NCBI RefSeq assembly: GCF_025979705.1
Contig: NZ_CP110136.1
Location: 1,736,001 to 1,800,000 of the forward strand
Direction of reading: 5' to 3'
From: Hymenobacter sp. YIM 151858-1
GTDB lineage: Bacteria; Bacteroidota; Bacteroidia; Cytophagales; Hymenobacteraceae
DNA length: 64,000 nt
Part shown: positions 1-64,000 of the stretch, piece after piece
Position numbering within the stretch: position 1 is the stretch's first letter
How the letters are laid out: each line of letters opens with the position of its first letter
The notes under the pieces: model-generated
What the model was told of the DNA's origin: nothing
What the model saw: the letters and a program-made list of their open reading frames with translations, nothing else
Databases searched by the model: none
Made by a program: the position numbers and the translations under genes

Positions 1-1
1 G

Positions 2-586
2 CTGGTGGACGATTACGGCGTGCTGCCCTACGCCCGCGCCGCCGCCACTGAGGCCGACATGCCCATCACCACGCTCAGCACCCAGCAAACCGGCACGGCT
101 TTTTTCCTGAACTCCTACCCCAAGCCGGCCCTGGGTTACCTCTACGTGCGCGACCTCCTAGGCGACGAGCTGTTCACGAAGGCGCTGCACACCTACATCC
201 AGAACTGGAACGGCAAGCACCCCATGCCCTTCGACTTCTTCAACTCGATGAACGCCGGGGCCGGCCGCAACCTCAACTGGTTCTGGCAGCGCTGGTTCTT
301 CGACGGCGGCTACCCCGACCTAGGCATTGCCAGCGTAACCAAGCAAGGCGCCAGCTACGATGTGGTAGTGGAAGCAAAAGGCAGCAAGCCCGTTCCCGTG
401 GATTTGACTGTGACTTACGCCGACGGCACTACGCAGCAAGTGCACCGCAACATCGGCGTGTGGGAGTCGGCGCCTAGGTCCATAACCGTGCAAGTACCCG
501 GCGACAAAGCCGTGAAGCAGGTGAAGCTGGGTAGTACTTACGTGCCGGATAGCTACCCGCAGGACAATGTGTGGGAAGGAAAGTAG
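2..586 (+). CDS. M1 family metallopeptidase, C-terminal part (partial)
   Basis: The window opens inside this gene, so the N-terminus and the HExxH zinc site are outside. The visible 194 residues carry the helical region typical of Bacteroidota M1 aminopeptidases: a YPKPALGYLYVRDLLG stretch, then WNGKHPMPFDFFNSMN and NWFWQRWFFDGGYPD, followed by a beta-sandwich tail. The family removes N-terminal amino acids from peptides, usually after export. The stop TAG is at 584-586. The reading frame is already open at base 2 with no start. The family is clear from the helical motifs; substrate is not knowable from this part. Confidence 0.85.
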   Translation: MVDDYGVLPYARAAATEADMPITTLSTQQTGTAFFLNSYPKPALGYLYVRDLLGDELFTKALHTYIQNWNGKHPMPFDFFNSMNAGAGRNLNWFWQRWFFDGGYPDLGIASVTKQGASYDVVVEAKGSKPVPVDLTVTYADGTTQQVHRNIGVWESAPRSITVQVPGDKAVKQVKLGSTYVPDSYPQDNVWEGK

Positions 587-597
587 AACGACCCTGC

Positions 598-685
598 TGT
601 CATCCTGAGCACAGCGAAGGACCTTATCACGTTTGGTTGATTACTACCAAACGTGATAAGGTCCTTCGCTGTGCTCAGGATGACA
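598..685. repeat. Palindromic intergenic element, GA-hairpin family, copy A
   Basis: Two perfect 40-base arms (598-637 and 646-685) surround an 8-base loop. Each arm starts TGTCAT and contains its own small hairpin: TCCT/AGGA stem, opposed GA and GA, then GC-ACA-GC. It lies between the aminopeptidase stop and the rnpB promoter, where it could also act as a terminator for the first gene. Confidence 0.9.
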
Positions 686-711
686 GACGAACCAAGAAAG
701 AAAGAATAAAT

Positions 712-719
712 TACCTTTG
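712..719 (+). promoter_or_regulatory. rnpB promoter, -7 box TACCTTTG
   Basis: TACCTTTG fits the Bacteroidota -7 consensus TAnnTTTG exactly. The first base of the P1 helix of RNase P RNA is at 727, eight bases after the box, the expected distance to a transcription start. No clear -33 TTG element was seen. Confidence 0.75.
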
Positions 720-726
720 CCCGCAA

Positions 727-1190
727 GTGATGCGCCGCCCCACCGCTGCGCAACCGGCCTAGGTCGGGAGCGGAGAGGAAAGTCCGGGCAACGCAGAGCA
801 CCCTGCTTCCTAACGGGAAGGACGGCGGCGGGCGACGGCCGCCGGACAGCCAGTGCCACAGAAAACTACCGCCTGTTTGAGCTTAGGTAAAAAGCTTAGG
901 GACTTGGCTGAACGACTCCAAGCACCATAAGTTCTTAAGCCCTAACCGGTAAGGGTGAAAAGGTGCGGTAAGAGCGCACCAGCGGGCGGGCAACCGTTCC
1001 GGCTGGGTAAACCTCAGGGGTTGAAAGGCCAAATAGGCCGGCAGGCGGGGCTTCGGTCCCGCAACGAGCGGCTCGCTCGTTGTCGGCGGGTAGGCTGATG
1101 GAGCCCACGCGCGAGTGTGGGCCTAGATAAATGGTGGGGCCGCTGCCCTTCGCGGGGTGGCGGACAGAACCCGGCTTACAGGCGCATCAC
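727..1190 (+). ncRNA. rnpB: RNase P RNA, bacterial type A
   Basis: Catalytic RNA that trims the 5' leader of tRNA precursors. The ends are set by helix P1: GTGATGCGCC at 727-736 pairs with GGCGCATCAC at 1181-1190. The conserved core is present: GAGGAAAGTCCGGGC near 775, CAGTGCCACAGAAA near 851, AAGGTGCGGTAAGAGCGC near 960, GATAAATG near 1125 and ACAGAACCCGGCTTACAG near 1163. The 3' domain GGTAAACC is also present near 1006. A CCTAGG palindrome (758-763) falls in the peripheral 5' part before the core. A TAnnTTTG promoter lies just upstream and a terminator just downstream. Confidence 0.97.
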
Positions 1191-1199
1191 CAAAAACAC

Positions 1200-1240
1200 A
1201 AAACCGGCCGTCGTTGCAAGTGCAGCGGCGGCCGGTTTTG
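1200..1240 (+). terminator. rnpB terminator
   Basis: AAAACCGGCCG and CGGCCGGTTTT pair across a short loop, giving a symmetric hairpin with A- and T-tracts ten bases after the RNase P RNA. Confidence 0.85.
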
Positions 1241-1295
1241 CTTTAAAGACATGTTTGGGGTTGCGAAGCCCAATGGATGCCAACTAGAGCTAAGA

Positions 1296-1556
1296 CTAGT
1301 TCCCCTCCTCAGATGAGGAGGGGCTGGGGGTGGTTGACTGGTCGTTGAACGCCTCTGAACGGGTCGTCATGCTGAGCTTGCCGAAGCATCTCTACCGCTT
1401 CGTTGAGGCTCGTATCTGGCGAAGCGGTAGAGATGCTTCGGCAAGCTCAGCATGACAGACGCGGGAAGCAGTCCTAGGTAGTTTTAGCTCTAGCTTTTCA
1501 ACCACCCCTAGCCCACGCCGCTCGATGCGCGGAATTCATCTGAGGAGGGGAACTAG
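1296..1556. repeat. Nested composite inverted repeat, contains GA-hairpin copy B
   Basis: An outer perfect 21-base inverted repeat (1296-1316 and 1536-1556, CTAGTTCCCC at its edge) and a second pair (1321-1337 and 1498-1514, one mismatch) enclose an inner element with 37-base arms (1366-1402 and 1420-1456). The inner arms begin GTCAT and carry the ATGCT/AGCAT stem with opposed GA pairs. The layout suggests one element inserted in another. No gene lies between 1241 and 1590. Confidence 0.85.
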
Positions 1557-1590
1557 CTGTAACCTCAATCCTAGCCTTAGCTCTAACACG

Positions 1591-2064
1591 CTACTTCTTG
1601 TTAGCAGCCCGAATGGCTTTTACCTCGGCGGCTGAAACGGCCGAGGCTTTGTTGCCGAAGCTGTTGCGCACGTAAGTCAGCACGTCGGCAATTTGCTGAT
1701 CGGTGAGGTGGGGCTGCGCGGGCATCACGTTGCGGTACTCTTCGCCGTCGATGTCAACATCCTCGAGGCCATTCAGCACCACCTTTACCAGGCGGGTTTT
1801 GTCGCCGAGCACCCAAGTTGTTTTGCTGAGCGGCGGGTTCATCGTTTCCACGCCTCCCCCATCGGCCATGTGGCAGGTGAGGCAGTTTTGGGTGTACACG
1901 GTTTTGCCCGCGGCCAGCGTAGCCGCCGACACGGCTGCCCCGGCGGGCTTTGCTTTGGCAGCGGTTGGTTTGGCCTTGGCAGTCGGTTTTTGTTGAGCGG
2001 CTGCCGAGCTGGTGCCTATTGCTACCAGACCTAGGGCCACAAGAATCAGCTTAGTTGAAGCCAT
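1591..2064 (-). CDS. Secreted mono-haem cytochrome c
   Basis: 157 residues. An N-terminal signal peptide (about 1-23, ending AAA-QQ) is followed by an Ala/Lys/Pro-rich linker and a class I cytochrome c domain with CLTCH at 61-65 and the likely axial Met at 114 (VMPAQPHL). It should carry electrons in the periplasm. Its ATG directly abuts the stop of the upstream sugar dehydrogenase on the same strand, so the two are almost surely co-transcribed and this cytochrome is the likely electron acceptor of that enzyme. A pairing of this kind is common for soluble PQQ-type dehydrogenases. Confidence 0.9.
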   Translation of the reverse strand: MASTKLILVALGLVAIGTSSAAAQQKPTAKAKPTAAKAKPAGAAVSAATLAAGKTVYTQNCLTCHMADGGGVETMNPPLSKTTWVLGDKTRLVKVVLNGLEDVDIDGEEYRNVMPAQPHLTDQQIADVLTYVRNSFGNKASAVSAAEVKAIRAANKK

Positions 2065-3348
2065 TTACTTTTTGTTGTACACGATGCGATATAAGGTGCC
2101 CTTCTTGTCATCGGTGATATAAAGGGAGCCGTCGGGGCCTTGGGCGAGGCCGCAGGGCTTGTGGTCGGGGCGGCCCGCAGCGGCTTTGGCGGCGTCGCCC
2201 GCGAAGTTGTCGGCAAACACTTCCCAGTCGCCAGAAGGTTTCCCATCCTTGAAAGGCTGGAACACCACGTAGTAGCCTTTCTGGGGCTCGGGGGCGCGGT
2301 TCCAGGAGCCGTGGAAGGCGATGAAGGCGCCGTTCCGATACTTCTCGGGGAACATGGTGCCCGTGTAGAACAGCAGCGCGTTGGGTGCGGTGTGCGCGGG
2401 GTAGGCCGCCGCCGGCAGCAGGTAGTTACCGGTGGCCTCTTTTTTACCGTCGCCGCCGTACTCGGGGGCCTGCATCAGCTTCTGCTGCTGGCCGTCGTAG
2501 TAGGTGTAGGGCCAGCCGGCGTTGTCGCCCTTTTTGAGAGCGTACATGCACTCGGCCGGCAGCTCCGCCGATTGTTTGGTGTTGTAGAGCTCGGGGAAGT
2601 TGTCGTGCAGCTGGTCGCGGCCGTGCTGCATCACAAACAGCTGGTTGGCCTGCGGGCTCCAGTCGAGGCCCACCACGTTGCGCAGGCCGGTGGCGTAGCG
2701 CGTCCCGTTGCCATAGCTCTGGTTCAGCTTATCGGCCCGAAACTGCCAGATGCCCCCGGCCGAATCGAGCATGGGGCAGTTGGGCCGACCTAGGGAGCCA
2801 CGCTGCCGGTCGTTTACCTGGCACGAGTTGGAGTACGCGCCAATGTTCACGTACAGGTTGCCGTCGTTGTCGAGCGCGATGGATTTGCTTTCGTGCTGGC
2901 GGCGGTTAATCAGGCCCGTTACAATCTTCTCGGGCTTATCGGGGTTCGTTACCTCGCCCTTCTCGTTTAGCTTGTAGCGAAACACCTCCTGGTCGGACGA
3001 GGCGTAGAGGTAGCCGTTTTTGGCCACAATGCCCGTGCCGCCGTATTTGCCGAACCCACTCGCTACTTCGGCCTTGCCGCCTGCGCCGGGGCGCAGCATC
3101 AAGATGCCGTTGCCGCTGGCGTTGGGGCGGTTCAGCTTAACGAAGATGGTGCCTTGCGGCGTGGTGGCAATGTGCCGGGCACGGCCACCGGTTTCGGCCA
3201 CTACCAGGGCACCAAAGCCTTCGGGTAGTTTCAGGCCGGCGTTGTTGGCATCGGGCACTACGCGCTCCTCGGGCTTGAGCGCAAACAAAGACAGGCTCCC
3301 GACCAGTGCCGCCGACAGCAGCAGGTAACGCGGAACAGCGTTTTTCAT
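2065..3348 (-). CDS. PQQ-dependent sugar (sorbosone-type) dehydrogenase
   Basis: 427 residues with an N-terminal signal segment (about 1-24). The rest reads as a six-bladed GSDH-type beta-propeller: GTRYATGLRNVVGLDWSP, QLFVMQHGRDQL, GWPYTYYDG, AFIAFHGSWNRAP and the closing GPDGSLYITDDKKGTLYRI blade. The family oxidises aldoses or sorbosone in the periplasm using PQQ. No PQQ synthesis genes are in view. The cytochrome c gene follows with no gap, which supports a two-gene respiratory unit. Exact sugar is not predictable; some members act on other polyols or are of unknown substrate. Confidence 0.85.
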   Translation of the reverse strand: MKNAVPRYLLLSAALVGSLSLFALKPEERVVPDANNAGLKLPEGFGALVVAETGGRARHIATTPQGTIFVKLNRPNASGNGILMLRPGAGGKAEVASGFGKYGGTGIVAKNGYLYASSDQEVFRYKLNEKGEVTNPDKPEKIVTGLINRRQHESKSIALDNDGNLYVNIGAYSNSCQVNDRQRGSLGRPNCPMLDSAGGIWQFRADKLNQSYGNGTRYATGLRNVVGLDWSPQANQLFVMQHGRDQLHDNFPELYNTKQSAELPAECMYALKKGDNAGWPYTYYDGQQQKLMQAPEYGGDGKKEATGNYLLPAAAYPAHTAPNALLFYTGTMFPEKYRNGAFIAFHGSWNRAPEPQKGYYVVFQPFKDGKPSGDWEVFADNFAGDAAKAAAGRPDHKPCGLAQGPDGSLYITDDKKGTLYRIVYNKK

Positions 3349-3604
3349 GGGGTAGTAGAATTCGGTAAACGGGTTTGGCAGCTGACTTTTACGGCCTTCG
3401 GATGAAAACGAACAGCCGGGTTTTCGGGCTGTTTGGCAGAATTACCCCCGTAGCACCTAGGGCTGAGCGTGTGCGCAGGCACTTACCGGCAGGCAAACAG
3501 CGGGCGAAGGTAGCAGATGCCTGCCACGGTGGAGGTTTTCAGCGTATAATTACAACGCCCTCCTTTTCGTTACTTTCGACCCCCGACTGACTTACCCTGA
3601 TTCC

Positions 3605-4762
3605 ATGCCCCGCATCCTCATCATCGACGACGAAAAAGCCATTCGCTACACGCTCAAGGAAATCCTGGAGTTTGAGAACTACACCGTCGACCAAGCCGAA
3701 GACGGACCCGCGGGCCTGGATATGCTCATCAAGGACAAATACGACGTGGTCCTCTGCGACGTAAAAATGCCCAAGATGGACGGCCTCGAGGTGCTGGAAC
3801 GCGCCCAGAAGATTTCGCCCGATACCGCTTTTATTATGGTTTCGGCGCACGGCAACATCGAAATGGCCGTGGATGCCACCAAAAAAGGGGCCTTCGATTT
3901 CATTCCGAAGCCACCCGACCTCAACCGCCTGCTGGTAACCGTGCGCAACGCCCTCGACCGCACCAAGCTGGTTACCGAAACCAAAACGCTGAAAAAGAAG
4001 ATTGCCAAGAACTCCGAAATGGTGGGCGACTCGGCCGCGTTGGAAAGCGTGCGCAAGGCCATTGCCAAAGTAGCCCCCACCGATGCCCGCGTGCTCATCA
4101 CCGGCCCCAACGGCGCTGGTAAGGAAATGGTAGCCCGCCAGATACACGAGCAGAGCAACCGCGCCAACGGCCCACTCATCGAGGTAAACTGCGCGGCCAT
4201 TCCGTCGGAGCTCATTGAATCGGAGCTGTTCGGCCACGAGAAAGGCTCGTTTACCTCGGCCGTAAAGCAACGCATCGGCAAGTTTGAGCAGGCCGATGGC
4301 GGCACGCTGTTCCTCGACGAAATCGGCGACATGAGCCTCTCGGCCCAGGCCAAGGTGTTGCGCGCCCTCCAGGAAAACAAGATTACCCGCGTGGGCGGCG
4401 AAAAGGAAATTTCGGTGAACGTACGCGTGCTGGCGGCCACCAACAAAAACCTGCTGCAGGAAATTGCCGACCGTAACTTCCGCGAGGATTTGTACCACCG
4501 CCTGTCGGTAATCCTGATTCAGGTGCCGGCCCTCAACGACCGCCGCGACGATATCCCGGCGCTGGCCGATAAGTTCTTGGCCGACATTGCCAACGATTAC
4601 GGCAACAAGCCCAAGCGCATCGCCCCCGATGCCATGCAGTACCTGCAGAGCCTCGACTGGCGCGGCAACATCCGCGAGCTGCGCAACGTGGTGGAACGCC
4701 TCGTGATTATGGGCGGCGACCCCATCAGCGAAGACGACGCCCGCACGTTTTCGGGCAAGTAA
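3605..4762 (+). CDS. NtrC-type response regulator (receiver + AAA+), no DNA-binding domain
   Basis: 385 residues. Receiver domain 1-120 with acidic pair D8/D9, phosphoacceptor D52 and K102; linker helix; AAA+ domain from about 138 with Walker A GPNGAGKE (167-174) and Walker B TLFLDEIGD (234-242). The loop that contacts sigma-54 is GSFTSA (214-219) rather than the usual GAFTGA, but keeps the key Thr. The protein stops after the AAA+ lid, so the C-terminal Fis-type helix-turn-helix is absent. It therefore may act on RNA polymerase without binding an enhancer, or through a partner. No kinase is adjacent. Confidence 0.9.
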   Translation: MPRILIIDDEKAIRYTLKEILEFENYTVDQAEDGPAGLDMLIKDKYDVVLCDVKMPKMDGLEVLERAQKISPDTAFIMVSAHGNIEMAVDATKKGAFDFIPKPPDLNRLLVTVRNALDRTKLVTETKTLKKKIAKNSEMVGDSAALESVRKAIAKVAPTDARVLITGPNGAGKEMVARQIHEQSNRANGPLIEVNCAAIPSELIESELFGHEKGSFTSAVKQRIGKFEQADGGTLFLDEIGDMSLSAQAKVLRALQENKITRVGGEKEISVNVRVLAATNKNLLQEIADRNFREDLYHRLSVILIQVPALNDRRDDIPALADKFLADIANDYGNKPKRIAPDAMQYLQSLDWRGNIRELRNVVERLVIMGGDPISEDDARTFSGK

Positions 4763-4784
4763 CCGCTCCGTGCTTGCACCCCAA

Positions 4785-4816
4785 CAAAAAACGCCGGCCT
4801 ATCCAGCCGGCGTTTT
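4785..4816. terminator. Bidirectional terminator
   Basis: AAAAAACGCCGGC and GCCGGCGTTTTT form a hairpin between convergent genes (response regulator and coiled-coil protein), usable in both directions. Confidence 0.9.
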
Positions 4817-4846
4817 TGCGTTCATCTCGTCGTACAGCGAGCAGCA

Positions 4847-5212
4847 TCAGAGTGCGTCTTTGGCTTGCTTTTTCTGCTCGCGCAGTTGGCGTTTTTCCTC
4901 CTTCAGCTGCTGCTCAACGGTTTTTTGCTGTTGGCGTTGTTGCTTGGCAGCCTGCTCCTGCTCCTTAAGCTGCCGCTTTTGTTGCTCCATGACTTCTTCC
5001 TGCTTTTGCAGTTCGGCCTTGGCTGCTTTGGCCGACTCGCGGCTGGCCTCGGCTTGGCGTTTTTGCGCGTCCAGCGCTGCCTTGGTGGCATCGGTGCGCT
5101 GCTTTTGCATCAGCAGACGAGCCCGTGCCGTATCGGCGGCGGTAGTTTGCCCCAGCGCTGGGAGGCAGCCTAGCAAAACGAATAGGGAAACCGTTGTCAA
5201 TTGAGCTTTCAT
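4847..5212 (-). CDS. Secreted or lipid-anchored coiled-coil protein, function unknown
   Basis: 121 residues. The N-terminus (1-22) is a signal peptide; the LLGC at 13-16 could be a lipobox or simply part of the hydrophobic core before the ALGQ cleavage site. From residue 28 to the end the sequence is almost only Ala, Lys, Glu, Gln and Arg with heptad-like spacing, so a single long coiled coil is predicted. No enzymatic motif is visible. Similar low-complexity periplasmic coiled coils are common in Bacteroidota; no role can be assigned. It converges on the response regulator and shares its terminator. Confidence 0.7.
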   Translation of the reverse strand: MKAQLTTVSLFVLLGCLPALGQTTAADTARARLLMQKQRTDATKAALDAQKRQAEASRESAKAAKAELQKQEEVMEQQKRQLKEQEQAAKQQRQQQKTVEQQLKEEKRQLREQKKQAKDAL

Positions 5213-5316
5213 GGCTTTACACTGTTTACTCTGACACCCACAACTATCTATAAGATAATGGCTTCAAGGGCAAAATCCAGCAAAAAGCAGCTCTATATTG
5301 CTCGGCGCGGTAGCTT

Positions 5317-6333
5317 TTAACCAGCTAATTGGCTGCAGCCGCGGATATCGGAGTTATCGAGGCGGCCGAGCACCTCAAAGCTGCCATCGGGGTGGCGGCG
5401 CCCTAGGTCGCGGGTTTCAATGAAGGCGCAGCTATCGATGTTGGCTAAATCGACCACGTTGATGGCGCCGGAGGCACGCTCGAAGTTGGCGCTGAACGGG
5501 TCGGTGGGCTCGCGCAACAGCACCTGCAAGGCCGGCGGGGCGAAGAAGCGGCCGTTGCCGGGGCTGTAGGCCTGCGAGAGCAGCTCCGTCATGCCGTATT
5601 CGGAATGAATGACCTCCTTTCCGAAAGCAGCGCCCAGTTCGGCGTGCAGTTCCTCCCGAATCATTTCGCGGCGGCGGCCCTTCATGCCGCCCGTTTCTAG
5701 TACTGCTGTAGGCAGGCGCAGCGCAGGGTGATTGGGGTAGGAGGCGGCCAAATCAAGCAAGGCGTACGTCACCCCGATCAGCATGATTTTGCGGCCGCCT
5801 AGGTGGTGCGCCTCCTCCAGGGCCCGCAGCAGGGCGGCGTGGTCGTGCAGGAAGAAGGCCTCCTGCTGCGGCTGGCCCGAGGCGCGCACAAAGTGCTCTA
5901 CCATCGCCACCAACGACGATTCGCCTTGCTCCAGGTATGAGGGCAACAGCGCCAGAAACGCCCACTCCGCCAGGGGGCCGTATTGCTGCTCGAACAACCG
6001 CTGGGCGTGTTGGTGGTACAGATCTGGGTCGCGCACGAGGTGGCGGCTGCGCTGCATTTGCGTGGTGCCGCTGCTGCGAAACACCTGCGCTGGTTGCCAC
6101 GCATCGGTGGGTTCAACGGTAACTACGTCCTGCGTTTTGAAGAACTCGATGGGCAGAAAGGGTACCTCAACCAAACGCTGAACTTGCGCCGGCTGGCAAC
6201 CCAGGGCACCAAGCCAGGCGCGGTAGGGTGCGCAGTACCGGGCCTGGTACTGAAACAGCTTCAGCGCCAATGCCTCGGCCGTTTCGGGGCTGATGGTGGC
6301 TAGTTGCTGGAGGTATGCAGCGCGGAAACTCAT
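5317..6333 (-). CDS. LuxE-like acyl-protein synthetase / AMP-binding enzyme
   Basis: 338 residues. It resembles the LuxE family of acyl-protein synthetases: SSGTTQ (87-92) is the nucleotide-binding loop and YGMTE (246-250) the adenylate-forming motif, with a C-terminal GRLDNSDIRGC. Members activate a carboxylic acid as an acyl-adenylate. No luciferase or fatty-acid reductase genes are near, so this is not a light-emission operon. In Bacteroidota such proteins are annotated as acyl transferases linked to surface lipid or exopolysaccharide pathways; that role is inference here. It stands alone, divergent from the lipoprotein at 6451. Confidence 0.75.
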   Translation of the reverse strand: MSFRAAYLQQLATISPETAEALALKLFQYQARYCAPYRAWLGALGCQPAQVQRLVEVPFLPIEFFKTQDVVTVEPTDAWQPAQVFRSSGTTQMQRSRHLVRDPDLYHQHAQRLFEQQYGPLAEWAFLALLPSYLEQGESSLVAMVEHFVRASGQPQQEAFFLHDHAALLRALEEAHHLGGRKIMLIGVTYALLDLAASYPNHPALRLPTAVLETGGMKGRRREMIREELHAELGAAFGKEVIHSEYGMTELLSQAYSPGNGRFFAPPALQVLLREPTDPFSANFERASGAINVVDLANIDSCAFIETRDLGRRHPDGSFEVLGRLDNSDIRGCSQLAG

Positions 6334-6450
6334 CGGGCCGGGCGTGGGTTAAGCAAGGGCATAACAAATGTGCGGGTGCTGCGTTGTGTGGTAGTAAAAT
6401 GCGTACTTTTTCGGGCCGGATATCGGCAGCACCTGCTTAGCTTTTTCCCT

Positions 6451-6996
6451 ATGCTGCGCATACGTTTACTCACGAGCTTACTGGCAGTGGCCGCTGCATG
6501 GGCGCTTACCGCCTGCGACGATGCCCCGGATTACCCGGACACGCCTTCTATTCAGTTTAAGAGCATTACGGCCGAGCGCGTAACGCCCACCACCGGCGAA
6601 ACGCCCTACAACCGCATTTATGTAACCGTAACCTACAAAGATGGCGACGGCGACCTGGGGCTTTCGGAAGAAGACATTCAGTCGCCGCCCTTCAACGCGG
6701 GCCGCTTCAGCCAGAATTACTTCATCACGATGTTCCGGCAGAACAGCAGCGGCATTTACCAGCAATACATTCCGTCGATTCCGTTCAACGGCCGGTTTCC
6801 GCGCATGCTGGAGCCCAACGAGAAAAGCCAGCCCATTCGCGGCGACCTGACCTACGAAATCTACAAAGGCATCGGCTTCACCATCACCGACCCCAACTTC
6901 CGGCCCGGCACCAAAATCAAGTTCAACATTCAGATCGTGGACCGCGCCCTGCACGAAAGCAACGTCATCACCACCGACGAGCTGACCTTGCCCTAG
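6451..6996 (+). CDS. Lipoprotein, function unknown
   Basis: 181 residues from the ATG that begins a clean lipoprotein signal (MLRIRLLTSLLAVAAAWALTAC); an earlier in-frame ATG at 6304 would overlap the divergent gene and place the signal internally, so it was not used. The mature part has an acidic KDGDGDLGL segment that resembles a calcium-binding loop and a predicted beta-rich fold (FTITDPNF, KFNIQIVDRAL). No named family is recognised. The stop TAG lies inside a CCTAGG palindrome (6992-6997). A strong hairpin follows. Confidence 0.8.
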   Translation: MLRIRLLTSLLAVAAAWALTACDDAPDYPDTPSIQFKSITAERVTPTTGETPYNRIYVTVTYKDGDGDLGLSEEDIQSPPFNAGRFSQNYFITMFRQNSSGIYQQYIPSIPFNGRFPRMLEPNEKSQPIRGDLTYEIYKGIGFTITDPNFRPGTKIKFNIQIVDRALHESNVITTDELTLP

Positions 6997-7023
6997 GTAC
7001 TTGCCGGGCTAAGCACCGAATGC

Positions 7024-7062
7024 AACCGCCCCGCCGCCGGCAATGCTGGCAGCGGGGCGGTT
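7024..7062 (+). terminator. Terminator after lipoprotein
   Basis: AACCGCCCCGC (7024-7034) pairs with GCGGGGCGGTT (7052-7062), followed by a short T-rich run. Confidence 0.8.
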
Positions 7063-7083
7063 TGCTTTGGGCACCTAGCTCGT

Positions 7084-7165
7084 TGTCATTTCGAGCGAAG
7101 CGAGAAATCTGGGTTGAAACCATTTAGTTGTCAGTCCCAGATTTTTCGCTTCGCTCGAAATGACA
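7084..7165. repeat. Palindromic intergenic element, GA-hairpin family, copy C
   Basis: Arms 7084-7113 and 7136-7165 match with one difference. Each arm starts TGTCAT and folds with stem ATTTC/GAAAT, opposed GA and GA, and GC-GAA-GC. It sits between convergent genes (lipoprotein and E1 enzyme). Confidence 0.9.
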
Positions 7166-7190
7166 GCTAGCTCAAAACCACAAGCCAGGC

Positions 7191-9611
7191 CTAGTAAATG
7201 TCGGGGAAGCGCTGCGGCTCCACCTCCTGCATCAGCTCGTACACCGTATCGAACACGTCTTCGGCGTTGGGCTTCGAGAAGTAGTCGCCATCGGAGCCGT
7301 AGGGCGGGCGATGGGCCTGCGCCGCCAGGCAGCGCGGCTGCGAATCGAGGTAGCGGTAGCCGCCTTGCTCGTCCACTACCTGCTGCATCATGTAGGCCGT
7401 GGCGCCGCCGGGCACGTCTTCGTCGGCAAACAGCACGCGCGAGGTTTTCTTGATCGACTCCAGAACCACGCCTTCGCGGTCGAAGGGCAGCAAGGTTTGC
7501 ACGTCGATTACCTCCACCGAAATGCCTACTTGCTCCAGCTGCGCAGCGGCATCGAGCACGATGCGGCACATGGAGCCGTAGGTTACGATGGTGATGTCGG
7601 TGCCTTGTTTCAGCACTTCGGGTACACCTAGGGGCAGCGTGAATTCGCCGATGTTGCTCGGGATGCGCTCCTTCAGGCGGTAGCCGTTCAGCGGCTCAAT
7701 CACGATGGCGGGCTCGTCGCTCTTCAACAAGGTGTTGTAGAAACCGGCGGCCTGCGTCATGTTGCGCGGCACGCACAAGTGCATACCCCGGATCGAACCC
7801 AGAATCATTTGGATGGGCGAGCCGCTGTGCCAGATGCCCTCGAGGCGGTGGCCGCGGGTGCGCACAATCAGCGGGGCTTTTTGGCCGCCTTTGGTGCGGT
7901 ACTGCAGCGAGGCCAGGTCGTCCGACAAAATCTGAATGGCGTACAGCAGGTAATCGAGGTACTGGATTTCGGTGATTGGGCGCAGGCCGCGCATGGCCGC
8001 GCCAATGCCCTGGCCCACAATGGTGCACTCGCGGATACCGGTGTCGGTAACGCGCAGCTCGCCGTACTTCTCCTGTAGGCCGGCAAAAGCCTGGTTTACG
8101 TCGCCGATGCGGCCAACGTCTTCGCCGATGGCAAACACGCGCGGGTCGCGGGCCAAAATGGCGTCGAAGCAGGCTTGCAATACCTCTCGGCCGTCGACCT
8201 GCGGGGCATCGGCGGCAAACTCGGGCTTCACCTCTTCCACATTCAGCGCCGATTCTTCGCTCTGGCTGAACAAGTGCGAGTTGTAGCGGTCGGCGTTTTC
8301 GGCCACGGCTTGCTCGTGCCAGCGGCGCAGCTCGCTGCGGGCGCCGGAGCGCTTTACGTCGCGCACGAGGCGCAGCGAGCGGCGCACGGCGCGCATGATA
8401 TCGGCGCGGATGGGCGTGGGGTTGTGCTCAAGCTGGTGAATCAGCTCGTGCAGCTCGTTTTCGCGGCCGGTTTCGGTAGCGAGGTTGTTGAGCAGCTGCA
8501 CGGCTTCGTTGCGCTCGGCCACGATGGGGTTGAAGAACGCTTCCCAAGCCGCAGCGCGCGCTTTGCGCACGGCATCCTTGGCTTCGTTCTCAATCTGGTC
8601 GAGCTCCGCCTCAGTAGCGTGGCCTTCCTGCAGCATCCACTGGCGCATTTGGCGCATGCAGTCGTACTCCTGCTCCCAGGTGAGGCGGTCTTTGCTTTTG
8701 TAACGCTCGTGCGAGCCCGAGGTCGAGTGGCCTTGCGGCTGCGTAAGTTCGGTTACGTGCACCAGCACGGGCACGTGCTCGCGGCGGCACACCTCGGCGG
8801 CGCGCTGGTAGGTATCAACGAGGGCGGCGTAGTCCCAGCCTTTCACCACAAAAATCTCGAAGCCCTGCTCGCCCGGCGCGTTGCGCTGGAAGCCACCTAG
8901 GATTTCGGAAATGCTTTGCTTGCAGGTTTGGTACTCGGCCGGAACCGAAATGCCGTAGTGGTCGTCCCACACGCTCATCAGCATGGGTACTTGCAGCACG
9001 CCGGCCGCGTTGATGGCCTCGAAGAACATGCCCTCCGAGGTGCTAGCGTTGCCGATGGTACCAAAGGCTACCTCGTCGCCGTTGCGCGAAAACTGCGTGA
9101 ACTGCTGCAGCTCGGGGTTTTGGCGGAAGAGCTTGGAGGCGTAGGCCAAACCCAGCAGGCGCGGCATCTGCCCGCCGGTAGGCGAAATATCGGCCGAGGA
9201 GTTTTTGCTGTCGACGAGGGCCTTGAAGTTGCCGTCTTCGTCGAGGAAGCGCGTGGCGAAGTGGCCGTTCATGGCACGGCCGGCGGTGGCGGGCTCGGCT
9301 TCGGCGTCGGGGTGCGCGTAGAGCTGGGCGAAGTACTGCTGCAGCGTCAGCTCGCCCGTAGCGAACATGAAGGTTTGGTCGCGGTAGTAGCCCGAGCGGA
9401 AGTCGCCGGGGCGGAAAGCACGCGCCATAGCCAGCTGCGGCAGCTCTTTGCCGTCGCCGAAGATGCCGAACTTGGCTTTGCCCATAAACACTTCCTTGCG
9501 GCCCGTGAGCGAGGCCTGGCGGCTTTCCCACCCTAGGCGGTAGTCGCGGAGCAGTTCTTCTTTGCTAAGCGTGGCGGCGGCCGAAGCTACGGCCGATTCG
9601 GCAGTGGACAT
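7191..9611 (-). CDS. 2-oxoacid dehydrogenase E1, fused alpha and beta subunits
   Basis: 806 residues from the ATG at 9611 (supported by a promoter box at 9693-9700). The N-terminal half is the thiamine-diphosphate-binding alpha subunit; the C-terminal half from about 470 is the transketolase-like beta subunit (GEDVGRIGDVNQ, LPFDREGV, FADEDVPGG). Such fusions in Bacteroidota act as E1 of branched-chain 2-oxoacid or pyruvate dehydrogenase, feeding E2 with acyl groups. The TPP motif is altered: GNASTSEG at 187-194 where GDG/GDA is usual, and WDDHYG at 215-220 where NN is usual. No E2 or E3 gene is adjacent. Confidence 0.9.
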   Translation of the reverse strand: MSTAESAVASAAATLSKEELLRDYRLGWESRQASLTGRKEVFMGKAKFGIFGDGKELPQLAMARAFRPGDFRSGYYRDQTFMFATGELTLQQYFAQLYAHPDAEAEPATAGRAMNGHFATRFLDEDGNFKALVDSKNSSADISPTGGQMPRLLGLAYASKLFRQNPELQQFTQFSRNGDEVAFGTIGNASTSEGMFFEAINAAGVLQVPMLMSVWDDHYGISVPAEYQTCKQSISEILGGFQRNAPGEQGFEIFVVKGWDYAALVDTYQRAAEVCRREHVPVLVHVTELTQPQGHSTSGSHERYKSKDRLTWEQEYDCMRQMRQWMLQEGHATEAELDQIENEAKDAVRKARAAAWEAFFNPIVAERNEAVQLLNNLATETGRENELHELIHQLEHNPTPIRADIMRAVRRSLRLVRDVKRSGARSELRRWHEQAVAENADRYNSHLFSQSEESALNVEEVKPEFAADAPQVDGREVLQACFDAILARDPRVFAIGEDVGRIGDVNQAFAGLQEKYGELRVTDTGIRECTIVGQGIGAAMRGLRPITEIQYLDYLLYAIQILSDDLASLQYRTKGGQKAPLIVRTRGHRLEGIWHSGSPIQMILGSIRGMHLCVPRNMTQAAGFYNTLLKSDEPAIVIEPLNGYRLKERIPSNIGEFTLPLGVPEVLKQGTDITIVTYGSMCRIVLDAAAQLEQVGISVEVIDVQTLLPFDREGVVLESIKKTSRVLFADEDVPGGATAYMMQQVVDEQGGYRYLDSQPRCLAAQAHRPPYGSDGDYFSKPNAEDVFDTVYELMQEVEPQRFPDIY

Positions 9612-9692
9612 GCAGTTGGTCGTCGGGAAAAAGTAGACGGAGCGGACACCCGCCGGATGGGTGCGGGCGGCCCGCCGAGGCCGGCGGGCCCT

Positions 9693-9700
9693 CAAAAGTA
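9693..9700 (-). promoter_or_regulatory. -7 box (TACTTTTG) for the E1 gene
   Basis: Read on the minus strand this is TACTTTTG, an exact TAnnTTTG match about 80 bases upstream of the ATG at 9611. It lies inside a longer open frame that starts at 9734, which argues for the shorter protein. Confidence 0.6.
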
Positions 9701-9760
9701 CGCAAAAGCGGCACGCAAAGTCGAGGCCCGGCAAACGACCGTTAGGTTCGGGCTTCTGAT

Positions 9761-9768
9761 TATATTTG
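9761..9768 (+). promoter_or_regulatory. -7 box (TATATTTG) for the DUF1573 gene
   Basis: Exact TAnnTTTG match, about 90 bases upstream of the ATG at 9862 and divergent from the E1 promoter. Confidence 0.6.
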
Positions 9769-9861
9769 CTGAGGCTGTTTTACCTTGCCGTTCGGGCCCC
9801 TGGGTGCACCGATTAATGCCTGAGCACGCAGCCTTTAGTCATTCATTTACGCCTTTTTGCT

Positions 9862-10650
9862 ATGCTTCGTACCCTTACTACCTCGCTGCTGGGCTTGTGC
9901 CTGCTGCTCACGGCCCTAGGTGCTTCGGCCCAGGGTGTGCTCGAGTTTACTCAAACCATGCACGACTTCGGCAACGTGGCCGAGGGCAGCGTGGCCACCC
10001 ACGAGTTCAAGTTCAAGAACACCGGCAACCAGCCCGTGGTAATTGCGAATGTGCAGGCATCGTGCGGCTGCACCACCCCCGACTGGACAAAAACGCCCGT
10101 GATGCCCGGCAAAACCGGCTTTATTCGGGCCGCTTACAACAGCGCCGGCCGCCCGGGTCAGTTCAACAAAACCGTAACCGTGACGAGCAACGCTGCTACG
10201 CCTACGCTGGTACTGACCATTAAAGGTGCTGTGGTTGACAAAGCCGAAATGGCCAAGAGCTACACGGCCGCGCAAATTGCCAAGTCACCCAAACTCACCC
10301 TCGACCGCAAGCTGCACGACTTCGGCAAGATGGAATCGGGCCAGCAGCTCACGGCCAAGTTCACAGTAAAGAACACCGGCAAGAGCGACCTGCAGCTGGG
10401 CTCGATTACCTCCAACTGCTACTGCGTATCGCTGCGCAACCAGCCCAAAGCCCTGAAGCCCGGCGAGTCGGCTACCATCGAGCTGCAGTACGCCCAGCGC
10501 CAGATTGGCCAAATGGCCGATGTGGTAACGCTGCACTCCAACGACATCACCGGCCCCGACGCTACCATCACCCTCAAAGCCAACGTGGTACAAAGCCTCT
10601 CGCAGCAAAGCATGCTGAAAGAAGGCGCCGCGGCGGTACCGTTTAAGTAG
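9862..10650 (+). CDS. Secreted protein with two DUF1573 domains
   Basis: 262 residues with signal peptide 1-23 (ASAQ cleavage). Two Ig-like DUF1573 repeats follow: residues 28-120 (HDFGNVAEGS, FKFKNTG, VQASCGCTTPDW, NKTVTVTSN) and 150-250 (HDFGKMESGQ, FTVKNTG, SITSNCYCVSL). The first repeat keeps the typical SCGCT cysteine pair and the second a CYC variant. The family is abundant and exported in Bacteroidota, but its role is not established. It is transcribed alone, divergent from the E1 gene, and is followed by a nested palindromic element and a terminator. Confidence 0.9.
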   Translation: MLRTLTTSLLGLCLLLTALGASAQGVLEFTQTMHDFGNVAEGSVATHEFKFKNTGNQPVVIANVQASCGCTTPDWTKTPVMPGKTGFIRAAYNSAGRPGQFNKTVTVTSNAATPTLVLTIKGAVVDKAEMAKSYTAAQIAKSPKLTLDRKLHDFGKMESGQQLTAKFTVKNTGKSDLQLGSITSNCYCVSLRNQPKALKPGESATIELQYAQRQIGQMADVVTLHSNDITGPDATITLKANVVQSLSQQSMLKEGAAAVPFK

Positions 10651-10712
10651 GACCGCGGATAACTGGCTGCGTCTTGCCTGCTTGGGATGCGCCAGCAACA
10701 AGCACAACGGCC

Positions 10713-10819
10713 GTCATGTCGAGCTTGCCGAGACATCTCGCCGGATAGTATTGTCATCCTGACGCAGAAAGGACCTTCTCACGTCAGGACCTCAGATATC
10801 TCGCTCCGCTCGACATGAC
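10713..10819. repeat. Nested GA-hairpin elements, copy D
   Basis: The outer left arm GTCATGTCGAGC... (from 10713) matches the right arm ending at 10819, with stem ATGTC/GACAT and opposed GA pairs. Inside it a second member starts TGTCATCCTGA at 10752, resembling copy A. It looks like one element inserted into another. Confidence 0.75.
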
Positions 10820-10847
10820 AGGCTTATTGACCTGCTAATTTCTTGCT

Positions 10848-10883
10848 GATGCCACGACCTCAACCGTCGTGGCATCATTTTTT
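10848..10883 (+). terminator. Rho-independent terminator
   Basis: GATGCCACGAC (10848-10858) pairs with GTCGTGGCATC (10866-10876), followed by a run of six T. Confidence 0.85.
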
Positions 10884-10942
10884 GTAGTGCCCGCCTAGGT
10901 GCATTTTGCGCGTTCCTCCCTCAACAACCTCTACCCTACCCG

Positions 10943-11437
10943 ATGCGTGTTTCTTTACCCTTGTTCCTAGGTCTGGCAAGTGCGGCCGTGCTGGGCAGCG
11001 GCTGCGTCCGTAATATTCAGGTGCCCCAGGCCACGCCGCAGTATGGCTTGCAGCTGCGTATTCGGCTACCGAAAATCACGCCGGCTACTACGCTCGATAC
11101 CGTGCGGGTAGCCCTGGAGCTCATCAACACCAACGACGAGCCCTACGTGGTATCCAGCCCGGCACGGCCCCAGGCCACCCTGCCCGTGGCCTACATCGAC
11201 GGGGCACCTAGGGCCTGGCAAATGCACATGCGCCGCGGCAAGGATGTGCGCATCACCCTACCGCCGCGCGGCACTTACCGCGCCACCTACGATTTGCCCA
11301 TGAGTGCTTTTGCGGGCGAGCGGCGCGAGGCCGGCAAACAATATCAGCTGCAGCTGCTTTACCACCCCAAGGTGTACGGCCCCAAAGGGCACCGCGCCAC
11401 GTTCGTCGAAATCCAGAGCAACAAGCTGGCCTTTTGA
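10943..11437 (+). CDS. Lipoprotein, function unknown
   Basis: 164 residues. The signal peptide ends in the lipobox LGSGC (Cys 21), so the protein should be lipid-anchored. The mature domain is predicted beta-rich (LQLRIRLPKI, TVRVALELINTNDEPY, YRATYDLP) and resembles an immunoglobulin-like fold in pattern, with a conserved-looking RGTYRATYDLPMSAF segment. No family is recognised and no catalytic motif is seen. It precedes alanine dehydrogenase by 85 bases, but that gene has its own promoter box, so the two may be separate units. Confidence 0.75.
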   Translation: MRVSLPLFLGLASAAVLGSGCVRNIQVPQATPQYGLQLRIRLPKITPATTLDTVRVALELINTNDEPYVVSSPARPQATLPVAYIDGAPRAWQMHMRRGKDVRITLPPRGTYRATYDLPMSAFAGERREAGKQYQLQLLYHPKVYGPKGHRATFVEIQSNKLAF

Positions 11438-11473
11438 GGTAGCTCGACCGAACGCCGGGCGGCGGGCATTGCC

Positions 11474-11481
11474 TATATTTG
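11474..11481 (+). promoter_or_regulatory. -7 box (TATATTTG) for ald
   Basis: Exact TAnnTTTG match; a start of transcription near 11488 would give a leader of about 34 bases before the ATG at 11522. Confidence 0.65.
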
Positions 11482-11521
11482 CGGCCACTTTTCCCCGTCA
11501 TCACATCCCACCATATTTCCC

Positions 11522-12649
11522 ATGATCATCGGCGTACCGAAGGAAATTAAGAATAACGAAAACCGCGTGGGCGTTACGCCCGCCGGCGTGGCCGAATTCC
11601 GCAAGGCGGGCCACACGGTATATGTGCAAACCAGCGCTGGCGAAGGCAGCGGTTTCTCCGATGCCGATTACGAGCAGGCTGGCGCTATGCTGCTGCCCAC
11701 CATCGCCGATGTGTACGGCCAGGCCGAGATGATCGTGAAGGTGAAGGAGCCCATCCAGGAGGAGTACCAGCTCATCCGCGAAGGCCAGCTGCTGTTCACC
11801 TACTTCCACTTTGCCTCGTCGGAGGAGCTGACGCACGCCATGATCGAGCGCAAGGCTACCTGCTTGGCTTACGAAACCGTAGAGCTGCCCAACCGCTCGC
11901 TGCCCCTGCTGGTGCCCATGAGCGAAGTGGCTGGCCGCATGGCTCCGCAAGAAGGCGCTAAGTACCTCGAGAAGCCGCTGAAAGGCCGCGGCATTCTGCT
12001 AGGTGGCGTACCCGGCGTACGTCCGGCGCAGGTGCTCATCCTGGGCGGTGGCGTGGTAGGCACCAACGCCGCTAAAGTAGCTGCCGGCTTCGGCGCGCAG
12101 GTTACCATCATGGACATCAGCCTGAACCGTCTGCGCGAGCTCGACGACATCATGCCGAAGAACGTGGTGACGCAGTACTCGAACGACTACAACATCCGCG
12201 CTGCCATCAAGGAGGCCGATCTGATCATCGGCGCCGTACTGATTCCGGGCGCTAAGGCTCCGCACCTTGTTACGCGCGAGATGCTGAAGGACATGAAGCC
12301 CGGCGCCGTAGTGGTTGACGTTGCCGTTGACCAAGGTGGCTGCATCGAAACCTGCACCCCCACCACGCACGAGAACCCCACCTTCATCATCGACGATGTG
12401 GTGCACTACTGCGTAGCCAACATGCCCGGCGCGGTGCCCTACACCTCTACCCTGGCCCTCACCAACGCTACCCTGCCCTACGCCATTAAGCTGGCCAACC
12501 TGGGCTGGCGCGAGGCCTGCCTGCGCGACGCTTCGTTGCGCCTGGGCCTGAACGTGGTAAACGGCGAGGTGGTGTACAAAGGCGTAGCCGAGGCTTGGGG
12601 CCTGCCGCTCACCAACGTGAGCAAGATCCTGGAGCCTGCCCACGCGTAA
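11522..12649 (+). CDS. ald: Alanine dehydrogenase
   Basis: 375 residues, the usual length. The enzyme interconverts L-alanine and pyruvate with NAD and ammonia in the cytosol. It opens with [20 protein letters not shown]; the catalytic residues known from the family fall at K75 and H96 (FTYFHFAS), the NAD-binding loop GGGVVG at 175-180, and the [10 protein letters not shown] segment holds the conserved Asp near 268. The C-terminal [21 protein letters not shown] block is characteristic. The start is fixed by the conserved N-terminus and a TAnnTTTG box 41 bases upstream. A palindromic element and a terminator follow. Confidence 0.97.
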
Positions 12650-12658
12650 GTGAATTAA

Positions 12659-12739
12659 GAAGGAATAGTGAGGAAGGAAGATTGCGTTTACGGGCCCAAT
12701 CACCCCTGTTCTGCCTTCTTCCTTCCTCACTACTCCTTC
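12659..12739. repeat. Inverted repeat, purine-rich left arm
   Basis: Arms 12659-12681 and 12717-12739 match with one difference; the left arm is all purine except three T. It resembles the GAG/CTC-rich inverted repeats at 13413 and 46085 but the 8-base phasing is not clear here. Confidence 0.7.
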
Positions 12740-12745
12740 ACCCTT

Positions 12746-12776
12746 AAAAAAGCCTCCCCTACAAGGGAGGCTTTTT
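12746..12776 (+). terminator. ald terminator
   Basis: AAAAAAGCCTCCC and GGGAGGCTTTTT pair around a six-base loop. Confidence 0.9.
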
Positions 12777-12804
12777 GCTAACTCGAATACCTTCTTTCTC
12801 CGCG

Positions 12805-13404
12805 ATGCAAGACATCACCTACATCGGCGAGCCCATTTCCGATTCGGCTACCTTTAAGCTGCTGCCTTTTGAGATGCAAGCCTTTATGCTGCAGCACAAT
12901 GGCATGGTTGCTTTTCTGGGCGGCCTGCACATTCGGGGTTGCTGCCACGAGCCGGCCTGGCACTCGCTGCGCGAGGCCTGGCAGGGCGAAAATGCATTTT
13001 GGCGCACCTACGCCAGCGTAAAGCAAAGCGACCTGCCTTTCGCCCAGGATGCGGTGGGCAATCAGTTTCTGCTGCGCCGCGGCGAGGTGTGGTGGCTCGA
13101 TACCGAAACCGGCGAAATGGAAAACCTGGGCGTAGACTTCGTGCGGTTTATTCGCGGCGTGGAGCTGTACCCCGACCAAGCCCTCGACCTGCAGGCCGTT
13201 TCGATGTTCACGAACCTAGGAGCCGTGCTGCAACCGGGCGAGCTGCTGGCCGTGTACCCGCCCAACTGCATCAAGGCTGAAAACGAAAACTTCAACCTGA
13301 CGCGCATGCCCGTGGATGTGCGCCTGGGCTCGTTGGCCAACCTGTATCAGCAGATCCGCCGCCTCAAGCCCGGCCAGAAAATTCGTCTGCGTAAAGACTA
13401 TTAG
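12805..13404 (+). CDS. SMI1/KNR4 (SUKH)-like protein, tentative
   Basis: 199 residues from the ATG at 12805; the earlier in-frame ATG overlaps the terminator of the previous gene. The pattern YIGEPISDS, GCCHEPAWHSLREAW, DLPFAQDAVGNQFLLRRGEVWWLDTETGEME resembles the SUKH fold, in which a polar binding surface precedes DxxGNxFLL and a short beta hairpin. SUKH proteins often act as immunity proteins against secreted toxins, but single housekeeping-like copies are also common; no toxin gene is adjacent. Assignment rests on motif resemblance only and could be wrong; it might be an unrelated cytosolic protein. Confidence 0.5.
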   Translation: MQDITYIGEPISDSATFKLLPFEMQAFMLQHNGMVAFLGGLHIRGCCHEPAWHSLREAWQGENAFWRTYASVKQSDLPFAQDAVGNQFLLRRGEVWWLDTETGEMENLGVDFVRFIRGVELYPDQALDLQAVSMFTNLGAVLQPGELLAVYPPNCIKAENENFNLTRMPVDVRLGSLANLYQQIRRLKPGQKIRLRKDY

Positions 13405-13412
13405 CAGTTTGT

Positions 13413-13534
13413 GAGTTAGGGAGTTGAGGAGTTTATGAGTTGGCGGGTTTAGGGTAAAGAGTGGCGCGAAACGAACGCATCAACTCTTCAACTCATAAAC
13501 TCTCCCACTCACAAACTCCTCAACTCCCTAACTT
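13413..13534. repeat. Inverted repeat made of 8-base-phased units
   Basis: Left arm: GAGTT starts at 13413, 13421, 13429 and 13437 and GGGTT at 13445. Right arm: AACTC starts at 13482, 13490, 13498, 13514 and 13522, with CACTC at 13506 and AACTT at 13530. Every step is exactly eight bases. The element fills the space between the SUKH-like gene and the start of the sulfatase gene at 13551. Confidence 0.9.
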
Positions 13535-13550
13535 TTTCCTTCCTCCTCGT

Positions 13551-15494
13551 ATGCCCTCATTTTTGCTGCAACTGCTGCTCCGGCGCTTTGCGCTGCTGCT
13601 GGCGGCTTACCTGCTGTTGCGCGGCGGGTTTTATGCGGCCAACTATAGCGTGTTTGCCGAGGCCTCCGCGGCGCAAACGTTGTGGGCGTTCTGGCACGGT
13701 TTCCGGTTCGATTTATCGGCGCTTTTGCTGCTAAACTTTCCGTTCTTGCTGCTCTCGCTGATACCAGCATACGGGCGCACCTGGCAGCGCACGCTGCGGG
13801 GCGTGTACCTCACGCTCAACGCCCCGGGGCTGGTCCTGAACATCATCGACAGCCAGTACTTCAAATTCATCGGGCGGCGCACCTCCGATGAGCTGTTCAC
13901 CATTACCGGCGACATTGAGCGGCAGGCCGGGCAGCTGGTGTGGCACTACTGGTTTTTGGTGCCGCCGTTTGCGGTGCTGTTTGGCTTGCTGTGGTACTTC
14001 TACCCCATGCCCAAAGCCGCGCCGGCGCCAGCTAACGCGGCTAACCCGCTGCGCCGCATGGCTCGCACCATGCTAGCGGTAGCGCTGGTGGCTGGCCTGG
14101 CAGTGCTGGGCATCCGCGGAGGGCTGCAGCTGAAACCCTTGCGGCCCGGCCACGCCTTCGTGCAGACGCCGCCGAGCCTGGGTCATCTGGCCCTCAACAG
14201 CACCTTTACCTTTATCAAAAGCTTTGGGCAGAAGGTGTTGGAGCGGCGTGACTACTTTGCCACGCCGGCCGCCTTGCAGCAGGCCCTAGGTGCCAGCTAC
14301 CCCGCGCCGCGCCCGCAGCCCACCGCCACCCGCCCCGATAACGTGGTGATTTTGCTGGTGGAAGGCTTTGCCTCGGAGTACAACGGCATCGAAAACCCGG
14401 GCCAGCGCAGCTACACGCCTTTCTTCGATTCGCTGGCCACGCAGGGGCTGCTGTTTCGGGAGCACTACGCCAACGGCCGCCGTTCCATTGAGGCGCTGCC
14501 CGCCGTGTTGGCCGGTTTGCCGGGGCTGATGGAGTCGCCGTACATCACCTCCAACTTTCAGACAAACGAGCTGCACGGTTTAGGCGAACTGCTGGGGCGC
14601 CAGGGCTATACGACGTCGGTTTTTCATGGGGCCCAAAACGGCACCATGGGCTTCAATGTGTTTGCCGGCAAAGCGGGCATTCGGCAGTACTACGGGCTCG
14701 AAGAATATCCCCGCGGCGCCAAAAGCCCCGACTACGATGGGCACTGGGGCATTTTCGACGAGCCGTACCTGCAGTACTTCGCCCGGCAGCTTACGCAGCA
14801 GCGGCAGCCGTTTTTCTCAACGGTGTTCACGCTGACCTCGCACGAGCCCTTTCCGGTGCCGACGCAGTACCAGGGCCGCTTTGCACCCGGCGAGCTGCCC
14901 ATTCATGCCTCCATCGGCTACACCGATTTTGCCCTGAAGCGCTTTTTCGCCACGGCCAGCCAGCAGCCGTGGTACCGCAATACGCTGTTCATTCTGCTCG
15001 CCGACCACACCTCGCAAAGCCTGCAACCCGGTTACCAGAACCTGCTCGGCGCCTACAAAACGCCGCTGCTCCTGTTTCACCCCGGTGGTAAGCTACCGGC
15101 TGCCGATGTGCACCGCATTACGCAGCAAGCCGATGTGCCCGCCACCGTGCTCGATTACCTAGGCTTTGGCGCCGATGCCAGCCAGCTGCTGCCGTTTGGG
15201 TATTCGGTGTTCGACAATCGAGTAACTGGGCGTGCGGTATTCCTCTCGGGCAACACTTACTACCTGGTGCACCGCGACTACGTAACCGAGCTGACGACCG
15301 ACAACCAGGTGCGCCTCTACCCCTACCGCACCCACAGCCTGCCGGCCCAGCCGCTGGCGCAGCCACCTAGGGACAAACAGCAGGCCTACGGCAACGAGCT
15401 ACGCGCTTTGGTGCAGTTCTTTACCAATGGGCTGCTCGATAATACTTTGTATCCGAAGCTCAGTGCACCAACAACTGTAGCGCGGACTTTGTAG
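13551..15494 (+). CDS. LTA-synthase-like membrane sulfatase / phosphoglycerol transferase family
   Basis: 647 residues from the ATG at 13551; an earlier in-frame GTG at 13461 would start inside the phased repeat. Residues 1-240 hold about five membrane segments, then an extracytoplasmic alkaline-phosphatase-like domain: NVVILLVEGFASEYNG (first metal-binding Glu), NGRRSIEALPAVLAGLP (nucleophile position, Ser rather than the Thr of LtaS), FTLTSHEPF and ILLADHTSQ. In LtaS the domain transfers glycerol phosphate; Bacteroidota homologues are of uncertain substrate, perhaps phosphoethanolamine or glycerol phosphate on surface glycans. The last five codons and stop are supplied by the repeat at 15477-15714. 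Confidence 0.85.
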   Translation: MPSFLLQLLLRRFALLLAAYLLLRGGFYAANYSVFAEASAAQTLWAFWHGFRFDLSALLLLNFPFLLLSLIPAYGRTWQRTLRGVYLTLNAPGLVLNIIDSQYFKFIGRRTSDELFTITGDIERQAGQLVWHYWFLVPPFAVLFGLLWYFYPMPKAAPAPANAANPLRRMARTMLAVALVAGLAVLGIRGGLQLKPLRPGHAFVQTPPSLGHLALNSTFTFIKSFGQKVLERRDYFATPAALQQALGASYPAPRPQPTATRPDNVVILLVEGFASEYNGIENPGQRSYTPFFDSLATQGLLFREHYANGRRSIEALPAVLAGLPGLMESPYITSNFQTNELHGLGELLGRQGYTTSVFHGAQNGTMGFNVFAGKAGIRQYYGLEEYPRGAKSPDYDGHWGIFDEPYLQYFARQLTQQRQPFFSTVFTLTSHEPFPVPTQYQGRFAPGELPIHASIGYTDFALKRFFATASQQPWYRNTLFILLADHTSQSLQPGYQNLLGAYKTPLLLFHPGGKLPAADVHRITQQADVPATVLDYLGFGADASQLLPFGYSVFDNRVTGRAVFLSGNTYYLVHRDYVTELTTDNQVRLYPYRTHSLPAQPLAQPPRDKQQAYGNELRALVQFFTNGLLDNTLYPKLSAPTTVARTL

Positions 15495-15714
15495 TCCGCG
15501 TCCGCGGATAGTAATGTCTGACCTAGGGAAATGTAGCGCAGGCTTGGCTACGCCTTCCTACGGTTCAGCCCGCGTTGGCGTGAACGATTGCTGCTGCGCG
15601 GTTACGCCCTACGACGACGTGCTGGCACACGCGGGCTAAAGCCCGCGCTACACCGCGCTAACGGCAACGATTGATTTTACTATCCGGGGACGCGGACTAC
15701 AAAGTCCGCGCTAC
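15477..15714. repeat. GTAGCGCGG-family inverted repeat overlapping both flanking genes
   Basis: Arms 15477-15514 and 15677-15714 match at 37 of 38 positions. Each arm begins GTAGCGCGGACTTTGTAG, which is read in frame as VARTL-stop at the end of the sulfatase gene (plus) and of the nuclease-domain gene (minus). A smaller inverted pair (TGTAGCGC near 15532 and GCGCTACA near 15645) lies inside, so the element seems nested. Confidence 0.9.
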
Positions 15715-16176
15715 TTCCAGCAGTTCCAGCGCCTCGGCGTAGGTTGGAATAAACGTAAGTGCCTGCGTGGTGCGCTCGATGCTGTGCACGCGCCAGCAAC
15801 AGTGCTGCACGCCGTTGGTTACGAGCAGCAGCGGGGCGCCAATCGTTTGGTTGTAGGTGGCAATTTGCATAGCCACATCAGCGGTAAGCGGCACGCTGGC
15901 GGCTTTGCACTCTACCAGCAGCAGCGGCTGGCCTGCCGGGCCCAGGGCGTGCAGATCGGTGCGTTTGCGGCGTTGGTTGTAGGTGTGGCCGCGCTCCAGG
16001 CTGAGCAGGCCGCGCGGGTACCCCAGGTGCTCAACCAAGTAGTTTACAACGTGTTGCCGCACCCATTCTTCGGGGGTGCACACCACGTTGCGGCGGCGGA
16101 GCACGTCCCAGATCAACAGATTCGGGCCCGATTGCGTAACTTTGTAGGCGAAAGGCGGCAGGTTCAACGCTTGCAT
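15697..16176 (-). CDS. Orphan type I restriction enzyme R N-terminal-like nuclease domain
   Basis: 159 residues if started at MQALNLPPF, the usual beginning of this family; an ATG at 16248 would add 24 residues. The fold is a PD-(D/E)xK type nuclease: RKRTDLHALG gives the Asp and LLLVECKAA the E-x-K pair, preceded by VRQHVVNYLVEHLGYPRGLLSLE. It matches the HSDR_N_2-like domain found alone in most Bacteroidota. There is no helicase, methylase or specificity gene nearby, so it is not a working type I system. Its role is unknown. The C-terminal VARTL is encoded by the repeat arm. Confidence 0.75.
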   Translation of the reverse strand: MQALNLPPFAYKVTQSGPNLLIWDVLRRRNVVCTPEEWVRQHVVNYLVEHLGYPRGLLSLERGHTYNQRRKRTDLHALGPAGQPLLLVECKAASVPLTADVAMQIATYNQTIGAPLLLVTNGVQHCCWRVHSIERTTQALTFIPTYAEALELLEVARTL

Positions 16177-16307
16177 CACCTCCAAAGGTACGGCTAACAG
16201 GCTCCTGCACCCGCTTTTTCGCTCCGCAGAGCCGTCGTTCACTATCATGCACGACGGTTTTTTTGCATCCGTACCCCAACCTACCCGGCATTTCCCATCA
16301 ATACACC

Positions 16308-17081
16308 ATGAAGACCAAATCAGACATTGTCAAGAACTGGCTGCCCCGCTACACCGGGGTACCGCTGGAGGACTTTGGCCAGTACATTCTGCTGACCAAT
16401 TTCATCAACTACGTAACCATGTTCGCCGAGCATTTCGGCGTCGAGATTAAGGGCATCGACAAGCCCATGCAAACGGCCACGGCCAACGGCATTACCATCA
16501 TCAACTTCGGCATGGGCTCGGCCATGGCTGCCACCGTGATGGATTTACTCGGGGCCATCAAGCCGAAAGCGGCGCTGTTTCTGGGCAAGTGCGGCGGCCT
16601 GAAGGGCAAAACCAAAGTGGGCGACCTGATTCTGCCCATCGCGGCCATTCGCGGCGAAGGTACCTCCGACGACTACCTGCCGCCGGAAATCCCGGCTCTG
16701 CCTTCGTTTCGCTTGCAGCGCTCGGTTTCTTCCATGATCAAGAAGCACGAGAAGGACTACTGGACGGGCACCGTGTACACCACCAACCGCCGCGTGTGGG
16801 AGCACGACGAGAACTTCAAGAACTACCTGCGCCAGATCCGGGCCATGGCCGTGGACATGGAAACGGCTACCATTTTCGTGGTGGGCTTCGTGAACGAGAT
16901 TCCGCACGGCGCCTTGCTGCTGGTATCCGACGAGCCGATGACGCCAGAGGGCGTGAAAACCGCCGAGAGCGACAAGAGCGTAACGTCGAACTACGTTACC
17001 ACGCACCTGCAAATCGGCATCGAGTCGCTGCTGGAGCTGAAGAACTCCGGCGAATCGGTGAAGCACATGCGCTTCGAATAA
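16308..17081 (+). CDS. amn: AMP nucleosidase
   Basis: 257 residues from the ATG at 16308. The enzyme cleaves AMP to adenine and ribose 5-phosphate. The sequence reads as a nucleoside phosphorylase fold: INFGMGSAMAATVMDLLGAIKPKAALFLGKCGGL (ligand-binding loop), VGDLILPIAAIRGEGTSDDYLPPE (phosphate/base contact) and AVDMETATIFVVGF (the ribose-binding DMET segment), ending with the LLVSDEPMTPEGVKT block. This is the shorter Bacteroidota form without the long N-terminal domain of E. coli Amn. It is transcribed away from the nuclease-domain gene. Confidence 0.92.
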   Translation: MKTKSDIVKNWLPRYTGVPLEDFGQYILLTNFINYVTMFAEHFGVEIKGIDKPMQTATANGITIINFGMGSAMAATVMDLLGAIKPKAALFLGKCGGLKGKTKVGDLILPIAAIRGEGTSDDYLPPEIPALPSFRLQRSVSSMIKKHEKDYWTGTVYTTNRRVWEHDENFKNYLRQIRAMAVDMETATIFVVGFVNEIPHGALLLVSDEPMTPEGVKTAESDKSVTSNYVTTHLQIGIESLLELKNSGESVKHMRFE

Positions 17082-17086
17082 GACCA

Positions 17087-17120
17087 CGGATTCAGGCGGA
17101 TTTTTCGGATTTCGCGGATT
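17087..17120. repeat. Short CGGATT array, 9-10 base period
   Basis: CGGATT starts at 17087, 17097, 17106 and 17115 directly after the amn stop. No matching inverted arm was found nearby. Confidence 0.75.
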
Positions 17121-17246
17121 TTGTGGACGTGCCTCAACGGTGCTCTGGCCTGGCGGCCGGGGCACCGTTGTTGTTTTCGGACCCCTGGGCGCAACCGATG
17201 CAATGGCTGGCAACGGGGTGCCTCGGGCCCTAGGTGGCGGGCCGGT

Positions 17247-17254
17247 TTATTTTG
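17247..17254 (+). promoter_or_regulatory. Near-consensus -7 box (TTATTTTG) for the amidohydrolase
   Basis: TTATTTTG resembles TTACTTTG at 20733 and on the minus strand at 33891. It lies 43 bases before the ATG at 17297 and inside the longer frame from GTG 17234, favouring the later start. Confidence 0.45.
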
Positions 17255-17296
17255 CCTGGGACTTGGGCTAACTTGCCGCCTTACTCCGCCTTGCCC

Positions 17297-18961
17297 ATGC
17301 TCCAACGACTACGCCCTGCACTGGCGCCGCTTGCGGCGCTGCCGCTGCTGGCGGGCCTCACGGCCTGCCCCTCCGCTAAATACCCCGCCGACCTCGTCGT
17401 GTACAACGCCACGGTGTACACCGTCGATTCGGCCTTTACCAAAGCGCAGGCCTTTGCCGTGCAGGATGGCAAAATCGCGTTTGTAGGCACCTCCGACGAA
17501 GTGCGCGGGCGCTACCGCGGCAAGGAAGAAGTTGATGCCCAGGGCAAGTTCATTTACCCTGGTTTTTACGACGCGCACTGCCACTTCTACCGCTACGCCC
17601 TAGGTCTGCGCGATGCCGATTTGGTGGGCACCGAGTCGTGGGGGGCGGTGCTGGGCAAGCTGCGCGCCCAGCGCCGGCAGCACCCGCAAAGCGCCTGGCT
17701 CACAGGCCGCGGCTGGGACCAGAACGACTGGCCCACGAAGCAGTTCCCGACCAAAGACTCGCTCGACCGGCAGTTCCCCGACGTACCCGTGTTCATCGTG
17801 CGCGTGGATGGCCACGCGGCCCTCGTCAACCAAAAGGCGCTCGATCTGGCCGGTGTAACGGCCCGCACGCCCATTTCGGGTGGCGTAATCGAGAAAGATG
17901 CCCAAGGTCGCCTCACAGGGTTGCTGGTCGATAACGCCGTGGATCTGGTTTCGGCCAGGATTCCGGAGCCCACGCCTGCCGAGGCGGCCAAGCTGCTGCT
18001 GCAAGCGCAGGCGCAGTGCGTGGAGTTGGGCCTCACCAGCCTCGCCGATGCCGGCCTGGAGCGCAGCCAGATCGAGCGCCTCGACTCCATGCAGCAAGCC
18101 AACCAGCTGAAGCTGCGCCTCGACTGCATGATTAACCCCTCGCCGGCCAACCGCCAGTACTACCTAGGGCGCGGGCCTTACCTCACCGACCGCCTCACGG
18201 TAAACTCGTTTAAGGTGTACGCCGACGGCGCCCTGGGTTCGCGCGGGGCCTGCTTGCTTCATCCTTACTCCGACCGGCCGAAGCAAACCGGTTTCCTGTT
18301 GCAATCGGTGGCCGAATACCGGGCGCTGGCCAAGGAGCTGGCCGCGAGCAAATTTCAGATGAATACCCACGCCATTGGCGACTCGGCCAACCGTGCCCTG
18401 CTGGATATTTACGCCGAAGTACTGCGCGGCCAAACCGACCGCCGCTGGCGCATCGAGCACGCGCAGGTGGTAAGCCGCCCCGATGTGGCCAAGTTTGGCC
18501 GCTACAACGTGGTGCCCTCGGTGCAGCCCACCCACGCCACCTCCGATATGTACTGGGCCGGCGAGCGGCTGGGCGCCGAGCGCCTGAAAACCGCCTACGC
18601 CTACCAGGATTTGCTGAAAGCCACCGGCCGCCTGGCCTTGGGCTCCGACTTCCCGGTGGAGGCCCTGAATCCGCTGTTCGGTTTCCATGCGGCCGTGGCA
18701 CGGCAGGACGCCAAGAACTACCCGAAAGGTGGTTTTCAGCCCGAAAATGCCCTCACCCGCGAGCAGGCCCTGCGCGGCATGACGGAGTGGGCCGCCTGGG
18801 CCGCTTTCGAGGAGAAGAAGAAAGGCACGCTGCAAGGCGGCAAATGGGCCGACTTTGTGATTTTGGAACAAGACCTGATGACCGCGCCCGCCGAACAGCT
18901 GCGCAACATCAAAGTGCTGAGTACTTACATCGGCGGCGAGAAAGTGTACGGGCGGAAGTAA
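17297..18961 (+). CDS. Amidohydrolase family 3 (YtcJ-like) lipoprotein
   Basis: 554 residues from the ATG that starts a lipoprotein signal (lipobox LTAC, Cys 24). The amidohydrolase barrel shows DAHCHFYRYA (metal ligands HxH), GRGWDQNDWP, DGHAALVNQKAL, KVYADGALGSRGA, THAIGDSANRALLD, WRIEHAQVV and ALGSDFPVE, the order typical of YtcJ-like enzymes. They hydrolyse amide-type bonds with bound metal; the natural substrate is unknown. Being lipid-anchored, it should act in the periplasm. A GA-hairpin element and a long terminator separate it from the convergent transporter. Confidence 0.9.
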   Translation: MLQRLRPALAPLAALPLLAGLTACPSAKYPADLVVYNATVYTVDSAFTKAQAFAVQDGKIAFVGTSDEVRGRYRGKEEVDAQGKFIYPGFYDAHCHFYRYALGLRDADLVGTESWGAVLGKLRAQRRQHPQSAWLTGRGWDQNDWPTKQFPTKDSLDRQFPDVPVFIVRVDGHAALVNQKALDLAGVTARTPISGGVIEKDAQGRLTGLLVDNAVDLVSARIPEPTPAEAAKLLLQAQAQCVELGLTSLADAGLERSQIERLDSMQQANQLKLRLDCMINPSPANRQYYLGRGPYLTDRLTVNSFKVYADGALGSRGACLLHPYSDRPKQTGFLLQSVAEYRALAKELAASKFQMNTHAIGDSANRALLDIYAEVLRGQTDRRWRIEHAQVVSRPDVAKFGRYNVVPSVQPTHATSDMYWAGERLGAERLKTAYAYQDLLKATGRLALGSDFPVEALNPLFGFHAAVARQDAKNYPKGGFQPENALTREQALRGMTEWAAWAAFEEKKKGTLQGGKWADFVILEQDLMTAPAEQLRNIKVLSTYIGGEKVYGRK

Positions 18962-18982
18962 TCAACTGTAATTCAGACCAAC

Positions 18983-19066
18983 TGTCATTCCGAGCGTGAG
19001 CGAGGAATCTGGTGCTGCCGACACAACGTTGCTGACCCAAATTCCTCGCTCACGCTCGGAATGACA
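18983..19066. repeat. Palindromic intergenic element, GA-hairpin family, copy E
   Basis: Arms 18983-19008 and 19041-19066 are perfect. Each starts TGTCAT and folds with stem ATTCC/GGAAT, opposed GA and GA, and GC-GTGA-GC. Confidence 0.9.
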
Positions 19067-19072
19067 AGATGC

Positions 19073-19110
19073 CGAACGGCCCCGCCTGCAGCTGCAGGCG
19101 GGGCCGTTCG
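19073..19110. terminator. Bidirectional palindromic terminator
   Basis: A perfect 38-base palindrome (CGAACGGCCCCGCCTGCAG and its complement) centred between 19091 and 19092, between convergent genes. Confidence 0.85.
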
Positions 19111-19165
19111 ATTTAGGTAACCCCTAGGTGCCCCAGGGCTGCTCAGGCACCTAGGGCTGCGCAAC

Positions 19166-20602
19166 TTAGTGCGCTTGCAGCGGCGTGCCGGCGTGCGGCG
19201 CCGCTGGCGGCGGCTGGTTGATGGTTTCGTGCGGGTGCGGCTCGCGCAGCTTCTTGCCGCGCAAGGTCAGCAGAAACAGCAGGCCCAGAATAAAGAAGAC
19301 GATGAGAGCCAGGATGCTGTAGCGCATCGAGCCGAACCACTGCCCGATGATGCCCCAGGTAGCCGTACCGATTACGATGCTGAGCTTTTCCGTAACATCA
19401 AAAAAGCTGAAGTAAGCGGCCGTGTTGTGGGTGTCTTCGGGGATGATTTTGGAGTAGGTAGAGCGCGACAGGCTCTGGATGCCGCCCATGGTGAGGCCGA
19501 TTACCGACGCCAGGGCATAGAACGTCCTGTCGGCTTGCACGAAGTAGCCCGCAATACAGATAAACGCCCAAATGATTACCGACCAGCTGAGGGCCCGCGT
19601 ATTGCCGATGCGCTCCGATAGCCGTGCGAACAAGTAAGCACCTAGGATAGCCACCAGCTGCAGCAGCAAAATGGTGATGATCAGGGCCTGATCGGGCAGG
19701 TGCAGCTCGTCTTTGCCGAAGATGGTGGCCACGTACATCACGGTTTGCACGCCCATGTTGTAGGTGAAATAGGCCAGCAAAAAGCGCTTGAGGTTGGGCA
19801 GGTGCTTGAGCTCATCCCACACCTTGCCCAGCTCGCGGAAGCCGTTGAGCAGCCAGCCGCTGTCGGCGGTGCCGGCATTGGCCGAGCGGCCTTCGTCGGC
19901 GGGCAGGCGGGCAAAGGGAATCTGGGCGAAGCCGGCCCACCAAACGCCCGTGAGCAGAAACGCTATTCGAGTGGCCTTGCCGGCCGTGAGGCCCAACGAC
20001 TTATCCAGCCCCAGGGCCGGGTGGCCCATGATCAGCCCCAGGCACAGCAGCAGCAGAATAACCGAGCCGATGTAGCCCATGGAGAATCCGCGCGCAGAAA
20101 GCCGGTCGTACTGGTCTTCGGTGGCGATGATGGGCAGGTAGGAGTTGTAGAACACGATGGAGCCCGAAAAGCCCACCGTGGCGGCAATAAACACGAACGT
20201 AGAAACGGTGAGCGTGCTGGGCGTGAAGAAGTACAGCGCCGCACACGAGGCCGCCCCCAGGTAGCAAAAGAACTGCAGGAACAGCTTTTTGCGCCCCGAG
20301 AAGTCGGCCAGGGCCGTGAGGAACGGGCTGATAAGGGCAATCAGCAGAAAGGCCGCCGAAATAGCGTACGTGAGCAACGACGAGCCCGGCACCTGAAACC
20401 CCAGGAAGTTGACGGGGCTGTTGCCGTCGCGGCCGGTGATTTCGGATACCACGCCGCTCCAGTAAATCGGGAAGATGGACGAGGTGATTACGAGCGGGTA
20501 CACCGAGTTGGCCCAGTCGTACATGGCCCAGCCCGAGGTGATGCGCTTGTCGTTTTTCGGCACCGCTACGGAGGTGGCGGCCGCGGCCGAGGCAGTTGTC
20601 AT
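19166..20602 (-). CDS. MFS transporter, UMF1 (Atg22-like) family
   Basis: 478 residues from MTTASAAA; an ATG nine codons earlier is less likely. About twelve membrane segments are visible. The YDWANSVYPLVITSSIFPIYW opening, the DFSGRKKLFLQFF loop after helix 3 and the GLTMGGIQSLSRSTYSKIIPEDTHNTAAYFSFFDVTEKLS segment are hallmarks of the bacterial UMF1 group related to Atg22. Members are proposed to export amino acids or other small solutes; the substrate here is unknown. The C-terminal tail is His- and Pro-rich. It is convergent with the amidohydrolase. Confidence 0.88.
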   Translation of the reverse strand: MTTASAAAATSVAVPKNDKRITSGWAMYDWANSVYPLVITSSIFPIYWSGVVSEITGRDGNSPVNFLGFQVPGSSLLTYAISAAFLLIALISPFLTALADFSGRKKLFLQFFCYLGAASCAALYFFTPSTLTVSTFVFIAATVGFSGSIVFYNSYLPIIATEDQYDRLSARGFSMGYIGSVILLLLCLGLIMGHPALGLDKSLGLTAGKATRIAFLLTGVWWAGFAQIPFARLPADEGRSANAGTADSGWLLNGFRELGKVWDELKHLPNLKRFLLAYFTYNMGVQTVMYVATIFGKDELHLPDQALIITILLLQLVAILGAYLFARLSERIGNTRALSWSVIIWAFICIAGYFVQADRTFYALASVIGLTMGGIQSLSRSTYSKIIPEDTHNTAAYFSFFDVTEKLSIVIGTATWGIIGQWFGSMRYSILALIVFFILGLLFLLTLRGKKLREPHPHETINQPPPAAPHAGTPLQAH

Positions 20603-20732
20603 AAAGTAAGGCAGTAGAAGAATGCCCAAACTACGCAGTTTTAGTTATTGCGGACGTTGCGCCTTGGTTAAGTAAAGCGCCATGCAGTTGCCTGCGCCGC
20701 CGGCTGCACCCGCCACCTAGGCAGCGCGGTGT

Positions 20733-20740
20733 TTACTTTG
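20733..20740 (+). promoter_or_regulatory. Near-consensus -7 box (TTACTTTG) for the ClC gene
   Basis: TTACTTTG followed by CGGCC; a transcript from near 20747 would exclude the GTG at 20729 and supports the GTG at 20765 as start. Confidence 0.45.
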
Positions 20741-20764
20741 CGGCCACATCAGCCCCGAGCACCT

Positions 20765-22075
20765 GTGCCCCCAAACACCTCCGCACGCCGCCTGCCCCTG
20801 CCCGATCCAGCGCCTCAACTGCTGTTTGCGGGCCGCTGGCTGCTGATTTGCGCGGTGGTGAGCGTGTTGGCGGGGACGGCCTCGGCGGGCTTTCTGGTGA
20901 GTTTGGATTGGGTTACGCACCTGCGCCGGTTGCACCCCTGGCTGGTACTGCTGCTGCCCCTAGGTGGGTTGGCGGTGGGTTTGCTCTACCACTACCTGGG
21001 GCAAAGCGTGGCCCGCGGCAACAACCACCTGATTGAGGAAATCCACCAGCCGCGCGACGTGATTCCGCTGCGCATGGCCCCGCTGGTGCTGCTGGGCACC
21101 TTGCTCACGCACCTGGTGGGCGGCTCGGCGGGGCGCGAGGGCACGGCCGTGCAAATGGGCGGCGCCCTCGCCGATCAGCTCACCCGCGGGCTGCGCCTGC
21201 GCCCGCGCGAGCGGCGCCTGCTGCTCATTGCCGGCATCAGCGCGGGCTTTGCCTCGGTGTTTGGTACCCCGCTGGCCGGGGCCGTGTTCGGGCTCGAGGT
21301 GTTTCGGATAGGCCGCCTGCGCTACGATGCCCTGCTGCCCAGCGTACTGGCCGCTTACGGCGCCGACTGGGTAACGCGCCAGTGGGGCGTGGGGCACGCC
21401 CATTACCTGGTGCCGCACGTGCCCGCCCTAGGTGCCGCGGGCCTGGCAGCTGCCTTGGGCCTGGGGGTGCTGGCGGGTGTGGTGGCGCGCTGGTTTGGGG
21501 CGGCTACGCATGCCTGCCAACGCTGGTTTGCAGCGGCGGTGGCCTGGCCGCCGCTACGCCCGGCCCTGGGCGGCGCGGCTTTGCTCTTGCTGACGTGGCT
21601 GCTCAGCCTTGGCCCCGTGCCCAACATTACCAACTACCTAGGGTTGGGGCTGCCCACCATTGCCGCAGCGTTTGCGGCCCCGCTGCCGTGGTACGCCTTT
21701 CTGCTGAAACTCCTGCTTACCTCGCTCACGCTGGGCTCGGGCTTTAAGGGCGGCGAGGTTACGCCGCTGTTTTTCGTGGGTGCGGCCTTGGGCAGCGCGT
21801 TGGCGTTGGTGCTGCCGTTGCCGGTGGCATTGCTTGCGGCCATGGGGTTTGTGGCGGTGTTTGCCGGGGCAGCCAATACGCCCTTGGCTTGCACGCTTAT
21901 GGGCATCGAGCTTTTTGGCGTGGCCGCGGCGCCTTACCTGGCGCTGGCTTGCGTTATGGCCTACCTCGCTTCGGGCCACCGGGGTATTTACGGGGCGCAG
22001 GTGGTAGGCCAGGCCAAGCACTTGCGCTACGGCCGCGATACCGGCCAGCCCCTAAGCCAACTACCTAAGCGTTAA
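20765..22075 (+). CDS. ClC-family chloride channel or antiporter
   Basis: 436 residues from GTG 20765. The ClC signature is clear: GGSAGREGTAVQMGG contains the gating Glu within GREGT, and GSGFKGGEVTPLFFVGAALG corresponds to the second selectivity loop. Ten or more membrane helices cover the chain, and there are no C-terminal CBS domains. ClC proteins move chloride, or exchange it for protons; GREGT instead of GREGP leaves the transport mode open. The gene contains three CCTAGG palindromes, each read as Leu-Gly. No operon partner. Confidence 0.9.
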   Translation: MPPNTSARRLPLPDPAPQLLFAGRWLLICAVVSVLAGTASAGFLVSLDWVTHLRRLHPWLVLLLPLGGLAVGLLYHYLGQSVARGNNHLIEEIHQPRDVIPLRMAPLVLLGTLLTHLVGGSAGREGTAVQMGGALADQLTRGLRLRPRERRLLLIAGISAGFASVFGTPLAGAVFGLEVFRIGRLRYDALLPSVLAAYGADWVTRQWGVGHAHYLVPHVPALGAAGLAAALGLGVLAGVVARWFGAATHACQRWFAAAVAWPPLRPALGGAALLLLTWLLSLGPVPNITNYLGLGLPTIAAAFAAPLPWYAFLLKLLLTSLTLGSGFKGGEVTPLFFVGAALGSALALVLPLPVALLAAMGFVAVFAGAANTPLACTLMGIELFGVAAAPYLALACVMAYLASGHRGIYGAQVVGQAKHLRYGRDTGQPLSQLPKR

Positions 22076-22302
22076 GCCTTAGCAAAATCACGTTTTCAAA
22101 AAATCTTACAACAAATGTAACCCAAGGCCAAGCTGCGCCGTTGGTACGGGGGTGTAGTAGTGCGCGTGCGTGAGAAGCTGATGTGAGCCCTTGCCTGGCA
22201 AGGCCTGTTGTGCCGAGGGCAGCAGTAGTAAATATCCCGACGCGTACCCCCCTTCTGCCCCACGTAGTTGTTGCAACTCCTGCTCTTACCGCCGCTTTTC
22301 CC

Positions 22303-22542
22303 ATGACCGCCGAAGAATTAGCGCAAGCCGGCTTTTACCCCGCCGACTGGGTGCCTTCGGGCACTACCTACACACAGGGCCAGCTATACGTACGCATGTC
22401 GGCCACGGGCTCCGTGCGCGTGTTTGTACCGCTCGATTCTGCCGACATCGAAATCTCATCGGGCGACCTGTACGACCCCGAAATTCACCACCGCGGGCCC
22501 GTGACCACCCTCGACGAGCTGTACCGAATCCTCAAGGCCTAG
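22303..22542 (+). CDS. Small conserved-looking protein, function unknown
   Basis: 79 residues from the ATG at 22303. The N-terminus MTAEELAQAGFYPADWVPSGTTYTQGQLYVR is a plausible helix-turn-strand, and the remainder is acidic (VFVPLDSADIEISSGDLYDPEIHH). No signal peptide or membrane segment and no known motif. The stop TAG is inside CCTAGG (22538-22543). A strong terminator follows and it converges on another small gene. Coding is supported by codon composition like that of the neighbours, but the family is not recognised. Confidence 0.65.
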   Translation: MTAEELAQAGFYPADWVPSGTTYTQGQLYVRMSATGSVRVFVPLDSADIEISSGDLYDPEIHHRGPVTTLDELYRILKA

Positions 22543-22561
22543 GTGGCAGCAAATATGTAAG

Positions 22562-22606
22562 CGCGCGGGCCCCACAAACCAACCTGGTTCGTGGGGCCCG
22601 CGCGTT
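22562..22606. terminator. Bidirectional terminator
   Basis: CGCGCGGGCCCCAC and GTGGGGCCCGCGCG pair across AAACCAACCTGGTTC, followed by TTTTTG, between two convergent small genes. Confidence 0.85.
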
Positions 22607-22631
22607 TTTGTTGACGACTGACGACTGACTG

Positions 22632-22940
22632 TTAGTCCGATACCGGGTCGCCGAAGAAAAAACCGGCGTCTTCGAGCGAGGTAGCCACGGCCGCGGCAAT
22701 CTGGTGCTGCTGCACGTACTCCAGCTCCTCGGGGTAGGCCTCAAAGTATTGCTCCGTTACAAAATCAGCCGCATCCTCGGTGCCCATCGATGCCCAGAGC
22801 ATGCGGGGCATGTCGAGCCGCCACGAGTGCGACTGGGTACGCACCCGCACAATTTTCAGCTTGCACTGGATGCGCACCGTTACCATGGCCATGTCGGGTT
22901 CGGCATCGGCCTGAATGACGTAAGAAATGGTGTTGCTCAT
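22632..22940 (-). CDS. Small protein, paralogue 1 of a tandem pair
   Basis: 102 residues from MSNTISYVIQADAE; seven upstream codons were excluded because the ATG at 22940 gives the same N-terminal layout as its neighbour. The core WRLDMPRMLWASMGTEDAADFVTEQYFEAYP aligns with WEMDLPYLLWESMGTRAASQLVARLFRERHP in the next gene, and both start with a beta-rich segment. No known domain was recognised and no signal peptide is present. It may form a two-gene unit with the paralogue 55 bases upstream. Function unknown. Confidence 0.65.
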   Translation of the reverse strand: MSNTISYVIQADAEPDMAMVTVRIQCKLKIVRVRTQSHSWRLDMPRMLWASMGTEDAADFVTEQYFEAYPEELEYVQQHQIAAAVATSLEDAGFFFGDPVSD

Positions 22941-22995
22941 GATGAATAGGTGGAGAAGCAACCCGAGGGCTGCGGGTACGAAACAAGCAGTAGCG

Positions 22996-23271
22996 TTAGC
23001 GCACCCGTTCGGTGCTGTGCTGCTGCAAAGCGTTGGCGATGATGCGGTGCACGTGGCAACTGCCCAACAGGCGGGCCGGCAGCGGATGCCGCTCCCGAAA
23101 CAGGCGCGCCACCAGTTGCGAGGCGGCCCGGGTGCCCATGCTTTCCCAAAGCAGATAGGGCAAATCCATTTCCCAAACGTCGGGGTGGTCGTTGCCGAGC
23201 GTTACGAGCACAAGGCTCACCACCGGCCCCTCGGCCTCGGCTACTGCCCGCAGCGTGTACCTGTTGCCCAT
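22996..23271 (-). CDS. Small protein, paralogue 2 of a tandem pair
   Basis: 91 residues. It shares the W-x-M/L-D-x-P-x-x-LW-x-SMGT core with the 22632-22940 protein but is otherwise diverged, so an old tandem duplication is likely. The N-terminus MGNRYTLRAVAEAEGPVVSLVLVTLGNDHPDVWE is predicted beta-rich, the C-terminus helical and basic. No signal peptide, membrane segment or recognised family. It leads the pair and has a gene-free stretch upstream that may hold its promoter. Confidence 0.6.
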   Translation of the reverse strand: MGNRYTLRAVAEAEGPVVSLVLVTLGNDHPDVWEMDLPYLLWESMGTRAASQLVARLFRERHPLPARLLGSCHVHRIIANALQQHSTERVR

Positions 23272-23773
23272 ACACCAAAAAGGTTAGCTGTTTCTACGTT
23301 TAAGAAAATACATTATTGCCATAGTTCCATAAATATTGTTGAGCTAAGGTTTTGCATACCTGCGACCGGCAGTGCTGGCAACCAAACCACACACCGCGCT
23401 ATGCCACAGGCTTTCAAACGAATGCAACGCCAGCCAACCTATTCGGCACCACGATAGGTGCCCCGGAAAATGACAACAACCCGGAAACAGACAGCTGTTT
23501 TCTTCCTCTTTCGCAGCAATGCCCCGTTGGGTTGCGGCGGTAAGTACGGTTTTTCAAGCTGAACAAATACGGACGCTGAAACTGCTGGCTCAGCTCAGGC
23601 CTGAAACCAAGCGCATCGCACAAACTTTCAACGCCTTACAAGCACCTGATAACGCTGCTTGGCTCTGGCGGCGGGGCGGCGGGGGCCTGCGCAAAAACAC
23701 CGAAAAACCGCTCGGCAGTAGCATCATCGACCACGGGCTTGCGTACGCATAACCAAAACCAACTGCTACGCCC
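23272..23773. other. Gene-free stretch of about 500 bases
   Basis: Moderately AT-rich compared with neighbours. Short open frames (for example 23519-23752) lack convincing composition or motifs. No hairpin terminator, tRNA or FNR-like palindrome was seen. It probably carries the promoters of the minus-strand small pair and of the 23774 gene. Confidence 0.5.
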
Positions 23774-24037
23774 ATGCACCACGACCACGATACCCCTGCC
23801 CCGCCGCCCACGCAGCTGATCCGCTACGTGCTGCAAATTGGCAACATGACCGACAACGAAAGCATTGGCCGCGTGCGCGAGCTGCTCACCAACCTTGGCC
23901 TGCTCGTCGACCAGGTAGGGCACGGGCAAGCCGAGGTAGCCGTGGCCCAGGGCACCAACCCCGGCCCCGAAGGCATCCGCGAAGCCCTCGAAGGCGGCGG
24001 GTTCCGGCTCGATGCCTGCACGGCCCAAACCGGCTGA
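23774..24037 (+). CDS. Small protein with a ferredoxin-like (HMA-like) pattern
   Basis: 87 residues. After a His/Pro-rich leader (MHHDHDTPAPPP) the chain shows a beta-alpha-beta-beta-alpha-beta pattern: LIRYVLQIGNM, SIGRVRELLTNLG, LLVDQVGHGQAEVAV, GIREALEGGG, FRLDAC. That order recalls heavy-metal-associated domains, but the CxxC metal site is absent. It is therefore a guess that it binds anything. It sits at the edge of the redox-regulator cluster near the Crp/Fnr and P-type ATPase genes, which makes a metal or stress role conceivable. A strong terminator follows. Confidence 0.6.
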   Translation: MHHDHDTPAPPPTQLIRYVLQIGNMTDNESIGRVRELLTNLGLLVDQVGHGQAEVAVAQGTNPGPEGIREALEGGGFRLDACTAQTG

Positions 24038-24053
24038 TTATCAAGCCCCCGAT

Positions 24054-24097
24054 AAAAAAGCGCGGGCCCGGAGCATTGCTCCGGGCCCGCGCTTTTT
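24054..24097. terminator. Bidirectional terminator
   Basis: AAAAAAGCGCGGGCCCGGAG and its complement form a long hairpin with a CATTG loop, between convergent genes. Confidence 0.95.
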
Positions 24098-24116
24098 TAA
24101 AGCCGGCCACCTAGGG

Positions 24117-24854
24117 CTACCCGTCGTAATCGAAGCGGCGGTAACCCGGGTTTTCGTCGCGGCGGCCATACCGATTGGGGTGGTCGGGGCGCGGCGGCTG
24201 GTTGCGGCGGGTTAGCTCGTCGAGGGGCCCGCGGCTGTTCATGCCGATGTTCATGTTGCGAATGTCGGTGCGGTTGCGGCCGCCCTGGTCGTAGTCGCCG
24301 CCACCGTAGCCGCCCCTGAAGGGGTTGCGGTCGACGTCGAAGTTGCGGTCGGCGAAACTGTCGCGGCCGCCGCTGCCCAAGCCTCCCCGGAGGCCGTTTT
24401 CGTCGTAGCCGCGGTCCATATCGCCGTTGAAGCCGGCAAAGCCCTGGCCGTAGCCCCGGTTGGCGCCGCTGTACTCCGAGCCGCCGTAGCCCGAGCTGCC
24501 CAGGGCAGCCCCGCGGCCGTAGTTATCGTTGTACTGCTGGCGCGGGCGCTGGTCGTCGTCATCGTAGCGGCGGCGCGGCCGGTCGTCGGGGCGGCCAATG
24601 TCGCGGCGTCGGCCGTCGTAGCGCTCATCCATTTCGTTGGGCCGATAGCCCGGCCCCAAGCCGTTGCGGCGCCCCGAGCTGGCCCCCGATGAGCTATCCG
24701 AAGTACCGCCGCGCCGGCTAAAGCCGCGGTCGTAGTCATCGTCCTGGTCGGAGCGCCCGGCGCCCTGCCGGTTGGTATCGGGGTAGCGGCGCTCGTTGGG
24801 GCGGCTGCCTTGGTTGCGCGGCTCATCAAAGAGGTAATCCGAGTAATAGGCCAT
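24117..24854 (-). CDS. Low-complexity R/G/D/Y/N-rich protein, predicted disordered
   Basis: 245 residues from MAYYSDYLFDEP; the frame extends upstream but the next ATGs lie inside the divergent crp-like gene. The chain is almost wholly Arg, Gly, Asp, Tyr, Asn and Ser, with repeated RR-YDDDD, GYGGSEYSGANRGYGQGF, DRNFDVDRNPFRGGYGGGDYDQ patterns and no hydrophobic core, signal peptide or Cys. It should be intrinsically disordered and resembles eukaryotic RGG/YG-rich proteins in composition only. It is divergent from the Crp/Fnr-type regulator across 163 bases, so shared control is likely. Function unknown. Confidence 0.6.
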   Translation of the reverse strand: MAYYSDYLFDEPRNQGSRPNERRYPDTNRQGAGRSDQDDDYDRGFSRRGGTSDSSSGASSGRRNGLGPGYRPNEMDERYDGRRRDIGRPDDRPRRRYDDDDQRPRQQYNDNYGRGAALGSSGYGGSEYSGANRGYGQGFAGFNGDMDRGYDENGLRGGLGSGGRDSFADRNFDVDRNPFRGGYGGGDYDQGGRNRTDIRNMNIGMNSRGPLDELTRRNQPPRPDHPNRYGRRDENPGYRRFDYDG

Positions 24855-25017
24855 GGCGTTTGGGTCGTTGGTCAGATGATTATCTACCGCCGCATCCGCC
24901 GCAATGTTACACGCGCTGCCCGGCAACTGAGTTGAGCGCCTTGCTAAACCCTGGCTTTGCATATCATTTATTACCAATTGCTTATATTCAGACACAAGCT
25001 TATTAGCAAGCTGCGCC

Positions 25018-25719
25018 ATGAAGCTCGCCCTTGCCCCCAGCATCCTCCCCGTAGCCCGGCAATTTACCCTGCTGCAGGGCTGTAGTCCCGAGGAGCTGGC
25101 CATGCTGGAGGCCAGCCTTACCTGCCGCACCTACGCCGAAGAGCAGCCCCTGTACAACGCCGGCTCCGAGCCCGCCGGCCTGTACCTGCTGGTGCGCGGC
25201 TGGGTAAAAGTGAGCCGCTGGAGCGACGACGGCAAAGAGCAGATTGTGCGGCTGGTCCAGGCCGGCCACGCCCTCGGCTACCGCAGCCTGGTAGCCAACA
25301 CCCCGCACGCCAACTCGGCGGTGGCCCTCGAAGAAACCGCCGTGTACCTGATCGAGCGCACCACGCTGCGGCGCGTGCTGGCCGGCAACCCCAGGTTGGC
25401 CAATGCCTTGGCCGCCCTGCTGGCCTCCGATCTGGCCTCGGCCGAGGGGCGCATGCTGCACCTCACCTACAAGCCCGTGCGCGCCCGCCTGGCCGAAGCC
25501 CTGTTGCTATTGCTGCGCACCCAACAGCGCCCCGCTGGCCAGCCAAACAGCTTCAGCATCTCGCGCGATAACCTGGCCGCGCTGGTGGGCACCACCAAAG
25601 AAACCCTGTGCCGCCTGCTCACCGGCATGAAAGACCTAGGCCTGCTCACCACCGAGCGCCAGGGCATTCGGGTGCTGAAGCCCGCTACCCTAGGTGAGTT
25701 GGCGGCCGCGGCCGAATAG
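25018..25719 (+). CDS. Crp/Fnr-family transcription regulator
   Basis: 233 residues: cyclic-nucleotide-binding-like beta barrel (about 20-140), long dimer helix, and winged helix-turn-helix with recognition helix TTKETLCRLLTGMKDLGLL. The E-x-x-x-R spacing matches Fnr-type recognition of TGAY half sites. The N-terminal four-Cys iron-sulfur motif of Fnr is absent, and the cAMP-contact residues of Crp are not obvious, so the signal is unknown. FNR-like palindromes occur upstream of the following ATPase and near the kinase at 29254, suggesting it controls this region. Confidence 0.9.
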   Translation: MKLALAPSILPVARQFTLLQGCSPEELAMLEASLTCRTYAEEQPLYNAGSEPAGLYLLVRGWVKVSRWSDDGKEQIVRLVQAGHALGYRSLVANTPHANSAVALEETAVYLIERTTLRRVLAGNPRLANALAALLASDLASAEGRMLHLTYKPVRARLAEALLLLLRTQQRPAGQPNSFSISRDNLAALVGTTKETLCRLLTGMKDLGLLTTERQGIRVLKPATLGELAAAAE

Positions 25720-25761
25720 GCAACCCGGCATCGGGGGCCCGCCCCAACACGTAAGTTATTG

Positions 25762-25775
25762 CTGACGAATATCAT
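25762..25775. promoter_or_regulatory. FNR-like palindrome upstream of the P-type ATPase
   Basis: CTGACGAATATCAT: the core TGAC-gaat-ATCA fits TGAYnnnnRTCA at all fixed positions. It lies 87 bases before the ATPase start and just after the Crp/Fnr-type gene. Confidence 0.5.
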
Positions 25776-25861
25776 GGCAGGTGCCCGGGCCAAGCCGTTG
25801 CTTTGGGGCTGCCGCGCTTCGCACCAACGATAAAGGTGGTGCCGTATCAGTGCCTTAGCCT

Positions 25862-28552
25862 ATGCCTGCTGCCTACTTATCAGCCCTTAGCCAGCAACTC
25901 GGCACCGATGCGCACCTGGGCCTAACCGATGCCGAGGCCCGGCAACGCCTGCTCCGCCACGGCCCTAATGCCGCCGATAATGCCCCGCGCGAAAGCCTTT
26001 GGGCCTTGGCCTGGCGCCAGCTGCGCAGCTTGGCCGTGCTGGTGCTGGCGTTGGCGGCGGGCATTTCGTTTGCCATGCACGATGCGCTGGAGGGCTATGC
26101 CATTTTGGGCGTAGTGGGGCTGAATGCGGCTATCGGTTTCTGGCTTGAGCTGCAGGCCAGGGCCTCCGTCGATGCCCTGCGGCGCCTCGATGTGGTAGTG
26201 GCGCAGGTGGTGCGCGGCGGGCAGCTGCGCACCATTGCCGCCACCGAGCTGGTACCCGGCGACGTGCTGCTGCTGGAAGCCGGCGACGTAGTGCCCGCCG
26301 ACGCGCAGCTGATCGAGGCCAACAACCTGCAGGTAAACGAATCGGCCCTCACGGGCGAATCGGTGCCGGTAACGAAAAACCTGCGCGAGCCCGCCCCCAA
26401 CAGCCCCCTGGGCGACCAAACCCACCGCGTGTTTAAGGGCACGGCCGTGGTCGATGGCAACGGCCGGGCGCTGGTAACCGGCACCGGCGCGCAAACCGAA
26501 ATCGGCCGCATTATGGGGCTGGTGCAGCAAGCCGAGCGCAGCGCCACCCCACTCGAAAGCAAGCTTAACCACCTCGCCCGGCAGCTGATTGGGGTTTCGG
26601 TAGTGCTGGCGGCGGTGTACTTAGTGGGCGGGCTGCTGCAGGGGCAGCCGGCCTTGCGCTTGTTCAAAACCACCGTGGTGCTGGCCGTGGCCGCCATTCC
26701 GGAGGGCATGTCGATTGTGGCCACGCTGGCCCTGGCCTACGGCGTGCTGCGGCTGGCCCGCCGCAAGGTCATCGTAAAGCAGCTCACGGCCGTCGAAACC
26801 CTGGGCGGCACCAACGTTATCTTCACCGACAAAACCGGCACCCTCACCCGCAACGAGCTGGCGGTAGTGCTCGTGTGCCTTCCCGAAGGCAACATTGGGT
26901 TTCCGCGCGACGCCGCCCCTGAGCTGGCTTCGGCCCATTTGGGGCAAGTGCTGCGCGTAGTGCAGCTGTGCAACAACGCCCACTACGATGCCGCCACGGG
27001 CCACGAAGTGGGCGACCCGCTCGAGGTGGCCCTGCTGAAGCTGGTGGCGCAGCAAGGCGGCCGCTCGGAGCCCGTGCCACGCGTGGCCGAGCAGCCTTTC
27101 AGCGCCGATACCCGCCTGATGGCCACCGTGCACCAGCTCGGCCCGCACGCGTTTCTGACCTCCGTAAAAGGCGCCCCCGAAGCCGTGTTGCCCTTGTGCA
27201 CGGGGCTCTGGCAGCCGGCTGGCCCCACCCCGCTTTCGGCCGCCGACCTAGGACGGTGGCAAACCCGCGCCGAGGAGCTGGCCCAAAACGGCCTGCGCAC
27301 CCTGGCCCTGGCTTGCCGCACCACGCCCCAACCGCCGCACCCGCCGTTGGCCGGGCAGCTTAGCTTACTGGGCCTGATTGCCTTTCTCGACCCGGCCAGG
27401 GCCGAGGTGATACCGGCCCTGCAGGCTTGCCGCGAGGCCGGCATCAGCGTGGCCATGGTAACCGGCGACCACCCCGCCACTGCCCTGGCCATAGCGCGGC
27501 AAGTGCACCTAGGGCCGGCCGGCAACGCGGCCGTAGTGCACGGCACCGAGCTGCGCCCCCTGCCCGAGCTGAGCCCGGCCGAATGCCAGCGCCTGCACGC
27601 GGCCCGGGTGTTTGCGCGCGTGAGCCCGGCTCAAAAGCTCGACCTTGTTTCGCTTTTTCAGCAGCGCGGCGACGTGGTGGGCATGACGGGCGACGGCGTA
27701 AACGACGCCCCGGCCCTGCGCAAAGCCGATATCGGGGTAGCCATGGGGCAGCGCGGCACGCGCGTAGCCGCCGAAGCCGCCAGCCTCGTGCTGCAAGACG
27801 ATTCCTTCGCCTCCATTGTGGCCGCCGTTGCCCAGGGCCGCGTCATCTTCGACAACATCCGGCAGTTCCTGCTCTACCTGGTTTCAAGCAACCTCAGCGA
27901 AGTGCTGGTGGTTACGGCCGTGGGCCTGCTCAGCCTGGCCGAGCCGCTGCGCCCTCTGCAGCTGCTGTTTCTGAACATGGTTACCGATGTGTTTCTGGCG
28001 CTGGCGCTGGGCTTAAGCGCCGGCCACCCCAACCTGATGCGGCGCCCGCCGCGCAAGCCGGGCACGCCCCTGCTCTCGGCCGCCGATTGGCGCCTGGCCG
28101 GGGCTTTCGCCCTCATCATCAGTGCGTGTTTGCTGGCCGCCTACCTGGGCCTGCGGCAAGTTGCGAGCATGGATGTGGTGCGCACGGCCCTTTTTTACGG
28201 GCTGGCGCTGGTGCAAACGCTGCACATCTTCAACATGGGCATTGGCTGGCAAACCCTGCGCAACCCGTATGCCTGGCTGGCCCTGGCAGCCTCGGTGGGG
28301 CTGCTTGCGGCTACCTACCTGCTGCCGCCGGTGCGCGCCGTGATGCACATCGAGGCGCTGCCGCCGGTGGGCTGGGCCTGGGTGGTGGGCTCGGCGGGTG
28401 CGGCCATGGTGCTGATGCAGGCCCTGAAGCTGTTGCTGCACCGGCTCGGCGCCAAGCATAGCACGCCCACCCCCCCGCCCGAAACGGCCGCCAGGCAGCC
28501 CAGCGAATCGGCCCCGGCGCTGGTGCCCGTCGGGGCAACTGCCCCCGACTGA
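25862..28552 (+). CDS. P2-type cation-transporting ATPase
   Basis: 896 residues. Parts in order: N-terminal cation ATPase domain (1-50), actuator with TGES (164-167), helix M4 with PEGM (280-283), phosphorylation site DKTGT (Asp 323), nucleotide domain, hinge MTGDGVNDAPALRKADIGVAMG, and C-terminal M5-M10 (FLNMVTDVFLALALGLS). This is the SERCA/PMR1-like P2 group rather than the heavy-metal P1B group (no CPC, no N-terminal CxxC). The ion is most likely Ca, Mg, Na or K and cannot be fixed by eye. It follows the Crp/Fnr gene with an FNR-like site between them. Confidence 0.9.
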   Translation: MPAAYLSALSQQLGTDAHLGLTDAEARQRLLRHGPNAADNAPRESLWALAWRQLRSLAVLVLALAAGISFAMHDALEGYAILGVVGLNAAIGFWLELQARASVDALRRLDVVVAQVVRGGQLRTIAATELVPGDVLLLEAGDVVPADAQLIEANNLQVNESALTGESVPVTKNLREPAPNSPLGDQTHRVFKGTAVVDGNGRALVTGTGAQTEIGRIMGLVQQAERSATPLESKLNHLARQLIGVSVVLAAVYLVGGLLQGQPALRLFKTTVVLAVAAIPEGMSIVATLALAYGVLRLARRKVIVKQLTAVETLGGTNVIFTDKTGTLTRNELAVVLVCLPEGNIGFPRDAAPELASAHLGQVLRVVQLCNNAHYDAATGHEVGDPLEVALLKLVAQQGGRSEPVPRVAEQPFSADTRLMATVHQLGPHAFLTSVKGAPEAVLPLCTGLWQPAGPTPLSAADLGRWQTRAEELAQNGLRTLALACRTTPQPPHPPLAGQLSLLGLIAFLDPARAEVIPALQACREAGISVAMVTGDHPATALAIARQVHLGPAGNAAVVHGTELRPLPELSPAECQRLHAARVFARVSPAQKLDLVSLFQQRGDVVGMTGDGVNDAPALRKADIGVAMGQRGTRVAAEAASLVLQDDSFASIVAAVAQGRVIFDNIRQFLLYLVSSNLSEVLVVTAVGLLSLAEPLRPLQLLFLNMVTDVFLALALGLSAGHPNLMRRPPRKPGTPLLSAADWRLAGAFALIISACLLAAYLGLRQVASMDVVRTALFYGLALVQTLHIFNMGIGWQTLRNPYAWLALAASVGLLAATYLLPPVRAVMHIEALPPVGWAWVVGSAGAAMVLMQALKLLLHRLGAKHSTPTPPPETAARQPSESAPALVPVGATAPD

Positions 28553-28615
28553 TACCGTCGGCTCTAGGTGCCGGCTGGCGCTTGGTTTGCCAGCAGCGGG
28601 CCCGCGAAGCAACAC

Positions 28616-28666
28616 GCGGAGGCCATTGGCGCGCCGGCTTTCCGCCTTTGCGCCAACGGCCTCCGC
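28616..28666. terminator. Long hairpin between convergent genes
   Basis: GCGGAGGCC with GGCCTCCGC and TTGGCGC with GCGCCAA pair coaxially; it lies between the ATPase and the thioredoxin-like gene. No T-tract, so termination is presumed from position only. Confidence 0.6.
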
Positions 28667-28732
28667 ACGTCGGGAATTACCGGTGCCGCCGGCCGGGCTG
28701 GCCGGCAGCGCACCTAGGGAGCCTGCTGCGTG

Positions 28733-29083
28733 TTACAGCACTGGCTGCGCATCGAGCGGGGCATTGCTTAGCTTGCTGAGCAGCACATCGGCCACGCCGT
28801 CGCCATCGGGCAGGCCCTGCTGGCGCCACAGCTCCACGCCGCGGCGCACCAGCACGCACGAGGGCAGCTCGGCGGCATGAAAGCTACGCACCACCGTGGG
28901 GTGGCTTACTTCGTCAATTTTCAGCACCCGGATGGCCGAGCCCAGCTGCCCCTGCAACAAATCAAGCGAAGCCTGTAACGAAACGTGGTGCTGCATGCCT
29001 TTAGCACTAACCACCGGCAGCAGCACCAGCAATACCGCCGCATCGGTGGGCGGGGGCATCGATTTGGATGAGGAGATGGTCAT
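28733..29083 (-). CDS. Thioredoxin-like protein lacking the CxxC active site
   Basis: 116 residues. The pattern VLLVLLPVVS, helix QASLDLLQGQLG, IRVLKIDEVSHPTVVRSFHAAELPSCVLVRRGVELWRQQGLPDG is the thioredoxin fold, with the cis-Pro loop at LPSC and the KIDE and RxFHAAELPS landmarks. Where thioredoxin has CGPC there is VSAKGM, so it cannot act as a classical dithiol reductase; it may bind partners or use the single Cys near the cis-Pro. Two FNR-like palindromes are in the space between it and the divergent kinase gene, implying redox or oxygen control. Confidence 0.75.
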   Translation of the reverse strand: MTISSSKSMPPPTDAAVLLVLLPVVSAKGMQHHVSLQASLDLLQGQLGSAIRVLKIDEVSHPTVVRSFHAAELPSCVLVRRGVELWRQQGLPDGDGVADVLLSKLSNAPLDAQPVL

Positions 29084-29138
29084 TGCTGGTTAGGTAATAT
29101 TGCGGAAGTAAAATTGGGTTTTCCACCATAGCCTCGCT

Positions 29139-29152
29139 ATGACATTCGTCAT
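29139..29152. promoter_or_regulatory. FNR-like perfect palindrome ATGACATTCGTCAT
   Basis: Core TGAC-attc-GTCA fits TGAYnnnnRTCA. It is in the divergent space between the thioredoxin-like gene and the PAS kinase. Confidence 0.5.
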
Positions 29153-29161
29153 GCTTTGCAG

Positions 29162-29175
29162 TTGACAAGGGTCAG
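29162..29175. promoter_or_regulatory. FNR-like palindrome TTGACAAGGGTCAG
   Basis: Matches nine of ten positions of TTGAYnnnnRTCAA. Its centre is 23 bases from that of the 29139 palindrome, about two helical turns. Confidence 0.55.
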
Positions 29176-29253
29176 TTCGGCAATTTTGGGGCAAACCTTC
29201 GTACTCTAGTGTTCAGGCAGCCACCCCCTACGCAGCTGCCTTATTTTCTGCCC

Positions 29254-30867
29254 ATGCCCAACAACCCCTATACCAATGCCCTAACCGACCTGCTCATCAA
29301 CCAGGCGCAGGAGTTCATTGGCATTTATGACGCGGAGCAAGGCCGGTTTGTCCGCGCCAACGAGGCCGGCGCCCGGCTGCTGGGCTTTGCCTCCGAGCAG
29401 GAGTTTTTGCAGCGCAGCCCCGAGGCCTTGCCCCTGGCGCTGCCGGCCGGCACCACGTGGCCCATGCTACTGCACGAGGCGCAGCAAAACGGCCCGCTCG
29501 AGGTCGAAACCCGCTTGCCGCGCCCCTCGGGCGAAACCTGCCGCGGGCTGCTGGAGGTTACCTGCTTCGAGGCGGAGGGCCTGCGCTACCACCTGGTGCG
29601 GCTAAGCGAGCAAGGCCGCCTGCAGCAGGCCGAGCGCGAGCTGGCCCAGAGCGTAAGCCGTTTTGAGGCGGTGGTAGCCAACGCCACCATCGGCATCATT
29701 ATGTGCGACCGGAGCGGCACCATCGTATCGGCCAACCGCCTCTCGGAGCAGCTGTTCGGCTACACGCCCGGCGAGCTGCTGGGCCAGCGCATCGAAATGC
29801 TGGTGCCCAGCGCCATCAGCCGCCACCACGAGTCGTTGCGCAAGTCGTTTAACGCGCACCCCTCGGTGCGGGCCATGGGCGCCCACCGCGGCGACCTGGA
29901 GGCCCAGCGCAAAGACGGCTCGGTGTTTCCGGTGGAGGTCAGCCTCAGCTACTTCAACCTCGACGACGAGCTGTACGTGGTGTCGTACATCATCGACATC
30001 ACCTATAAAAAAGAAGCCGAGCGCGAGCTGGTGGCGCAGCGCCAACGCGTGGAGCGCCTCAACGCCGAGCTGGAGCAAAAGGTGGCCGACCGCACCCACG
30101 CCCTGCTGAGCACGCTTGAGCAGCTGGAGCAGCGCTCCGAGGAACTGGCGCAGGCCCTGGCCGCCGAGCAGGAGCTGGGCGAGCTGAAGTCGCGCTTCGT
30201 CTCGATGGCCTCGCACGAGTTTCGCACCCCGCTCACGGCCGTGCTTACCTCGGCCACGCTTATCGAGAAATACCCCGGCGGCGACCAGCAAGACAAGCGC
30301 CTGAAGCACCTGCAGCGCATCCGGGCCTCGGTAAACCACCTCAACGACATCCTCGAAGAGTTTTTGTCGGTAGGCAAAATCGAGGAAGGCAAAATTGAAG
30401 CCCGCCCCGTGAGCCTCGATTTGGCCACCCTGCTCACCGAAACCATTGCCGACGTGCAGGGCATGCTGAAGGCGGGCCAAACCATCGACAAAGCGGTGGC
30501 CTGCCCCGGCCCCGTACGCCTCGACCCCTCGCTGCTGCGCAAAATTCTCGTCAACCTGCTGTCGAACGCCATCAAGTACTCCGGCGAAAACTCGGTGGTA
30601 ACCGTGCGGGCCGATTGCAACGGCAACCGCCTGCTGCTGAAGGTGCAAGACCAGGGCGTGGGCATTTCGCGCGACGACCAGGAGCACCTGTTCGAGCGGT
30701 TCTTCCGGGCCCGCAACGTTACCAACGTGCCGGGTACGGGCCTAGGTCTCTATATTATCGGCAAATACCTGGAGCTAATGGACGGCCGCATCGAGCTGGA
30801 AAGCGAGCTGAACGTGGGTACCACCGTTACCATCACCATTCCCTATGAAAACCATCCTGCTGATTGA
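29254..30867 (+). CDS. PAS-domain sensor histidine kinase
   Basis: 537 residues from MPNNPYTNAL. Two PAS domains (about 12-120 and 133-255; the second has NATIGIIMCDRSGTIVSANRLSEQLFGYTPGELLGQ), a coiled-coil linker (255-310), HisKA with phosphoacceptor H321 in SMASHEFRTPL, and a HATPase domain with N-box LSNAIKYSG, DQGVGIS and GTGLGLYI. No membrane segments, so the signal is cytosolic; no haem or flavin motif is obvious. The stop overlaps the start of the next gene by 23 bases, making the receiver-Crp protein the cognate regulator. Two FNR-like sites lie upstream. Confidence 0.93.
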   Translation: MPNNPYTNALTDLLINQAQEFIGIYDAEQGRFVRANEAGARLLGFASEQEFLQRSPEALPLALPAGTTWPMLLHEAQQNGPLEVETRLPRPSGETCRGLLEVTCFEAEGLRYHLVRLSEQGRLQQAERELAQSVSRFEAVVANATIGIIMCDRSGTIVSANRLSEQLFGYTPGELLGQRIEMLVPSAISRHHESLRKSFNAHPSVRAMGAHRGDLEAQRKDGSVFPVEVSLSYFNLDDELYVVSYIIDITYKKEAERELVAQRQRVERLNAELEQKVADRTHALLSTLEQLEQRSEELAQALAAEQELGELKSRFVSMASHEFRTPLTAVLTSATLIEKYPGGDQQDKRLKHLQRIRASVNHLNDILEEFLSVGKIEEGKIEARPVSLDLATLLTETIADVQGMLKAGQTIDKAVACPGPVRLDPSLLRKILVNLLSNAIKYSGENSVVTVRADCNGNRLLLKVQDQGVGISRDDQEHLFERFFRARNVTNVPGTGLGLYIIGKYLELMDGRIELESELNVGTTVTITIPYENHPAD

Positions 30868-31900
30868 GGACAACGACCTCATTCGTGAGAACACCGCCGA
30901 AATTCTGGAACTGGCCGGCTACCACGTGCTCACGGCCGAAAACGGCAAAATCGGGGTGGAAAAGGCACTGGCCGCGCGCCCCGACCTCGTCATCTGCGAT
31001 ATTATGATGCCCGTGCTCGATGGCTACGGCGTGCTCAACATCTTCAACCAGAACCCGCAGCTGGCCGGCATTCCGTTTATCTTCCTGACGGCCAAAACCG
31101 AGCGCTCCGACATGCGCAAGGGCATGGAGCTGGGCGCCGACGATTACCTCACCAAGCCCTTCGACGAGGCCGAGCTGCTGAGCGCCGTAACCGGCCGTCT
31201 CAACCGCTTCAAGCACCTCAAGCCCGAGTACGACCTGCAGAGCGAAAGCGGCCTGAACGACTTCCTCGACGATGCCCGCGCCGTGGGCAACCTCGAGAGC
31301 CTTTCGGCCGACCGCAAAGTGCACACCGTGCGCAAAAAGCAGGAAATTTACTCCGAAGGCGACGAGCCCACCCGCCTGTACTTCGTGAAAGCCGGCCGCG
31401 TGAAAACCGTGAAGGCCACCGCCGGCGGCAAAGAGCTGATTACGGGCATTTACAACGCCGGCGAGTTTTTCGGCTACATGGCCCTGCTCGAGCAAACCAA
31501 GCACGGCGACTCGGCCGTGGCCGTGGATGACTCGGAGCTGGTGTATATCCCGAAGGACGACTTCACGCAGCTGCTCCTGCGCAACCCCGAGGTAGGCCAG
31601 CAGTTTATTCGCCTGTTAGCCGGCCGCGTAAACGAGCGGGAGCAGCAGCTCCTGGGCATGGCCTACAACAGCATCCGGCGCCGCGTGGCCGATGTGCTGC
31701 TGCGCATGCACGAGCAACCCAGCGCCGAGGGCGCCGCCGTAATCCAACTCTCGCGCGACGACATGGCCGCCGTAGTGGGCACCGCGCCCGAGTCGCTCAT
31801 CCGCACGCTCAGCGAGTTCAAGCACGATGGCCTGATTGAGCTGACCAACAAAACCATTCGGGTGCTGCAGCCCGATAAGCTGCGCCGCTCTAACTGGTAG
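30845..31900 (+). CDS. Response regulator fused to a Crp/Fnr regulator
   Basis: 351 residues. Receiver 1-120 with D52 (CDIMMP) and K104; cyclic-nucleotide-binding-like barrel about 155-275 (YFVKAGRVKTVK, GEFFGYMALLEQ); winged helix-turn-helix to the end with recognition helix TAPESLIRTLSEFKHDGLI. The fusion lets the PAS kinase act directly on a Crp-type DNA-binding module; the E-x-x-x-R spacing again suggests TGAY half sites such as those at 29139-29175, so autoregulation is plausible. It is translationally coupled to the kinase and followed by a strong palindromic terminator. Confidence 0.93.
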   Translation: MKTILLIEDNDLIRENTAEILELAGYHVLTAENGKIGVEKALAARPDLVICDIMMPVLDGYGVLNIFNQNPQLAGIPFIFLTAKTERSDMRKGMELGADDYLTKPFDEAELLSAVTGRLNRFKHLKPEYDLQSESGLNDFLDDARAVGNLESLSADRKVHTVRKKQEIYSEGDEPTRLYFVKAGRVKTVKATAGGKELITGIYNAGEFFGYMALLEQTKHGDSAVAVDDSELVYIPKDDFTQLLLRNPEVGQQFIRLLAGRVNEREQQLLGMAYNSIRRRVADVLLRMHEQPSAEGAAVIQLSRDDMAAVVGTAPESLIRTLSEFKHDGLIELTNKTIRVLQPDKLRRSNW

Positions 31901-31902
31901 CC

Positions 31903-31946
31903 AAAGCAAAGAGGGGCCGCCCACGTGGGCGGCCCCTCTTTGCTTT
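31903..31946 (+). terminator. Perfect palindromic terminator of the kinase operon
   Basis: A 44-base perfect palindrome centred on CACGTG at 31922-31927, with A-rich 5' and T-rich 3' ends, three bases after the stop codon. Confidence 0.93.
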
Positions 31947-33746
31947 ACTGCTTAGGTACCCACATCTGGGGTTCCTTGCTTAGCGCAGACATACTAGCTA
32001 GACCGAGCGCAATTTGGCGCTGTTCCGTGCTGCTGATTTTTACTGGATAGCGCTGTTGCTTATTGCTTACCCCATTGCACACTAAAGTGTATTATCCGTT
32101 GGCCAGTTCAGGCAAGTCAAGTTAAGCTTGTAATACAGAAGTCCAGGTTTACCAAGTACACAACCGCCTAACGAGTAAGTATTGCAGCCACCTACATGAG
32201 CTTTTCTTTAAACCAAGGCTGCACCTTGCGTTCTAAAACCCATCCTACCAAAAGAACAATAAACAAATAAATTATTAATCTTATAGCGAACGACAGAACT
32301 GTACCTGTAAACACCGGCACTAAACTAAAAATAGACAGAATTGGAACATGAATAATATAAACTCCATATGAAATTAGACCTAGAGGCTTCAACTTATCTA
32401 AAATCAATCTTCCAGCAGACTCCAGATTAGAACTGAAGACATATGCCAATATTGATAATAAATAAAAAATAGAAGGAAAGAATACAGTATTATAAAGATC
32501 AGGCTGCTTTATCTTACCAGAAACGATATATGCCATAAGATACAATCCAGGAATAGAAAAAGCAATCAACTCAATAAAACGTTTGCCAAAGACAAATCGA
32601 TTGGTGAAACAGAGTAGTAAAGGAACACAGTAACAAAGCAGGGATATATCAGAAAACACAATGGCACGATCAAAAAAATACGGAGCTTGAACCTCATTTA
32701 CATCTAAACGAAGTGAAGCAAGAACAATACCCCCAAAGTTGAGCCTATGGAAACAAAGCATAAGCAGCAAGAAAGCTAGCATCACTCCATACTTTTGAGG
32801 TGTTTCGCTTTTTTTGAACCGGGTCATTAACAATCCTAAAAACCAAAAAACAGCTCCATAGGAATATGAAGCAAGCACCATGGGTTTGAGTTGCAAAGCA
32901 TGAATAGTTAAACCAGTGCCTAAGAAAAATAGTGCTACCCACTCAGCCCGCCATTGTTTATAGGAAACTAATAAGAATAGTAAATAGTAAATTATTTCGT
33001 AACTCAGCGACCATAAAGGCTGGTTGAACGCAGGTACTTCTACTGCTAAGCCCTGCAAGAAAAACACCCAACCACCTACTGAACTTAATTGAATATATGC
33101 ATTGTGCAATGACGCGACTAAAACCGTGGCTATTATTGCAAGAGCATACAATGGATAGAGCCGAACAAGACGCTTCTTAAGGTATAATTTACGCTCCTCG
33201 TTAGTTGTAATAGCTTTTCGATTTGCTAGCCCAATCACATAACCCGACAGCATAAAAAACACTATCACACTAAGGTGTCCCGGCATCGGAATTTGCCAAA
33301 CGCCCTCAAGATTGTAGTTAGGGTCCAAGGAGGTTTCTGGCTTATATGCATGCTCTAGCACTACTAGGAATGCAGCTAAACCCCTCAAGGCTTCTAATGA
33401 GTAATCGAAATTTGCATTATGATTACTGCTGTTGGTTTGGTTGATTTGCAAAAGAGGAATTTGTTGGTTTATCACGTGAGAAATTTGGATTCAGAAATGA
33501 AATTTATATTTTCAACACTAATCAATACAAATAATCAATTAGCCCATACCAAAGATATATGATTCTCTAATCAACATACAACCATTTGATTGCTAATAAT
33601 CAAAATTTTAATGCTAAATTTTTACAAGAAATTATTTACCACTAATTAAAAATACTATAAATTCACCAGCCCAAATTGACGCAAAGATGATGGGTGTAAG
33701 GTTAATACTGAACAACCTAGAAGAAATAATAAGTATCTAGTATTTA
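31947..33746. other. AT-rich island beside tRNA-Ser
   Basis: About 1.8 kb that is visibly much richer in A and T than either flank, ending at the terminator of the tRNA-Ser gene. It has a single gene (32192-33475). The flanking non-coding parts (31947-32191 and 33476-33746) hold no recognisable feature. CCTAGG is absent throughout. No integrase or repeated tRNA end was seen. Confidence 0.7.
32192..33475 (-). CDS. Membrane acyltransferase, OafA/acyltransferase-3 family
   Basis: 427 residues, about ten membrane helices. The opening DYSLEALRGLAAFLVVLEHAY carries the family R-G and the catalytic His, and SVIVFFMLSGYVIG and RRLVRLYPLY-like KKRLVRLYPLYALAI follow in the expected order. Such enzymes O-acetylate surface sugars or polysaccharides. 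Codon use is AT-rich and unlike all neighbours, so acquisition by transfer is likely. It stands alone, but a polysaccharide locus begins about 3 kb downstream; whether it modifies that glycan is inference. Confidence 0.9.
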   Translation of the reverse strand: MINQQIPLLQINQTNSSNHNANFDYSLEALRGLAAFLVVLEHAYKPETSLDPNYNLEGVWQIPMPGHLSVIVFFMLSGYVIGLANRKAITTNEERKLYLKKRLVRLYPLYALAIIATVLVASLHNAYIQLSSVGGWVFFLQGLAVEVPAFNQPLWSLSYEIIYYLLFLLVSYKQWRAEWVALFFLGTGLTIHALQLKPMVLASYSYGAVFWFLGLLMTRFKKSETPQKYGVMLAFLLLMLCFHRLNFGGIVLASLRLDVNEVQAPYFFDRAIVFSDISLLCYCVPLLLCFTNRFVFGKRFIELIAFSIPGLYLMAYIVSGKIKQPDLYNTVFFPSIFYLLSILAYVFSSNLESAGRLILDKLKPLGLISYGVYIIHVPILSIFSLVPVFTGTVLSFAIRLIIYLFIVLLVGWVLERKVQPWFKEKLM

Positions 33747-33781
33747 CAAAAAACCCCGTCCCTAGGTCGGGAACGGGGTTT
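33747..33781 (-). terminator. Terminator of tRNA-Ser, with CCTAGG in the loop
   Basis: AAAACCCCGT (33749-33758) pairs with ACGGGGTTTT (33772-33781); the palindrome CCTAGG is at 33760-33765. Confidence 0.88.
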
Positions 33782-33785
33782 TCTG

Positions 33786-33873
33786 CAGAGAGGATGGGAT
33801 TCGAACCCACGATGACCTTTTGGGCCATACACACTTTCCAGGCGTGCTCCTTCGACCACTCGGACACCTCTCT
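33786..33873 (-). tRNA. tRNA-Ser (GGA)
   Basis: 88 bases on the minus strand. Acceptor AGAGAGG pairs with CCTCTCT, discriminator G, anticodon loop CTGGAAA in stem CACGC/GTGTG giving anticodon GGA, a long variable arm as in serine tRNAs, and T-loop GGTTCGAATCC. No CCA is encoded. It borders the AT-rich island. Confidence 0.96.
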
Positions 33874-33890
33874 GGATGCGGAAAGCTGCG

Positions 33891-33898
33891 CAAAGTAA
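33891..33898 (-). promoter_or_regulatory. Near-consensus -7 box (TTACTTTG) for tRNA-Ser
   Basis: On the minus strand this reads TTACTTTGCGC, 18 bases before the first base of the tRNA, the same form as at 20733. Confidence 0.45.
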
Positions 33899-33909
33899 CG
33901 CCGCTTTTC

Positions 33910-35103
33910 TCAGAAACGCAACCCGGCCTGCATAGGTTGGCTCGGGGAGATTTCGCCGCGCAGGTCTTGCATCAGCAAACGCCGGGTGGCGGCCACATCC
34001 AGACCCAGGCCCAGCACGAACATGAGTTTGGTGATAGCGGCCTCAGTAGTAATGTCTTCGCCACCGATTACGCCCAGGTCGGTGAGGTGGGCGCTGGTTT
34101 CGTAGCGGCCCTGGATTACGCGGCCTTCTTCGCACTGGCTTACGTTGAGCACGTGCACGCCGCGGGCGTGGGCATCGCGCAAGCATTGCAAAAACCACGG
34201 CGCGGTGGGCGCGTTGCCCGAGCCGTAGGTTTCGAGCACGCAGCCGCGGAGGTCGTCGGCACCTAGGGTAGCCCGCACCATGCGCTCGGTGATGCCCGGA
34301 AACAGCTTGAGCACGGCCACGCGGTCGTCGAGGTGCTGGTGCACGCGCAGGGGGCCCGCGGGCAGCAGGCGCACCAGGTTGTCGTTGAATTCCAGCTCGA
34401 TGCCGGCCCGGGCCAGCGGCGGCAGATTTTCGCTTTTGAAGGCGGAGTAGTGCTGGCTTTCGACCTTTTTGGCGCGGGTGCCCCGAATCAGCACATCGTT
34501 GAAAAACACGCACACCTCGGGCACGCGCACAGTGCCAGCGCGCGGGTGGCGGGCAGCGGCAATTTCGAGGGCCGTAACGAGGTTGCGGCGGGCATCGGTA
34601 CGGATGCGCCCCACCGGCACCTGCGCGCCCGTGAACACCACGGGCTTGCCTAGGTTCTCGAGCAGGTAGCTGAGGGCGGCAGCCGAGTAGGCCATGGTAT
34701 CGGTGCCGTGCAGCACCACAAAGCCATCGTAGTGCGGGTAGTGCTCCGCCAGAAGGGCGGCCAGCTGCAGCCACTCGGCGGGCGTTACGTTGCTCGAGTC
34801 GATGGGCTCGGGCAAGCTCAGCACCGATACGCGCATGCCCAGCTGGCGCAGCTCGGGCATTTTCTTCTGGATCTGCCCGAACTTCATGGGCACCAGCTCG
34901 CCGCGGCGGTTTACCGACATGCCCACCGTGCCGCCGGTGTAAATCACCAGCACCGAGGCCACGGGGCCTGAATTGCCCGCGCCCTCGGCGGCATGCTCAA
35001 CGATTATTTCTGGCTTCAAGAGGCAAATGGATGAGGTGGAAAGGAAGTAGCGCGGCGCGGTCGGCGAAGACGACCAGGCGGAACTGCGCGGTTGCGGGCC
35101 CAA
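33910..35103 (-). CDS. L-asparaginase, type I
   Basis: 397 residues if started at the ATG at 35103, about 45 longer at the N-terminus than usual; a TTG closer to KPEIIVEH is an alternative. The catalytic threonines lie in VIYTGGTVGM and VLHGTDTMAYSAAALSYLLENLGKPVVFTGAQVP, both typical of cytosolic type I enzymes, with RTDARRNLVTALEIA and ETYGSGNAP further on. It hydrolyses asparagine to aspartate and ammonia. It lies 28 bases after tatD on the same strand, so the pair is probably an operon, as in many Bacteroidota. Confidence 0.92.
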   Translation of the reverse strand: MGPQPRSSAWSSSPTAPRYFLSTSSICLLKPEIIVEHAAEGAGNSGPVASVLVIYTGGTVGMSVNRRGELVPMKFGQIQKKMPELRQLGMRVSVLSLPEPIDSSNVTPAEWLQLAALLAEHYPHYDGFVVLHGTDTMAYSAAALSYLLENLGKPVVFTGAQVPVGRIRTDARRNLVTALEIAAARHPRAGTVRVPEVCVFFNDVLIRGTRAKKVESQHYSAFKSENLPPLARAGIELEFNDNLVRLLPAGPLRVHQHLDDRVAVLKLFPGITERMVRATLGADDLRGCVLETYGSGNAPTAPWFLQCLRDAHARGVHVLNVSQCEEGRVIQGRYETSAHLTDLGVIGGEDITTEAAITKLMFVLGLGLDVAATRRLLMQDLRGEISPSQPMQAGLRF

Positions 35104-35131
35104 TCGGCGCGGTACTCAGCGCTACGGCGGG

Positions 35132-35899
35132 CTACAGGCTGAACAGTTCGCGGGCGGTGCGGGTCGTAGCCTCGGCCACTTCCTCCACGTCCTTTTTCAT
35201 CAGCTCGGCTACTCGCTTGGCCACCAGGGGCAAGTAGCTGGGCTCGTTGCGCTTGCCGCGGTGCGGTACGGGCGCGAGGTATGGGCAATCGGTTTCGAGC
35301 AGCAGGTGCTCCAGCCCCAGGTGGGGCAGTACCTGATCTAGGCCGCCGTTTTTGAAGGTAGCCACGCCGCCAATGCCCAGCTTAAAGCCCAGCCTGATGG
35401 CACGTTCGGCCTCTTCGCGCGTCCCCGAAAAGCAGTGGAATACGCCCCGCAGCGTGCCGTCCTGGGCTTGCTCTACCAGCTCGGCGGTTTCGGCGAAGGC
35501 GTCGCGGGTGTGCAGCACGATGGGCAGTTTGTGCTTTTTGGCCAGATCGAGCTGCACGCGCAGGGCCTCCTGCTGCCAACCCAGGGTGGTTTTGTCCCAG
35601 TACAAATCGACGCCGCACTCCCCTACCGCCGCAAACGGGCGCTTGCCAAGCCAATCCTCCACTTGGTACAGCTCGCGCTCAAAGCCTTTGTGCACGTGGC
35701 ACGGGTGCAAGCCCATCATGGCAAAGCAGTGCTGCGGGTGGCGCGCCTCGGTCTCGAGCATGGCATCGATGCTGGTGTGGTCGATGTTGGGCATGAGAAT
35801 GGTGCTGACCCCGGCGGCGTAGGCGCGGTCGAGGGCCTCGTCGCGGTCTTCTTTAAACTGCTCGGCGTAGATATGGGCGTGGGAATCGGTCAGAATCAC
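35132..35899 (-). CDS. TatD-family metal-dependent hydrolase/DNase
   Basis: 255 residues, the usual length. Metal ligands H7 and H9 (TDSHAHIY), the conserved Glu in AVGECGVDLYWDKT, His in VLHTRDAF, His in GVFHCFSGTREEA and Asp in LLETDCPYLAPVPHRGKRNEPSYL follow the family order. TatD proteins are cytosolic nucleases with 3'-5' exonuclease activity linked to DNA repair. It leads a probable two-gene operon with asparaginase. A TAGCTTTG promoter box lies 56 bases upstream on the same strand. Confidence 0.95.
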   Translation of the reverse strand: MILTDSHAHIYAEQFKEDRDEALDRAYAAGVSTILMPNIDHTSIDAMLETEARHPQHCFAMMGLHPCHVHKGFERELYQVEDWLGKRPFAAVGECGVDLYWDKTTLGWQQEALRVQLDLAKKHKLPIVLHTRDAFAETAELVEQAQDGTLRGVFHCFSGTREEAERAIRLGFKLGIGGVATFKNGGLDQVLPHLGLEHLLLETDCPYLAPVPHRGKRNEPSYLPLVAKRVAELMKKDVEEVAEATTRTARELFSL

Positions 35900-35954
35900 G
35901 GGTACGGGGCGGGTTAAGCGGAAGGCACGGCTTCACTGAACGTAAGCCGCGCGG

Positions 35955-35962
35955 CAAAGCTA
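35955..35962 (-). promoter_or_regulatory. -7 box (TAGCTTTG) for the tatD operon
   Basis: Exact TAnnTTTG match on the minus strand, about 56 bases from the ATG at 35899. Confidence 0.65.
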
Positions 35963-35993
35963 CGCAGGCTTGTGCTGAAGGAGGGCGGCAACT

Positions 35994-36081
35994 TGTCATG
36001 TCGAGCGGCCGCGAGACATCTGGGTCAGGGCACCGCTACGCAAGAATCAACCCAGATGTCTCGCGGCCGCTCGACATGACA
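35994..36081. repeat. Palindromic intergenic element, GA-hairpin family, copy F
   Basis: Perfect arms 35994-36025 and 36050-36081 starting TGTCAT, with stem ATGTC/GACAT, opposed GA and GA, and a self-complementary GCGGCCGC centre. It lies upstream of the tatD promoter. Confidence 0.92.
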
Positions 36082-36127
36082 GGTGGTTTTCACCTAGGGG
36101 TTTCACCCAAAACATGTCACCTCAACC

Positions 36128-37243
36128 CTACTCCCTATACATCCGCCCCTTCCAGTCGAAGGGCTTGCGGCTGAGGCGGAACCACGTCATGCCCACCGTT
36201 ATGCCCACCGTGTACGCCTCAAACAACGGCAACAGCTGCAAGGGCGCTTTCAGGCCGGCTTTCCGGAAAGCACTGCTAGCCAACAGGGCTTGTGCCAGCA
36301 TTTTAGCCCCGAGTATACCTAGGGCCACCGGCAGGCCCCACCCCCACACCGCCAGCAGCCAAGCCGGGTAAAAGCCCGCGTACAGCAGCAGCCCCACCCG
36401 AATACCGGCGGGCAGCTGCTCTACGCCGCGCAGCCAGCGGCGGCGCTGGTGCATCAGCTTGGCCCACGTGGCAATGGGCAGCGACTCGGCCAGCACCACG
36501 GGGTCGTACACGTTCAGCCAACCGTAGCCGCGGCGCAAAATGGCCTGAAACAGCTCGTAATCCTCGGTTACCGAAAAGGGCAGGTTTTCGTAGCCGCCGG
36601 TGGCCAGGTAGGCCTCGCGCGTGATGAGCATGTTGTTGCCCATGGCCGTAACGGGCTGGCCGCGGTCGGATACCATTTGCACCAAAGCCAACGACATCAG
36701 CCAATCGAGGCCCTGCAGCCGATCGAACAACCTAGGGCCGCGCACCACCGTGAGGCCGGTGATGGTGGCCATGCCGGGCCGCCAGTACGCCAGCAAGCCC
36801 TGCACCCAGGTGGGCGGCACGGCAATGTCGGCGTCGGTAATAAGGAAAAAATCGGTGGTGGCGAGGCGGGCCAGGTGCGCCAGCACGTTGGCCTTGCCGC
36901 GCGCCGTGCCCAGGTGCTCCTCGATGCGGATTACCCGAAACGTGCCCGCAAAGCCCTGCATGGTGGCCGCGGCCACGGCGGCCGTGGCATCAAGACTGCC
37001 GTCGTCGCCGAGCAATACTTCCAATTGTTCGTGCGGATAACGCAGTTGCCGGATGCTGCGCAGGCACCGGCCAATGGCTTGCTCCTCGTTGCGCGCGGCA
37101 ATCAGGATGCTTACGCGCGGCACCGGCTCGGGCAACGGCTGCGGCCTGGGTGGGCGCCGCCGCGCAAACAGCCACCACGAGGTGAGCAGAATTCCAAACC
37201 ACAGAATGAAATAGCCAAGCAACAGCTGATCAGCCAGCATCAT
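36128..37243 (-). CDS. Membrane glycosyltransferase, family 2
   Basis: 371 residues from the first of two adjacent ATGs at 37243; an ATG at 37315 lies upstream of the promoter box at 37290 and was rejected. One N-terminal helix is followed by a GT-A domain: VSILIAARNEEQAIGRCL, GDDGSLDATA, ITDADIAVPPTW (metal-binding DAD), SVTEDYELF (catalytic ED) and QRRRWLRG (QxxRW), then two or three C-terminal helices. This is the processive-like GT2 layout of membrane enzymes that add sugars from nucleotide donors to lipid or polysaccharide. It opens the polysaccharide region. Confidence 0.92.
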   Translation of the reverse strand: MMLADQLLLGYFILWFGILLTSWWLFARRRPPRPQPLPEPVPRVSILIAARNEEQAIGRCLRSIRQLRYPHEQLEVLLGDDGSLDATAAVAAATMQGFAGTFRVIRIEEHLGTARGKANVLAHLARLATTDFFLITDADIAVPPTWVQGLLAYWRPGMATITGLTVVRGPRLFDRLQGLDWLMSLALVQMVSDRGQPVTAMGNNMLITREAYLATGGYENLPFSVTEDYELFQAILRRGYGWLNVYDPVVLAESLPIATWAKLMHQRRRWLRGVEQLPAGIRVGLLLYAGFYPAWLLAVWGWGLPVALGILGAKMLAQALLASSAFRKAGLKAPLQLLPLFEAYTVGITVGMTWFRLSRKPFDWKGRMYRE

Positions 37244-37289
37244 ACACAAACAGGCATCGGCCCAGGGAGTAGCCGCCTGACCGAGCAGG

Positions 37290-37297
37290 CAAAGATA
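37290..37297 (-). promoter_or_regulatory. -7 box (TATCTTTG) for the GT2 gene
   Basis: Exact TAnnTTTG match on the minus strand, about 47 bases before the ATG at 37243. Confidence 0.65.
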
Positions 37298-37417
37298 GGC
37301 CGATGCCCCGCCCACCCGGCAGCTTGTGCGCCGTTCGGGCCGCCCATGTGCCCAACCAAGCTGCCTTCGGGCCCGAGCAAAACCACCGGCTACCCCGGCC
37401 GGGCAGCCGAAATGCTG

Positions 37418-37425
37418 TTCCTTTG
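37418..37425 (+). promoter_or_regulatory. Near-consensus -7 box (TTCCTTTG) for the HAD gene
   Basis: One mismatch to TAnnTTTG; the ATG at 37447 lies 22 bases downstream, giving a very short leader. Confidence 0.4.
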
Positions 37426-37446
37426 CCCGGAAATCCCCCCGCGTAC

Positions 37447-38262
37447 ATGCCTTTTGCCGACATCAAACTGATTGCCACCGACGTCGACGGGACGCTGCTC
37501 AACTCCCGCCATGAGCTTAGCCCCGATTTTTACGCGCTGTTCGAACAGCTGAAAGCCCGGCAGGTGGTGTTTTCGGTGGCGAGCGGCCGGCAGTACCACA
37601 ACCTGCGCAACCGCTTCGCCAGCATTGCCGACCGGGTGGTGTTCATCGCCGAAAACGGCAGCTACGTAGTCTGGCAAGATGAGCAGCTGCTGGTGCAGGC
37701 GCTGGCCCCCGGGGTGGTTACCGGTTTGCTGGAGCGGGCCCGCCAGCTGGCCGGCGTGCGGGTGGTGCTGTGCGGCAAACGCACGGCCTACATCGAGGAG
37801 GCCGCGCCCGAGTTCCGGGCTTTGATTCAGAAGTTTTACGATGCCGTGGAGCTGGTGCCCGATTTGCGGGAGGTTGCCGGCGACGAGTTTCTGAAAATTG
37901 CCCTGTGGGACGCGCGCGGCGCCGAAACCCACCTGCTGCCGCACTTCGCGCACTTGCAGGGCGAGCTGCAGGTAATGGTTTCGGGCCAGTATTGGCTTGA
38001 TATTGCGCACGGCCTGGCCAGCAAAGGCCGCGCCCTGGCCGCGCTGCAGCAGCAATACGGCATTGCGCCGGCGCAAACCATGGTGTTCGGCGACTACCTC
38101 AACGACCTGGACATGATGCAGCAGGCGCAGTTCAGCTACGCCATGGCCAACGCCCACCCCCGGGTAAAGCAAGCCGCCCGCTACCAGGCCCGCAGCAACG
38201 ACGAGTTTGGCGTGGCCGCCGTGCTGGCGCAGGTGCTGGCATCGATGAACGCCGGAGCCTAG
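37447..38262 (+). CDS. Cof-type HAD-superfamily hydrolase
   Basis: 271 residues from MPFADIKLIATDVDGTLL. The four HAD motifs are visible: DVDGTLL (nucleophile Asp 12), VFSVASGRQ, a Lys in GLASKGRAL, and FGDYLNDLDMM. The long C2 cap between motifs II and III places it in the Cof/YidA group, which dephosphorylates sugar phosphates and other small metabolites. The stop TAG is inside CCTAGG (38258-38263). It is convergent with the deacetylase and divergent from the glycosyltransferase. Confidence 0.93.
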   Translation: MPFADIKLIATDVDGTLLNSRHELSPDFYALFEQLKARQVVFSVASGRQYHNLRNRFASIADRVVFIAENGSYVVWQDEQLLVQALAPGVVTGLLERARQLAGVRVVLCGKRTAYIEEAAPEFRALIQKFYDAVELVPDLREVAGDEFLKIALWDARGAETHLLPHFAHLQGELQVMVSGQYWLDIAHGLASKGRALAALQQQYGIAPAQTMVFGDYLNDLDMMQQAQFSYAMANAHPRVKQAARYQARSNDEFGVAAVLAQVLASMNAGA

Positions 38263-38319
38263 GTCGGCAGCTTGCATGTGGCTGCCTGCGGCAAACCACT
38301 CGCGCCGCACCTAGGGCCG

Positions 38320-38949
38320 CTAGAGCAACCCGAACCGGTAGCCTTGTTCGGCCAGCTCGGCCAGGTAGCGCGGCAGCACGTAGCGCAGGTTGCGGCTGGC
38401 CTTGAGGCTGTCGTGGAATACCACCACCGAGCCGGAGCGCGTGAGGCGCAGCGAATCGCGCAGGCAGCGCTCGGGCTCGTAGCTGCGGTCGTAGTCGCAG
38501 GTAAGCACGTCCCACATCACGATGTCGTACGTGGGCTGCAGCACGCGGCTCAGGGCCGGCGTAATGCGCCCGTACGGCGGCCGAAACAGCTTTGGGCCGC
38601 CTGGCTGCACCGCATCAATGGCCTGCTGGCACCGCGCCACCTCGTTGAAGTACGTCGCCCGCGCGCTCGACCAGCCGCTGATGTGGTGGTAGGTGTGGTT
38701 GCCCAGCCGATGCCCCGCAGCTACCACTTGCCGGGCTATTTCGGGATGGCGCTCCACGTTGTCGCCCACGCAAAAAAACACGGCTTTCGCCTCGAAAGCC
38801 GCCAGCTGCTCCAGCACCCAGGGCGTTTCGTCGGGGATGGGGCCGTCGTCGAACGTCAGGTACACGGTGGGCTCGGCGGGGGCGGGTCCTTGCCAAACGG
38901 CACCGGGCAGCCAACGCTGCATGACTTCGGGCAAACGGTGCAAACGCAT
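38320..38949 (-). CDS. Polysaccharide deacetylase (NodB-type)
   Basis: 209 residues from MRLHRLPEVM. The NodB motifs are present: TFDDGP (catalytic Asp and metal Asp), HRLGNHTYHH (metal His residues), RPPYGR, MWDVLTCDYD and a C-terminal VFHDS. Such enzymes remove N-acetyl groups from glycans, often during export. No cleavable signal peptide is obvious, although the N-terminus is moderately hydrophobic, so location is uncertain. It has its own TACTTTTG promoter box and lies in the polysaccharide locus. Confidence 0.93.
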   Translation of the reverse strand: MRLHRLPEVMQRWLPGAVWQGPAPAEPTVYLTFDDGPIPDETPWVLEQLAAFEAKAVFFCVGDNVERHPEIARQVVAAGHRLGNHTYHHISGWSSARATYFNEVARCQQAIDAVQPGGPKLFRPPYGRITPALSRVLQPTYDIVMWDVLTCDYDRSYEPERCLRDSLRLTRSGSVVVFHDSLKASRNLRYVLPRYLAELAEQGYRFGLL

Positions 38950-38973
38950 GGGCAAGCAAACTGGTGGAAGATG

Positions 38974-38981
38974 CAAAAGTA
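38974..38981 (-). promoter_or_regulatory. -7 box (TACTTTTG) for the deacetylase
   Basis: Exact TAnnTTTG match on the minus strand, 25 bases before the ATG at 38949. Confidence 0.6.
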
Positions 38982-39215
38982 AGCGGGCCGGCGGGTAGCC
39001 TGGCGGTTGTGCCTGCCCCTAGGTGGCTGGCGGCCTAAACAGGCACGGCACCTAGGGAGCAACCCAGGTTTTGGGTACCTTGTTCGCGCCGGTTGAGCTT
39101 GGGGTACGGGCACACGCCGCCAGCGTCGCAAAAACCTGGCAAACAGCTTATTGACAGCTTTGTAAACGGGTTTACTGATTTCGTAAACACGTTTACCGAC
39201 CAGCATTTGGGCGCG

Positions 39216-40352
39216 CTATCCTACCCCTACCGTGGCCTCCAGCGCCTGCCAAAGCCGGCGGGCGCTTTCGGCCCACGAAAAGCGTGCGGCGTTTTTCAGG
39301 CCCTGTTCTGCCAACTGCTGCCGCAACCCGGCATCCGAATCGAGCCGCACCAGCGCCTGGGTTAGCTGCGCCACCGAAAACGGATCGGCCAGTAAGGCAC
39401 CGCCGGGGCCGGCTACCTCGGGCATGGAGCTGCAATTGGAGGTGAGCACCGGGCAACCGCTTTGTTGCGCTTCCACAATCGGAATACCGAAGCCCTCGAA
39501 GTAAGGCACGTAGGCGCAGGCGCGGGCCGCGGCGTACAGCTGCACCAGCTCCTCGTCGGTGACGCGGCCGGTGAGGTGCACCGCCTGTTGATGCTGCATC
39601 TGCTGGTAAGCGTCGAGGATGGGGCCGGCTTTCCAGGCCTTGCGGCCTACCACCAGCAGCTGCGTTTCGGAGCCAGTTTGCTGCTTGAACTGGTCGAAAG
39701 CCCGCAGCAGGTTCACGAGGTTTTTGCGCGGCTGCAGCGCCCCCACGAACAGAATGTAGGGCCGCCCGCCGCTGAACTGCTGCCGCACGGCCTGCTGCTC
39801 CGGCGCGGGCAGCGGCCGAAAGTGCGCATCGGCGGCGTTGTACACCACGGCTACTTTGGCGGCATCGGTACCGTAAGTGCGCACCAAATCCTGCCGGGTA
39901 GCCTCCGAAACGGCCACGATGCGCCGCGAAGCCTGCACGTAGCGGGGCGTAAAGTAGCGGTAGTACTTGCGCACCAGCCAACCCACATCCTGCGGGTAGT
40001 GCTCGAAGGCCAGATCGTGCACCACCGTGAGGCGCGGCACCGAGGTGTTGAGCGTGGTAAAGCCGTCGGGGCTCAAGAACACGGCGGGCTTGTGCCGGCG
40101 CAGCCACATGGCCACGGCCCCTTCGAACCAGGCCACAAACAAAAACGGGTGGCGCGCCGGCGGGTACAGCACGTGCGGCACCACGTTCGGCCCAAACACA
40201 TAGCGCGGGTCGAAAGCCCGATCGAACAGAAAGTGAAACGTGTGCTCGGGGTGCTGGGCCACCATGTGCCGCAGCGTTTCATAAGTAAACCGGCCGATGC
40301 CTTCGAGCGAGTTGCCCGGCAGCAGAAAGCGGGTGTTTACGGCTATGTGCAC
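39216..40352 (-). CDS. Glycosyltransferase family 1 (GT-B)
   Basis: 378 residues from GTG at 40352, which places the usual HIAVNTRFLLP strand at the N-terminus; the frame continues far upstream without motifs and overlaps the flippase gene. The GT-B donor domain shows ILFVGALQPRKNL, LTGRVTDEELVQLYAAA and PYFEGFGIPIVEAQQSGCPVLTSNCSSMPEVAG with the E-x7-E donor-binding signature. It transfers a sugar from a nucleotide donor during glycan assembly. It is 77 bases downstream of the flippase gene in the same direction, presumably one operon. Confidence 0.92.
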   Translation of the reverse strand: MHIAVNTRFLLPGNSLEGIGRFTYETLRHMVAQHPEHTFHFLFDRAFDPRYVFGPNVVPHVLYPPARHPFLFVAWFEGAVAMWLRRHKPAVFLSPDGFTTLNTSVPRLTVVHDLAFEHYPQDVGWLVRKYYRYFTPRYVQASRRIVAVSEATRQDLVRTYGTDAAKVAVVYNAADAHFRPLPAPEQQAVRQQFSGGRPYILFVGALQPRKNLVNLLRAFDQFKQQTGSETQLLVVGRKAWKAGPILDAYQQMQHQQAVHLTGRVTDEELVQLYAAARACAYVPYFEGFGIPIVEAQQSGCPVLTSNCSSMPEVAGPGGALLADPFSVAQLTQALVRLDSDAGLRQQLAEQGLKNAARFSWAESARRLWQALEATVGVG

Positions 40353-40429
40353 GCGCGAAGGGAGGTTAGTGGAACGTTTGGAAATTGGGTGCGGCCGGCG
40401 CCCTAGGTGCCGGCCGGCTGCACCAGCAC

Positions 40430-41833
40430 CTAGGGCGCCGCAGGCTTGCGCGGGAGCAGTGATTTGAGCTCCTGAACCCGCACCACGCCGGCGGCAAACA
40501 GCAAGCCCACAAACACCAGCCCGGCCACCACGCTTTCGGCCAGCCACGGCAGCGCCGCCCAGGTTTGCAGCGCATACCAGCCGGCGCACAAGCCCACAAA
40601 TACCGCGAGCAAACGGCCCAGCAAACCCCAGGGCACCGCAATGTTGGCGCGGTACTGCACCAGCCAAAGGTACCCCACCGATATTACCACCGCGCAGATG
40701 AGCGTGTTGAGCGCCCCCGCCACCGCCCCGTACCTAGGCAGCAGCACGAAGTTGAGCCCGATGTTGAGGGCTATGCTGCCGGCCACGAGCCAGCTTACCG
40801 GCCGCTCGAAGTTGGTGCTGGTAAGCAAGGTGCTGTAGATGGCGAAAAACGCGTGCACCAGCACGTTCAGGAAGAGCAGCTTGGCGCACCACGTCATGCG
40901 CTGCAGCTCCTCGAAGCTGCTGTTCTGGAACTGGAAGAAGAGCAATTCGCCCCGAAACAGCACGAACGCGCACACGAACAGCAGCGGCACGGCAGCCACC
41001 CGCTGCCCAAACCACAGCAATTCCTTCTGCTCATCGCGGTTGCCCAGCGAGTGCGCAAACTTGGCGAAGAACAGCGGCAGCACCGTCCAGAGGTACATCA
41101 TTACGGCATCAACCCAGCGGTAGGCGCCGGCGTAATACCCCGCCTCCCGAGCCGACGACAACCGCTCCACCATCAGCATGTCGATGCGCTCGTTCATGCC
41201 GTAGAGCAACGTGATGAGCGCAAACGGAATGCTGCCGCGCAGCATTTCGCCGGCGTGCACCCGGTTGGGGCGCCAGGCCAGCTTGCCGAACAACCTGGTT
41301 ACCAGCACATAAAGCAGCACAAACGTGAAAACGGCCGCCACCGTGCGGGCGCCTACGTAGTTTTCGAGGTTGATGCCGATGGGCAGCAGCGCCAGCACCA
41401 GCCCAAACAGCAGCAGCTTTTCGAGCACCGAAAGCCAGGCATCGGTATTGAAGTGCTGATGCGCCTGCACCGCCCCGCGCAAAAACTGCGCGTACTGCGT
41501 GAGCAGCAGCCCCAGGCCAATTACGGCCAGCAGCAGCAGCGTGTGCCCGCGGTACCCAATCAGCCAGCCGCCCCCTACCATCAGCCCCAGAAACAACACC
41601 CCCAGCCCCCCGCGTAAGGGCAGCACCGTAGGGAAGTACTCGGGCAAAAAACCCGGCTCGGCGGCTACGCGCTTGGTGGTGTGCTGCGTCAGCCCTAGGT
41701 CGGATACCGAGGCCAGCACCAGAGCAAAGTTGAGCAGCGCCGCAAACGTGCCGAACGCGGCGTGCCCGATGCGGTCTTGCACCACGTTCTCGAGCACCAC
41801 CCAACCCGGCTTCACCAGCAGGTTCAGGAGCAC
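40430..41833 (-). CDS. Wzx-type polysaccharide flippase
   Basis: 467 residues with about twelve to fourteen membrane helices and few charged loops, the pattern of MOP-superfamily lipid-linked oligosaccharide flippases. The opening NLLVKPGWVVLENVVQDRIGHAAFGTFAALLNFALVLASVSDLGLTQ is typical of the group. It should move undecaprenyl-linked repeats across the inner membrane. Its promoter box (41892-41899, minus) faces away from that of the chain-length gene, so flippase plus glycosyltransferase and chain-length plus ligase form two divergent halves of one locus. Confidence 0.9.
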   Translation of the reverse strand: MLLNLLVKPGWVVLENVVQDRIGHAAFGTFAALLNFALVLASVSDLGLTQHTTKRVAAEPGFLPEYFPTVLPLRGGLGVLFLGLMVGGGWLIGYRGHTLLLLAVIGLGLLLTQYAQFLRGAVQAHQHFNTDAWLSVLEKLLLFGLVLALLPIGINLENYVGARTVAAVFTFVLLYVLVTRLFGKLAWRPNRVHAGEMLRGSIPFALITLLYGMNERIDMLMVERLSSAREAGYYAGAYRWVDAVMMYLWTVLPLFFAKFAHSLGNRDEQKELLWFGQRVAAVPLLFVCAFVLFRGELLFFQFQNSSFEELQRMTWCAKLLFLNVLVHAFFAIYSTLLTSTNFERPVSWLVAGSIALNIGLNFVLLPRYGAVAGALNTLICAVVISVGYLWLVQYRANIAVPWGLLGRLLAVFVGLCAGWYALQTWAALPWLAESVVAGLVFVGLLFAAGVVRVQELKSLLPRKPAAP

Positions 41834-41891
41834 GGCCAGCCCGATATTTCCGAAAAAGCGTTTGATGCGTGTGGTAGGCTTAGGTGGGCCG

Positions 41892-41899
41892 CAAAGCTA
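41892..41899 (-). promoter_or_regulatory. -7 box (TAGCTTTG) for the flippase operon
   Basis: Exact TAnnTTTG match on the minus strand, about 59 bases before the ATG at 41833. Confidence 0.65.
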
Positions 41900-41930
41900 C
41901 CAAAAAGACGCTCGTACCCGGTTTTTGTGG

Positions 41931-41938
41931 TAGCTTTG
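41931..41938 (+). promoter_or_regulatory. -7 box (TAGCTTTG) for the chain-length operon
   Basis: The same octamer on the plus strand, 59 bases before the ATG at 41997; the two boxes are mirror images 40 bases apart. Confidence 0.65.
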
Positions 41939-41996
41939 CTTGTTAGAAAAGGGGTTTTGCCCTTGTGCTGCCGCTTACTTCCTCTCAATAATCCGC

Positions 41997-43124
41997 ATGT
42001 CCGCACGCACTTATTCGTTACTCGGCCTCTGGCCAATCATTCATCGTTGGAAGCGCCTGGTACTAGCGGCCGTGGGCTTTGCGGCCCTGGTAAGCCTGGT
42101 GGTAGCGCTGTTGCTGCCCAATATTTATAAGTCGACGGCTATATTTTACCCCACCAACGCCGTTTATCCCACCAACACCGAAACCTCCGACCTCGACCGT
42201 TTTATTACGGAGCAAGGCAACAAGCGCGAAATCAGCAACCGGCCCGAAGACCTCGACCGCCTGATTACCATCGGCAACTCGCAGCCCGTAGCCGAGCAGA
42301 TCATTCTGAAATACGACCTGCACAAGCGCTACGACGTGGGCGCGCCGGGCAACGAGCTCGACGACCAGGATGCCTTGGAGGAGTTCAGCGAAAACCTCGA
42401 CATCGTGCACAACGAGCGCGACGCCATTGAGCTGACCTTCCTCGACGAAGACAAGAAGCTGGCCGCCCGTATTGCCAACGACCTGATGGGCATGATCGAC
42501 TCGATCAACCAGCAGCTTACGCTCGAAAACCGCCGCCGCGTGCTCGATCTGTACCGCACGCGCTACACCTACCTCAACAAGGAGTACACGCGCACCAAAA
42601 GCGCCCTGATTACGGCCCGCAAACGCTTCGGTATTTTCGGCATGGACCGCGAATCGCGCTTTCTGGCCCAGGAAATCATCTCGACGCAGGCCGATATGTA
42701 CCGCGCCGAAAGCGCCGGCGACGCCGGCCGCGCCGCGGCCTTGCGCCGCTCGCTGCGGGCCCTTACCGAGGCCGACGGCGGCAGCCTGATTAACCTGGAG
42801 AACTACGTGCAAGGGGCCGACTCGATCAGCACCCTGGAGGCCCGTTTCGAGGACTTGCAGCAGCGCCTGGTACAAGCCCAGGCCGCCTACGAAAACGCCG
42901 AGCTGGCCCTGAAAGGGCGCGTCTCGTCGCTGTACGTGGTGCAGAAGGCCATACCGGCGGCGCGCAAGTCGCAGCCGGTGCGCTGGCTGATTGTGGCCTC
43001 GTCGGTGCTGATTACGTTCGTGCTGTCGGTAATTGCGGTTACCCTGATTGAGCTGTACCGCCGTAACCTAGGTGCCAACCGCCGCACCTACACCGAGGAC
43101 CCCGTTCTCTCCAACACCCTATGA
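41997..43124 (+). CDS. Wzz-like polysaccharide chain-length determinant
   Basis: 375 residues from MSARTYSLLG. A cytosolic tip is followed by a membrane helix (about 24-44, LAAVGFAALVSLVVALLLP), a large periplasmic part with long coiled coils (ADLMGMIDSINQQL to ALKGRVSSLYVV), and a second helix near 335-357 (WLIVASSVLITFVLSVIAVTLI) preceded by the Pro-containing KAIPAARKSQPVRW motif. No C-terminal Tyr-kinase domain. The layout is that of Wzz/PCP proteins that set polymer length. Its stop overlaps the next start by four bases (ATGA). Confidence 0.9.
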   Translation: MSARTYSLLGLWPIIHRWKRLVLAAVGFAALVSLVVALLLPNIYKSTAIFYPTNAVYPTNTETSDLDRFITEQGNKREISNRPEDLDRLITIGNSQPVAEQIILKYDLHKRYDVGAPGNELDDQDALEEFSENLDIVHNERDAIELTFLDEDKKLAARIANDLMGMIDSINQQLTLENRRRVLDLYRTRYTYLNKEYTRTKSALITARKRFGIFGMDRESRFLAQEIISTQADMYRAESAGDAGRAAALRRSLRALTEADGGSLINLENYVQGADSISTLEARFEDLQQRLVQAQAAYENAELALKGRVSSLYVVQKAIPAARKSQPVRWLIVASSVLITFVLSVIAVTLIELYRRNLGANRRTYTEDPVLSNTL

Positions 43125-44587
43125 TGCAACTGCTGGCGCGGTTGCGCCCGCGCGATACCGCCGAACGCGTTTTTGTGGCCTTTGTGCTGCTGCTCGTGCT
43201 GGGCGGGGCCATTGGCCTGGGCTTCGAGTCGCCGCTGGGCCTGGCGCCGGCGCTGCTGGCCATCGGCGTGGGGGTGCTGCTCGTCGACTGGCGCTGGATT
43301 TACTACACGCTGCTGTGCACGCTGGCTTTCTCGCGTGAGATTCCGCTGCCCGGCGGCCTTAGCCTCGACGTACCCTCCGAACCCATGATGCTGGTGCTGC
43401 TCGGCTGCCTCGGCGTGGCGGTGCTTACCGGGCGCAGCACCCTCACGGCGCGGCAGCTTGCCCACCCCATCGTGGTGATTCTGCTGCTGATGCTGCTGTG
43501 GTCGGCGGTGTCGATGCTGTTTTCGGTTGATACCACCAAGTCGGTTAAGTACCTGCTGGCCAAAACGTGGTACATCGGGCCGTTTCTGCTGATTACGCTG
43601 ATGCTGGTGCGCACGCCCACCGATGTGTGGCGTATTGCGGCCTGCCACACGGCCTCGGCCTGCCTTACGGTGCTGTACGCCGCGCCTCGGCACGCCACCA
43701 AGGGCTTCAGCTTCGCCGACATCAACTGGGCCCTGCAGCCCTTCTACATCAACCACGTAATCTACGCTACGGTGCTGGCCATGATGCTGCCCTACGCGTG
43801 GTACGCGGCGCGCGGTACGCAGGGCGTATGGCGGTGGCTGTGGCGCGTGGCGGTGGGCGTTATGGTGTTCGGGTTGCTTACGTCCTACACGCGGGCTTCC
43901 ATCATGTCGATACCCATTGCAGCACTGTATTACCTGGTGCTGCGGTGGCGCTACACCCGCGTGGCGCTTGTTGCTGCGCTGCTGAGCGTGTCGGCGGGGG
44001 TGCTGTACTTCGTGCAGCAAAACAACTTCATGCTGTACGCGCCCGACTACGAGAAAACCATCTTCAACGGCGACGACTTCGGGAAGCACATTGCCGCTAC
44101 GTACAACCTGCAGGACCTCTCGGGCATGGAGCGCGTGTACCGCTGGGTGGCCGCGGCCCGCATGGTGAGCGAAAAGCCCCTGACCGGCAGCGGCCCGGCC
44201 ACGTTTTACCCCGAGTACAAGCGCTACACCCTCAAGAGCTTCCGCACGTTTGTATCGGACAACCCGGAGCGCTCCACCACGCACAACTACTTTCTGCTGC
44301 AGCTGGCCGAGCAGGGCGTGCCCGGCTGCCTGCTGTTCGTAACGCTGCTCTCGGCCACGCTGCTGCTGGCCGAGCATCTGTACCACCGGGCAGCCAGCCG
44401 CCCCGAGGTACGGCAGGTGGTGCTGGCGGCTTCGCTCTCGCTGGTCGTCATCATATTTCACCTCACACTCAACGAGTTGATTGAGGTAGACAAAATCGGC
44501 TCGTTCTTCTTCATCGGGCTGGCCGTGCTGATGAAGTGCCAGGAATGGCTGCGCAACGCACCCGCACAAACCGAGCCGCAGCCCTAG
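43121..44587 (+). CDS. O-antigen ligase / polymerase family membrane protein
   Basis: 488 residues with about ten to twelve helices and one large periplasmic loop (about 300-390) containing the conserved-looking SGMERVYRWVAAARMVSEKPLTGSGPATFYPEYKRY and STTHNYFLLQLAEQGVPG segments; the TTHN and H-N-x-x-L pattern is typical of Wzy_C/WaaL proteins. It would polymerise or ligate the repeat units moved by the flippase. It is co-translated with the chain-length gene (4-base overlap) and ends with a TAG inside CCTAGG, followed by a 33-base-stem terminator. Confidence 0.9.
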   Translation: MMQLLARLRPRDTAERVFVAFVLLLVLGGAIGLGFESPLGLAPALLAIGVGVLLVDWRWIYYTLLCTLAFSREIPLPGGLSLDVPSEPMMLVLLGCLGVAVLTGRSTLTARQLAHPIVVILLLMLLWSAVSMLFSVDTTKSVKYLLAKTWYIGPFLLITLMLVRTPTDVWRIAACHTASACLTVLYAAPRHATKGFSFADINWALQPFYINHVIYATVLAMMLPYAWYAARGTQGVWRWLWRVAVGVMVFGLLTSYTRASIMSIPIAALYYLVLRWRYTRVALVAALLSVSAGVLYFVQQNNFMLYAPDYEKTIFNGDDFGKHIAATYNLQDLSGMERVYRWVAAARMVSEKPLTGSGPATFYPEYKRYTLKSFRTFVSDNPERSTTHNYFLLQLAEQGVPGCLLFVTLLSATLLLAEHLYHRAASRPEVRQVVLAASLSLVVIIFHLTLNELIEVDKIGSFFFIGLAVLMKCQEWLRNAPAQTEPQP

Positions 44588-44594
44588 GTGCCTA

Positions 44595-44666
44595 TTACCC
44601 TCCCCGGAACGCAAACCGCCCGCTGGCCTAGGTGCCAGCGGGCGGTTTGCGTTCCGGGGAGGGTAA
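44595..44666 (+). terminator. Long perfect hairpin terminator, CCTAGG at the loop
   Basis: 33-base perfect arms (44595-44627 and 44634-44666) with loop CTAGGT. The loop plus flanks reads GGCCTAGGTGCC, so the iterated palindrome again occupies a hairpin tip. Confidence 0.85.
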
Positions 44667-44773
44667 CGGCTGACGGGCAACAACCTGCAACGAGCCTTGG
44701 GCTCGTGGCCCTAGGTGGCCAGGCCTGCTTTTCGACCTAGGGCCCGGTTGATTGCGGTTGCTACCGAGCGAAA

Positions 44774-44796
44774 CGCGAACTGCAAGTCCGCGCTAC
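44774..44796. repeat. Partial GTAGCGCGG-family element
   Basis: On the minus strand it reads GTAGCGCGGACTTGCAG then TTCGCG, close to the arm at 15477-15500. Only one arm is present. It abuts the 3' end of the phosphatase gene without entering it. Confidence 0.6.
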
Positions 44797-44807
44797 GTAC
44801 GGGGCGC

Positions 44808-46076
44808 TTAGCGGAAGCGGCAGCTCAGGATGGTGATGTCGTCGGCGAAGTGGTTGCCGTTGACGTTGAAGGCCTCGATGCGGCGCAACAGCTCGTCGTG
44901 CAGCTTGGGCAGCGGCAGGTAGCGGTTGGTTTCGAGCGTTTCGAGCACCCCGGTTTCACCAAACTCTTCGTGGTGAGCATCAAATACTTCGGTCAGGCCA
45001 TCGGTGTAGCAGAGCAGCATACTTTGGGCGGCCACCTGCACGCTACCAACTTTCAGCATCGGCAGCTCGTCCATCACGCCCAGCATAATGGTGCCGTCCT
45101 TCAGCAACTGCACGGGGCCGTGCCCTAGGTCGGGCAGCAGCATGGGGTCGTTGTGGCCGGCGTTTACGTAGCGCAGCTCGCGGGTGGTGCGGTTGTACTC
45201 GCCAAAAAAAGCCGTGATAAACCGGTCGCCGCCCGAGTTGCGGAAGATCAGGTTGTTCAGCTCTCCTACCACCGTGGCCAGATCGGCTTGCTGACGCAGC
45301 AGCGTGCGCAGGCCGGCCTGGAAGTTCGACATCAGCAACGACGCGCCCACGCCTTTGCCCGACACATCGGCCGCGCAAAACAGGAAGCGGTTTTTGTCGA
45401 TGGGCACCACGTCGTAGAAGTCGCCGCCGACGGCCGTGTGGGGCACGTACGTGGCGTGCACGGCCACGTGCTCATCGTTGGGCAGCTTGCTCGGGAAGAG
45501 CATGGCCTGCACCTCCTGCGCAATTTCAATTTCCTTGCGCACGGCCGCGGCCTGCACCTGTTGGCGCATCAGCCGCCGCGACGACACCGCCCCGAACAGA
45601 ATCTGGCTTAACGAGTCGATAAACGTGACGGCTTCGCGGCGGGCCTCCAGCGAGCTGGTGTAGTTCTGGTGCAACGGCCCGATAAACACAAGGCCCAGCA
45701 GCTGCTCGCTTTGCCGCACGGGCATCACGGTAGCGAAAAAATCCCAGGGGCGGCCCAGCTCCAGGTCGATTACATCAACGGGGTGCTCGGGCGGAAAGCG
45801 CTGCAGCTGATCGGGCAGCGTAATGCCGCGGAAATCGGGCATGCCCGGGCCAAACGCCACGGCGCAGCGCCATTGCGCATCCTCCACCACATACACCGCC
45901 AACTGCCGCACGCCCAACTGGCCGAGCAGCGTAAACTGAAAAATCTTGTAGAGGTTCTCGTCGCTTGGCTCGCCGTTGATGGCCTGGGTTATTTCCAGCA
46001 GCGCAGCCAGCTCCCGCTCCTTGAGCTTGAGCAACAAGTGCTCTTCTTTGGTGAGCGGACGCAAAGTATCGGGCAT
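44808..46076 (-). CDS. GAF + PP2C (SpoIIE-type) serine/threonine phosphatase
   Basis: 422 residues from MPDTLRPLTKEEH; the longer frame from 46262 would read through the phased repeat. A GAF-like domain (about 25-185) is followed by a short coiled coil (IEIAQEVQAMLFPSKLP) and the SpoIIE phosphatase domain with metal-binding Asp residues in AVGGDFYDVVPID, FCAADVSGKGVGASLLMS, YVNAGHNDPMLL and FADDITILSCRF. Such proteins remove phosphate from anti-sigma antagonists or similar partners in response to a signal sensed by GAF. No partner gene is adjacent, so the target is unknown. Confidence 0.92.
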   Translation of the reverse strand: MPDTLRPLTKEEHLLLKLKERELAALLEITQAINGEPSDENLYKIFQFTLLGQLGVRQLAVYVVEDAQWRCAVAFGPGMPDFRGITLPDQLQRFPPEHPVDVIDLELGRPWDFFATVMPVRQSEQLLGLVFIGPLHQNYTSSLEARREAVTFIDSLSQILFGAVSSRRLMRQQVQAAAVRKEIEIAQEVQAMLFPSKLPNDEHVAVHATYVPHTAVGGDFYDVVPIDKNRFLFCAADVSGKGVGASLLMSNFQAGLRTLLRQQADLATVVGELNNLIFRNSGGDRFITAFFGEYNRTTRELRYVNAGHNDPMLLPDLGHGPVQLLKDGTIMLGVMDELPMLKVGSVQVAAQSMLLCYTDGLTEVFDAHHEEFGETGVLETLETNRYLPLPKLHDELLRRIEAFNVNGNHFADDITILSCRFR

Positions 46077-46084
46077 AGTCGGGG

Positions 46085-46175
46085 ATGAGTGCAGGAGCGG
46101 ATGAGTAGTTGAGCAGATATGAGTGGAATGAGCATTGCTTAATCTACTCATCCGCCCATTTACCCATTTGCTCAT
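46085..46175. repeat. Inverted repeat made of 8-base-phased units, second copy
   Basis: Left arm: ATGAGT at 46085, AGGAGC at 46093, ATGAGT at 46101, TTGAGC at 46109, then less regular. Right arm: ACTCAT at 46146, GCCCAT at 46154, ACCCAT at 46162, GCTCAT at 46170; all steps are eight bases. It fills the gap between the permease stop and the phosphatase start. Confidence 0.85.
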
Positions 46176-46176
46176 C

Positions 46177-47349
46177 TCACTGAATGGGCGTTTTTGGATC
46201 GTAGGCGTCTCGGAGTCCGTTGCCAAGTAAGTTAAAGCTAAGCACCAGCAGGCTAATGGCAAGGCCCGGCAGCAGCGTAAGCCACAAGCCGGCGCGGGTG
46301 CCCAGCAGCTGAAAGCCTTCGTTTACCATAAGGCCCCACGAGGGTGCCGGCGGCTGCACGCCCAAGCCCAGAAAGCTCAGGCCCGCCTCCAGCAAAATGG
46401 CCGCGGCAAAGTTGGAAGTGGCAATTACGATCAGCGGCCCAAGCAAATTGGGCAGCAGATGGCGCACCAACAGCCGGCCGGTTGGCAATCCTAATACGCG
46501 GCCAGCCTCCACGAAGGTTTTTTCGCGCAGGCTCAGCAGTTGACCGCGCACCACGCGGGCCACATCTACCCACATCGTAAGTCCCACAGCCACAAAGGAT
46601 GTCCAGACGCCTTTGGAGCCGAACGCCAGCGAAATAGCAATAACCAGCATGATGCCCGGAATGCTCCACACCACCGTCATTACCCCAAGCAGGAGCGAAT
46701 CGAGCCAGCCGCCGGTATAACCGGCAACGGCGCCCACGGCCACCCCGATCAGCAACGAAATGAGCACCGCCACCAGGCCGATACCCAGGGAGATGCGCGT
46801 ACCCAGCAGCAACCGGCTCAGCTCGTCGCGGCCGGCTTTGTCGGTGCCGAGCCAGTAGGTACGCTCGATAATGTGCTGTTGCTCGATCTGCTGGCGCAGC
46901 TCGGCGGCGGGCCCGGAGCGGCCGGTTACCTGGCTAAGCACGTAGCGCCGCGGGGCTTCGGCCAAGGCGCCTTTGGCCTGGTATGGCTGGGCAATAAGCG
47001 TATCGCCGGCCACGCGCCAGCCGCCAATGGGCACCTCCTCGTAGCGGGCGGGCGTGCCGCCCAGCCAGCGCTGCAGCAGCGAGGGGTTTTCAGCAACCGA
47101 ATCGGTAAGGGGAAGGCGCAGAATGGTAGCCCGGAAACCCGGCGGCTGTTTTTGCAGCTGCACCAGGCCGTTGTTGGCGTTGGGCGTGGCATCGGGCAGC
47201 ACGAGGTAGCCCAGCAGCGCCACCAGCGTGCACAGGCCGATAAACAACAGCCCCGCCATGGCGGGCGTGTTGCCGAGCAGCCGCTGCCGAACGTAGTAGC
47301 CGGGGGTGCGCACCGGCGCGGCCGGGTGAGTTGCTACGGGAGCCGCCAT
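46177..47349 (-). CDS. Dipeptide/oligopeptide-type ABC transporter permease (DppC-like)
   Basis: 390 residues from MAAPVATHP. After helix 1 (about 32-52) there is an unusually long periplasmic insert of about 100 residues before the conserved YWLGTDKAGRDELSRLLLGTRISL; typical DppC proteins have about 30 there. The transmembrane core then follows, with the EAA-like loop VEAGRVLGLPTGRLLVRHLLPNLLGP that docks the ATPase. No other Dpp subunit is adjacent, so partners must be elsewhere. Its ATG overlaps the stop of the small upstream gene (TAATG), so the two are translated together. Confidence 0.9.
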   Translation of the reverse strand: MAAPVATHPAAPVRTPGYYVRQRLLGNTPAMAGLLFIGLCTLVALLGYLVLPDATPNANNGLVQLQKQPPGFRATILRLPLTDSVAENPSLLQRWLGGTPARYEEVPIGGWRVAGDTLIAQPYQAKGALAEAPRRYVLSQVTGRSGPAAELRQQIEQQHIIERTYWLGTDKAGRDELSRLLLGTRISLGIGLVAVLISLLIGVAVGAVAGYTGGWLDSLLLGVMTVVWSIPGIMLVIAISLAFGSKGVWTSFVAVGLTMWVDVARVVRGQLLSLREKTFVEAGRVLGLPTGRLLVRHLLPNLLGPLIVIATSNFAAAILLEAGLSFLGLGVQPPAPSWGLMVNEGFQLLGTRAGLWLTLLPGLAISLLVLSFNLLGNGLRDAYDPKTPIQ

Positions 47350-47606
47350 TAGCGGGTGTTGTGTTGAAGCAGGCCCTCTTTGCTGGCCAGGAAAAAGCAA
47401 TCCTGCCGAACGGCGCCAAACAAGGTAGGCTCGTAGGCCAGCTCGGTATCCGGGTCGGGCCAGAAGCACCGCACCAGGCCCTGCTCGAGCATTTCGCGCA
47501 AGTGCTGCTCCAACTCGTTGGCCGATAGGCTGGTGCGCTGCTGCAAATCGCTAAAAGAAGTGACGAAGTAGAGTTCGTCGAGGATGTCGAATTCGGCGTC
47601 GGTCAC
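47349..47606 (-). CDS. Small winged-helix-like protein, translationally coupled to the permease
   Basis: 85 residues. The predicted three-helix pattern with DLQQRTSLSANELEQHLREMLEQGLVRCFW resembles a winged helix-turn-helix in which LSANELEQHLREMLEQGLV would be the recognition part and the wing follows. The remainder (DTELAYEPTLFGAVRQDCFFLASKEG) is mixed. No ligand domain. Its stop overlaps the permease start by one base. It might regulate the unit or serve a structural role; that is inference. A TACCTTTG promoter box lies 23 bases upstream. Confidence 0.7.
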   Translation of the reverse strand: MTDAEFDILDELYFVTSFSDLQQRTSLSANELEQHLREMLEQGLVRCFWPDPDTELAYEPTLFGAVRQDCFFLASKEGLLQHNTR

Positions 47607-47628
47607 GGAGGGCTCAGCTGATGGTTAA

Positions 47629-47636
47629 CAAAGGTA
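47629..47636 (-). promoter_or_regulatory. -7 box (TACCTTTG) for the small gene and permease
   Basis: Exact match on the minus strand; start of transcription would fall about 16 bases before the ATG at 47606. Confidence 0.65.
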
Positions 47637-47779
47637 TCATCAGCTAACCTGAATGCGAAGGAAAAGTCACGGAGGCGAATGGAAGCACCGGCAGTACCTA
47701 CCTGCAAACCGGCAAAAAGTGCGGCGGCTAGCCATGAGCCCCCTGGCCTGGCGAAGGCCACGAAGTTGCTCCGGGCAAA

Positions 47780-49006
47780 TTACTCATTGGTTGCTTCGAC
47801 CGTTGCCGACCTAGGTATTTCGGCGGATTTTACGGCCACCTGGCGCCCTTTCCAGCGGTAGCCGCCGCGCAGACCCAGGAGGCCTACCGCTAGTGCGTAA
47901 GGCGGGTACATCACCTGCAACAGTGGCACCAGCTTAAGCCAGTTTTGGCGTCCGAAAAACCGCAGCACCGGTCGCAGAAAAGCTACGTCGGCACCCAGCT
48001 TCAGGCCCCAGCCAACCAGCACCCAAGGCCACACCGCCGCTTGCCAGCACAGCAGCCCTACCAACGCCCACAAGCTAAGGTTGGCCGCCAGCACCAACAC
48101 GGCCAACCACCGCGACGCCCCGCTTTGGTAGTGCCGCCATTTGCTGGCCCACCGCACCCGCTGCTGCAGCAAAGCACCTAGGGCAGGCTGCGCGGCGGTA
48201 CGCACGGTAGCATCGGGGTGCTTCAGAAACCGAATACCCTGTGGGTAAGCAGCCGATATTTTGTGCAGCAGAAACTCGTCGTCGCCGCTGGGCAGGTGGG
48301 CATTGCCGCCAAAACCACCCACCGCGTAGAAAGCCGAGCGGCGGTACGCCAGGTTGGCGCCGTTGCACATGGTGGGCGCGCCGGCAGCAATGCTGGCCGC
48401 GCCAGTACCTACCAAAGCAGCCAGCTCGAGGCCTTGTAAAGCAGCCAACAGGCCTTTGCCGGTAAGCAGTACCGGGCCGCTTACAAATTGCAGCTGCTCC
48501 TTGCTGAACGCCTGAGCATAAGCCGCCAGCCACCCCGCGGGTACGCGGCAATCGGCATCGGTGCAGAGCACCCACGGCGCGCGGGCCTGCGCAATAGCGG
48601 TTTCGATGGCGGCTTTCTTGCCGGTAAGGTTGCCTGATTGTTCGGCGAGGCGCAACAACCGCAGCGGATATTGGCTGCGCGCGGCCGCGGCCTGCACTAC
48701 TGCGGCCGTATCGTCGGCCGAATGGTCGTCCACCACGATTACCTCGAAGCGGCCGCCTTCGTGCAGGTAGGTTTGCCGGCCTAGGTCGGCGAGGAGCTGC
48801 GGCAGGTTGGCAGCCTCGTTGCGGGCGGCAATCAGCACCGAGACAGTCGGCTTCTCCCCTTGCGTTGTGGCTTGCGCCCTAGGTGGTTCAGGCTCTTTGG
48901 CAAGCGCTGGCAGCTGCAACCAATGGCGGCGGTATTGCCAGAAGGCGGCCGCGTAAACAGCCGTGGGCACGCACACTACGGCAGCCAGCCAGTGAGGCAG
49001 CATCAT
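47780..49006 (-). CDS. Glycosyltransferase family 2, membrane-anchored
   Basis: 408 residues. One N-terminal helix, then a GT-A domain: VSVLIAARNEAANLPQLLADL, VIVVDDHSADDTA, LCTDADCRVPAGW (DxD), PSGDDEFLLHKIS and QQRVRWASKWRHY (QxxRW-like), then about three C-terminal helices. This is the layout of glycosyltransferases acting on lipid-linked acceptors. It overlaps the upstream flippase-like membrane protein by four bases, so the two form one unit, possibly for a glycolipid such as a carotenoid or lipid A modification; that is inference. Confidence 0.9.
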   Translation of the reverse strand: MMLPHWLAAVVCVPTAVYAAAFWQYRRHWLQLPALAKEPEPPRAQATTQGEKPTVSVLIAARNEAANLPQLLADLGRQTYLHEGGRFEVIVVDDHSADDTAAVVQAAAARSQYPLRLLRLAEQSGNLTGKKAAIETAIAQARAPWVLCTDADCRVPAGWLAAYAQAFSKEQLQFVSGPVLLTGKGLLAALQGLELAALVGTGAASIAAGAPTMCNGANLAYRRSAFYAVGGFGGNAHLPSGDDEFLLHKISAAYPQGIRFLKHPDATVRTAAQPALGALLQQRVRWASKWRHYQSGASRWLAVLVLAANLSLWALVGLLCWQAAVWPWVLVGWGLKLGADVAFLRPVLRFFGRQNWLKLVPLLQVMYPPYALAVGLLGLRGGYRWKGRQVAVKSAEIPRSATVEATNE

Positions 49007-49968
49007 ACCACGCGCAGCTGCTTACGGTGCTTGCGGTTGCGCCGAAGCACCTTCAGCCGTAGCACAAACAGCAGGCCCGCCGCGCTGGGCAAGGCAATGT
49101 TGAGCACCCACAGGCTAAGGCTGGCGCTGAGCACGGGCAGCACCGGCAAACCCAGCAGGCCAAACAAATGCGTGGCCGATAGCTCGCGGGCGCCCACATC
49201 GGTAAGCGCGTTGAGCGAGGGCACCAACGACTTCAGCAGGAAGGTGCCGGCAATGGCGGCCAACGCGGCACCTAGGGGCGCCTGCGCGCCGTAGGCCCAC
49301 AGCAGCAAGCCAAATTGCGCCGTGAACACCGCGTAGCGCAGCCCCGAAACCAGCAGCACCTCGTGGAGCACCCGGGCCGGGTAGTGCGGCAAATTGGCCA
49401 CGTAGCGCCTAAACCTACCCAGGGGCCGCCATTGCAGCACGGCCTCCAGCAAATAGCGGCTGCGGTAGAGCGGCAACAGCAGCAGGCCCGCGCCCAGCAC
49501 GGCCGTGAGCACCAGGCCGCCCACTACCGCGGGGTACGTGTGGCCGATGGCCCGCGCCACAAAGTAGAGCCCGCCCGCCGCACCGGCCAACAGCGTAATA
49601 ATCAGCTGGCAGTAGCGCCCCAGGAACACGGCCCCCAGGGCTTCGGGCCGGCGGTTTTTCAGCTCGAGCAGGCGGCCGGCGTAATCGCCCACGCGGTTGG
49701 GGGTTACGAAACCCAGGGTAAGCCCCACCAGCACCGCCCGGAAGCTGCGCGCAAACGATACGGGCTCGAGGTGCCGCGCCAGGCGCCACCACTTCCAGGC
49801 TTCCAAGGCCCAGTTGAGGGGCACCAGCAGCAAGGCCAGCACGGCGGGGCCGCGCTTGGCGTCGGTAATCAGCCCGCGCCACGCCGCCGCGGTAGCGGCA
49901 TCGGCCACTACCGATTGCCACAGCAGCCACAGCGTAAGGCCCGTTACGGCCAGCTTGCCGAGCACCAC
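49003..49968 (-). CDS. Lysylphosphatidylglycerol-synthase-like (UPF0104) membrane protein
   Basis: 321 residues if started at GTG 49968 (VLGKLAVTGLTLWLLW begins helix 1). The frame has no ATG downstream of the divergent ruvC start, so a non-ATG start is needed; longer candidates would overlap ruvC. About eight helices and the family landmarks NWALEAWKWW, GLTLGFVTPNRVGDYAGR and SLNALTDVGARE fit the LPG_synthase_TM family, whose members act as lipid flippases. There is no aminoacyl-transferase domain. It is coupled to the GT2 gene by a four-base overlap. Confidence 0.8.
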   Translation of the reverse strand: MVLGKLAVTGLTLWLLWQSVVADAATAAAWRGLITDAKRGPAVLALLLVPLNWALEAWKWWRLARHLEPVSFARSFRAVLVGLTLGFVTPNRVGDYAGRLLELKNRRPEALGAVFLGRYCQLIITLLAGAAGGLYFVARAIGHTYPAVVGGLVLTAVLGAGLLLLPLYRSRYLLEAVLQWRPLGRFRRYVANLPHYPARVLHEVLLVSGLRYAVFTAQFGLLLWAYGAQAPLGAALAAIAGTFLLKSLVPSLNALTDVGARELSATHLFGLLGLPVLPVLSASLSLWVLNIALPSAAGLLFVLRLKVLRRNRKHRKQLRVV

Positions 49969-50017
49969 CCACGGCTTAAGGTTGCGCCGGCGGGAACCGG
50001 CACTGGGTTTATGTGTG

Positions 50018-50025
50018 TAGCTTTG
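50018..50025 (+). promoter_or_regulatory. -7 box (TAGCTTTG) for ruvC
   Basis: Exact TAnnTTTG match; the expected transcription start about seven bases downstream coincides with the ATG at 50032, implying a leaderless or near-leaderless mRNA. Confidence 0.65.
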
Positions 50026-50031
50026 TACTGA

Positions 50032-50676
50032 ATGGCTACTTACCCCTCCCCCGCTCCGCTCGACCTGCCCAAGATCATTATGGGCATCGACCCCGGCACC
50101 CAGATTATGGGCTACGCCGTAATTGAGGTCACCGGCCAGCGGGTGCAGGTGCTCCGCTACGACGTCATCAACCTTAAGGCGTTTGGCTCGAATCACGCAG
50201 TAAAACTAAAGAAGATCTTCGACCGGATGATTCAGCTGATCGAGGAGTACCTCCCCGACGAGCTGGCCATCGAGGCTCCCTTTTACGGGGCCAACGTGCA
50301 AAGTATGCTGAAACTGGGCCGGGCGCAGGGCGTGGCCATTGCTGCCTGCCTCTCGCGCGACATCCCGTTTGTGGAGTACGCCCCCACCAAGGTAAAGCAG
50401 TCGGTTACGGGTTCGGGCGCCGCCAGCAAAGAGCAAGTGGCCCACATGCTGCGCCAAACCCTCACGCTGCCGCCCATGGAAGAAGCTCCGAAGCTGCTCG
50501 ACGCCACCGATGCCCTGGCCGTGGCCCTGTGCCACCACTACCAAAAAGGCAACAACGTGAAAGCCGGCGGCAAAAGCTGGGGCAAGTTTCTGGCCGAAAA
50601 CCCCGATAAAATGGCTGCACCCGTGGCCGGCAAAAAAGCCGTGGCCGCCCGCGCAAAGCCGGTGGCCAAGGCCTAG
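50032..50676 (+). CDS. ruvC: Holliday junction resolvase RuvC
   Basis: 214 residues, slightly long because of a basic tail (KKAVAARAKPVAKA). The RNase H-like core shows IIMGIDPGTQIMGYAVIEV (catalytic Asp 20), ELAIEAPFYGANVQSMLKLGRAQGVAIAAC (catalytic Glu), VEYAPTKVKQSVTGSGAASKEQV and LLDATDALAVALCHHYQ (catalytic Asp pair). It cuts Holliday junctions with RuvAB in recombination. A start at MGID (50080) would delete the first strand, so 50032 is preferred. The stop TAG lies in CCTAGG. Confidence 0.97.
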   Translation: MATYPSPAPLDLPKIIMGIDPGTQIMGYAVIEVTGQRVQVLRYDVINLKAFGSNHAVKLKKIFDRMIQLIEEYLPDELAIEAPFYGANVQSMLKLGRAQGVAIAACLSRDIPFVEYAPTKVKQSVTGSGAASKEQVAHMLRQTLTLPPMEEAPKLLDATDALAVALCHHYQKGNNVKAGGKSWGKFLAENPDKMAAPVAGKKAVAARAKPVAKA

Positions 50677-50738
50677 GTTTTAGCCCTAACACCGGCCTAG
50701 CCAGGCAACAGGAGGTGTCTTTCGAAGCTGACTGCGGC

Positions 50739-51149
50739 TTACTCCTGGCTTTGTTCTTCCAACAGCCAAACGTGGCAGAGCAGCCCGTACAGGGCACCGC
50801 TGAGCGCAAAAGCGGCGCTGTAGCCAACCACCTCAATCCAACTATCGGCAGGTCGGAGGTTCCGAAGGGCTACGAGGAAACTGCCTGCTGCCCCAATGCC
50901 GGCACCCACTAAAGCGGTTTCTGCGGCCGTTCGTTCTTTTATTGACTTGGTGAAACCCCTCAGCACGGGGTAGGCCAGCATATAGACCCAGCCGCCGTAA
51001 AAAACGATGTACAGGTAATAAATCAGGAACTCATCCAGGCTCCAGATTTGGTGCGCATCAGTGCTGAGCGTTACAAGCAAAAGCAAACCCAGAGCGGCAA
51101 CACCGGCGCTCAGCAATGTGATTACCAGCAATATGCAAAACGTAATCAT
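50739..51149 (-). CDS. Small membrane protein, function unknown
   Basis: 136 residues from MITFCILLVI. Four membrane segments are predicted: ITFCILLVITLLSAGVAALGLLLLV, FLIYYLYIVFYGGWVYMLAYPVL, a Gly/Ala-rich ALVGAGIGAAGSFLVAL and VVGYSAAFALSGALYGLLCHVWLL, joined by short loops. No conserved polar motif and no family recognised. It is convergent with ruvC. A terminator-like hairpin separates it from the lipoprotein upstream. Confidence 0.7.
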   Translation of the reverse strand: MITFCILLVITLLSAGVAALGLLLLVTLSTDAHQIWSLDEFLIYYLYIVFYGGWVYMLAYPVLRGFTKSIKERTAAETALVGAGIGAAGSFLVALRNLRPADSWIEVVGYSAAFALSGALYGLLCHVWLLEEQSQE

Positions 51150-51183
51150 GCCTTTTGAATAATACGGCTGAATAACGAACAAC

Positions 51184-51240
51184 ACACAGCCCCGGCTTGC
51201 TCTAGGTGCCGCATACACCGAAAGCAGACCGGGGCTGTGT
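51184..51240 (-). terminator. Terminator of the 51257 lipoprotein gene
   Basis: ACACAGCCCCGG (51184-51195) pairs with CCGGGGCTGTGT (51229-51240) across a 33-base loop with further weak pairing. Confidence 0.65.
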
Positions 51241-51256
51241 TGTAATGCAATTTCGC

Positions 51257-51649
51257 TTACTGCCCGATTACGAACACCGTATTGGCTTGCGCATTCACGC
51301 CGCGGCCGGTTTCGCGCTTCTTCTCCTGCCCGTCGAGCAGAATAACCGCCGTGATTTCGGCCGTAGCGGAGTTGGTGTTCAGGCTGGCCAGCACGTTCAC
51401 GGCGTCGCCGTATTTCATGGTTCGCTTAAACGAGTAAGTGGCAGGTAACGCCACGCTGGTGAGCTGCGTGCGGCCGCCCGATTCGTTGCCGTACAGTACA
51501 AAATCGGCCTTGGCGGCGCTGGGCGAGCTAATGCGGTACTCCACCTGATACTCTTTGGGGCCGGCGGGCTTGGTGCTGCTTTCTTTGGAGCAACCCACCG
51601 CTACGGCCAGGCAAACACTACCGATCAGTAAGCGGGTAAGCTGTTTCAT
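51257..51649 (-). CDS. Small lipoprotein, beta-rich, function unknown
   Basis: 130 residues from MKQLTRLLIG; the signal ends at the lipobox AVGC (Cys 20). The mature part (VEYRISSPSAAKADFVLYGNESG, SVALPATYSFKRTMKYGDAVNVLASLNT, ITAVILLDGQEKKRETG, ANTVFVIGQ) follows a beta-sandwich pattern resembling small Ig-like or MmpS-like secreted domains of Bacteroidota, but no family is certain. It is transcribed alone and ends at a hairpin. Confidence 0.75.
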   Translation of the reverse strand: MKQLTRLLIGSVCLAVAVGCSKESSTKPAGPKEYQVEYRISSPSAAKADFVLYGNESGGRTQLTSVALPATYSFKRTMKYGDAVNVLASLNTNSATAEITAVILLDGQEKKRETGRGVNAQANTVFVIGQ

Positions 51650-51773
51650 GAACAAGTAAGTAGGTGAACGAATACGTTTCAGCAACTCTCAGCCGAAGCT
51701 GAGCAGCGGTTTCGGGGCCGAATATGCGAGAAGTTGCCGAAACATATTGTTTCAGGTATATATCTGCATCAGT

Positions 51774-51806
51774 TGTCATTGCGCGTGCCGAGCGAAGTGG
51801 CACCTC
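51774..51806. repeat. Degenerate single arm related to the GA-hairpin family
   Basis: Begins TGTCAT and contains GTGCC and GGCAC arms around GA-GCGAAGT, lacking the second GA and the inverted partner arm. Confidence 0.5.
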
Positions 51807-51856
51807 TCCTGCTGACCAAACGAAACACCGGTTGCCGAATTGCCACCGACGACATG

Positions 51857-52657
51857 CTAGCTGAACTCAATCTCGCCGCGCAGGTAGGTAACGGCGTAGC
51901 CGCTCATCAGCACCCGCTCGCCGCGCAGCTCGCACCACAGGTCGCCGCTGCGGGGCGATACTTGCCGGGCGTGGAAGGTGGTTTTGCCGAGGCGCCCGGC
52001 CCAGTACGGCACCAGCTGGGTGTGGCCCGAGCCGGTAACGGGGTCTTCGGGTACGCCCACGCGGGGGCCAAACCACCGCGACACAAAATCGACGCCGTTG
52101 GAGCCGGGCGCGGTGGCAATTACGCCGCGGTACTCTACTTTGGCCAGGTGCGTCATGCTGGGGCGCAGGGCGCGCACCTCGGCTTCGGTGTCGAAAACGG
52201 CAATCAAATCGGGACCGGCATGAATGCTCAGGGGCGTGGCGCGCAGGCCGTCGAGCAAGCCATCGGGGTGGTGCTCCAGGTGCTGCGGCGGTTGGGCCGG
52301 AAAATCGAGGGTGAGCTGGCCGTTGGGCTGCTGGCGCACGCGCAACGGGCCGCTCTGCGAGTAGAAGGTAAGCTCCTCGGCGGCGGCGCCTAGGTGCCGG
52401 AACAGCACGTGGGCCGTGGCAAGGGTGGCATGGCCGCACAGGGCTACCTCCACGGCGGGCGTAAACCAGCGCAGCTCGTACTCGGCCGCGGCGCCGGCGC
52501 GCGGCACGAAAAAGGCGGTTTCGGCGAGGTTGTTTTCGGCGGCAATGGCCTGCATGGTTTCGGCGGGCATCCACTCCGTGAGCGGGCACACGGCGGCAGG
52601 GTTGCCGGCAAATACTTTATCGGTAAAGGCGTCGACCTGGTAGATGGGAAGCGTCAT
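51857..52657 (-). CDS. PhzF-family isomerase
   Basis: 266 residues. The family opening IYQVDAFTDKVFAGNPAAVC, the catalytic Glu 46 in NNLAETAFF, RWFTPAVEVALCGHATLATAHVLF and the second-domain DFVSRWFGPRVGVPEDPVTGSGHTQLVPYW (GSGH) are all present. PhzF proteins share a diaminopimelate-epimerase-like fold and catalyse isomerisations; outside phenazine clusters their substrate is unknown. No phenazine genes are near. Stands alone upstream of EamA in the opposite reading order. Confidence 0.93.
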   Translation of the reverse strand: MTLPIYQVDAFTDKVFAGNPAAVCPLTEWMPAETMQAIAAENNLAETAFFVPRAGAAAEYELRWFTPAVEVALCGHATLATAHVLFRHLGAAAEELTFYSQSGPLRVRQQPNGQLTLDFPAQPPQHLEHHPDGLLDGLRATPLSIHAGPDLIAVFDTEAEVRALRPSMTHLAKVEYRGVIATAPGSNGVDFVSRWFGPRVGVPEDPVTGSGHTQLVPYWAGRLGKTTFHARQVSPRSGDLWCELRGERVLMSGYAVTYLRGEIEFS

Positions 52658-52814
52658 GGGCGAGGGAAAGCAGGTTAAGCGGGGCTAATGTAGCACCCGG
52701 CCCAGCATAGTTGCAGCCCTGGCGGGCATTTGCACCAAACCTGCCCGGCGGCAATTCTTTTGGCTGGCAGGTGTGCGGGCTTCGGCCCACCCACACGCGT
52801 GGCCGCATGCCTGC

Positions 52815-53714
52815 TCACGGATGCGGCGCCTTCGGGGCCTGCTTCGGGATGCGCCACCGCCCAGGCGACGCGGGCCTGATGTAGGTAATGGCAATACCGA
52901 GCAGCACGATGCACCCGCCCACAACGGTAGTGCCCGTAACCTGTTCGCGCAGAAACACCCAGGCCATCAGCCCGGTTACAAACGCCTGGCTCAGGAGGCT
53001 CAGCGACACGTTGGTGGGCTCGAGGTGCTGAATGGCTTTGTTGATGGTGAGCCAACCTGCCAGCTGACACACCAGCCCCAGCCCCAGCAAGCCCAACCAC
53101 GTTTCTGTTGAGAAATGCCACAGCGGCTCTTGGTACCCCAGGCAAAGCAGCAGCAAGAAGATACTGGCCGCCAGCATGTTCCAGAACATGAACGTGAGCG
53201 TGTCGATGCGCCGTAGTACGTCTTTCGTGAGCAGAATGTAGATGCCGTAGAAGACGCTGGAAAGCACGGCCAGCAGAAAGCCTAGGTCGAACTGCAGGGC
53301 CAGAATTGCGGGCAGCCCGGCCAGCAGCACCATGCCGCACAAGGCAACCAGGGTGCCGCTCCAGAACGAAACGCCGGGCCGCGCTTTCAGGAACACCACG
53401 CTGCCCAGCCCCACCCACACGGGCGCCAGGTTGGCCAGCAGCGTGGCCACCGTAGCCGACGACAGCCGGATGGAGATGTTCCAGACGGCAATATCGGAGG
53501 CGAATACCAGGCCCCCGAGCAAGGAAATAAGCAAGTCCTTGCGGCTGATGGACTGCAGCTTTTTGGCCAGCAGCACATACAACGCCAGCACCGCCCAGGC
53601 CACGGCAATGCGGTAGAATGCGGAGGTGAGCCCGGGCACCGGCATGCCCTTCACGAAGATGGGCGAAAGCGAAATGCAGACGATGCCGATAACCAGAAGC
53701 AGACGCGGGTTCAT
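52815..53714 (-). CDS. EamA-family (DMT) small-molecule transporter
   Basis: 299 residues with ten membrane helices arranged as two EamA repeats (about 1-140 and 150-290); the second ends with ALGIAITYIRP-like LLGIAITYIRP. The first repeat shows SPIFVKGMPVPGLTSAFYRIAVAWAVL, the usual P-x-x-x-x-R segment, and the second NLxPVWVGLGSVVF-like features. Family members export amino acids or other metabolites; substrate unknown. A near-consensus TACCTTCG promoter box lies only seven bases upstream of the ATG, suggesting a leaderless transcript. Confidence 0.9.
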   Translation of the reverse strand: MNPRLLLVIGIVCISLSPIFVKGMPVPGLTSAFYRIAVAWAVLALYVLLAKKLQSISRKDLLISLLGGLVFASDIAVWNISIRLSSATVATLLANLAPVWVGLGSVVFLKARPGVSFWSGTLVALCGMVLLAGLPAILALQFDLGFLLAVLSSVFYGIYILLTKDVLRRIDTLTFMFWNMLAASIFLLLLCLGYQEPLWHFSTETWLGLLGLGLVCQLAGWLTINKAIQHLEPTNVSLSLLSQAFVTGLMAWVFLREQVTGTTVVGGCIVLLGIAITYIRPASPGRWRIPKQAPKAPHP

Positions 53715-53720
53715 AGGCAG

Positions 53721-53728
53721 CGAAGGTA
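53721..53728 (-). promoter_or_regulatory. Near-consensus -7 box (TACCTTCG) for EamA
   Basis: One mismatch to TAnnTTTG on the minus strand; the ATG at 53714 lies at the expected transcription start. Confidence 0.4.
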
Positions 53729-53956
53729 CGGCGGGGCGTCGGGGCCGGGGCGGGCGGTATGCCGTTGGGCCTTGCGCCGGCCGCGCCGGCGGATGGGCGC
53801 TTTATGGTGGTAAATCGGCGCTTTATCACTTCATTAGCGCTTTTGGATATTTATTTCTGAGTCCGTGCAACCGCGCAAACAGGTGCCCGGTCAAGCGTGC
53901 AGAAGGTTGTCTTATTCCGGAATAGTCAGCATGCTACCTCGCTCTATCAGTACCGT

Positions 53957-54496
53957 ATGCCGCCAATCGAAGAGATATTAGCCGGCTGCCGCCGCGGGCA
54001 GCCGGCGGCCCAACGGCAGTTGTACGACCACTTGGCCTACCGGCTGATGGGCGTGTGCCTCCGCTACAGCCCCACCCGCGCCGAAGCCGAAGACGCGCTG
54101 CAAAATGCCTTCGTGAAAATCTTCAGCAACCTGCACCAGTACGCCGGGCAGGGCCCCTTTGAAGCCTGGGCGCGCCGCATTGCCGTTACCACCGCCATCA
54201 ACGCCTACCACCAGCGCAAGCAGCGCGGCCCGCACGTGGACTGCGAAGAAGCCGCCGACCAGGCCCACCCCGACGGCACCCCGCTCGAGCAGCTTTCGGC
54301 CAACGAGGTGCTACGCCTGATGCAGACGCTGCCGCTGGGCTACCGCACCGTGCTGAACCTGTACGCCGTGGAAGGCTACTCGCACGCCGAAATCGCGGAG
54401 CTGCTGGGCATTTCCGAGGGCACCAGCAAATCGCAGCTGTCGCGCGCCCGCCACTTGCTCGAAGAACGGCTGGTAGCCTCCAACAAAATCGCCTAA
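53957..54496 (+). CDS. ECF-type RNA polymerase sigma factor
   Basis: 179 residues from MPPIEEILAG. Region 2 includes DALQNAFVKIFSNLHQYAGQGPFEAWARRIAVTTAINAYHQRK, with the aromatic/basic melting and -10 recognition segment; region 4 is LPLGYRTVLNLYAVEGYSHAEIAELLGISEGTSKSQLSRARHLLEERL. ECF factors direct transcription of an envelope-stress or nutrient regulon when released by a membrane partner. The next gene starts five bases after the stop and begins with an anti-sigma-like cytosolic segment, so it is the likely partner. Confidence 0.95.
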   Translation: MPPIEEILAGCRRGQPAAQRQLYDHLAYRLMGVCLRYSPTRAEAEDALQNAFVKIFSNLHQYAGQGPFEAWARRIAVTTAINAYHQRKQRGPHVDCEEAADQAHPDGTPLEQLSANEVLRLMQTLPLGYRTVLNLYAVEGYSHAEIAELLGISEGTSKSQLSRARHLLEERLVASNKIA

Positions 54497-54501
54497 TTGC
54501 C

Positions 54502-56166
54502 ATGACTGAGCACGATCAGCAAGATTTTTTTCGGGAGCTGCACGACAAGCTCCACGACTTTGGCGCCGAACCACCAGCTGATGCCTGGGCGGGAATCCAG
54601 AGCCGCCTGCCCCAGCAGAAGAAAGACCGCCGTCTGTTTTTTTACCTCAGCACCGCAGCTGCCCTCCTGCTGCTGGGCGTGGCGCTCCTAGGTGGTTTTC
54701 ACCGCTTCAACATGCCCTTCGGCGGGGGGGCTGCAGGCCGCTCCGCGCAACCCGTGGCCGTACGCCCGGCCAGCACCGGCGGGCAAGCAGGCCAAGCAGC
54801 TGGCGCATTGCCGAACGGGCAGCCCACCAACCCGGGTGCCGCTGGCCCCACCAACCCCGGGGCTGCTGATGCACAAGCCATTGCCGCACAAGGCACCCGG
54901 GAAAGCGCAACTGCCGACGCCACCGCTGGCGCTTACGCAAGCAACGCCTCGGCATCGGCCGGCACGCGTAGCGCCCTAGGTGCTTCGGAGGTCAGCAACG
55001 GCCTGGCACCCGCGGCAGCTTCTTCTGGATATGCCGCAGTTACTGATGCCAAAGCCCGCCGCCGCACTTCGCGCTCGGCCGGGACGAAGCACCTGGGTGC
55101 GTTGGCTGCGGCCAGCACTGGCACGGCTGCCCGCAGCCGCACAGGGCGCCTAGGGAAAGAGCAAGGCATGGCAAGCCTGGGCAGCCGGGCAGCTACCCGC
55201 CGAACAGGCAGCAACACTTTGGCCGCGGCCTCCAATGCTGCAGCCTCCCGCGAATCGGGCTTGACGCGCAATAGCCTGCGCCGCGCCGCTCGCCCGAAAA
55301 CGGGTTTATCCGCAGTTGGCATTTCGGAAGGGGGTTCGGGTTTTTCCGCCTCGACTCGTACGGCTACTCACGGCCGCATCAGAGGGGCTAGCTTGCCGCT
55401 CGAGCCTACGGCCCCAGAAGTGGCGCTAACCGAGCCCGAGGAGCCGGAAGTACAACGCACCCGCCGCAGCAACCGCAGACCGCAAAGCCGCCGGGCCCGC
55501 ATCATCAAAGGCCTGAGCGTGGAAATGCTGGCCGGGGCCGCCTACTCCTACCGCCACCTGTCGGGCAACGGCACCAAGGCCCAACGGCAGCTTACCAGCC
55601 TCGAGCGCCCGGCCGTGGGCTACTCGGGCCAGTTGAACGTGGCTTACGCCCTCAACCGCCAGGCGAAGGTTTCGGTGGGCTTGGGCTACACCGACTACGC
55701 CACCCGCTACCGCTACCAGGTGCAAAAGAGCAGCGGCAGCGTGCTGAAAATAGATCAGCGCGATGTGTACCGCTTTATGGTGGTGCCGGTGCAGATGCAA
55801 TACAAACTCGCCGGCAACCACCGCTACGCCCTGGGTTGGCTGGCGGGCGGCACGCTCGGGGTGTACACCGGCGGCCGCACCACCGAGGGCAGCGCCTGCA
55901 ACTGCACGCAAAACAACGACCCCACCACCGACGCCCGCTACCGCTCCTTTACGGTAGCCGCCACCGCCGGCGCTTTTGTCGACTACAACCTCACGCCCGA
56001 CGTGCGCCTTCTGCTCCGCCCCACGCTGCAATACCACCTCACCTCGCTCACTGCCCCTTCGTCGGGGCTGCTGCAGCGCCGCCCCGTGTCGGTGGGCCTG
56101 CAAACCGGTTTGTCTTTCAACTTAAAAGAGCCGAAGCGCCCCGCCCCGGCTATTGCTAAACACTAA
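54502..56166 (+). CDS. Putative anti-sigma-like protein with low-complexity linker and beta-barrel domain
   Basis: 554 residues in three parts. A cytosolic 1-43 segment (FFRELHDKLHDFGAEPPADAWAGIQ) resembles the start of Bacteroidota anti-sigma proteins; one membrane helix follows at about 44-66; then a 240-residue linker rich in Ala, Ser, Thr, Gly and Arg with no predicted core; and from about 334 a beta-rich domain of amphipathic strands (YSYRHLSG, GYSGQLNVAYALN, KVSVGLGYTDY, YALGWLAGGTLGVY, VGLQTGLSFNL) like a small outer-membrane barrel. It could cross the periplasm and link barrel state to the sigma factor. That mechanism is inference. Confidence 0.7.
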   Translation: MTEHDQQDFFRELHDKLHDFGAEPPADAWAGIQSRLPQQKKDRRLFFYLSTAAALLLLGVALLGGFHRFNMPFGGGAAGRSAQPVAVRPASTGGQAGQAAGALPNGQPTNPGAAGPTNPGAADAQAIAAQGTRESATADATAGAYASNASASAGTRSALGASEVSNGLAPAAASSGYAAVTDAKARRRTSRSAGTKHLGALAAASTGTAARSRTGRLGKEQGMASLGSRAATRRTGSNTLAAASNAAASRESGLTRNSLRRAARPKTGLSAVGISEGGSGFSASTRTATHGRIRGASLPLEPTAPEVALTEPEEPEVQRTRRSNRRPQSRRARIIKGLSVEMLAGAAYSYRHLSGNGTKAQRQLTSLERPAVGYSGQLNVAYALNRQAKVSVGLGYTDYATRYRYQVQKSSGSVLKIDQRDVYRFMVVPVQMQYKLAGNHRYALGWLAGGTLGVYTGGRTTEGSACNCTQNNDPTTDARYRSFTVAATAGAFVDYNLTPDVRLLLRPTLQYHLTSLTAPSSGLLQRRPVSVGLQTGLSFNLKEPKRPAPAIAKH

Positions 56167-56179
56167 TTCTGGCTGATTT

Positions 56180-57148
56180 ATGAAGCGTATCCTTCTCCTC
56201 TCCGCGCTGGCGGCTAGCCTGTGCGGCTGCGCCAAAGAAGACATTGTTATCTGCGAAGTCGACGGCGGTGTGACGCCGCCCGTAACAACCCCTACCAAGT
56301 TCGCCAGCATTGCGGATTTTGCCACCCGATACGGCGCCGCCCCTCAGCTTTTCTCGCTGCCGGCGCGCACCTTTCAGAGCGTGGTGACGGCCAAAGGCAA
56401 CCGCTTCACGTTCGCGCACAACAATTTCATCCGCACCGATAACCAACCACTATCTAACAGCCCCATTCGGGTGCGCATCCGCGAGATTATGGGCAAAGCC
56501 GATATGGTGCTTTCGGCCATGCCCACGGTGGCCCAGCAGGGCGAGCTGCTGGAGTCGGCGGGCGAGTTTCAGATTCAGGCCATGCAGGACAGCGTGCCGC
56601 TGCGCATCAACGACACCACGCGGGTGCGCTTCCAGACGGTGCTGCCGCCCGTGCTCAACTCGCAGCAAGGCATGCAGTTGTTTGTGGGCAATGGCGTGGG
56701 CGGCGGCGCGGCCGGTTGCTTTAGCTGGATACCGCTGCCCACGGCGGCCTTTGCCCCCACCGGCAATGGCTTTTCGGGCTCGGTGCAGGGCAGCCTGATG
56801 AACGCGGGCCTGGGCTGGATTAACTGCGACCGGTTCGTGGGTCTGCCCACCTCGCCCCCGCTGCCCATCACGGTCAATGCCCCGAACGTCAGCAAAACCA
56901 AAACGGCCGTGTTTGTGGTGTTTGATGAGCTGAACGCAGTGCTGCAGATTTGCGGCGACGGCAGCAACAAGTTCACGGCCAGCCAACTGCCCACTGGGGC
57001 CAAGGTAAACGTGCTGGTCATTCACGTTGACAACGAGCGCGTGTACTACGCCAAACAAAGCCTGGTGGTGGGCTCCGCCACGGCCGTTACCCTCACGCCC
57101 ACCGAAGCCGACGTAACGGCCATGGTTGCCGACATCCGCACCCTGTAA
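56180..57148 (+). CDS. Lipoprotein, function unknown
   Basis: 322 residues; signal ends at lipobox LCGC (Cys 17). A short acidic and Pro-rich stretch (EVDGGVTPPVTTPTKF) leads to a beta-rich mature part, including IRVRIREIMGKADMVLSAMPTVAQQGELLESAGEFQIQA, a repeated theme seen in Bacteroidota proteins with carboxypeptidase-regulatory-like folds, and a second half ending in SLVVGSATAVTLTPTE. No catalytic motif is recognised. It follows the sigma factor and the barrel protein in the same direction with 13 bases between, so it is probably the third gene of that operon. Confidence 0.75.
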   Translation: MKRILLLSALAASLCGCAKEDIVICEVDGGVTPPVTTPTKFASIADFATRYGAAPQLFSLPARTFQSVVTAKGNRFTFAHNNFIRTDNQPLSNSPIRVRIREIMGKADMVLSAMPTVAQQGELLESAGEFQIQAMQDSVPLRINDTTRVRFQTVLPPVLNSQQGMQLFVGNGVGGGAAGCFSWIPLPTAAFAPTGNGFSGSVQGSLMNAGLGWINCDRFVGLPTSPPLPITVNAPNVSKTKTAVFVVFDELNAVLQICGDGSNKFTASQLPTGAKVNVLVIHVDNERVYYAKQSLVVGSATAVTLTPTEADVTAMVADIRTL

Positions 57149-57186
57149 TCAGCCTTAACCTACCCCTTATTCCGGTGTTTGATTGT

Positions 57187-57215
57187 GGCCGGCCCCTGGT
57201 ACCTAGGGGCCGGCC
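57187..57215 (+). terminator. Terminator of the sigma operon
   Basis: GGCCGGCCCCT and AGGGGCCGGCC pair over a GGTACCT loop, followed by TTTGC; CCTAGG spans the loop edge (57202-57207). Confidence 0.75.
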
Positions 57216-57253
57216 TTTGCATTGCCTCTGGGGCGAGATTTTGAGGAAGTCAT

Positions 57254-57374
57254 GTAGCGCGGGAATCCGTTGGCTGCGCCGACCTGCGGTTCCGCGACGC
57301 GCCCCAAAGGCGCGTATGTAGTTCGGCGCAAAAGCTGATACGCGCTTGTGGCGCGGAACGGATTTCCGCGCTAC
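57254..57374. repeat. GTAGCGCGG-family inverted repeat
   Basis: Left GTAGCGCGGGAATCCGTT (57254-57271) and right AACGGATTTCCGCGCTAC (57357-57374) pair with one mismatch. Further inverted pairs (GCGCCCCAAAGGCGC) lie inside. It sits between convergent operons. Confidence 0.8.
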
Positions 57375-57386
57375 GGCGCACACAAC

Positions 57387-58655
57387 CTAAACCAGCTCGC
57401 CGCCGATTATTACCTGCGCCACCGGGTTTTCGCCCAGCCAGTAGGGCAGTTCGCGGTAGTCGGGCACGTGCAGCAGCAGCACATCGGCGCGCTTGCCGGG
57501 CTCCAGCGAGCCGCAGTCGTGTTGCCGATCGATGGCCCAGGCGGCGTTGAGGGTTACGGCAGCCAGGGCTTCGAGCGGCGTCATGCCCATTTTCAGGCAG
57601 GCTACCTGCAGGGCCAGCCACAGGTTTTTGCTGGGGCACGAGCCCGGGTTGAAATCGGTGCTGATGGCCACGGGCAAAGCCGCATCAATGAACTGCCGCC
57701 CGGGGGCGTATTTTTCCTGGCGCAAAAACAGGGGCACCAGCGGCAGCAGCACCGCCACGGTGCGGCCCTGGCCGGCGGCCGCCACCTGCGCGGCGCCTGC
57801 GGGCGTGAGGTAGTCGCAGTGGTCGACGCTGGTGGCGCCGAGCTCGGCGGCCATCAGGCAGCCGCCCAGGTCGTGCAGCTGCTCGGCGTGGATTTTCAGC
57901 TTAAACCCTAGGTGGCGGGCGCGCTGCAGGTAGCGGCGGGCTTCCTCAACGCCGAAAGCGCCTTCTTCGCAGAATACATCCACGAACTCGGCCGCGCCGC
58001 GCACCTCGGGCAGCACTTCGGTTGCCAGGTAATCGAGGTATTCGGCGGGGCGGCCCTTGTACTCGGGGCCGGGCACGTGGGCACCCAGGAAAGTGCTGAC
58101 GATGCGCACGGGTTGCTGCTGGCCCGCTTGCCGGGCCACGCGCAACAAGCGCAGCTCGGTTTCCTTATCGAGGCCGTAACCGGTTTTGGCCTCCAGGGTG
58201 GTTACGCCGTAGCGCCGGAAGCCCTCGAGGTGGTGCAGGGCGTGGGCGAGCAGCTCGTCGTCGCAGGCCGCGCGGGTTTTGCGCACGGTGCTCAGGATGC
58301 CCCCGCCCGAAGCCAGAATATCGAGGTACGACTCGCCCTGCAGCTTGCGCTGAAACTCATCGGCGCGGTTGCCGCCAAACACCAGGTGCGTGTGGCACTC
58401 CACCAGGCCGGGCATCACCACGCGGCCCGTGGCGTCGATTACGCGGGTTTCGGGGCCGATCAGCGCCTCATCCAGCTCGGCCATGGCACCCACGGCGGCA
58501 ATGGTGCTGCCGTGGCAAGCCACGTACCCTAGGTCGAGGATGCGCCACTGGTGCATGGCAGCGCCGGCCAGGGGTTTATCGGTGGCCGGGCCGGCCAGCG
58601 TGAGCACCTGCGCCGCGTTGCGGATGAGCAGCGAGTAAGGTTGGGTGGCGGGCAC
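57387..58655 (-). CDS. hutI: Imidazolonepropionase
   Basis: 422 residues from GTG 58655, which lies 20 bases after the stop of the preceding gene and gives the usual length; a longer start at 58709 overlaps that gene. The enzyme converts imidazolonepropionate to formiminoglutamate in histidine breakdown. Visible landmarks: MPGLVECHTHLVFGGNRADEF (metal HxH), TTLEAKTGYGLD, KIHAEQLHDLGG (metal His), SVDHCDYLTPAG, and AISTDFNPGSCPSKN (metal Asp), ending with LNAAWAIDRQHDCGSLEPGKRADVLLL. No other hut gene is in the window. Confidence 0.93.
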   Translation of the reverse strand: MPATQPYSLLIRNAAQVLTLAGPATDKPLAGAAMHQWRILDLGYVACHGSTIAAVGAMAELDEALIGPETRVIDATGRVVMPGLVECHTHLVFGGNRADEFQRKLQGESYLDILASGGGILSTVRKTRAACDDELLAHALHHLEGFRRYGVTTLEAKTGYGLDKETELRLLRVARQAGQQQPVRIVSTFLGAHVPGPEYKGRPAEYLDYLATEVLPEVRGAAEFVDVFCEEGAFGVEEARRYLQRARHLGFKLKIHAEQLHDLGGCLMAAELGATSVDHCDYLTPAGAAQVAAAGQGRTVAVLLPLVPLFLRQEKYAPGRQFIDAALPVAISTDFNPGSCPSKNLWLALQVACLKMGMTPLEALAAVTLNAAWAIDRQHDCGSLEPGKRADVLLLHVPDYRELPYWLGENPVAQVIIGGELV

Positions 58656-58674
58656 TGCAGAGCGGAAAAAGGAC

Positions 58675-59115
58675 CTAGGCTTGGGGTTGGCTGGCGCGGC
58701 GGGTGGCACGCGTCAGTTGCTTGATGTACTCGACGCGGCGGAAGCGCAGCGCCGACCAGTCGTCATCGATGGCAATTTGGCGCACGGGCTCGAAGCCGAG
58801 GGCGTGCAGCGGCGCCCAGCCCGTGTCGCGGTTGAAGTCGCAGCGGTACTTTTTGCTGGTGCCCTTGGGGTAGGCAAACCACACGGCCGCGTCGGCGGCG
58901 GCCAGGGCGGCTACCTGCGGCGCCAGCAGCTCGATTTCGGTTTGTTGGGTGGCAAACACCAGGGCGGCATCAACCTTATCGGCAGCTGCTGCATCGCCCA
59001 CCACCGTGCAGTGGGCCCGCAGGTCGGCCAGCATGGGTTGCAAATCGGCGGGCAGCCCGAGCACCAGCACCACGGTGCCGGGCTTCAGCAGCATTTTCTC
59101 GACGGCTGATTTCAT
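58675..59115 (-). CDS. Conserved-looking protein, function unknown (DUF3052-like pattern)
   Basis: 146 residues. The N-terminal half repeats a beta-alpha pattern (TVVLVLGLPADLQPML, CTVVGDAAAADKVDAALVFATQQ) and the second half has AVWFAYPKGTSKKYRCDFNRDTGWAPLHALGFEPVRQIAIDDDWSALRFRRVEYIK, a strong motif that looks conserved. The pattern recalls DUF3052, small proteins of unknown role. No signal peptide. The stop TAG (complement CTA 58675-58677) is in CCTAGG. It precedes hutI by 20 bases on the same strand. Confidence 0.65.
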   Translation of the reverse strand: MKSAVEKMLLKPGTVVLVLGLPADLQPMLADLRAHCTVVGDAAAADKVDAALVFATQQTEIELLAPQVAALAAADAAVWFAYPKGTSKKYRCDFNRDTGWAPLHALGFEPVRQIAIDDDWSALRFRRVEYIKQLTRATRRASQPQA

Positions 59116-59165
59116 GAGGCGAATGTAGCAGAAGAACGCCGTGCCGCCCTAGGTGCCCGCCCGCG

Positions 59166-59609
59166 CTACGCCTGCCAGGGCCTCACCTCAAACCCGCCGC
59201 CCGGCCCGATGCGCACGTGGTACAACTCATCGAAGCCCTCGGCGTAGGTGGGCAGCTCCAGGCGGCCGCTGGTGCCAAAAATACCTTTGGCCGGCACCTG
59301 CTCGGCGGTGGGGCGCTGCTGGTTGCGCAGCAGCGCCTCGCGCGGCGCCGACTGAAAGTAGTAGCCTACCACCCGGTAGCCCGCCTGCCGGGCCGCGGCA
59401 ATGTATACCTGCCGCTCGGCCACGGTGGGGTTGGTGTTATCCACCGCAAACCGGGCCTGGGTTTCGAGGCACAGCTGCAGCAGGCGCCGCTCGCGGTTGC
59501 GCGTACGAAGCAGATCGAGGCTGATGCGCACGTGCGAGTTGAAGAACCGCTGCTTGTAGAACGTCGACTTGCCCGTGGCCTGAATTCCGCAGAAAATGAC
59601 TGCCTGCAT
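59166..59609 (-). CDS. P-loop kinase, polynucleotide-kinase-like
   Basis: 147 residues. Walker A GIQATGKST (8-16) opens the chain, followed by RISLDLLRTRNRERRLLQLCLETQARFAVDNTNPTVAERQVYIAAARQAGYRVVGYYF, the usual lid and phosphate-donor layout of small AAA/PNK-type kinases (NTNPT is the common motif). It likely phosphorylates a small molecule or polynucleotide end. The acceptor is unknown. The C-terminal part (LPTYAEGFDELYHVRI) matches related kinases. Transcribed alone. Confidence 0.85.
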   Translation of the reverse strand: MQAVIFCGIQATGKSTFYKQRFFNSHVRISLDLLRTRNRERRLLQLCLETQARFAVDNTNPTVAERQVYIAAARQAGYRVVGYYFQSAPREALLRNQQRPTAEQVPAKGIFGTSGRLELPTYAEGFDELYHVRIGPGGGFEVRPWQA

Positions 59610-59750
59610 AGCCCTAAGAAACAGAGGAGGTTAACCCCGATGAGTTATTGGTAGTGCTGAAGACGAGTTTCGTATACTTTTTCCAGCCCGTCTTTGGTTT
59701 TCAATACCTCATCTGATTATTATTATACACGAACCGAAACGCAAGAGCCT

Positions 59751-60032
59751 ATGCGACCAAACGCCCACTCGCTGCCCCTGCTCACGATAGTCTCTGCGCT
59801 GCCCAACGAGGCCACCGAACGCCCCATCTGGCCCAACGACGAGCCCGAAACGGCTGTCATTCCCCTGAAGGCGCAGGTTAGCACGCCCACAAAGCCCAGC
59901 CAGCCCCAAACCACGGGCTTTATGGTGGCTTCATCTGCCGAGCCCGCGCCCCCACCGGAGGCCGCCAACCCCAAGCTGCACAAGTACGACGAGTTCGTGA
60001 AGTTCTACCTCGAATACATGAACCGCGCTTAG
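59751..60032 (+). CDS. Small Pro/Thr-rich protein, function unknown
   Basis: 93 residues from MRPNAHSLPLL, chosen because the frame before it has no plausible start until 59694. Mostly Pro, Thr, Ser and Glu, with ERPIWPNDEPETAVIPLKAQV in the centre and a conserved-looking amphipathic tail KLHKYDEFVKFYLEYMNRA. No domain or signal peptide. The tail resembles short helices that dock on partner proteins; nothing more can be said. Confidence 0.55.
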   Translation: MRPNAHSLPLLTIVSALPNEATERPIWPNDEPETAVIPLKAQVSTPTKPSQPQTTGFMVASSAEPAPPPEAANPKLHKYDEFVKFYLEYMNRA

Positions 60033-60177
60033 CCGATTGGGCGGCTAACGGCCTTGCGCCGGCAATCTTTCTACGGTAACTCCCTCCCTTGCTTCCCGAT
60101 ACGCCCAACGGCTACCGCTTTGCAGCGGCGGCGGTTGGGCGTATTTCTGGCTGGTTGTTGCCGAAAGCGCGGCGGCC

Positions 60178-61293
60178 CTAGGTCCAGTACTTAACCGGGG
60201 CCTGCGGGAAGCGCTGCTGCCATTCGCTGTAAAAGACTTCCTTCAGGCGGCGCATATCGTCGGGCTGGTACACGTACTTGTGGCTGCCAAACTTGTTGCG
60301 CTTAACGGCGCGGCGGGCTTCGTCGAAGTCGAGGGAGGTGTTGGGGTACCACTGCAGCAGCACGTCCTTGGAGCCGGGCGTAAAGCGGTGGCTGATGAAC
60401 TCGGCCGTGAGGTCGCACTCGAAATCGAGCGTGGCCGAGAGGCGGTCGAACAGCTGGCGGTACTCCTGCTCCCAGTTGGGGATGGGCATAATGGGCGCCA
60501 GCACCACGCCCACCGGGTAGCCGCCCCCGCCTAGCTCCTTGGGCAAGGCCAGCTGGCGCAACGCCTGCAAGCGCGCCTCGATGGAGGCGGTGCCGCCCTC
60601 CAGCTTGCGCGCCACCGACTCGGCGTTGAGGCTGACCCGGGCCCGCGTGTGGCCGTGGTGGGGCAAACCGAGCAGCGAGCCTACCTGGTCGTACTTCGAC
60701 ACGAAGCGCAGGCGCGCCCCCTCGCGCTGCCCAAAATGGCGCACGCACTCGGCCAGGCTGCCCGTGAGGTGCTCAATGCCGAGCACATCGGTGTAGCAGC
60801 TCACCTCGAAGCTGGTAAGCCGGCCGGCCTGCTCGTAGCTGGCGGTGTTCCGGAGCAGAGTGGGCAAGTTGGCAAACACGCGCACCACCGGCGGGCCCTG
60901 CAGCGAGCCGGCCAGGTAGCAGTACTGGCAGTGCGCGGGGCAGCCCTCGGCCAGGTTCATCTGCCAGTCGGCCGAGGGGGGCGTGGGTTGCAGGCGCAGC
61001 GCACTCGGCGGAGCCTTTACCACGGCCAGGGTACTTTTGGCGCGGCGGTAGGTGTCGCGCTCATCGGTGCCGCGCACGCCGGTAAGGCGGTTGCTCTTGA
61101 GCACCTCCACCTCCAGGTCGTGCTGCAGCACGCGCTGGTATATCTGCTGGCCGAACTCCTCGTCGAGGGCGTCGGGCGTGAAAAGCACGCGCTTGGGCAG
61201 CCAGAGCTTGGCGCTGTGGGTGCGCACCAATGGCTCGGGCTGGGCCGTGGCCGGGGCGTTGAGAACGGGTAAGGTGAGCTGGTCGATCATCAT
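60178..61293 (-). CDS. Radical SAM, spore photoproduct lyase family
   Basis: 371 residues. The radical-SAM site is C118-x3-C122-x2-C125 (AEGCPAHCQYCYLAG) and a further Cys at 166 (FEVSCYTDVLGIEHLTG) matches the cysteine that donates hydrogen in spore photoproduct lyase. The rest follows the SPL order: RFVSKYDQVGSLLGLPHHGHTRARVSLN, GTASIEARLQALRQLA, LDFECDLTAEFISHRF and KFGSHKYVYQ. SPL repairs 5-thyminyl-dihydrothymine in spore DNA; this organism is not a spore former, so the substrate may differ. The stop is in CCTAGG (60177-60182). Confidence 0.9.
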   Translation of the reverse strand: MMIDQLTLPVLNAPATAQPEPLVRTHSAKLWLPKRVLFTPDALDEEFGQQIYQRVLQHDLEVEVLKSNRLTGVRGTDERDTYRRAKSTLAVVKAPPSALRLQPTPPSADWQMNLAEGCPAHCQYCYLAGSLQGPPVVRVFANLPTLLRNTASYEQAGRLTSFEVSCYTDVLGIEHLTGSLAECVRHFGQREGARLRFVSKYDQVGSLLGLPHHGHTRARVSLNAESVARKLEGGTASIEARLQALRQLALPKELGGGGYPVGVVLAPIMPIPNWEQEYRQLFDRLSATLDFECDLTAEFISHRFTPGSKDVLLQWYPNTSLDFDEARRAVKRNKFGSHKYVYQPDDMRRLKEVFYSEWQQRFPQAPVKYWT

Positions 61294-61713
61294 TAGCTAC
61301 AACACCCGGGCAGTGCCATAAGCTCCATCTAACACATGAAACAGATATTATTTTCTAGCTGATTAACAGTGTTTTATGCGTCAAATAATTTATCGTCTGT
61401 TAATCCGAAACCGGCGGTTGGCTTAGCCAATTTGGCCTTTGCGCTGGTACAGAAAAGGTGCAGGTAAGCGCAGCCTGCCGCCCTTGTATGTGCTGCTTAG
61501 GGCACGGGGGGCAAGGTCAACAATTCGGTACCCGGTTTGCCGGCGTAGGCGTTGACAAGGCACCGCTTTCTCGCCTAGGCCTGAAAGCGCACTGGCTTAA
61601 CTATTCGACTTTTAACTTCACTTCTGCTTCAACAATAGCCTATTATTTATCTGAATAGTAACATCTTACAAATCAAACCACAACCATAGCAATGGCCAGC
61701 CAGTTTAGCCAAT
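61294..61713. other. Gene-free stretch of about 420 bases
   Basis: Markedly AT-rich around 61330-61410. No RNA gene, terminator with T-tract, or repeat of the families seen elsewhere was found. It may hold the promoters of the divergent radical-SAM and 2H genes. Confidence 0.5.
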
Positions 61714-62229
61714 ATGCCTGCCATTGATGCCCCGCTTATCCTCACGCTTTCGCTCGACGAACGGACGTTCGGCTACTTCAACGCCTTGCGTCAGAAGCAC
61801 TTTCCGCCGGAGCGCAACTACCTCGATGCGCACTTCACGCTGTTCCACCACCTGCCCGGCCCCGCCCACGACGACATTGCCGCGGTGCTGGTTGCCCGGG
61901 CGCAGGCGCAGCGCCCCATGCCCATGCGCGTAACGGGCTTGCAGTTTTTGGGGCGCGGGGTAGCCTTCGCGCTCGACGCCCCCGAGGCCGAGGCCTTGCA
62001 CCGCGAGCTGCAGGCCCTGTGGCGCGCGCACCTTACGCCGCAGGATCAGCAGCGGCGCCGGCCCCACGTAACCATCCAGAACAAGGTAACGCCCGCCGCG
62101 GCCCGCGCGCTGCACGAGCAGCTGAGCGCCGGCTTCGAGCCTTTTGAGGCCACAGGCACGGGCTTGCAGCTGTGGGCCTACCGCAACGGGCCCTGGGAGC
62201 TGCTGCGCAGTTTCGCGTTTGGCGCCTAG
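61714..62229 (+). CDS. 2H phosphoesterase (2'-5' RNA ligase family)
   Basis: 171 residues. Both HxT motifs of the 2H superfamily are present: H40-F-T42 (LDAHFTLFHH) and H118-V-T120 (RPHVTIQNKV), about 78 residues apart as expected. The family includes RNA end-processing phosphodiesterases and uncharacterised Bacteroidota members; the target is unknown. No partner gene nearby. The stop TAG lies in CCTAGG. Confidence 0.88.
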   Translation: MPAIDAPLILTLSLDERTFGYFNALRQKHFPPERNYLDAHFTLFHHLPGPAHDDIAAVLVARAQAQRPMPMRVTGLQFLGRGVAFALDAPEAEALHRELQALWRAHLTPQDQQRRRPHVTIQNKVTPAAARALHEQLSAGFEPFEATGTGLQLWAYRNGPWELLRSFAFGA

Positions 62230-62298
62230 GTTTGCGCGTGGTTGCGGCACCGGGCACCTCCGGGCTTTGTCGGGCAACCCCATCCCCCACCCTATCCG

Positions 62299-62916
62299 AT
62301 GCTTATGAAAGCGCTGCTGCTTATTGATATTCAGAACGACTTTGTACCCGGCGGCGCTTTGGCCGTGCCCGCGGGCGACCAGGTTATTCCGCTGGCCAAC
62401 GCGCTGCAACCGCACTTCGAGCTGGTGGTGGCCACCCAGGACTGGCACCCGCGCACGCACAAAAGCTTTGCGGCCAACCACCCGGGCAAAAACGAGTTCG
62501 AAACCACCGAGCTGCACGGGCTGGAGCAAGTGCTGTGGCCGGTGCACTGCGTGCAGGGCACCGCGGGCGCCGAGCTACACCCCGCCCTCGATACGCAGCG
62601 CATCGAGGCCATTTTCCGGAAGGGCACCAACCCCGAAATCGACAGCTACAGCGGCTTGTTCGACAACGGCCACCAGAAGGCCACGGGCCTAGCCGATTAC
62701 CTGCGCGGCAAGGGCGTGCGGCAGGTGTACGTGGCCGGCCTGGCCGGCGACTACTGCGTGTATTTCACGGCCAAAGATGCCCTGCAGGAAGGCTTCGAGA
62801 CGTACCTGATCGAGGACGCCGCCCGCCCGATTTCGGCCGAGGGCTACGAGCGTGCCAAAGCCGACATTGCGCGGCGCGGCGGGCGCATCGTGCACAGCAG
62901 CACCCTGCTGGGCTAA
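62299..62916 (+). CDS. pncA: Nicotinamidase
   Basis: 205 residues from MLMKALLLIDIQNDF; the ATG at 62305 is equally possible. Catalytic triad D10 (LIDIQNDFVPGG), K108 (IFRKGTNPE) and C153 (AGLAGDYCV), with the metal-binding DWHPRTH. It hydrolyses nicotinamide to nicotinate for NAD salvage. The N-terminal residues before the start are Pro-rich and not part of the fold. Transcribed in the same direction as the 2H gene, 70 bases apart. Confidence 0.95.
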   Translation: MLMKALLLIDIQNDFVPGGALAVPAGDQVIPLANALQPHFELVVATQDWHPRTHKSFAANHPGKNEFETTELHGLEQVLWPVHCVQGTAGAELHPALDTQRIEAIFRKGTNPEIDSYSGLFDNGHQKATGLADYLRGKGVRQVYVAGLAGDYCVYFTAKDALQEGFETYLIEDAARPISAEGYERAKADIARRGGRIVHSSTLLG

Positions 62917-63069
62917 GCCGGCGAGGCACCAAGGGCACAGCGAGCCGCCGCGCCCTGGCCGGAGTAGCGCACCGCCACCCTAGCTACGGCCACAACCTTT
63001 GCCGCAGCGGCGGGGTACAGCATGAGGCCTGCCGCTGGCCGGCAGTGGCCTGCCCATGCTGTTCCGTTT

Positions 63070-64000
63070 ATGTCCGACCTAGGCCTCAACCTCCCCTATC
63101 AGCTTGATATTGCCCTGCGCACCGCCGCCGTTGTGGTGGGCGGTTTGGCTGCCGGGCTGCTGCTGAAGTTTGCCATTTTCGCGGTGCTGCGTACCTACAG
63201 CCACCGCCCCGACGACCCGGTTTTGCTGCGCTCGGTGGTGCGGCGGCTGAAGCGCCCGAGCGGCTACTTTCTGCCCGTGCTGGTGCTGTCGTTTGTGTTG
63301 CCGCTGGCCCCGCTGGCGCCCAAGCCCTTCGAGGTGTTGCGGCGCATTGTCGAAACCTGTCTGATTACCTCGTTTGCGTGGTGCCTGGTGCGGCTCGTGC
63401 GGGTGGTGCAGGATGTGGTGCAGCACCACTACCGCCTCGACGAGGGCGACAACCTGCGGGTGCGCAAGCTGTTCACGCAGCTGCAGTTTGTGCGCAAGTT
63501 TGTGGTGTCGCTGATTGTGTTTCTGGCCGTGGCGTTGGTGCTGATGAGCTTTGCCACGGTGCGCAAAATCGGTACGGGCTTGCTTACCTCGGCGGGTATT
63601 GCCAGCGTAATCGTGGGCTTTGCGGCGCAGCGCTCCATCAGCAACTTGCTGGCCGGCTTTCAGATAGCCTTTACCCAACCCATCCGGCTCGACGACGTGC
63701 TGGTGGTGGAAGGCGAGTGGGGCCGTGTGGAAGAAATTACCTTCACCTACGTGGTGCTGCGCATCTGGGACGAACGCCGGCTGGTGCTGCCGCTCAACTA
63801 CTTCATCGAAAAACCCTTCCAGAACTGGACGCGCACCACCTCGCAGCTGCTCGGCACCGTGCACCTGCAAACCGACTACACCATTCCGATTGATGAGGTA
63901 CGCACGGCCCTGCAGCGTATTGTGGAGCAAAGCCAATATTGGGATAAGCGCGTGTGCGTGCTGCACGTCACCGACTCCAAAGACCGCACCCTGGAGCTGC
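63070..64000 (+). CDS. MscS-type mechanosensitive ion channel (partial, 3' end outside)
   Basis: About 310 codons visible from ATG at 63070 (MSDLGLNLPYQLD), the rest lies beyond the window. Four or five membrane helices precede the pore helix TM3: GTGLLTSAGIASVIVGFAAQRSISNLLAGFQIAF, the Gly/Ala-packed helix of MscS, then the beta domain IRLDDVLVVEGEWGRVEEITFTYVVLRIWDERRLVLPLNYFIEKPFQNW. Channels of this kind release solutes on hypo-osmotic shock. Codon 4-5 (CTAGGC) is inside CCTAGG. Confidence 0.92.
   Translation, partial: MSDLGLNLPYQLDIALRTAAVVVGGLAAGLLLKFAIFAVLRTYSHRPDDPVLLRSVVRRLKRPSGYFLPVLVLSFVLPLAPLAPKPFEVLRRIVETCLITSFAWCLVRLVRVVQDVVQHHYRLDEGDNLRVRKLFTQLQFVRKFVVSLIVFLAVALVLMSFATVRKIGTGLLTSAGIASVIVGFAAQRSISNLLAGFQIAFTQPIRLDDVLVVEGEWGRVEEITFTYVVLRIWDERRLVLPLNYFIEKPFQNWTRTTSQLLGTVHLQTDYTIPIDEVRTALQRIVEQSQYWDKRVCVLHVTDSKDRTLEL

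Follow-up and report, generated by a model that had tools for sequence, protein, structure and literature searches.

Eight dialects of the DNA uptake sequence (DUS), sharing the core CTG, are described for the single family Neisseriaceae (Frye et al. 2013, PMC3630211). For the HIP words of cyanobacteria, densities of 500–2,500 per Mb are given by Elhai (2015, PMC4390886). Transformation of Riemerella anatipestifer needs ComEC, DprA and ComF, and a transposon screen of this species identified essential outer-membrane and surface proteins unlike the known machinery (PMC8459023). A table of PMC1939737 lists GCCTAGGC with 0 observed against 151 expected copies in a column that by its position belongs to E. 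coli K-12.

The window, i.e. the whole stretch of DNA analysed here (64 kb), contains CCTAGG 81 times, compared to 14.4 copies in 100 dinucleotide shuffles (sd 3.5, largest 27). An earlier note on the same DNA had estimated about 80 copies, and all 16 coordinates listed there were among the program matches.

1..64000, no strand assigned: 81 CCTAGG, nearly all (C/G)CCTAGGT on either strand; 81 against 14.4 by shuffles
157..162, no strand assigned: first CCTAGG in the window, a typical single site from the match list

On one strand or the other, 75 of the 81 copies read ACCTAGG with G, C or A as the next base. The extended form CCTAGGTG was counted 40 times in the window, both strands summed, and 1,224 + 1,189 times genome-wide, against 3 + 3 for the same pattern read backwards. 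The genome (4.62 Mb) holds 5,325 CCTAGG, so the proposal of a HIP1-like word iterated over the genome was borne out. The excess also holds against a Markov expectation, the enrichment in the carrier being about 15-fold over a second-order model. It is not shared equally by all CTAG hexamers: CCTAGG accounts for 81 of the 123 CTAG tetramers in the window, the next commonest context is GCTAGC with 10, and other CTAG hexamers are rare.

The earlier note had described the repeat as a palindrome, which was not confirmed. The full word is (C/G)CCTAGGT(G/C) and asymmetric, with T on exactly one side in 521 of 566 full-context sites of a 484 kb genome sample; the palindrome ACCTAGGT was found there only 10 times. 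A sister form in G070/G076/G158 also enriches ACCTAGGT. The strands are used about equally, with 2,561 forward and 2,535 reverse copies of CCTAGGT in G000. Density in the 484 kb sample was 1.17/kb over both strands with random spacing (CV 1.02), by which a regular spacing is ruled out. For most sequences one mismatch away from the word there is no enrichment, thus a partial function of near-matches is not seen; the enriched ones resemble decay products.

Within genes, the word gives a CTA leucine codon followed by a GGN glycine codon at 264 of the 294 coding sites. Copies do not fall in every reading frame, as had been assumed, since one frame per orientation would create the stop codon TAG. 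Of the two rare codons said to be forced by the word, this holds for CTA, whereas AGG is forced in 30 sites only. Where C precedes and glycine follows, CTN was CTA in 278 of 550 cases (50.5%), in contrast to 3–5% in other contexts; relatives without the repeat had CTA in 8 of 228 cases with C before and glycine after. As the CTA share rises only where CTA completes the word, codon choice cannot account for it, in agreement with the earlier note. The word is denser in intergenic DNA (1.82/kb) than in genes (0.80/kb), and spacers between converging genes (4.4/kb) exceed those between tandem (2.0/kb) and diverging genes (1.7/kb).

Part of the copies in G000 are inverted pairs near the ends of converging genes. 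Such pairs are a trait of DUS as well; any role in termination is putative. Of the G000 pairs less than 50 bp apart, 14/24 had the arrangement CCTAGGT...ACCTAGG (p 5e-4). The window contains the following examples:

19123..19155, no strand assigned: inverted pair CCTAGGT...ACCTAGG between two converging predicted genes; hairpin, -27.2 kcal/mol, z -1.6
39018..39056, no strand assigned: inverted pair CCTAGGT...ACCTAGG; the two words are paired in the centroid structure, but other bases in the minimum-energy fold; z -1.2
40402..40434, no strand assigned: inverted pair CCTAGGT...ACCTAGG with a stem longer than the word, -41.4 kcal/mol, z -2.0
44710..44741, no strand assigned: inverted pair CCTAGGT...ACCTAGG between two converging predicted genes; hairpin, -34.0 kcal/mol, z -2.3

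An excess in the same direction was observed for G070/G076/G158 (6/11) and for the G080 group (4/4). No pair excess was detected among the close pairs of G005 (1/2), G007 (2/4), G125/G140 (0/1), G112/G083/G124 (2/7) and the Pontibacter-type samples (4/21). A dispersed element near 15,477 contains one copy of the word.

Thousands of CCTAGGT copies were counted in 8 of 204 genomes of the family, our own included; the next highest count was 666. In an RpoB+RpoC tree built from 40 genomes, these carriers fall in three separate branches. In the comparison with other Hymenobacter genomes, proposed as a check by the earlier note, CCTAGGT per Mb in G000 was 60- to 190-fold above five non-carriers of the genus. 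In the named-genome loci (best 80 of 591 relatives), CCTAGG never exceeded 0.31 per kb. Other relatives bear other words, namely CCCTAGGG, GGCTAGCC, TGGCCTAG, GGGGGTAG and CTATACCT, at about 0.5–0.8 per kb. Dialect words were derived from samples of 20–60 kb per genome. Observed and expected numbers were 20 and 0.5 for CCCTAGGG (40 kb), 41 and 4.6 for GGCTAGCC (80 kb), 102 and 7.0 for CTAGGCCA (140 kb), 60 and 2.8 for GGGGGTAG (100 kb) and 67 and 2.9 for CTATACCT (87 kb). Six well-supported words share a CTA core on one strand in these samples. This core is absent from GGGGGCTTTTT of G116/G139, which may be terminator-like and was left out of the count of dialects. The word GGGTAGGG of G060/G074 is a weaker seventh, since its count is inflated by tandem arrays, with 98 same-orientation pairs less than 50 bp apart.

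The fate of orthologous sites, another check suggested earlier, was followed in one part of the window:

7001..27000, no strand assigned: stretch for orthologous-site comparison, aligned with seven genomes of the genus

At 25 of 42 scorable sites the word and the non-carrier consensus disagree in 2.68 of 7 bases (38%), and the four flanking bases at the same sites differ from this consensus by 12%. Differences touch all seven positions of the word and comprise, relative to the non-carriers, G>C, C>A, G>A, C>T, T>C, A>G and others. The sites are separated from those of relatives by multi-step substitutions of many types. The word was formed from sequences one step away at 4 of 52 places, from sequences two steps away at 8 of 698 and from sequences three steps away at 9 of 3,753. 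Compared with 60 permuted words, these rates are about 4, 17 and 34 times as high, respectively. At most aligned sites the substitutions lie inside conserved sequence, without insertion. Two plasmid-like contigs held 3 CCTAGGT in 80 kb sampled versus 90 expected. One of them showed 90% identity over 66% of its sample to a plasmid of Hymenobacter cellulosilyticus; hence the scarcity of the word on this contig may only reflect recent arrival.

The type IV pilus apparatus is the known reader of DUS. For its PilB/PilT/T2SSE-type ATPase (PF00437), 76 of 204 genomes gave a match at E 0.001, 7 of these 76 above the curated cut-off, and none of the eight carriers was among the 76. Thus, the apparatus known to read DUS is missing, and uptake by type IV pili was rejected. 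The inner-membrane channel ComEC was present in all 38 genomes searched, in carriers and non-carriers alike, and therefore does not discriminate. The ComEC neighbourhoods (10 kb, six genomes) were largely conserved with no obvious variable receptor, and were discarded as its seat. The surface lipoprotein DUF5689 was considered as receptor candidate, a lead from the Riemerella screen. It matched in 78 of 204 genomes, with strong matches in G222 and in each of the five carriers that belong to genus g5; the weak matches in G005 and G007 are a different, shorter protein. In G080 it lies within a SusC-SusD-phosphoesterase operon, and G124, which has a different word from G080, encodes a nearly identical protein. 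No match was found in the word-carrying genomes G000, G109, G112, G083, G032, G084, G172 and G082. DUF5689 was thus rejected as general determinant, having no match in eight word-carrying genomes and being almost the same protein in two genomes with different words.

In general, the pattern fits the dialects of DNA uptake sequences better than HIP1 or a bias opposite to Vsr. There is about an even chance that the word is a DUS-like self-tag maintained by pilus-independent transformation. Against this reading stand the missing pilus-type ATPase, the failure of the receptor candidates examined, the lack of a pair excess in several samples, the mostly unenriched near-matches and a weak regional imbalance in word orientation. 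The target of a binding protein, offered as one option by the earlier note, is close to this reading. Cells of the species would take up, or preferentially recombine, word-bearing DNA. Fragments with the word would be inherited more often, and point mutations making or completing it would spread until the chromosome carried about one copy per kb, distributed over both strands at places where a synonymous or intergenic change permits. Plasmids and recent islands would lack the word, as they would not recombine with the chromosomes of relatives. A change in specificity of the reading protein would shift a lineage to a new word and could so give rise to the dialects of the family. Without a match for a type IV pilus-type ATPase in the carriers, a machinery like that of Neisseria and Haemophilus cannot be at work; most likely would be a route via different surface proteins, of the kind seen in Riemerella, a member of the same phylum. 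We infer natural transformation, a bias in uptake and a protein that reads the word, and, from the tree, the direction of change. No uptake word or CCTAGG repeat was reported for Hymenobacter or Bacteroidota in the openly accessible titles and abstract openings found. Among the literature matches listed on competence none names Hymenobacter, and they give no support for competence in this genus.

A signal read within the cell, Chi-like or for chromosome maintenance, by AddAB/RecBCD, a segregation or a nucleoid protein, would be retained on the chromosome by selection on repair or segregation. The asymmetry of the word and its presence on the chromosome with scarcity on the two plasmid-like contigs agree with this, as does a weak regional imbalance in orientation, with plus-strand CCTAGGT in 112/190 cases in eight pieces up to 1.65 Mb and 95/219 in ten pieces from 1.84 to 3.83 Mb (split post hoc). 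However, this imbalance could follow gene direction, both orientations were present in 22 of 22 genome pieces sampled, and spacing is random. To our knowledge, the known Chi cases seem to show less enrichment and less change of word than the 15-fold and 60- to 190-fold excess and the frequent replacement seen here. We regard such a signal as unlikely. Somewhat less probable still is a methylation ratchet of the HIP1 type, where the word is marked by a methyltransferase of the cell and mutations creating it are retained by mismatch repair, so that no function of the word itself is required (model of Elhai 2015). With about 1,150 copies per Mb the density falls in the HIP range cited above from that paper, the word is sporadically replaced by another among relatives, and the differences between relatives are point substitutions. 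The methyltransferase PF02384 was found in 7 of 8 carriers, which speaks for the methylase target put forward earlier, but also in 5 of 5 non-carriers of the genus (22 genomes searched). PF01555 was detected in 3 of 8 carriers (10 genomes searched) and PF00145 in 2 of 8 (13 genomes searched). As none of the three families occurs in all eight, a methyltransferase of these families was rejected as common cause; moreover, the word is non-palindromic and nearly missing from plasmid-like contigs of the same cell.

The spread of the words by small mobile hairpins (REP/MITE-like) instead of substitution appears very improbable. Some copies do form extended inverted pairs and the dispersed element holds one copy, but the spacing is random, and the substitutions without insertion contradict this origin for most aligned sites. 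Even less credit can be given to a bias of mutation or repair towards CTAG, such as the opposite of Vsr suggested by the earlier note. Carriers are rich in CTAG and non-carriers of the genus poor in it, as such a bias would have it. The many kinds of substitution over all seven positions nevertheless contradict a single bias, and CTA is raised only where it completes the word, while other CTAG hexamers stay rare.

Returning to the self-tag, the wider reading is put forward more tentatively: a family of the Bacteroidota may practise pilus-independent, sequence-specific DNA exchange with fast-changing species words, possibly a DUS system evolved independently in another phylum, whose putative reader protein would frequently change its specificity and would have arrived at almost the same word in three branches. 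The only families for which we know of proven uptake words are the Neisseriaceae and the Pasteurellaceae, and both have type IV pili. With six well-supported words and one weaker in one family, beside close relatives free of any word, the origin, spread and switching of such words would become directly testable. If true, the uptake reading predicts that DNA exchange between these species is restricted and that a new protein reads the DNA word. If methylation or repair is the cause, sister genomes with and without the word are at hand; we know of no clear HIP-like case outside cyanobacteria, so Hymenobacter would be the first.

R. anatipestifer shares the phylum with Hymenobacter, yet its DUF5689 protein was not found in all word-carrying genomes of the family, and the term 'uptake sequence' occurs 0 times in the main text of PMC8459023. 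HIP1 and the alternate HIPs of cyanobacteria are alike in about one copy per kb, in coding and non-coding positions and in sporadic replacement by other words (PMC4390886). HIP1 is, however, palindromic and goes with methyltransferases in that account, whereas the CCTAGGT word is asymmetric and none of the three methyltransferase families is present in all carriers. The DUS of Neisseriaceae are likewise short non-palindromic words in thousands of copies, with some relatives free of any word (PMC3630211); their core is CTG, compared to CTA in the six well-supported words here. A ComP-like receptor is a feature of the Neisseriaceae system and none is known here. In contrast to the Neisseriaceae, the relatives of Hymenobacter belong to another phylum, their carriers gave no match for a type IV pilus-type ATPase, the words differ more from each other, and an almost identical word turns up in three separate branches of the family.

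In the window, CCTAGG was counted 81 times, versus 14.4 for shuffled sequences, so the excess reported in the earlier note was confirmed, as were all positions it had named. The genome of Hymenobacter sp. YIM 151858-1 (G000; 4.62 Mb in three contigs of 4.36 Mb, 158 kb and 101 kb) contains 5,325 copies. Genome-wide, CCTAGGTG occurs 1,224 + 1,189 times, compared with 3 + 3 for the reversed control. A window protein has its best named relatives in Hymenobacter, with 81% identity to H. pini. The form of the word was examined in a chromosome sample of 484 kb (22 pieces of the large contig, the window among them) with 567 CCTAGG, i.e. 1.17 per kb. Read on the proper strand, 521 of the 566 sites with full context carry T on exactly one side. 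On the opposite flank, one-sided sites have C in 64% of cases, G in 27% and T in 9%; the T tends to be followed by G or C. The palindrome ACCTAGGT was seen just 10 times; flanks of the A/T kind make up about half of all flanking positions. Due to the one-sided T and the rarity of ACCTAGGT, the unit is therefore a directional word, (C/G)CCTAGGT(G/C), and not the palindrome described before. Of the proposed likeness to HIP1, the highly iterated palindrome of cyanobacteria, the genome-wide iteration held and the palindromic form did not. Copies occur on either strand and are randomly spaced (CV 1.02).

With genes predicted by a simple gene caller, 294 words of the sample were coding, 212 lay between genes and 36 on borders; the density was 1.82 per kb between genes versus 0.80 per kb in genes. 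Coding words were mostly read as CTA followed by a glycine codon (264/294). The share of CTA among CTN with C before and glycine after was 278/550, compared with 3-5% in other contexts of this genome and 8/228 in 280 kb of non-carrier relatives. Hence, codon usage is not the cause of the word, as had been argued earlier. In G000, spacers between converging genes were densest in words (54 in 12.3 kb, p 2e-6 versus other spacers). For pairs less than 50 bp apart, the arrangement CCTAGGT...ACCTAGG was found in 14 of 24 (p 5e-4). When six pairs were folded, the stems of two proved very stable (z -6.5 and -8.05); the four pairs in the window gave modest values (z -1.2 to -2.3). In samples of other genomes the pair excess was seen only in part.

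Within the family, taken as Hymenobacteraceae, 8 of 204 genomes (G000 included) carry 5,096 to 8,746 CCTAGGT; the next highest counts were 666 (G109) and 618 (G080), and most genomes had fewer than 200. In a quick RpoB+RpoC tree of 40 chosen genomes the carriers form three branches, G000/G005/G007 (support 89), G070/G076/G158 (100) and G125/G140 (99), each with relatives lacking the word. In samples of the second branch GCTAGGT (105) was about as frequent as CCTAGGT (83), and ACCTAGGT was enriched (21 versus 2.2). For G125/G140 samples the T was present at 57 of about 80 sites, with CCCTAGGG likewise enriched (9 versus 0.8). Other branches carry other words at about 0.5-0.8 per kb, counted in samples of 20-60 kb per genome. 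CTA on one strand is common to all of them.

Dialect words in samples of related genomes
CCCTAGGG: G109
GGCTAGCC: G032, G084
TGGCCTAG: G080, G172, G082
GGGGGTAG: G112, G083, G124
CTATACCT: three named Pontibacter loci and G222 of genus g3
GGGTAGGG: G060, G074; counted as weaker because of tandem arrays

In the G060 and G074 samples (loci L159, L178, L276, L281) a TAGGG-type unit occurs in tandem arrays plus dispersed copies. A clear word was not found in samples of several genomes, among them G001, G003, G009, G016, G020, G028, G098, G154, G169, G171, G165, G168 and G099. A GGGGGCTTTTT-type sequence, possibly terminator-like, is overrepresented in G116 and G139 (L139, L140, L179), and 40 kb of G116 contain 17 TGGGGGGC versus 0.8. 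Some genomes of genus g5 have almost no TGGATCC (0-3 copies altogether), which served as reversed control of CCTAGGT, e.g. G063, G112 and G119, and other genomes do not show this; GGATCC restriction in some lineages may be responsible. The window avoids GATC (63 versus 161 expected), CGATCG (3 versus 33) and GCGAT (17 versus 89), the opposite of cyanobacterial HIP1.

For the origin of sites, two 20-kb stretches of G000, one from the window and one around rpoB, were aligned with seven genomes of the genus. A site was scored if its T was one-sided and three or more of the four non-carrier genomes could be aligned there; 25 of 42 sites qualified and 17 were set aside. Between the non-carrier consensus and the word, 1 to 5 of 7 bases differed (mean 2.68), and the difference rate in the four flanking bases was 12%. 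Substitutions were of many kinds and spanned all seven positions. At one site in the rpoB region, G000 alone differs by three bases from seven identical relatives. The word was formed from one, two and three steps away in 4/52, 8/698 and 9/3,753 cases, about 4, 17 and 34 times the rate of 60 permuted control words. The tree and the outgroup G003 suggest that carriers gained the word rather than that non-carriers lost it. Orthologous positions, a comparison proposed earlier, were kept in carriers G005 (23 of 34 aligned) and G007 (22 of 33). Such multi-step differences, of many kinds and at all seven positions, are beyond any one mutational or repair bias and contradict it as writer of the word; the bias opposite to Vsr put forward in the earlier note was thus not supported. 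Preference for the finished word can yield them.

On samples of the two small contigs CCTAGGT occurred 3 times in 80 kb versus 90 expected. These contigs were taken for plasmids because their samples match Hymenobacter plasmid records (101 kb contig: 90% identity over 66% of the sample, with conjugation genes; 158 kb contig: partial match, 28% at best). The scarcity may be due in part to recent arrival. In the chromosome sample, gaps above 3.8 kb fall partly on low-GC stretches and on an operon for type III restriction-modification, and partly elsewhere, one of them near rpoB. At L200 2608-8471, type III restriction-modification genes adjoin an HNH nuclease gene in 5.9 kb without the word. A Chi-like or chromosome-maintenance signal is an unlikely reading of the word, and a methylation ratchet is rated somewhat lower still. 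Methyltransferase families PF01555, PF00145 and PF02384 were found in 3, 2 and 7 of the eight carriers.

A MITE-like dispersed element, about 240 bp long and bounded by 38-bp terminal inverted repeats, lies at window 15477-15714. It occupies about 6 places in 484 kb of G000 (itself included), dozens among the matches listed for G005 and G007, and none in 280 kb of five non-carrier relatives.

All 38 genomes searched for the inner-membrane channel ComEC had it, whether or not they carry a word, and a type IV pilus-type ATPase had no match in any of the eight carriers. This absence is no bar to uptake, since a Riemerella transformation screen describes transformation of Bacteroidota via essential surface proteins unlike known machinery (PMC8459023). 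A DUF5689 protein is among those essential proteins (PMC8459023); it was rejected as general determinant because its distribution does not follow the words. Between G080 and G124, identity is mostly 93-100% over a SusC-SusD-DUF5689-phosphoesterase block (L275 5136-12287 and L277) and mostly 70-90% in its flanks, which points to a recently exchanged cassette.

We give an even chance to the reading of the word as a sequence like a DNA uptake sequence (DUS), its role in uptake being inferred. In its behaviour it is closer to a DUS with dialects than to HIP1.
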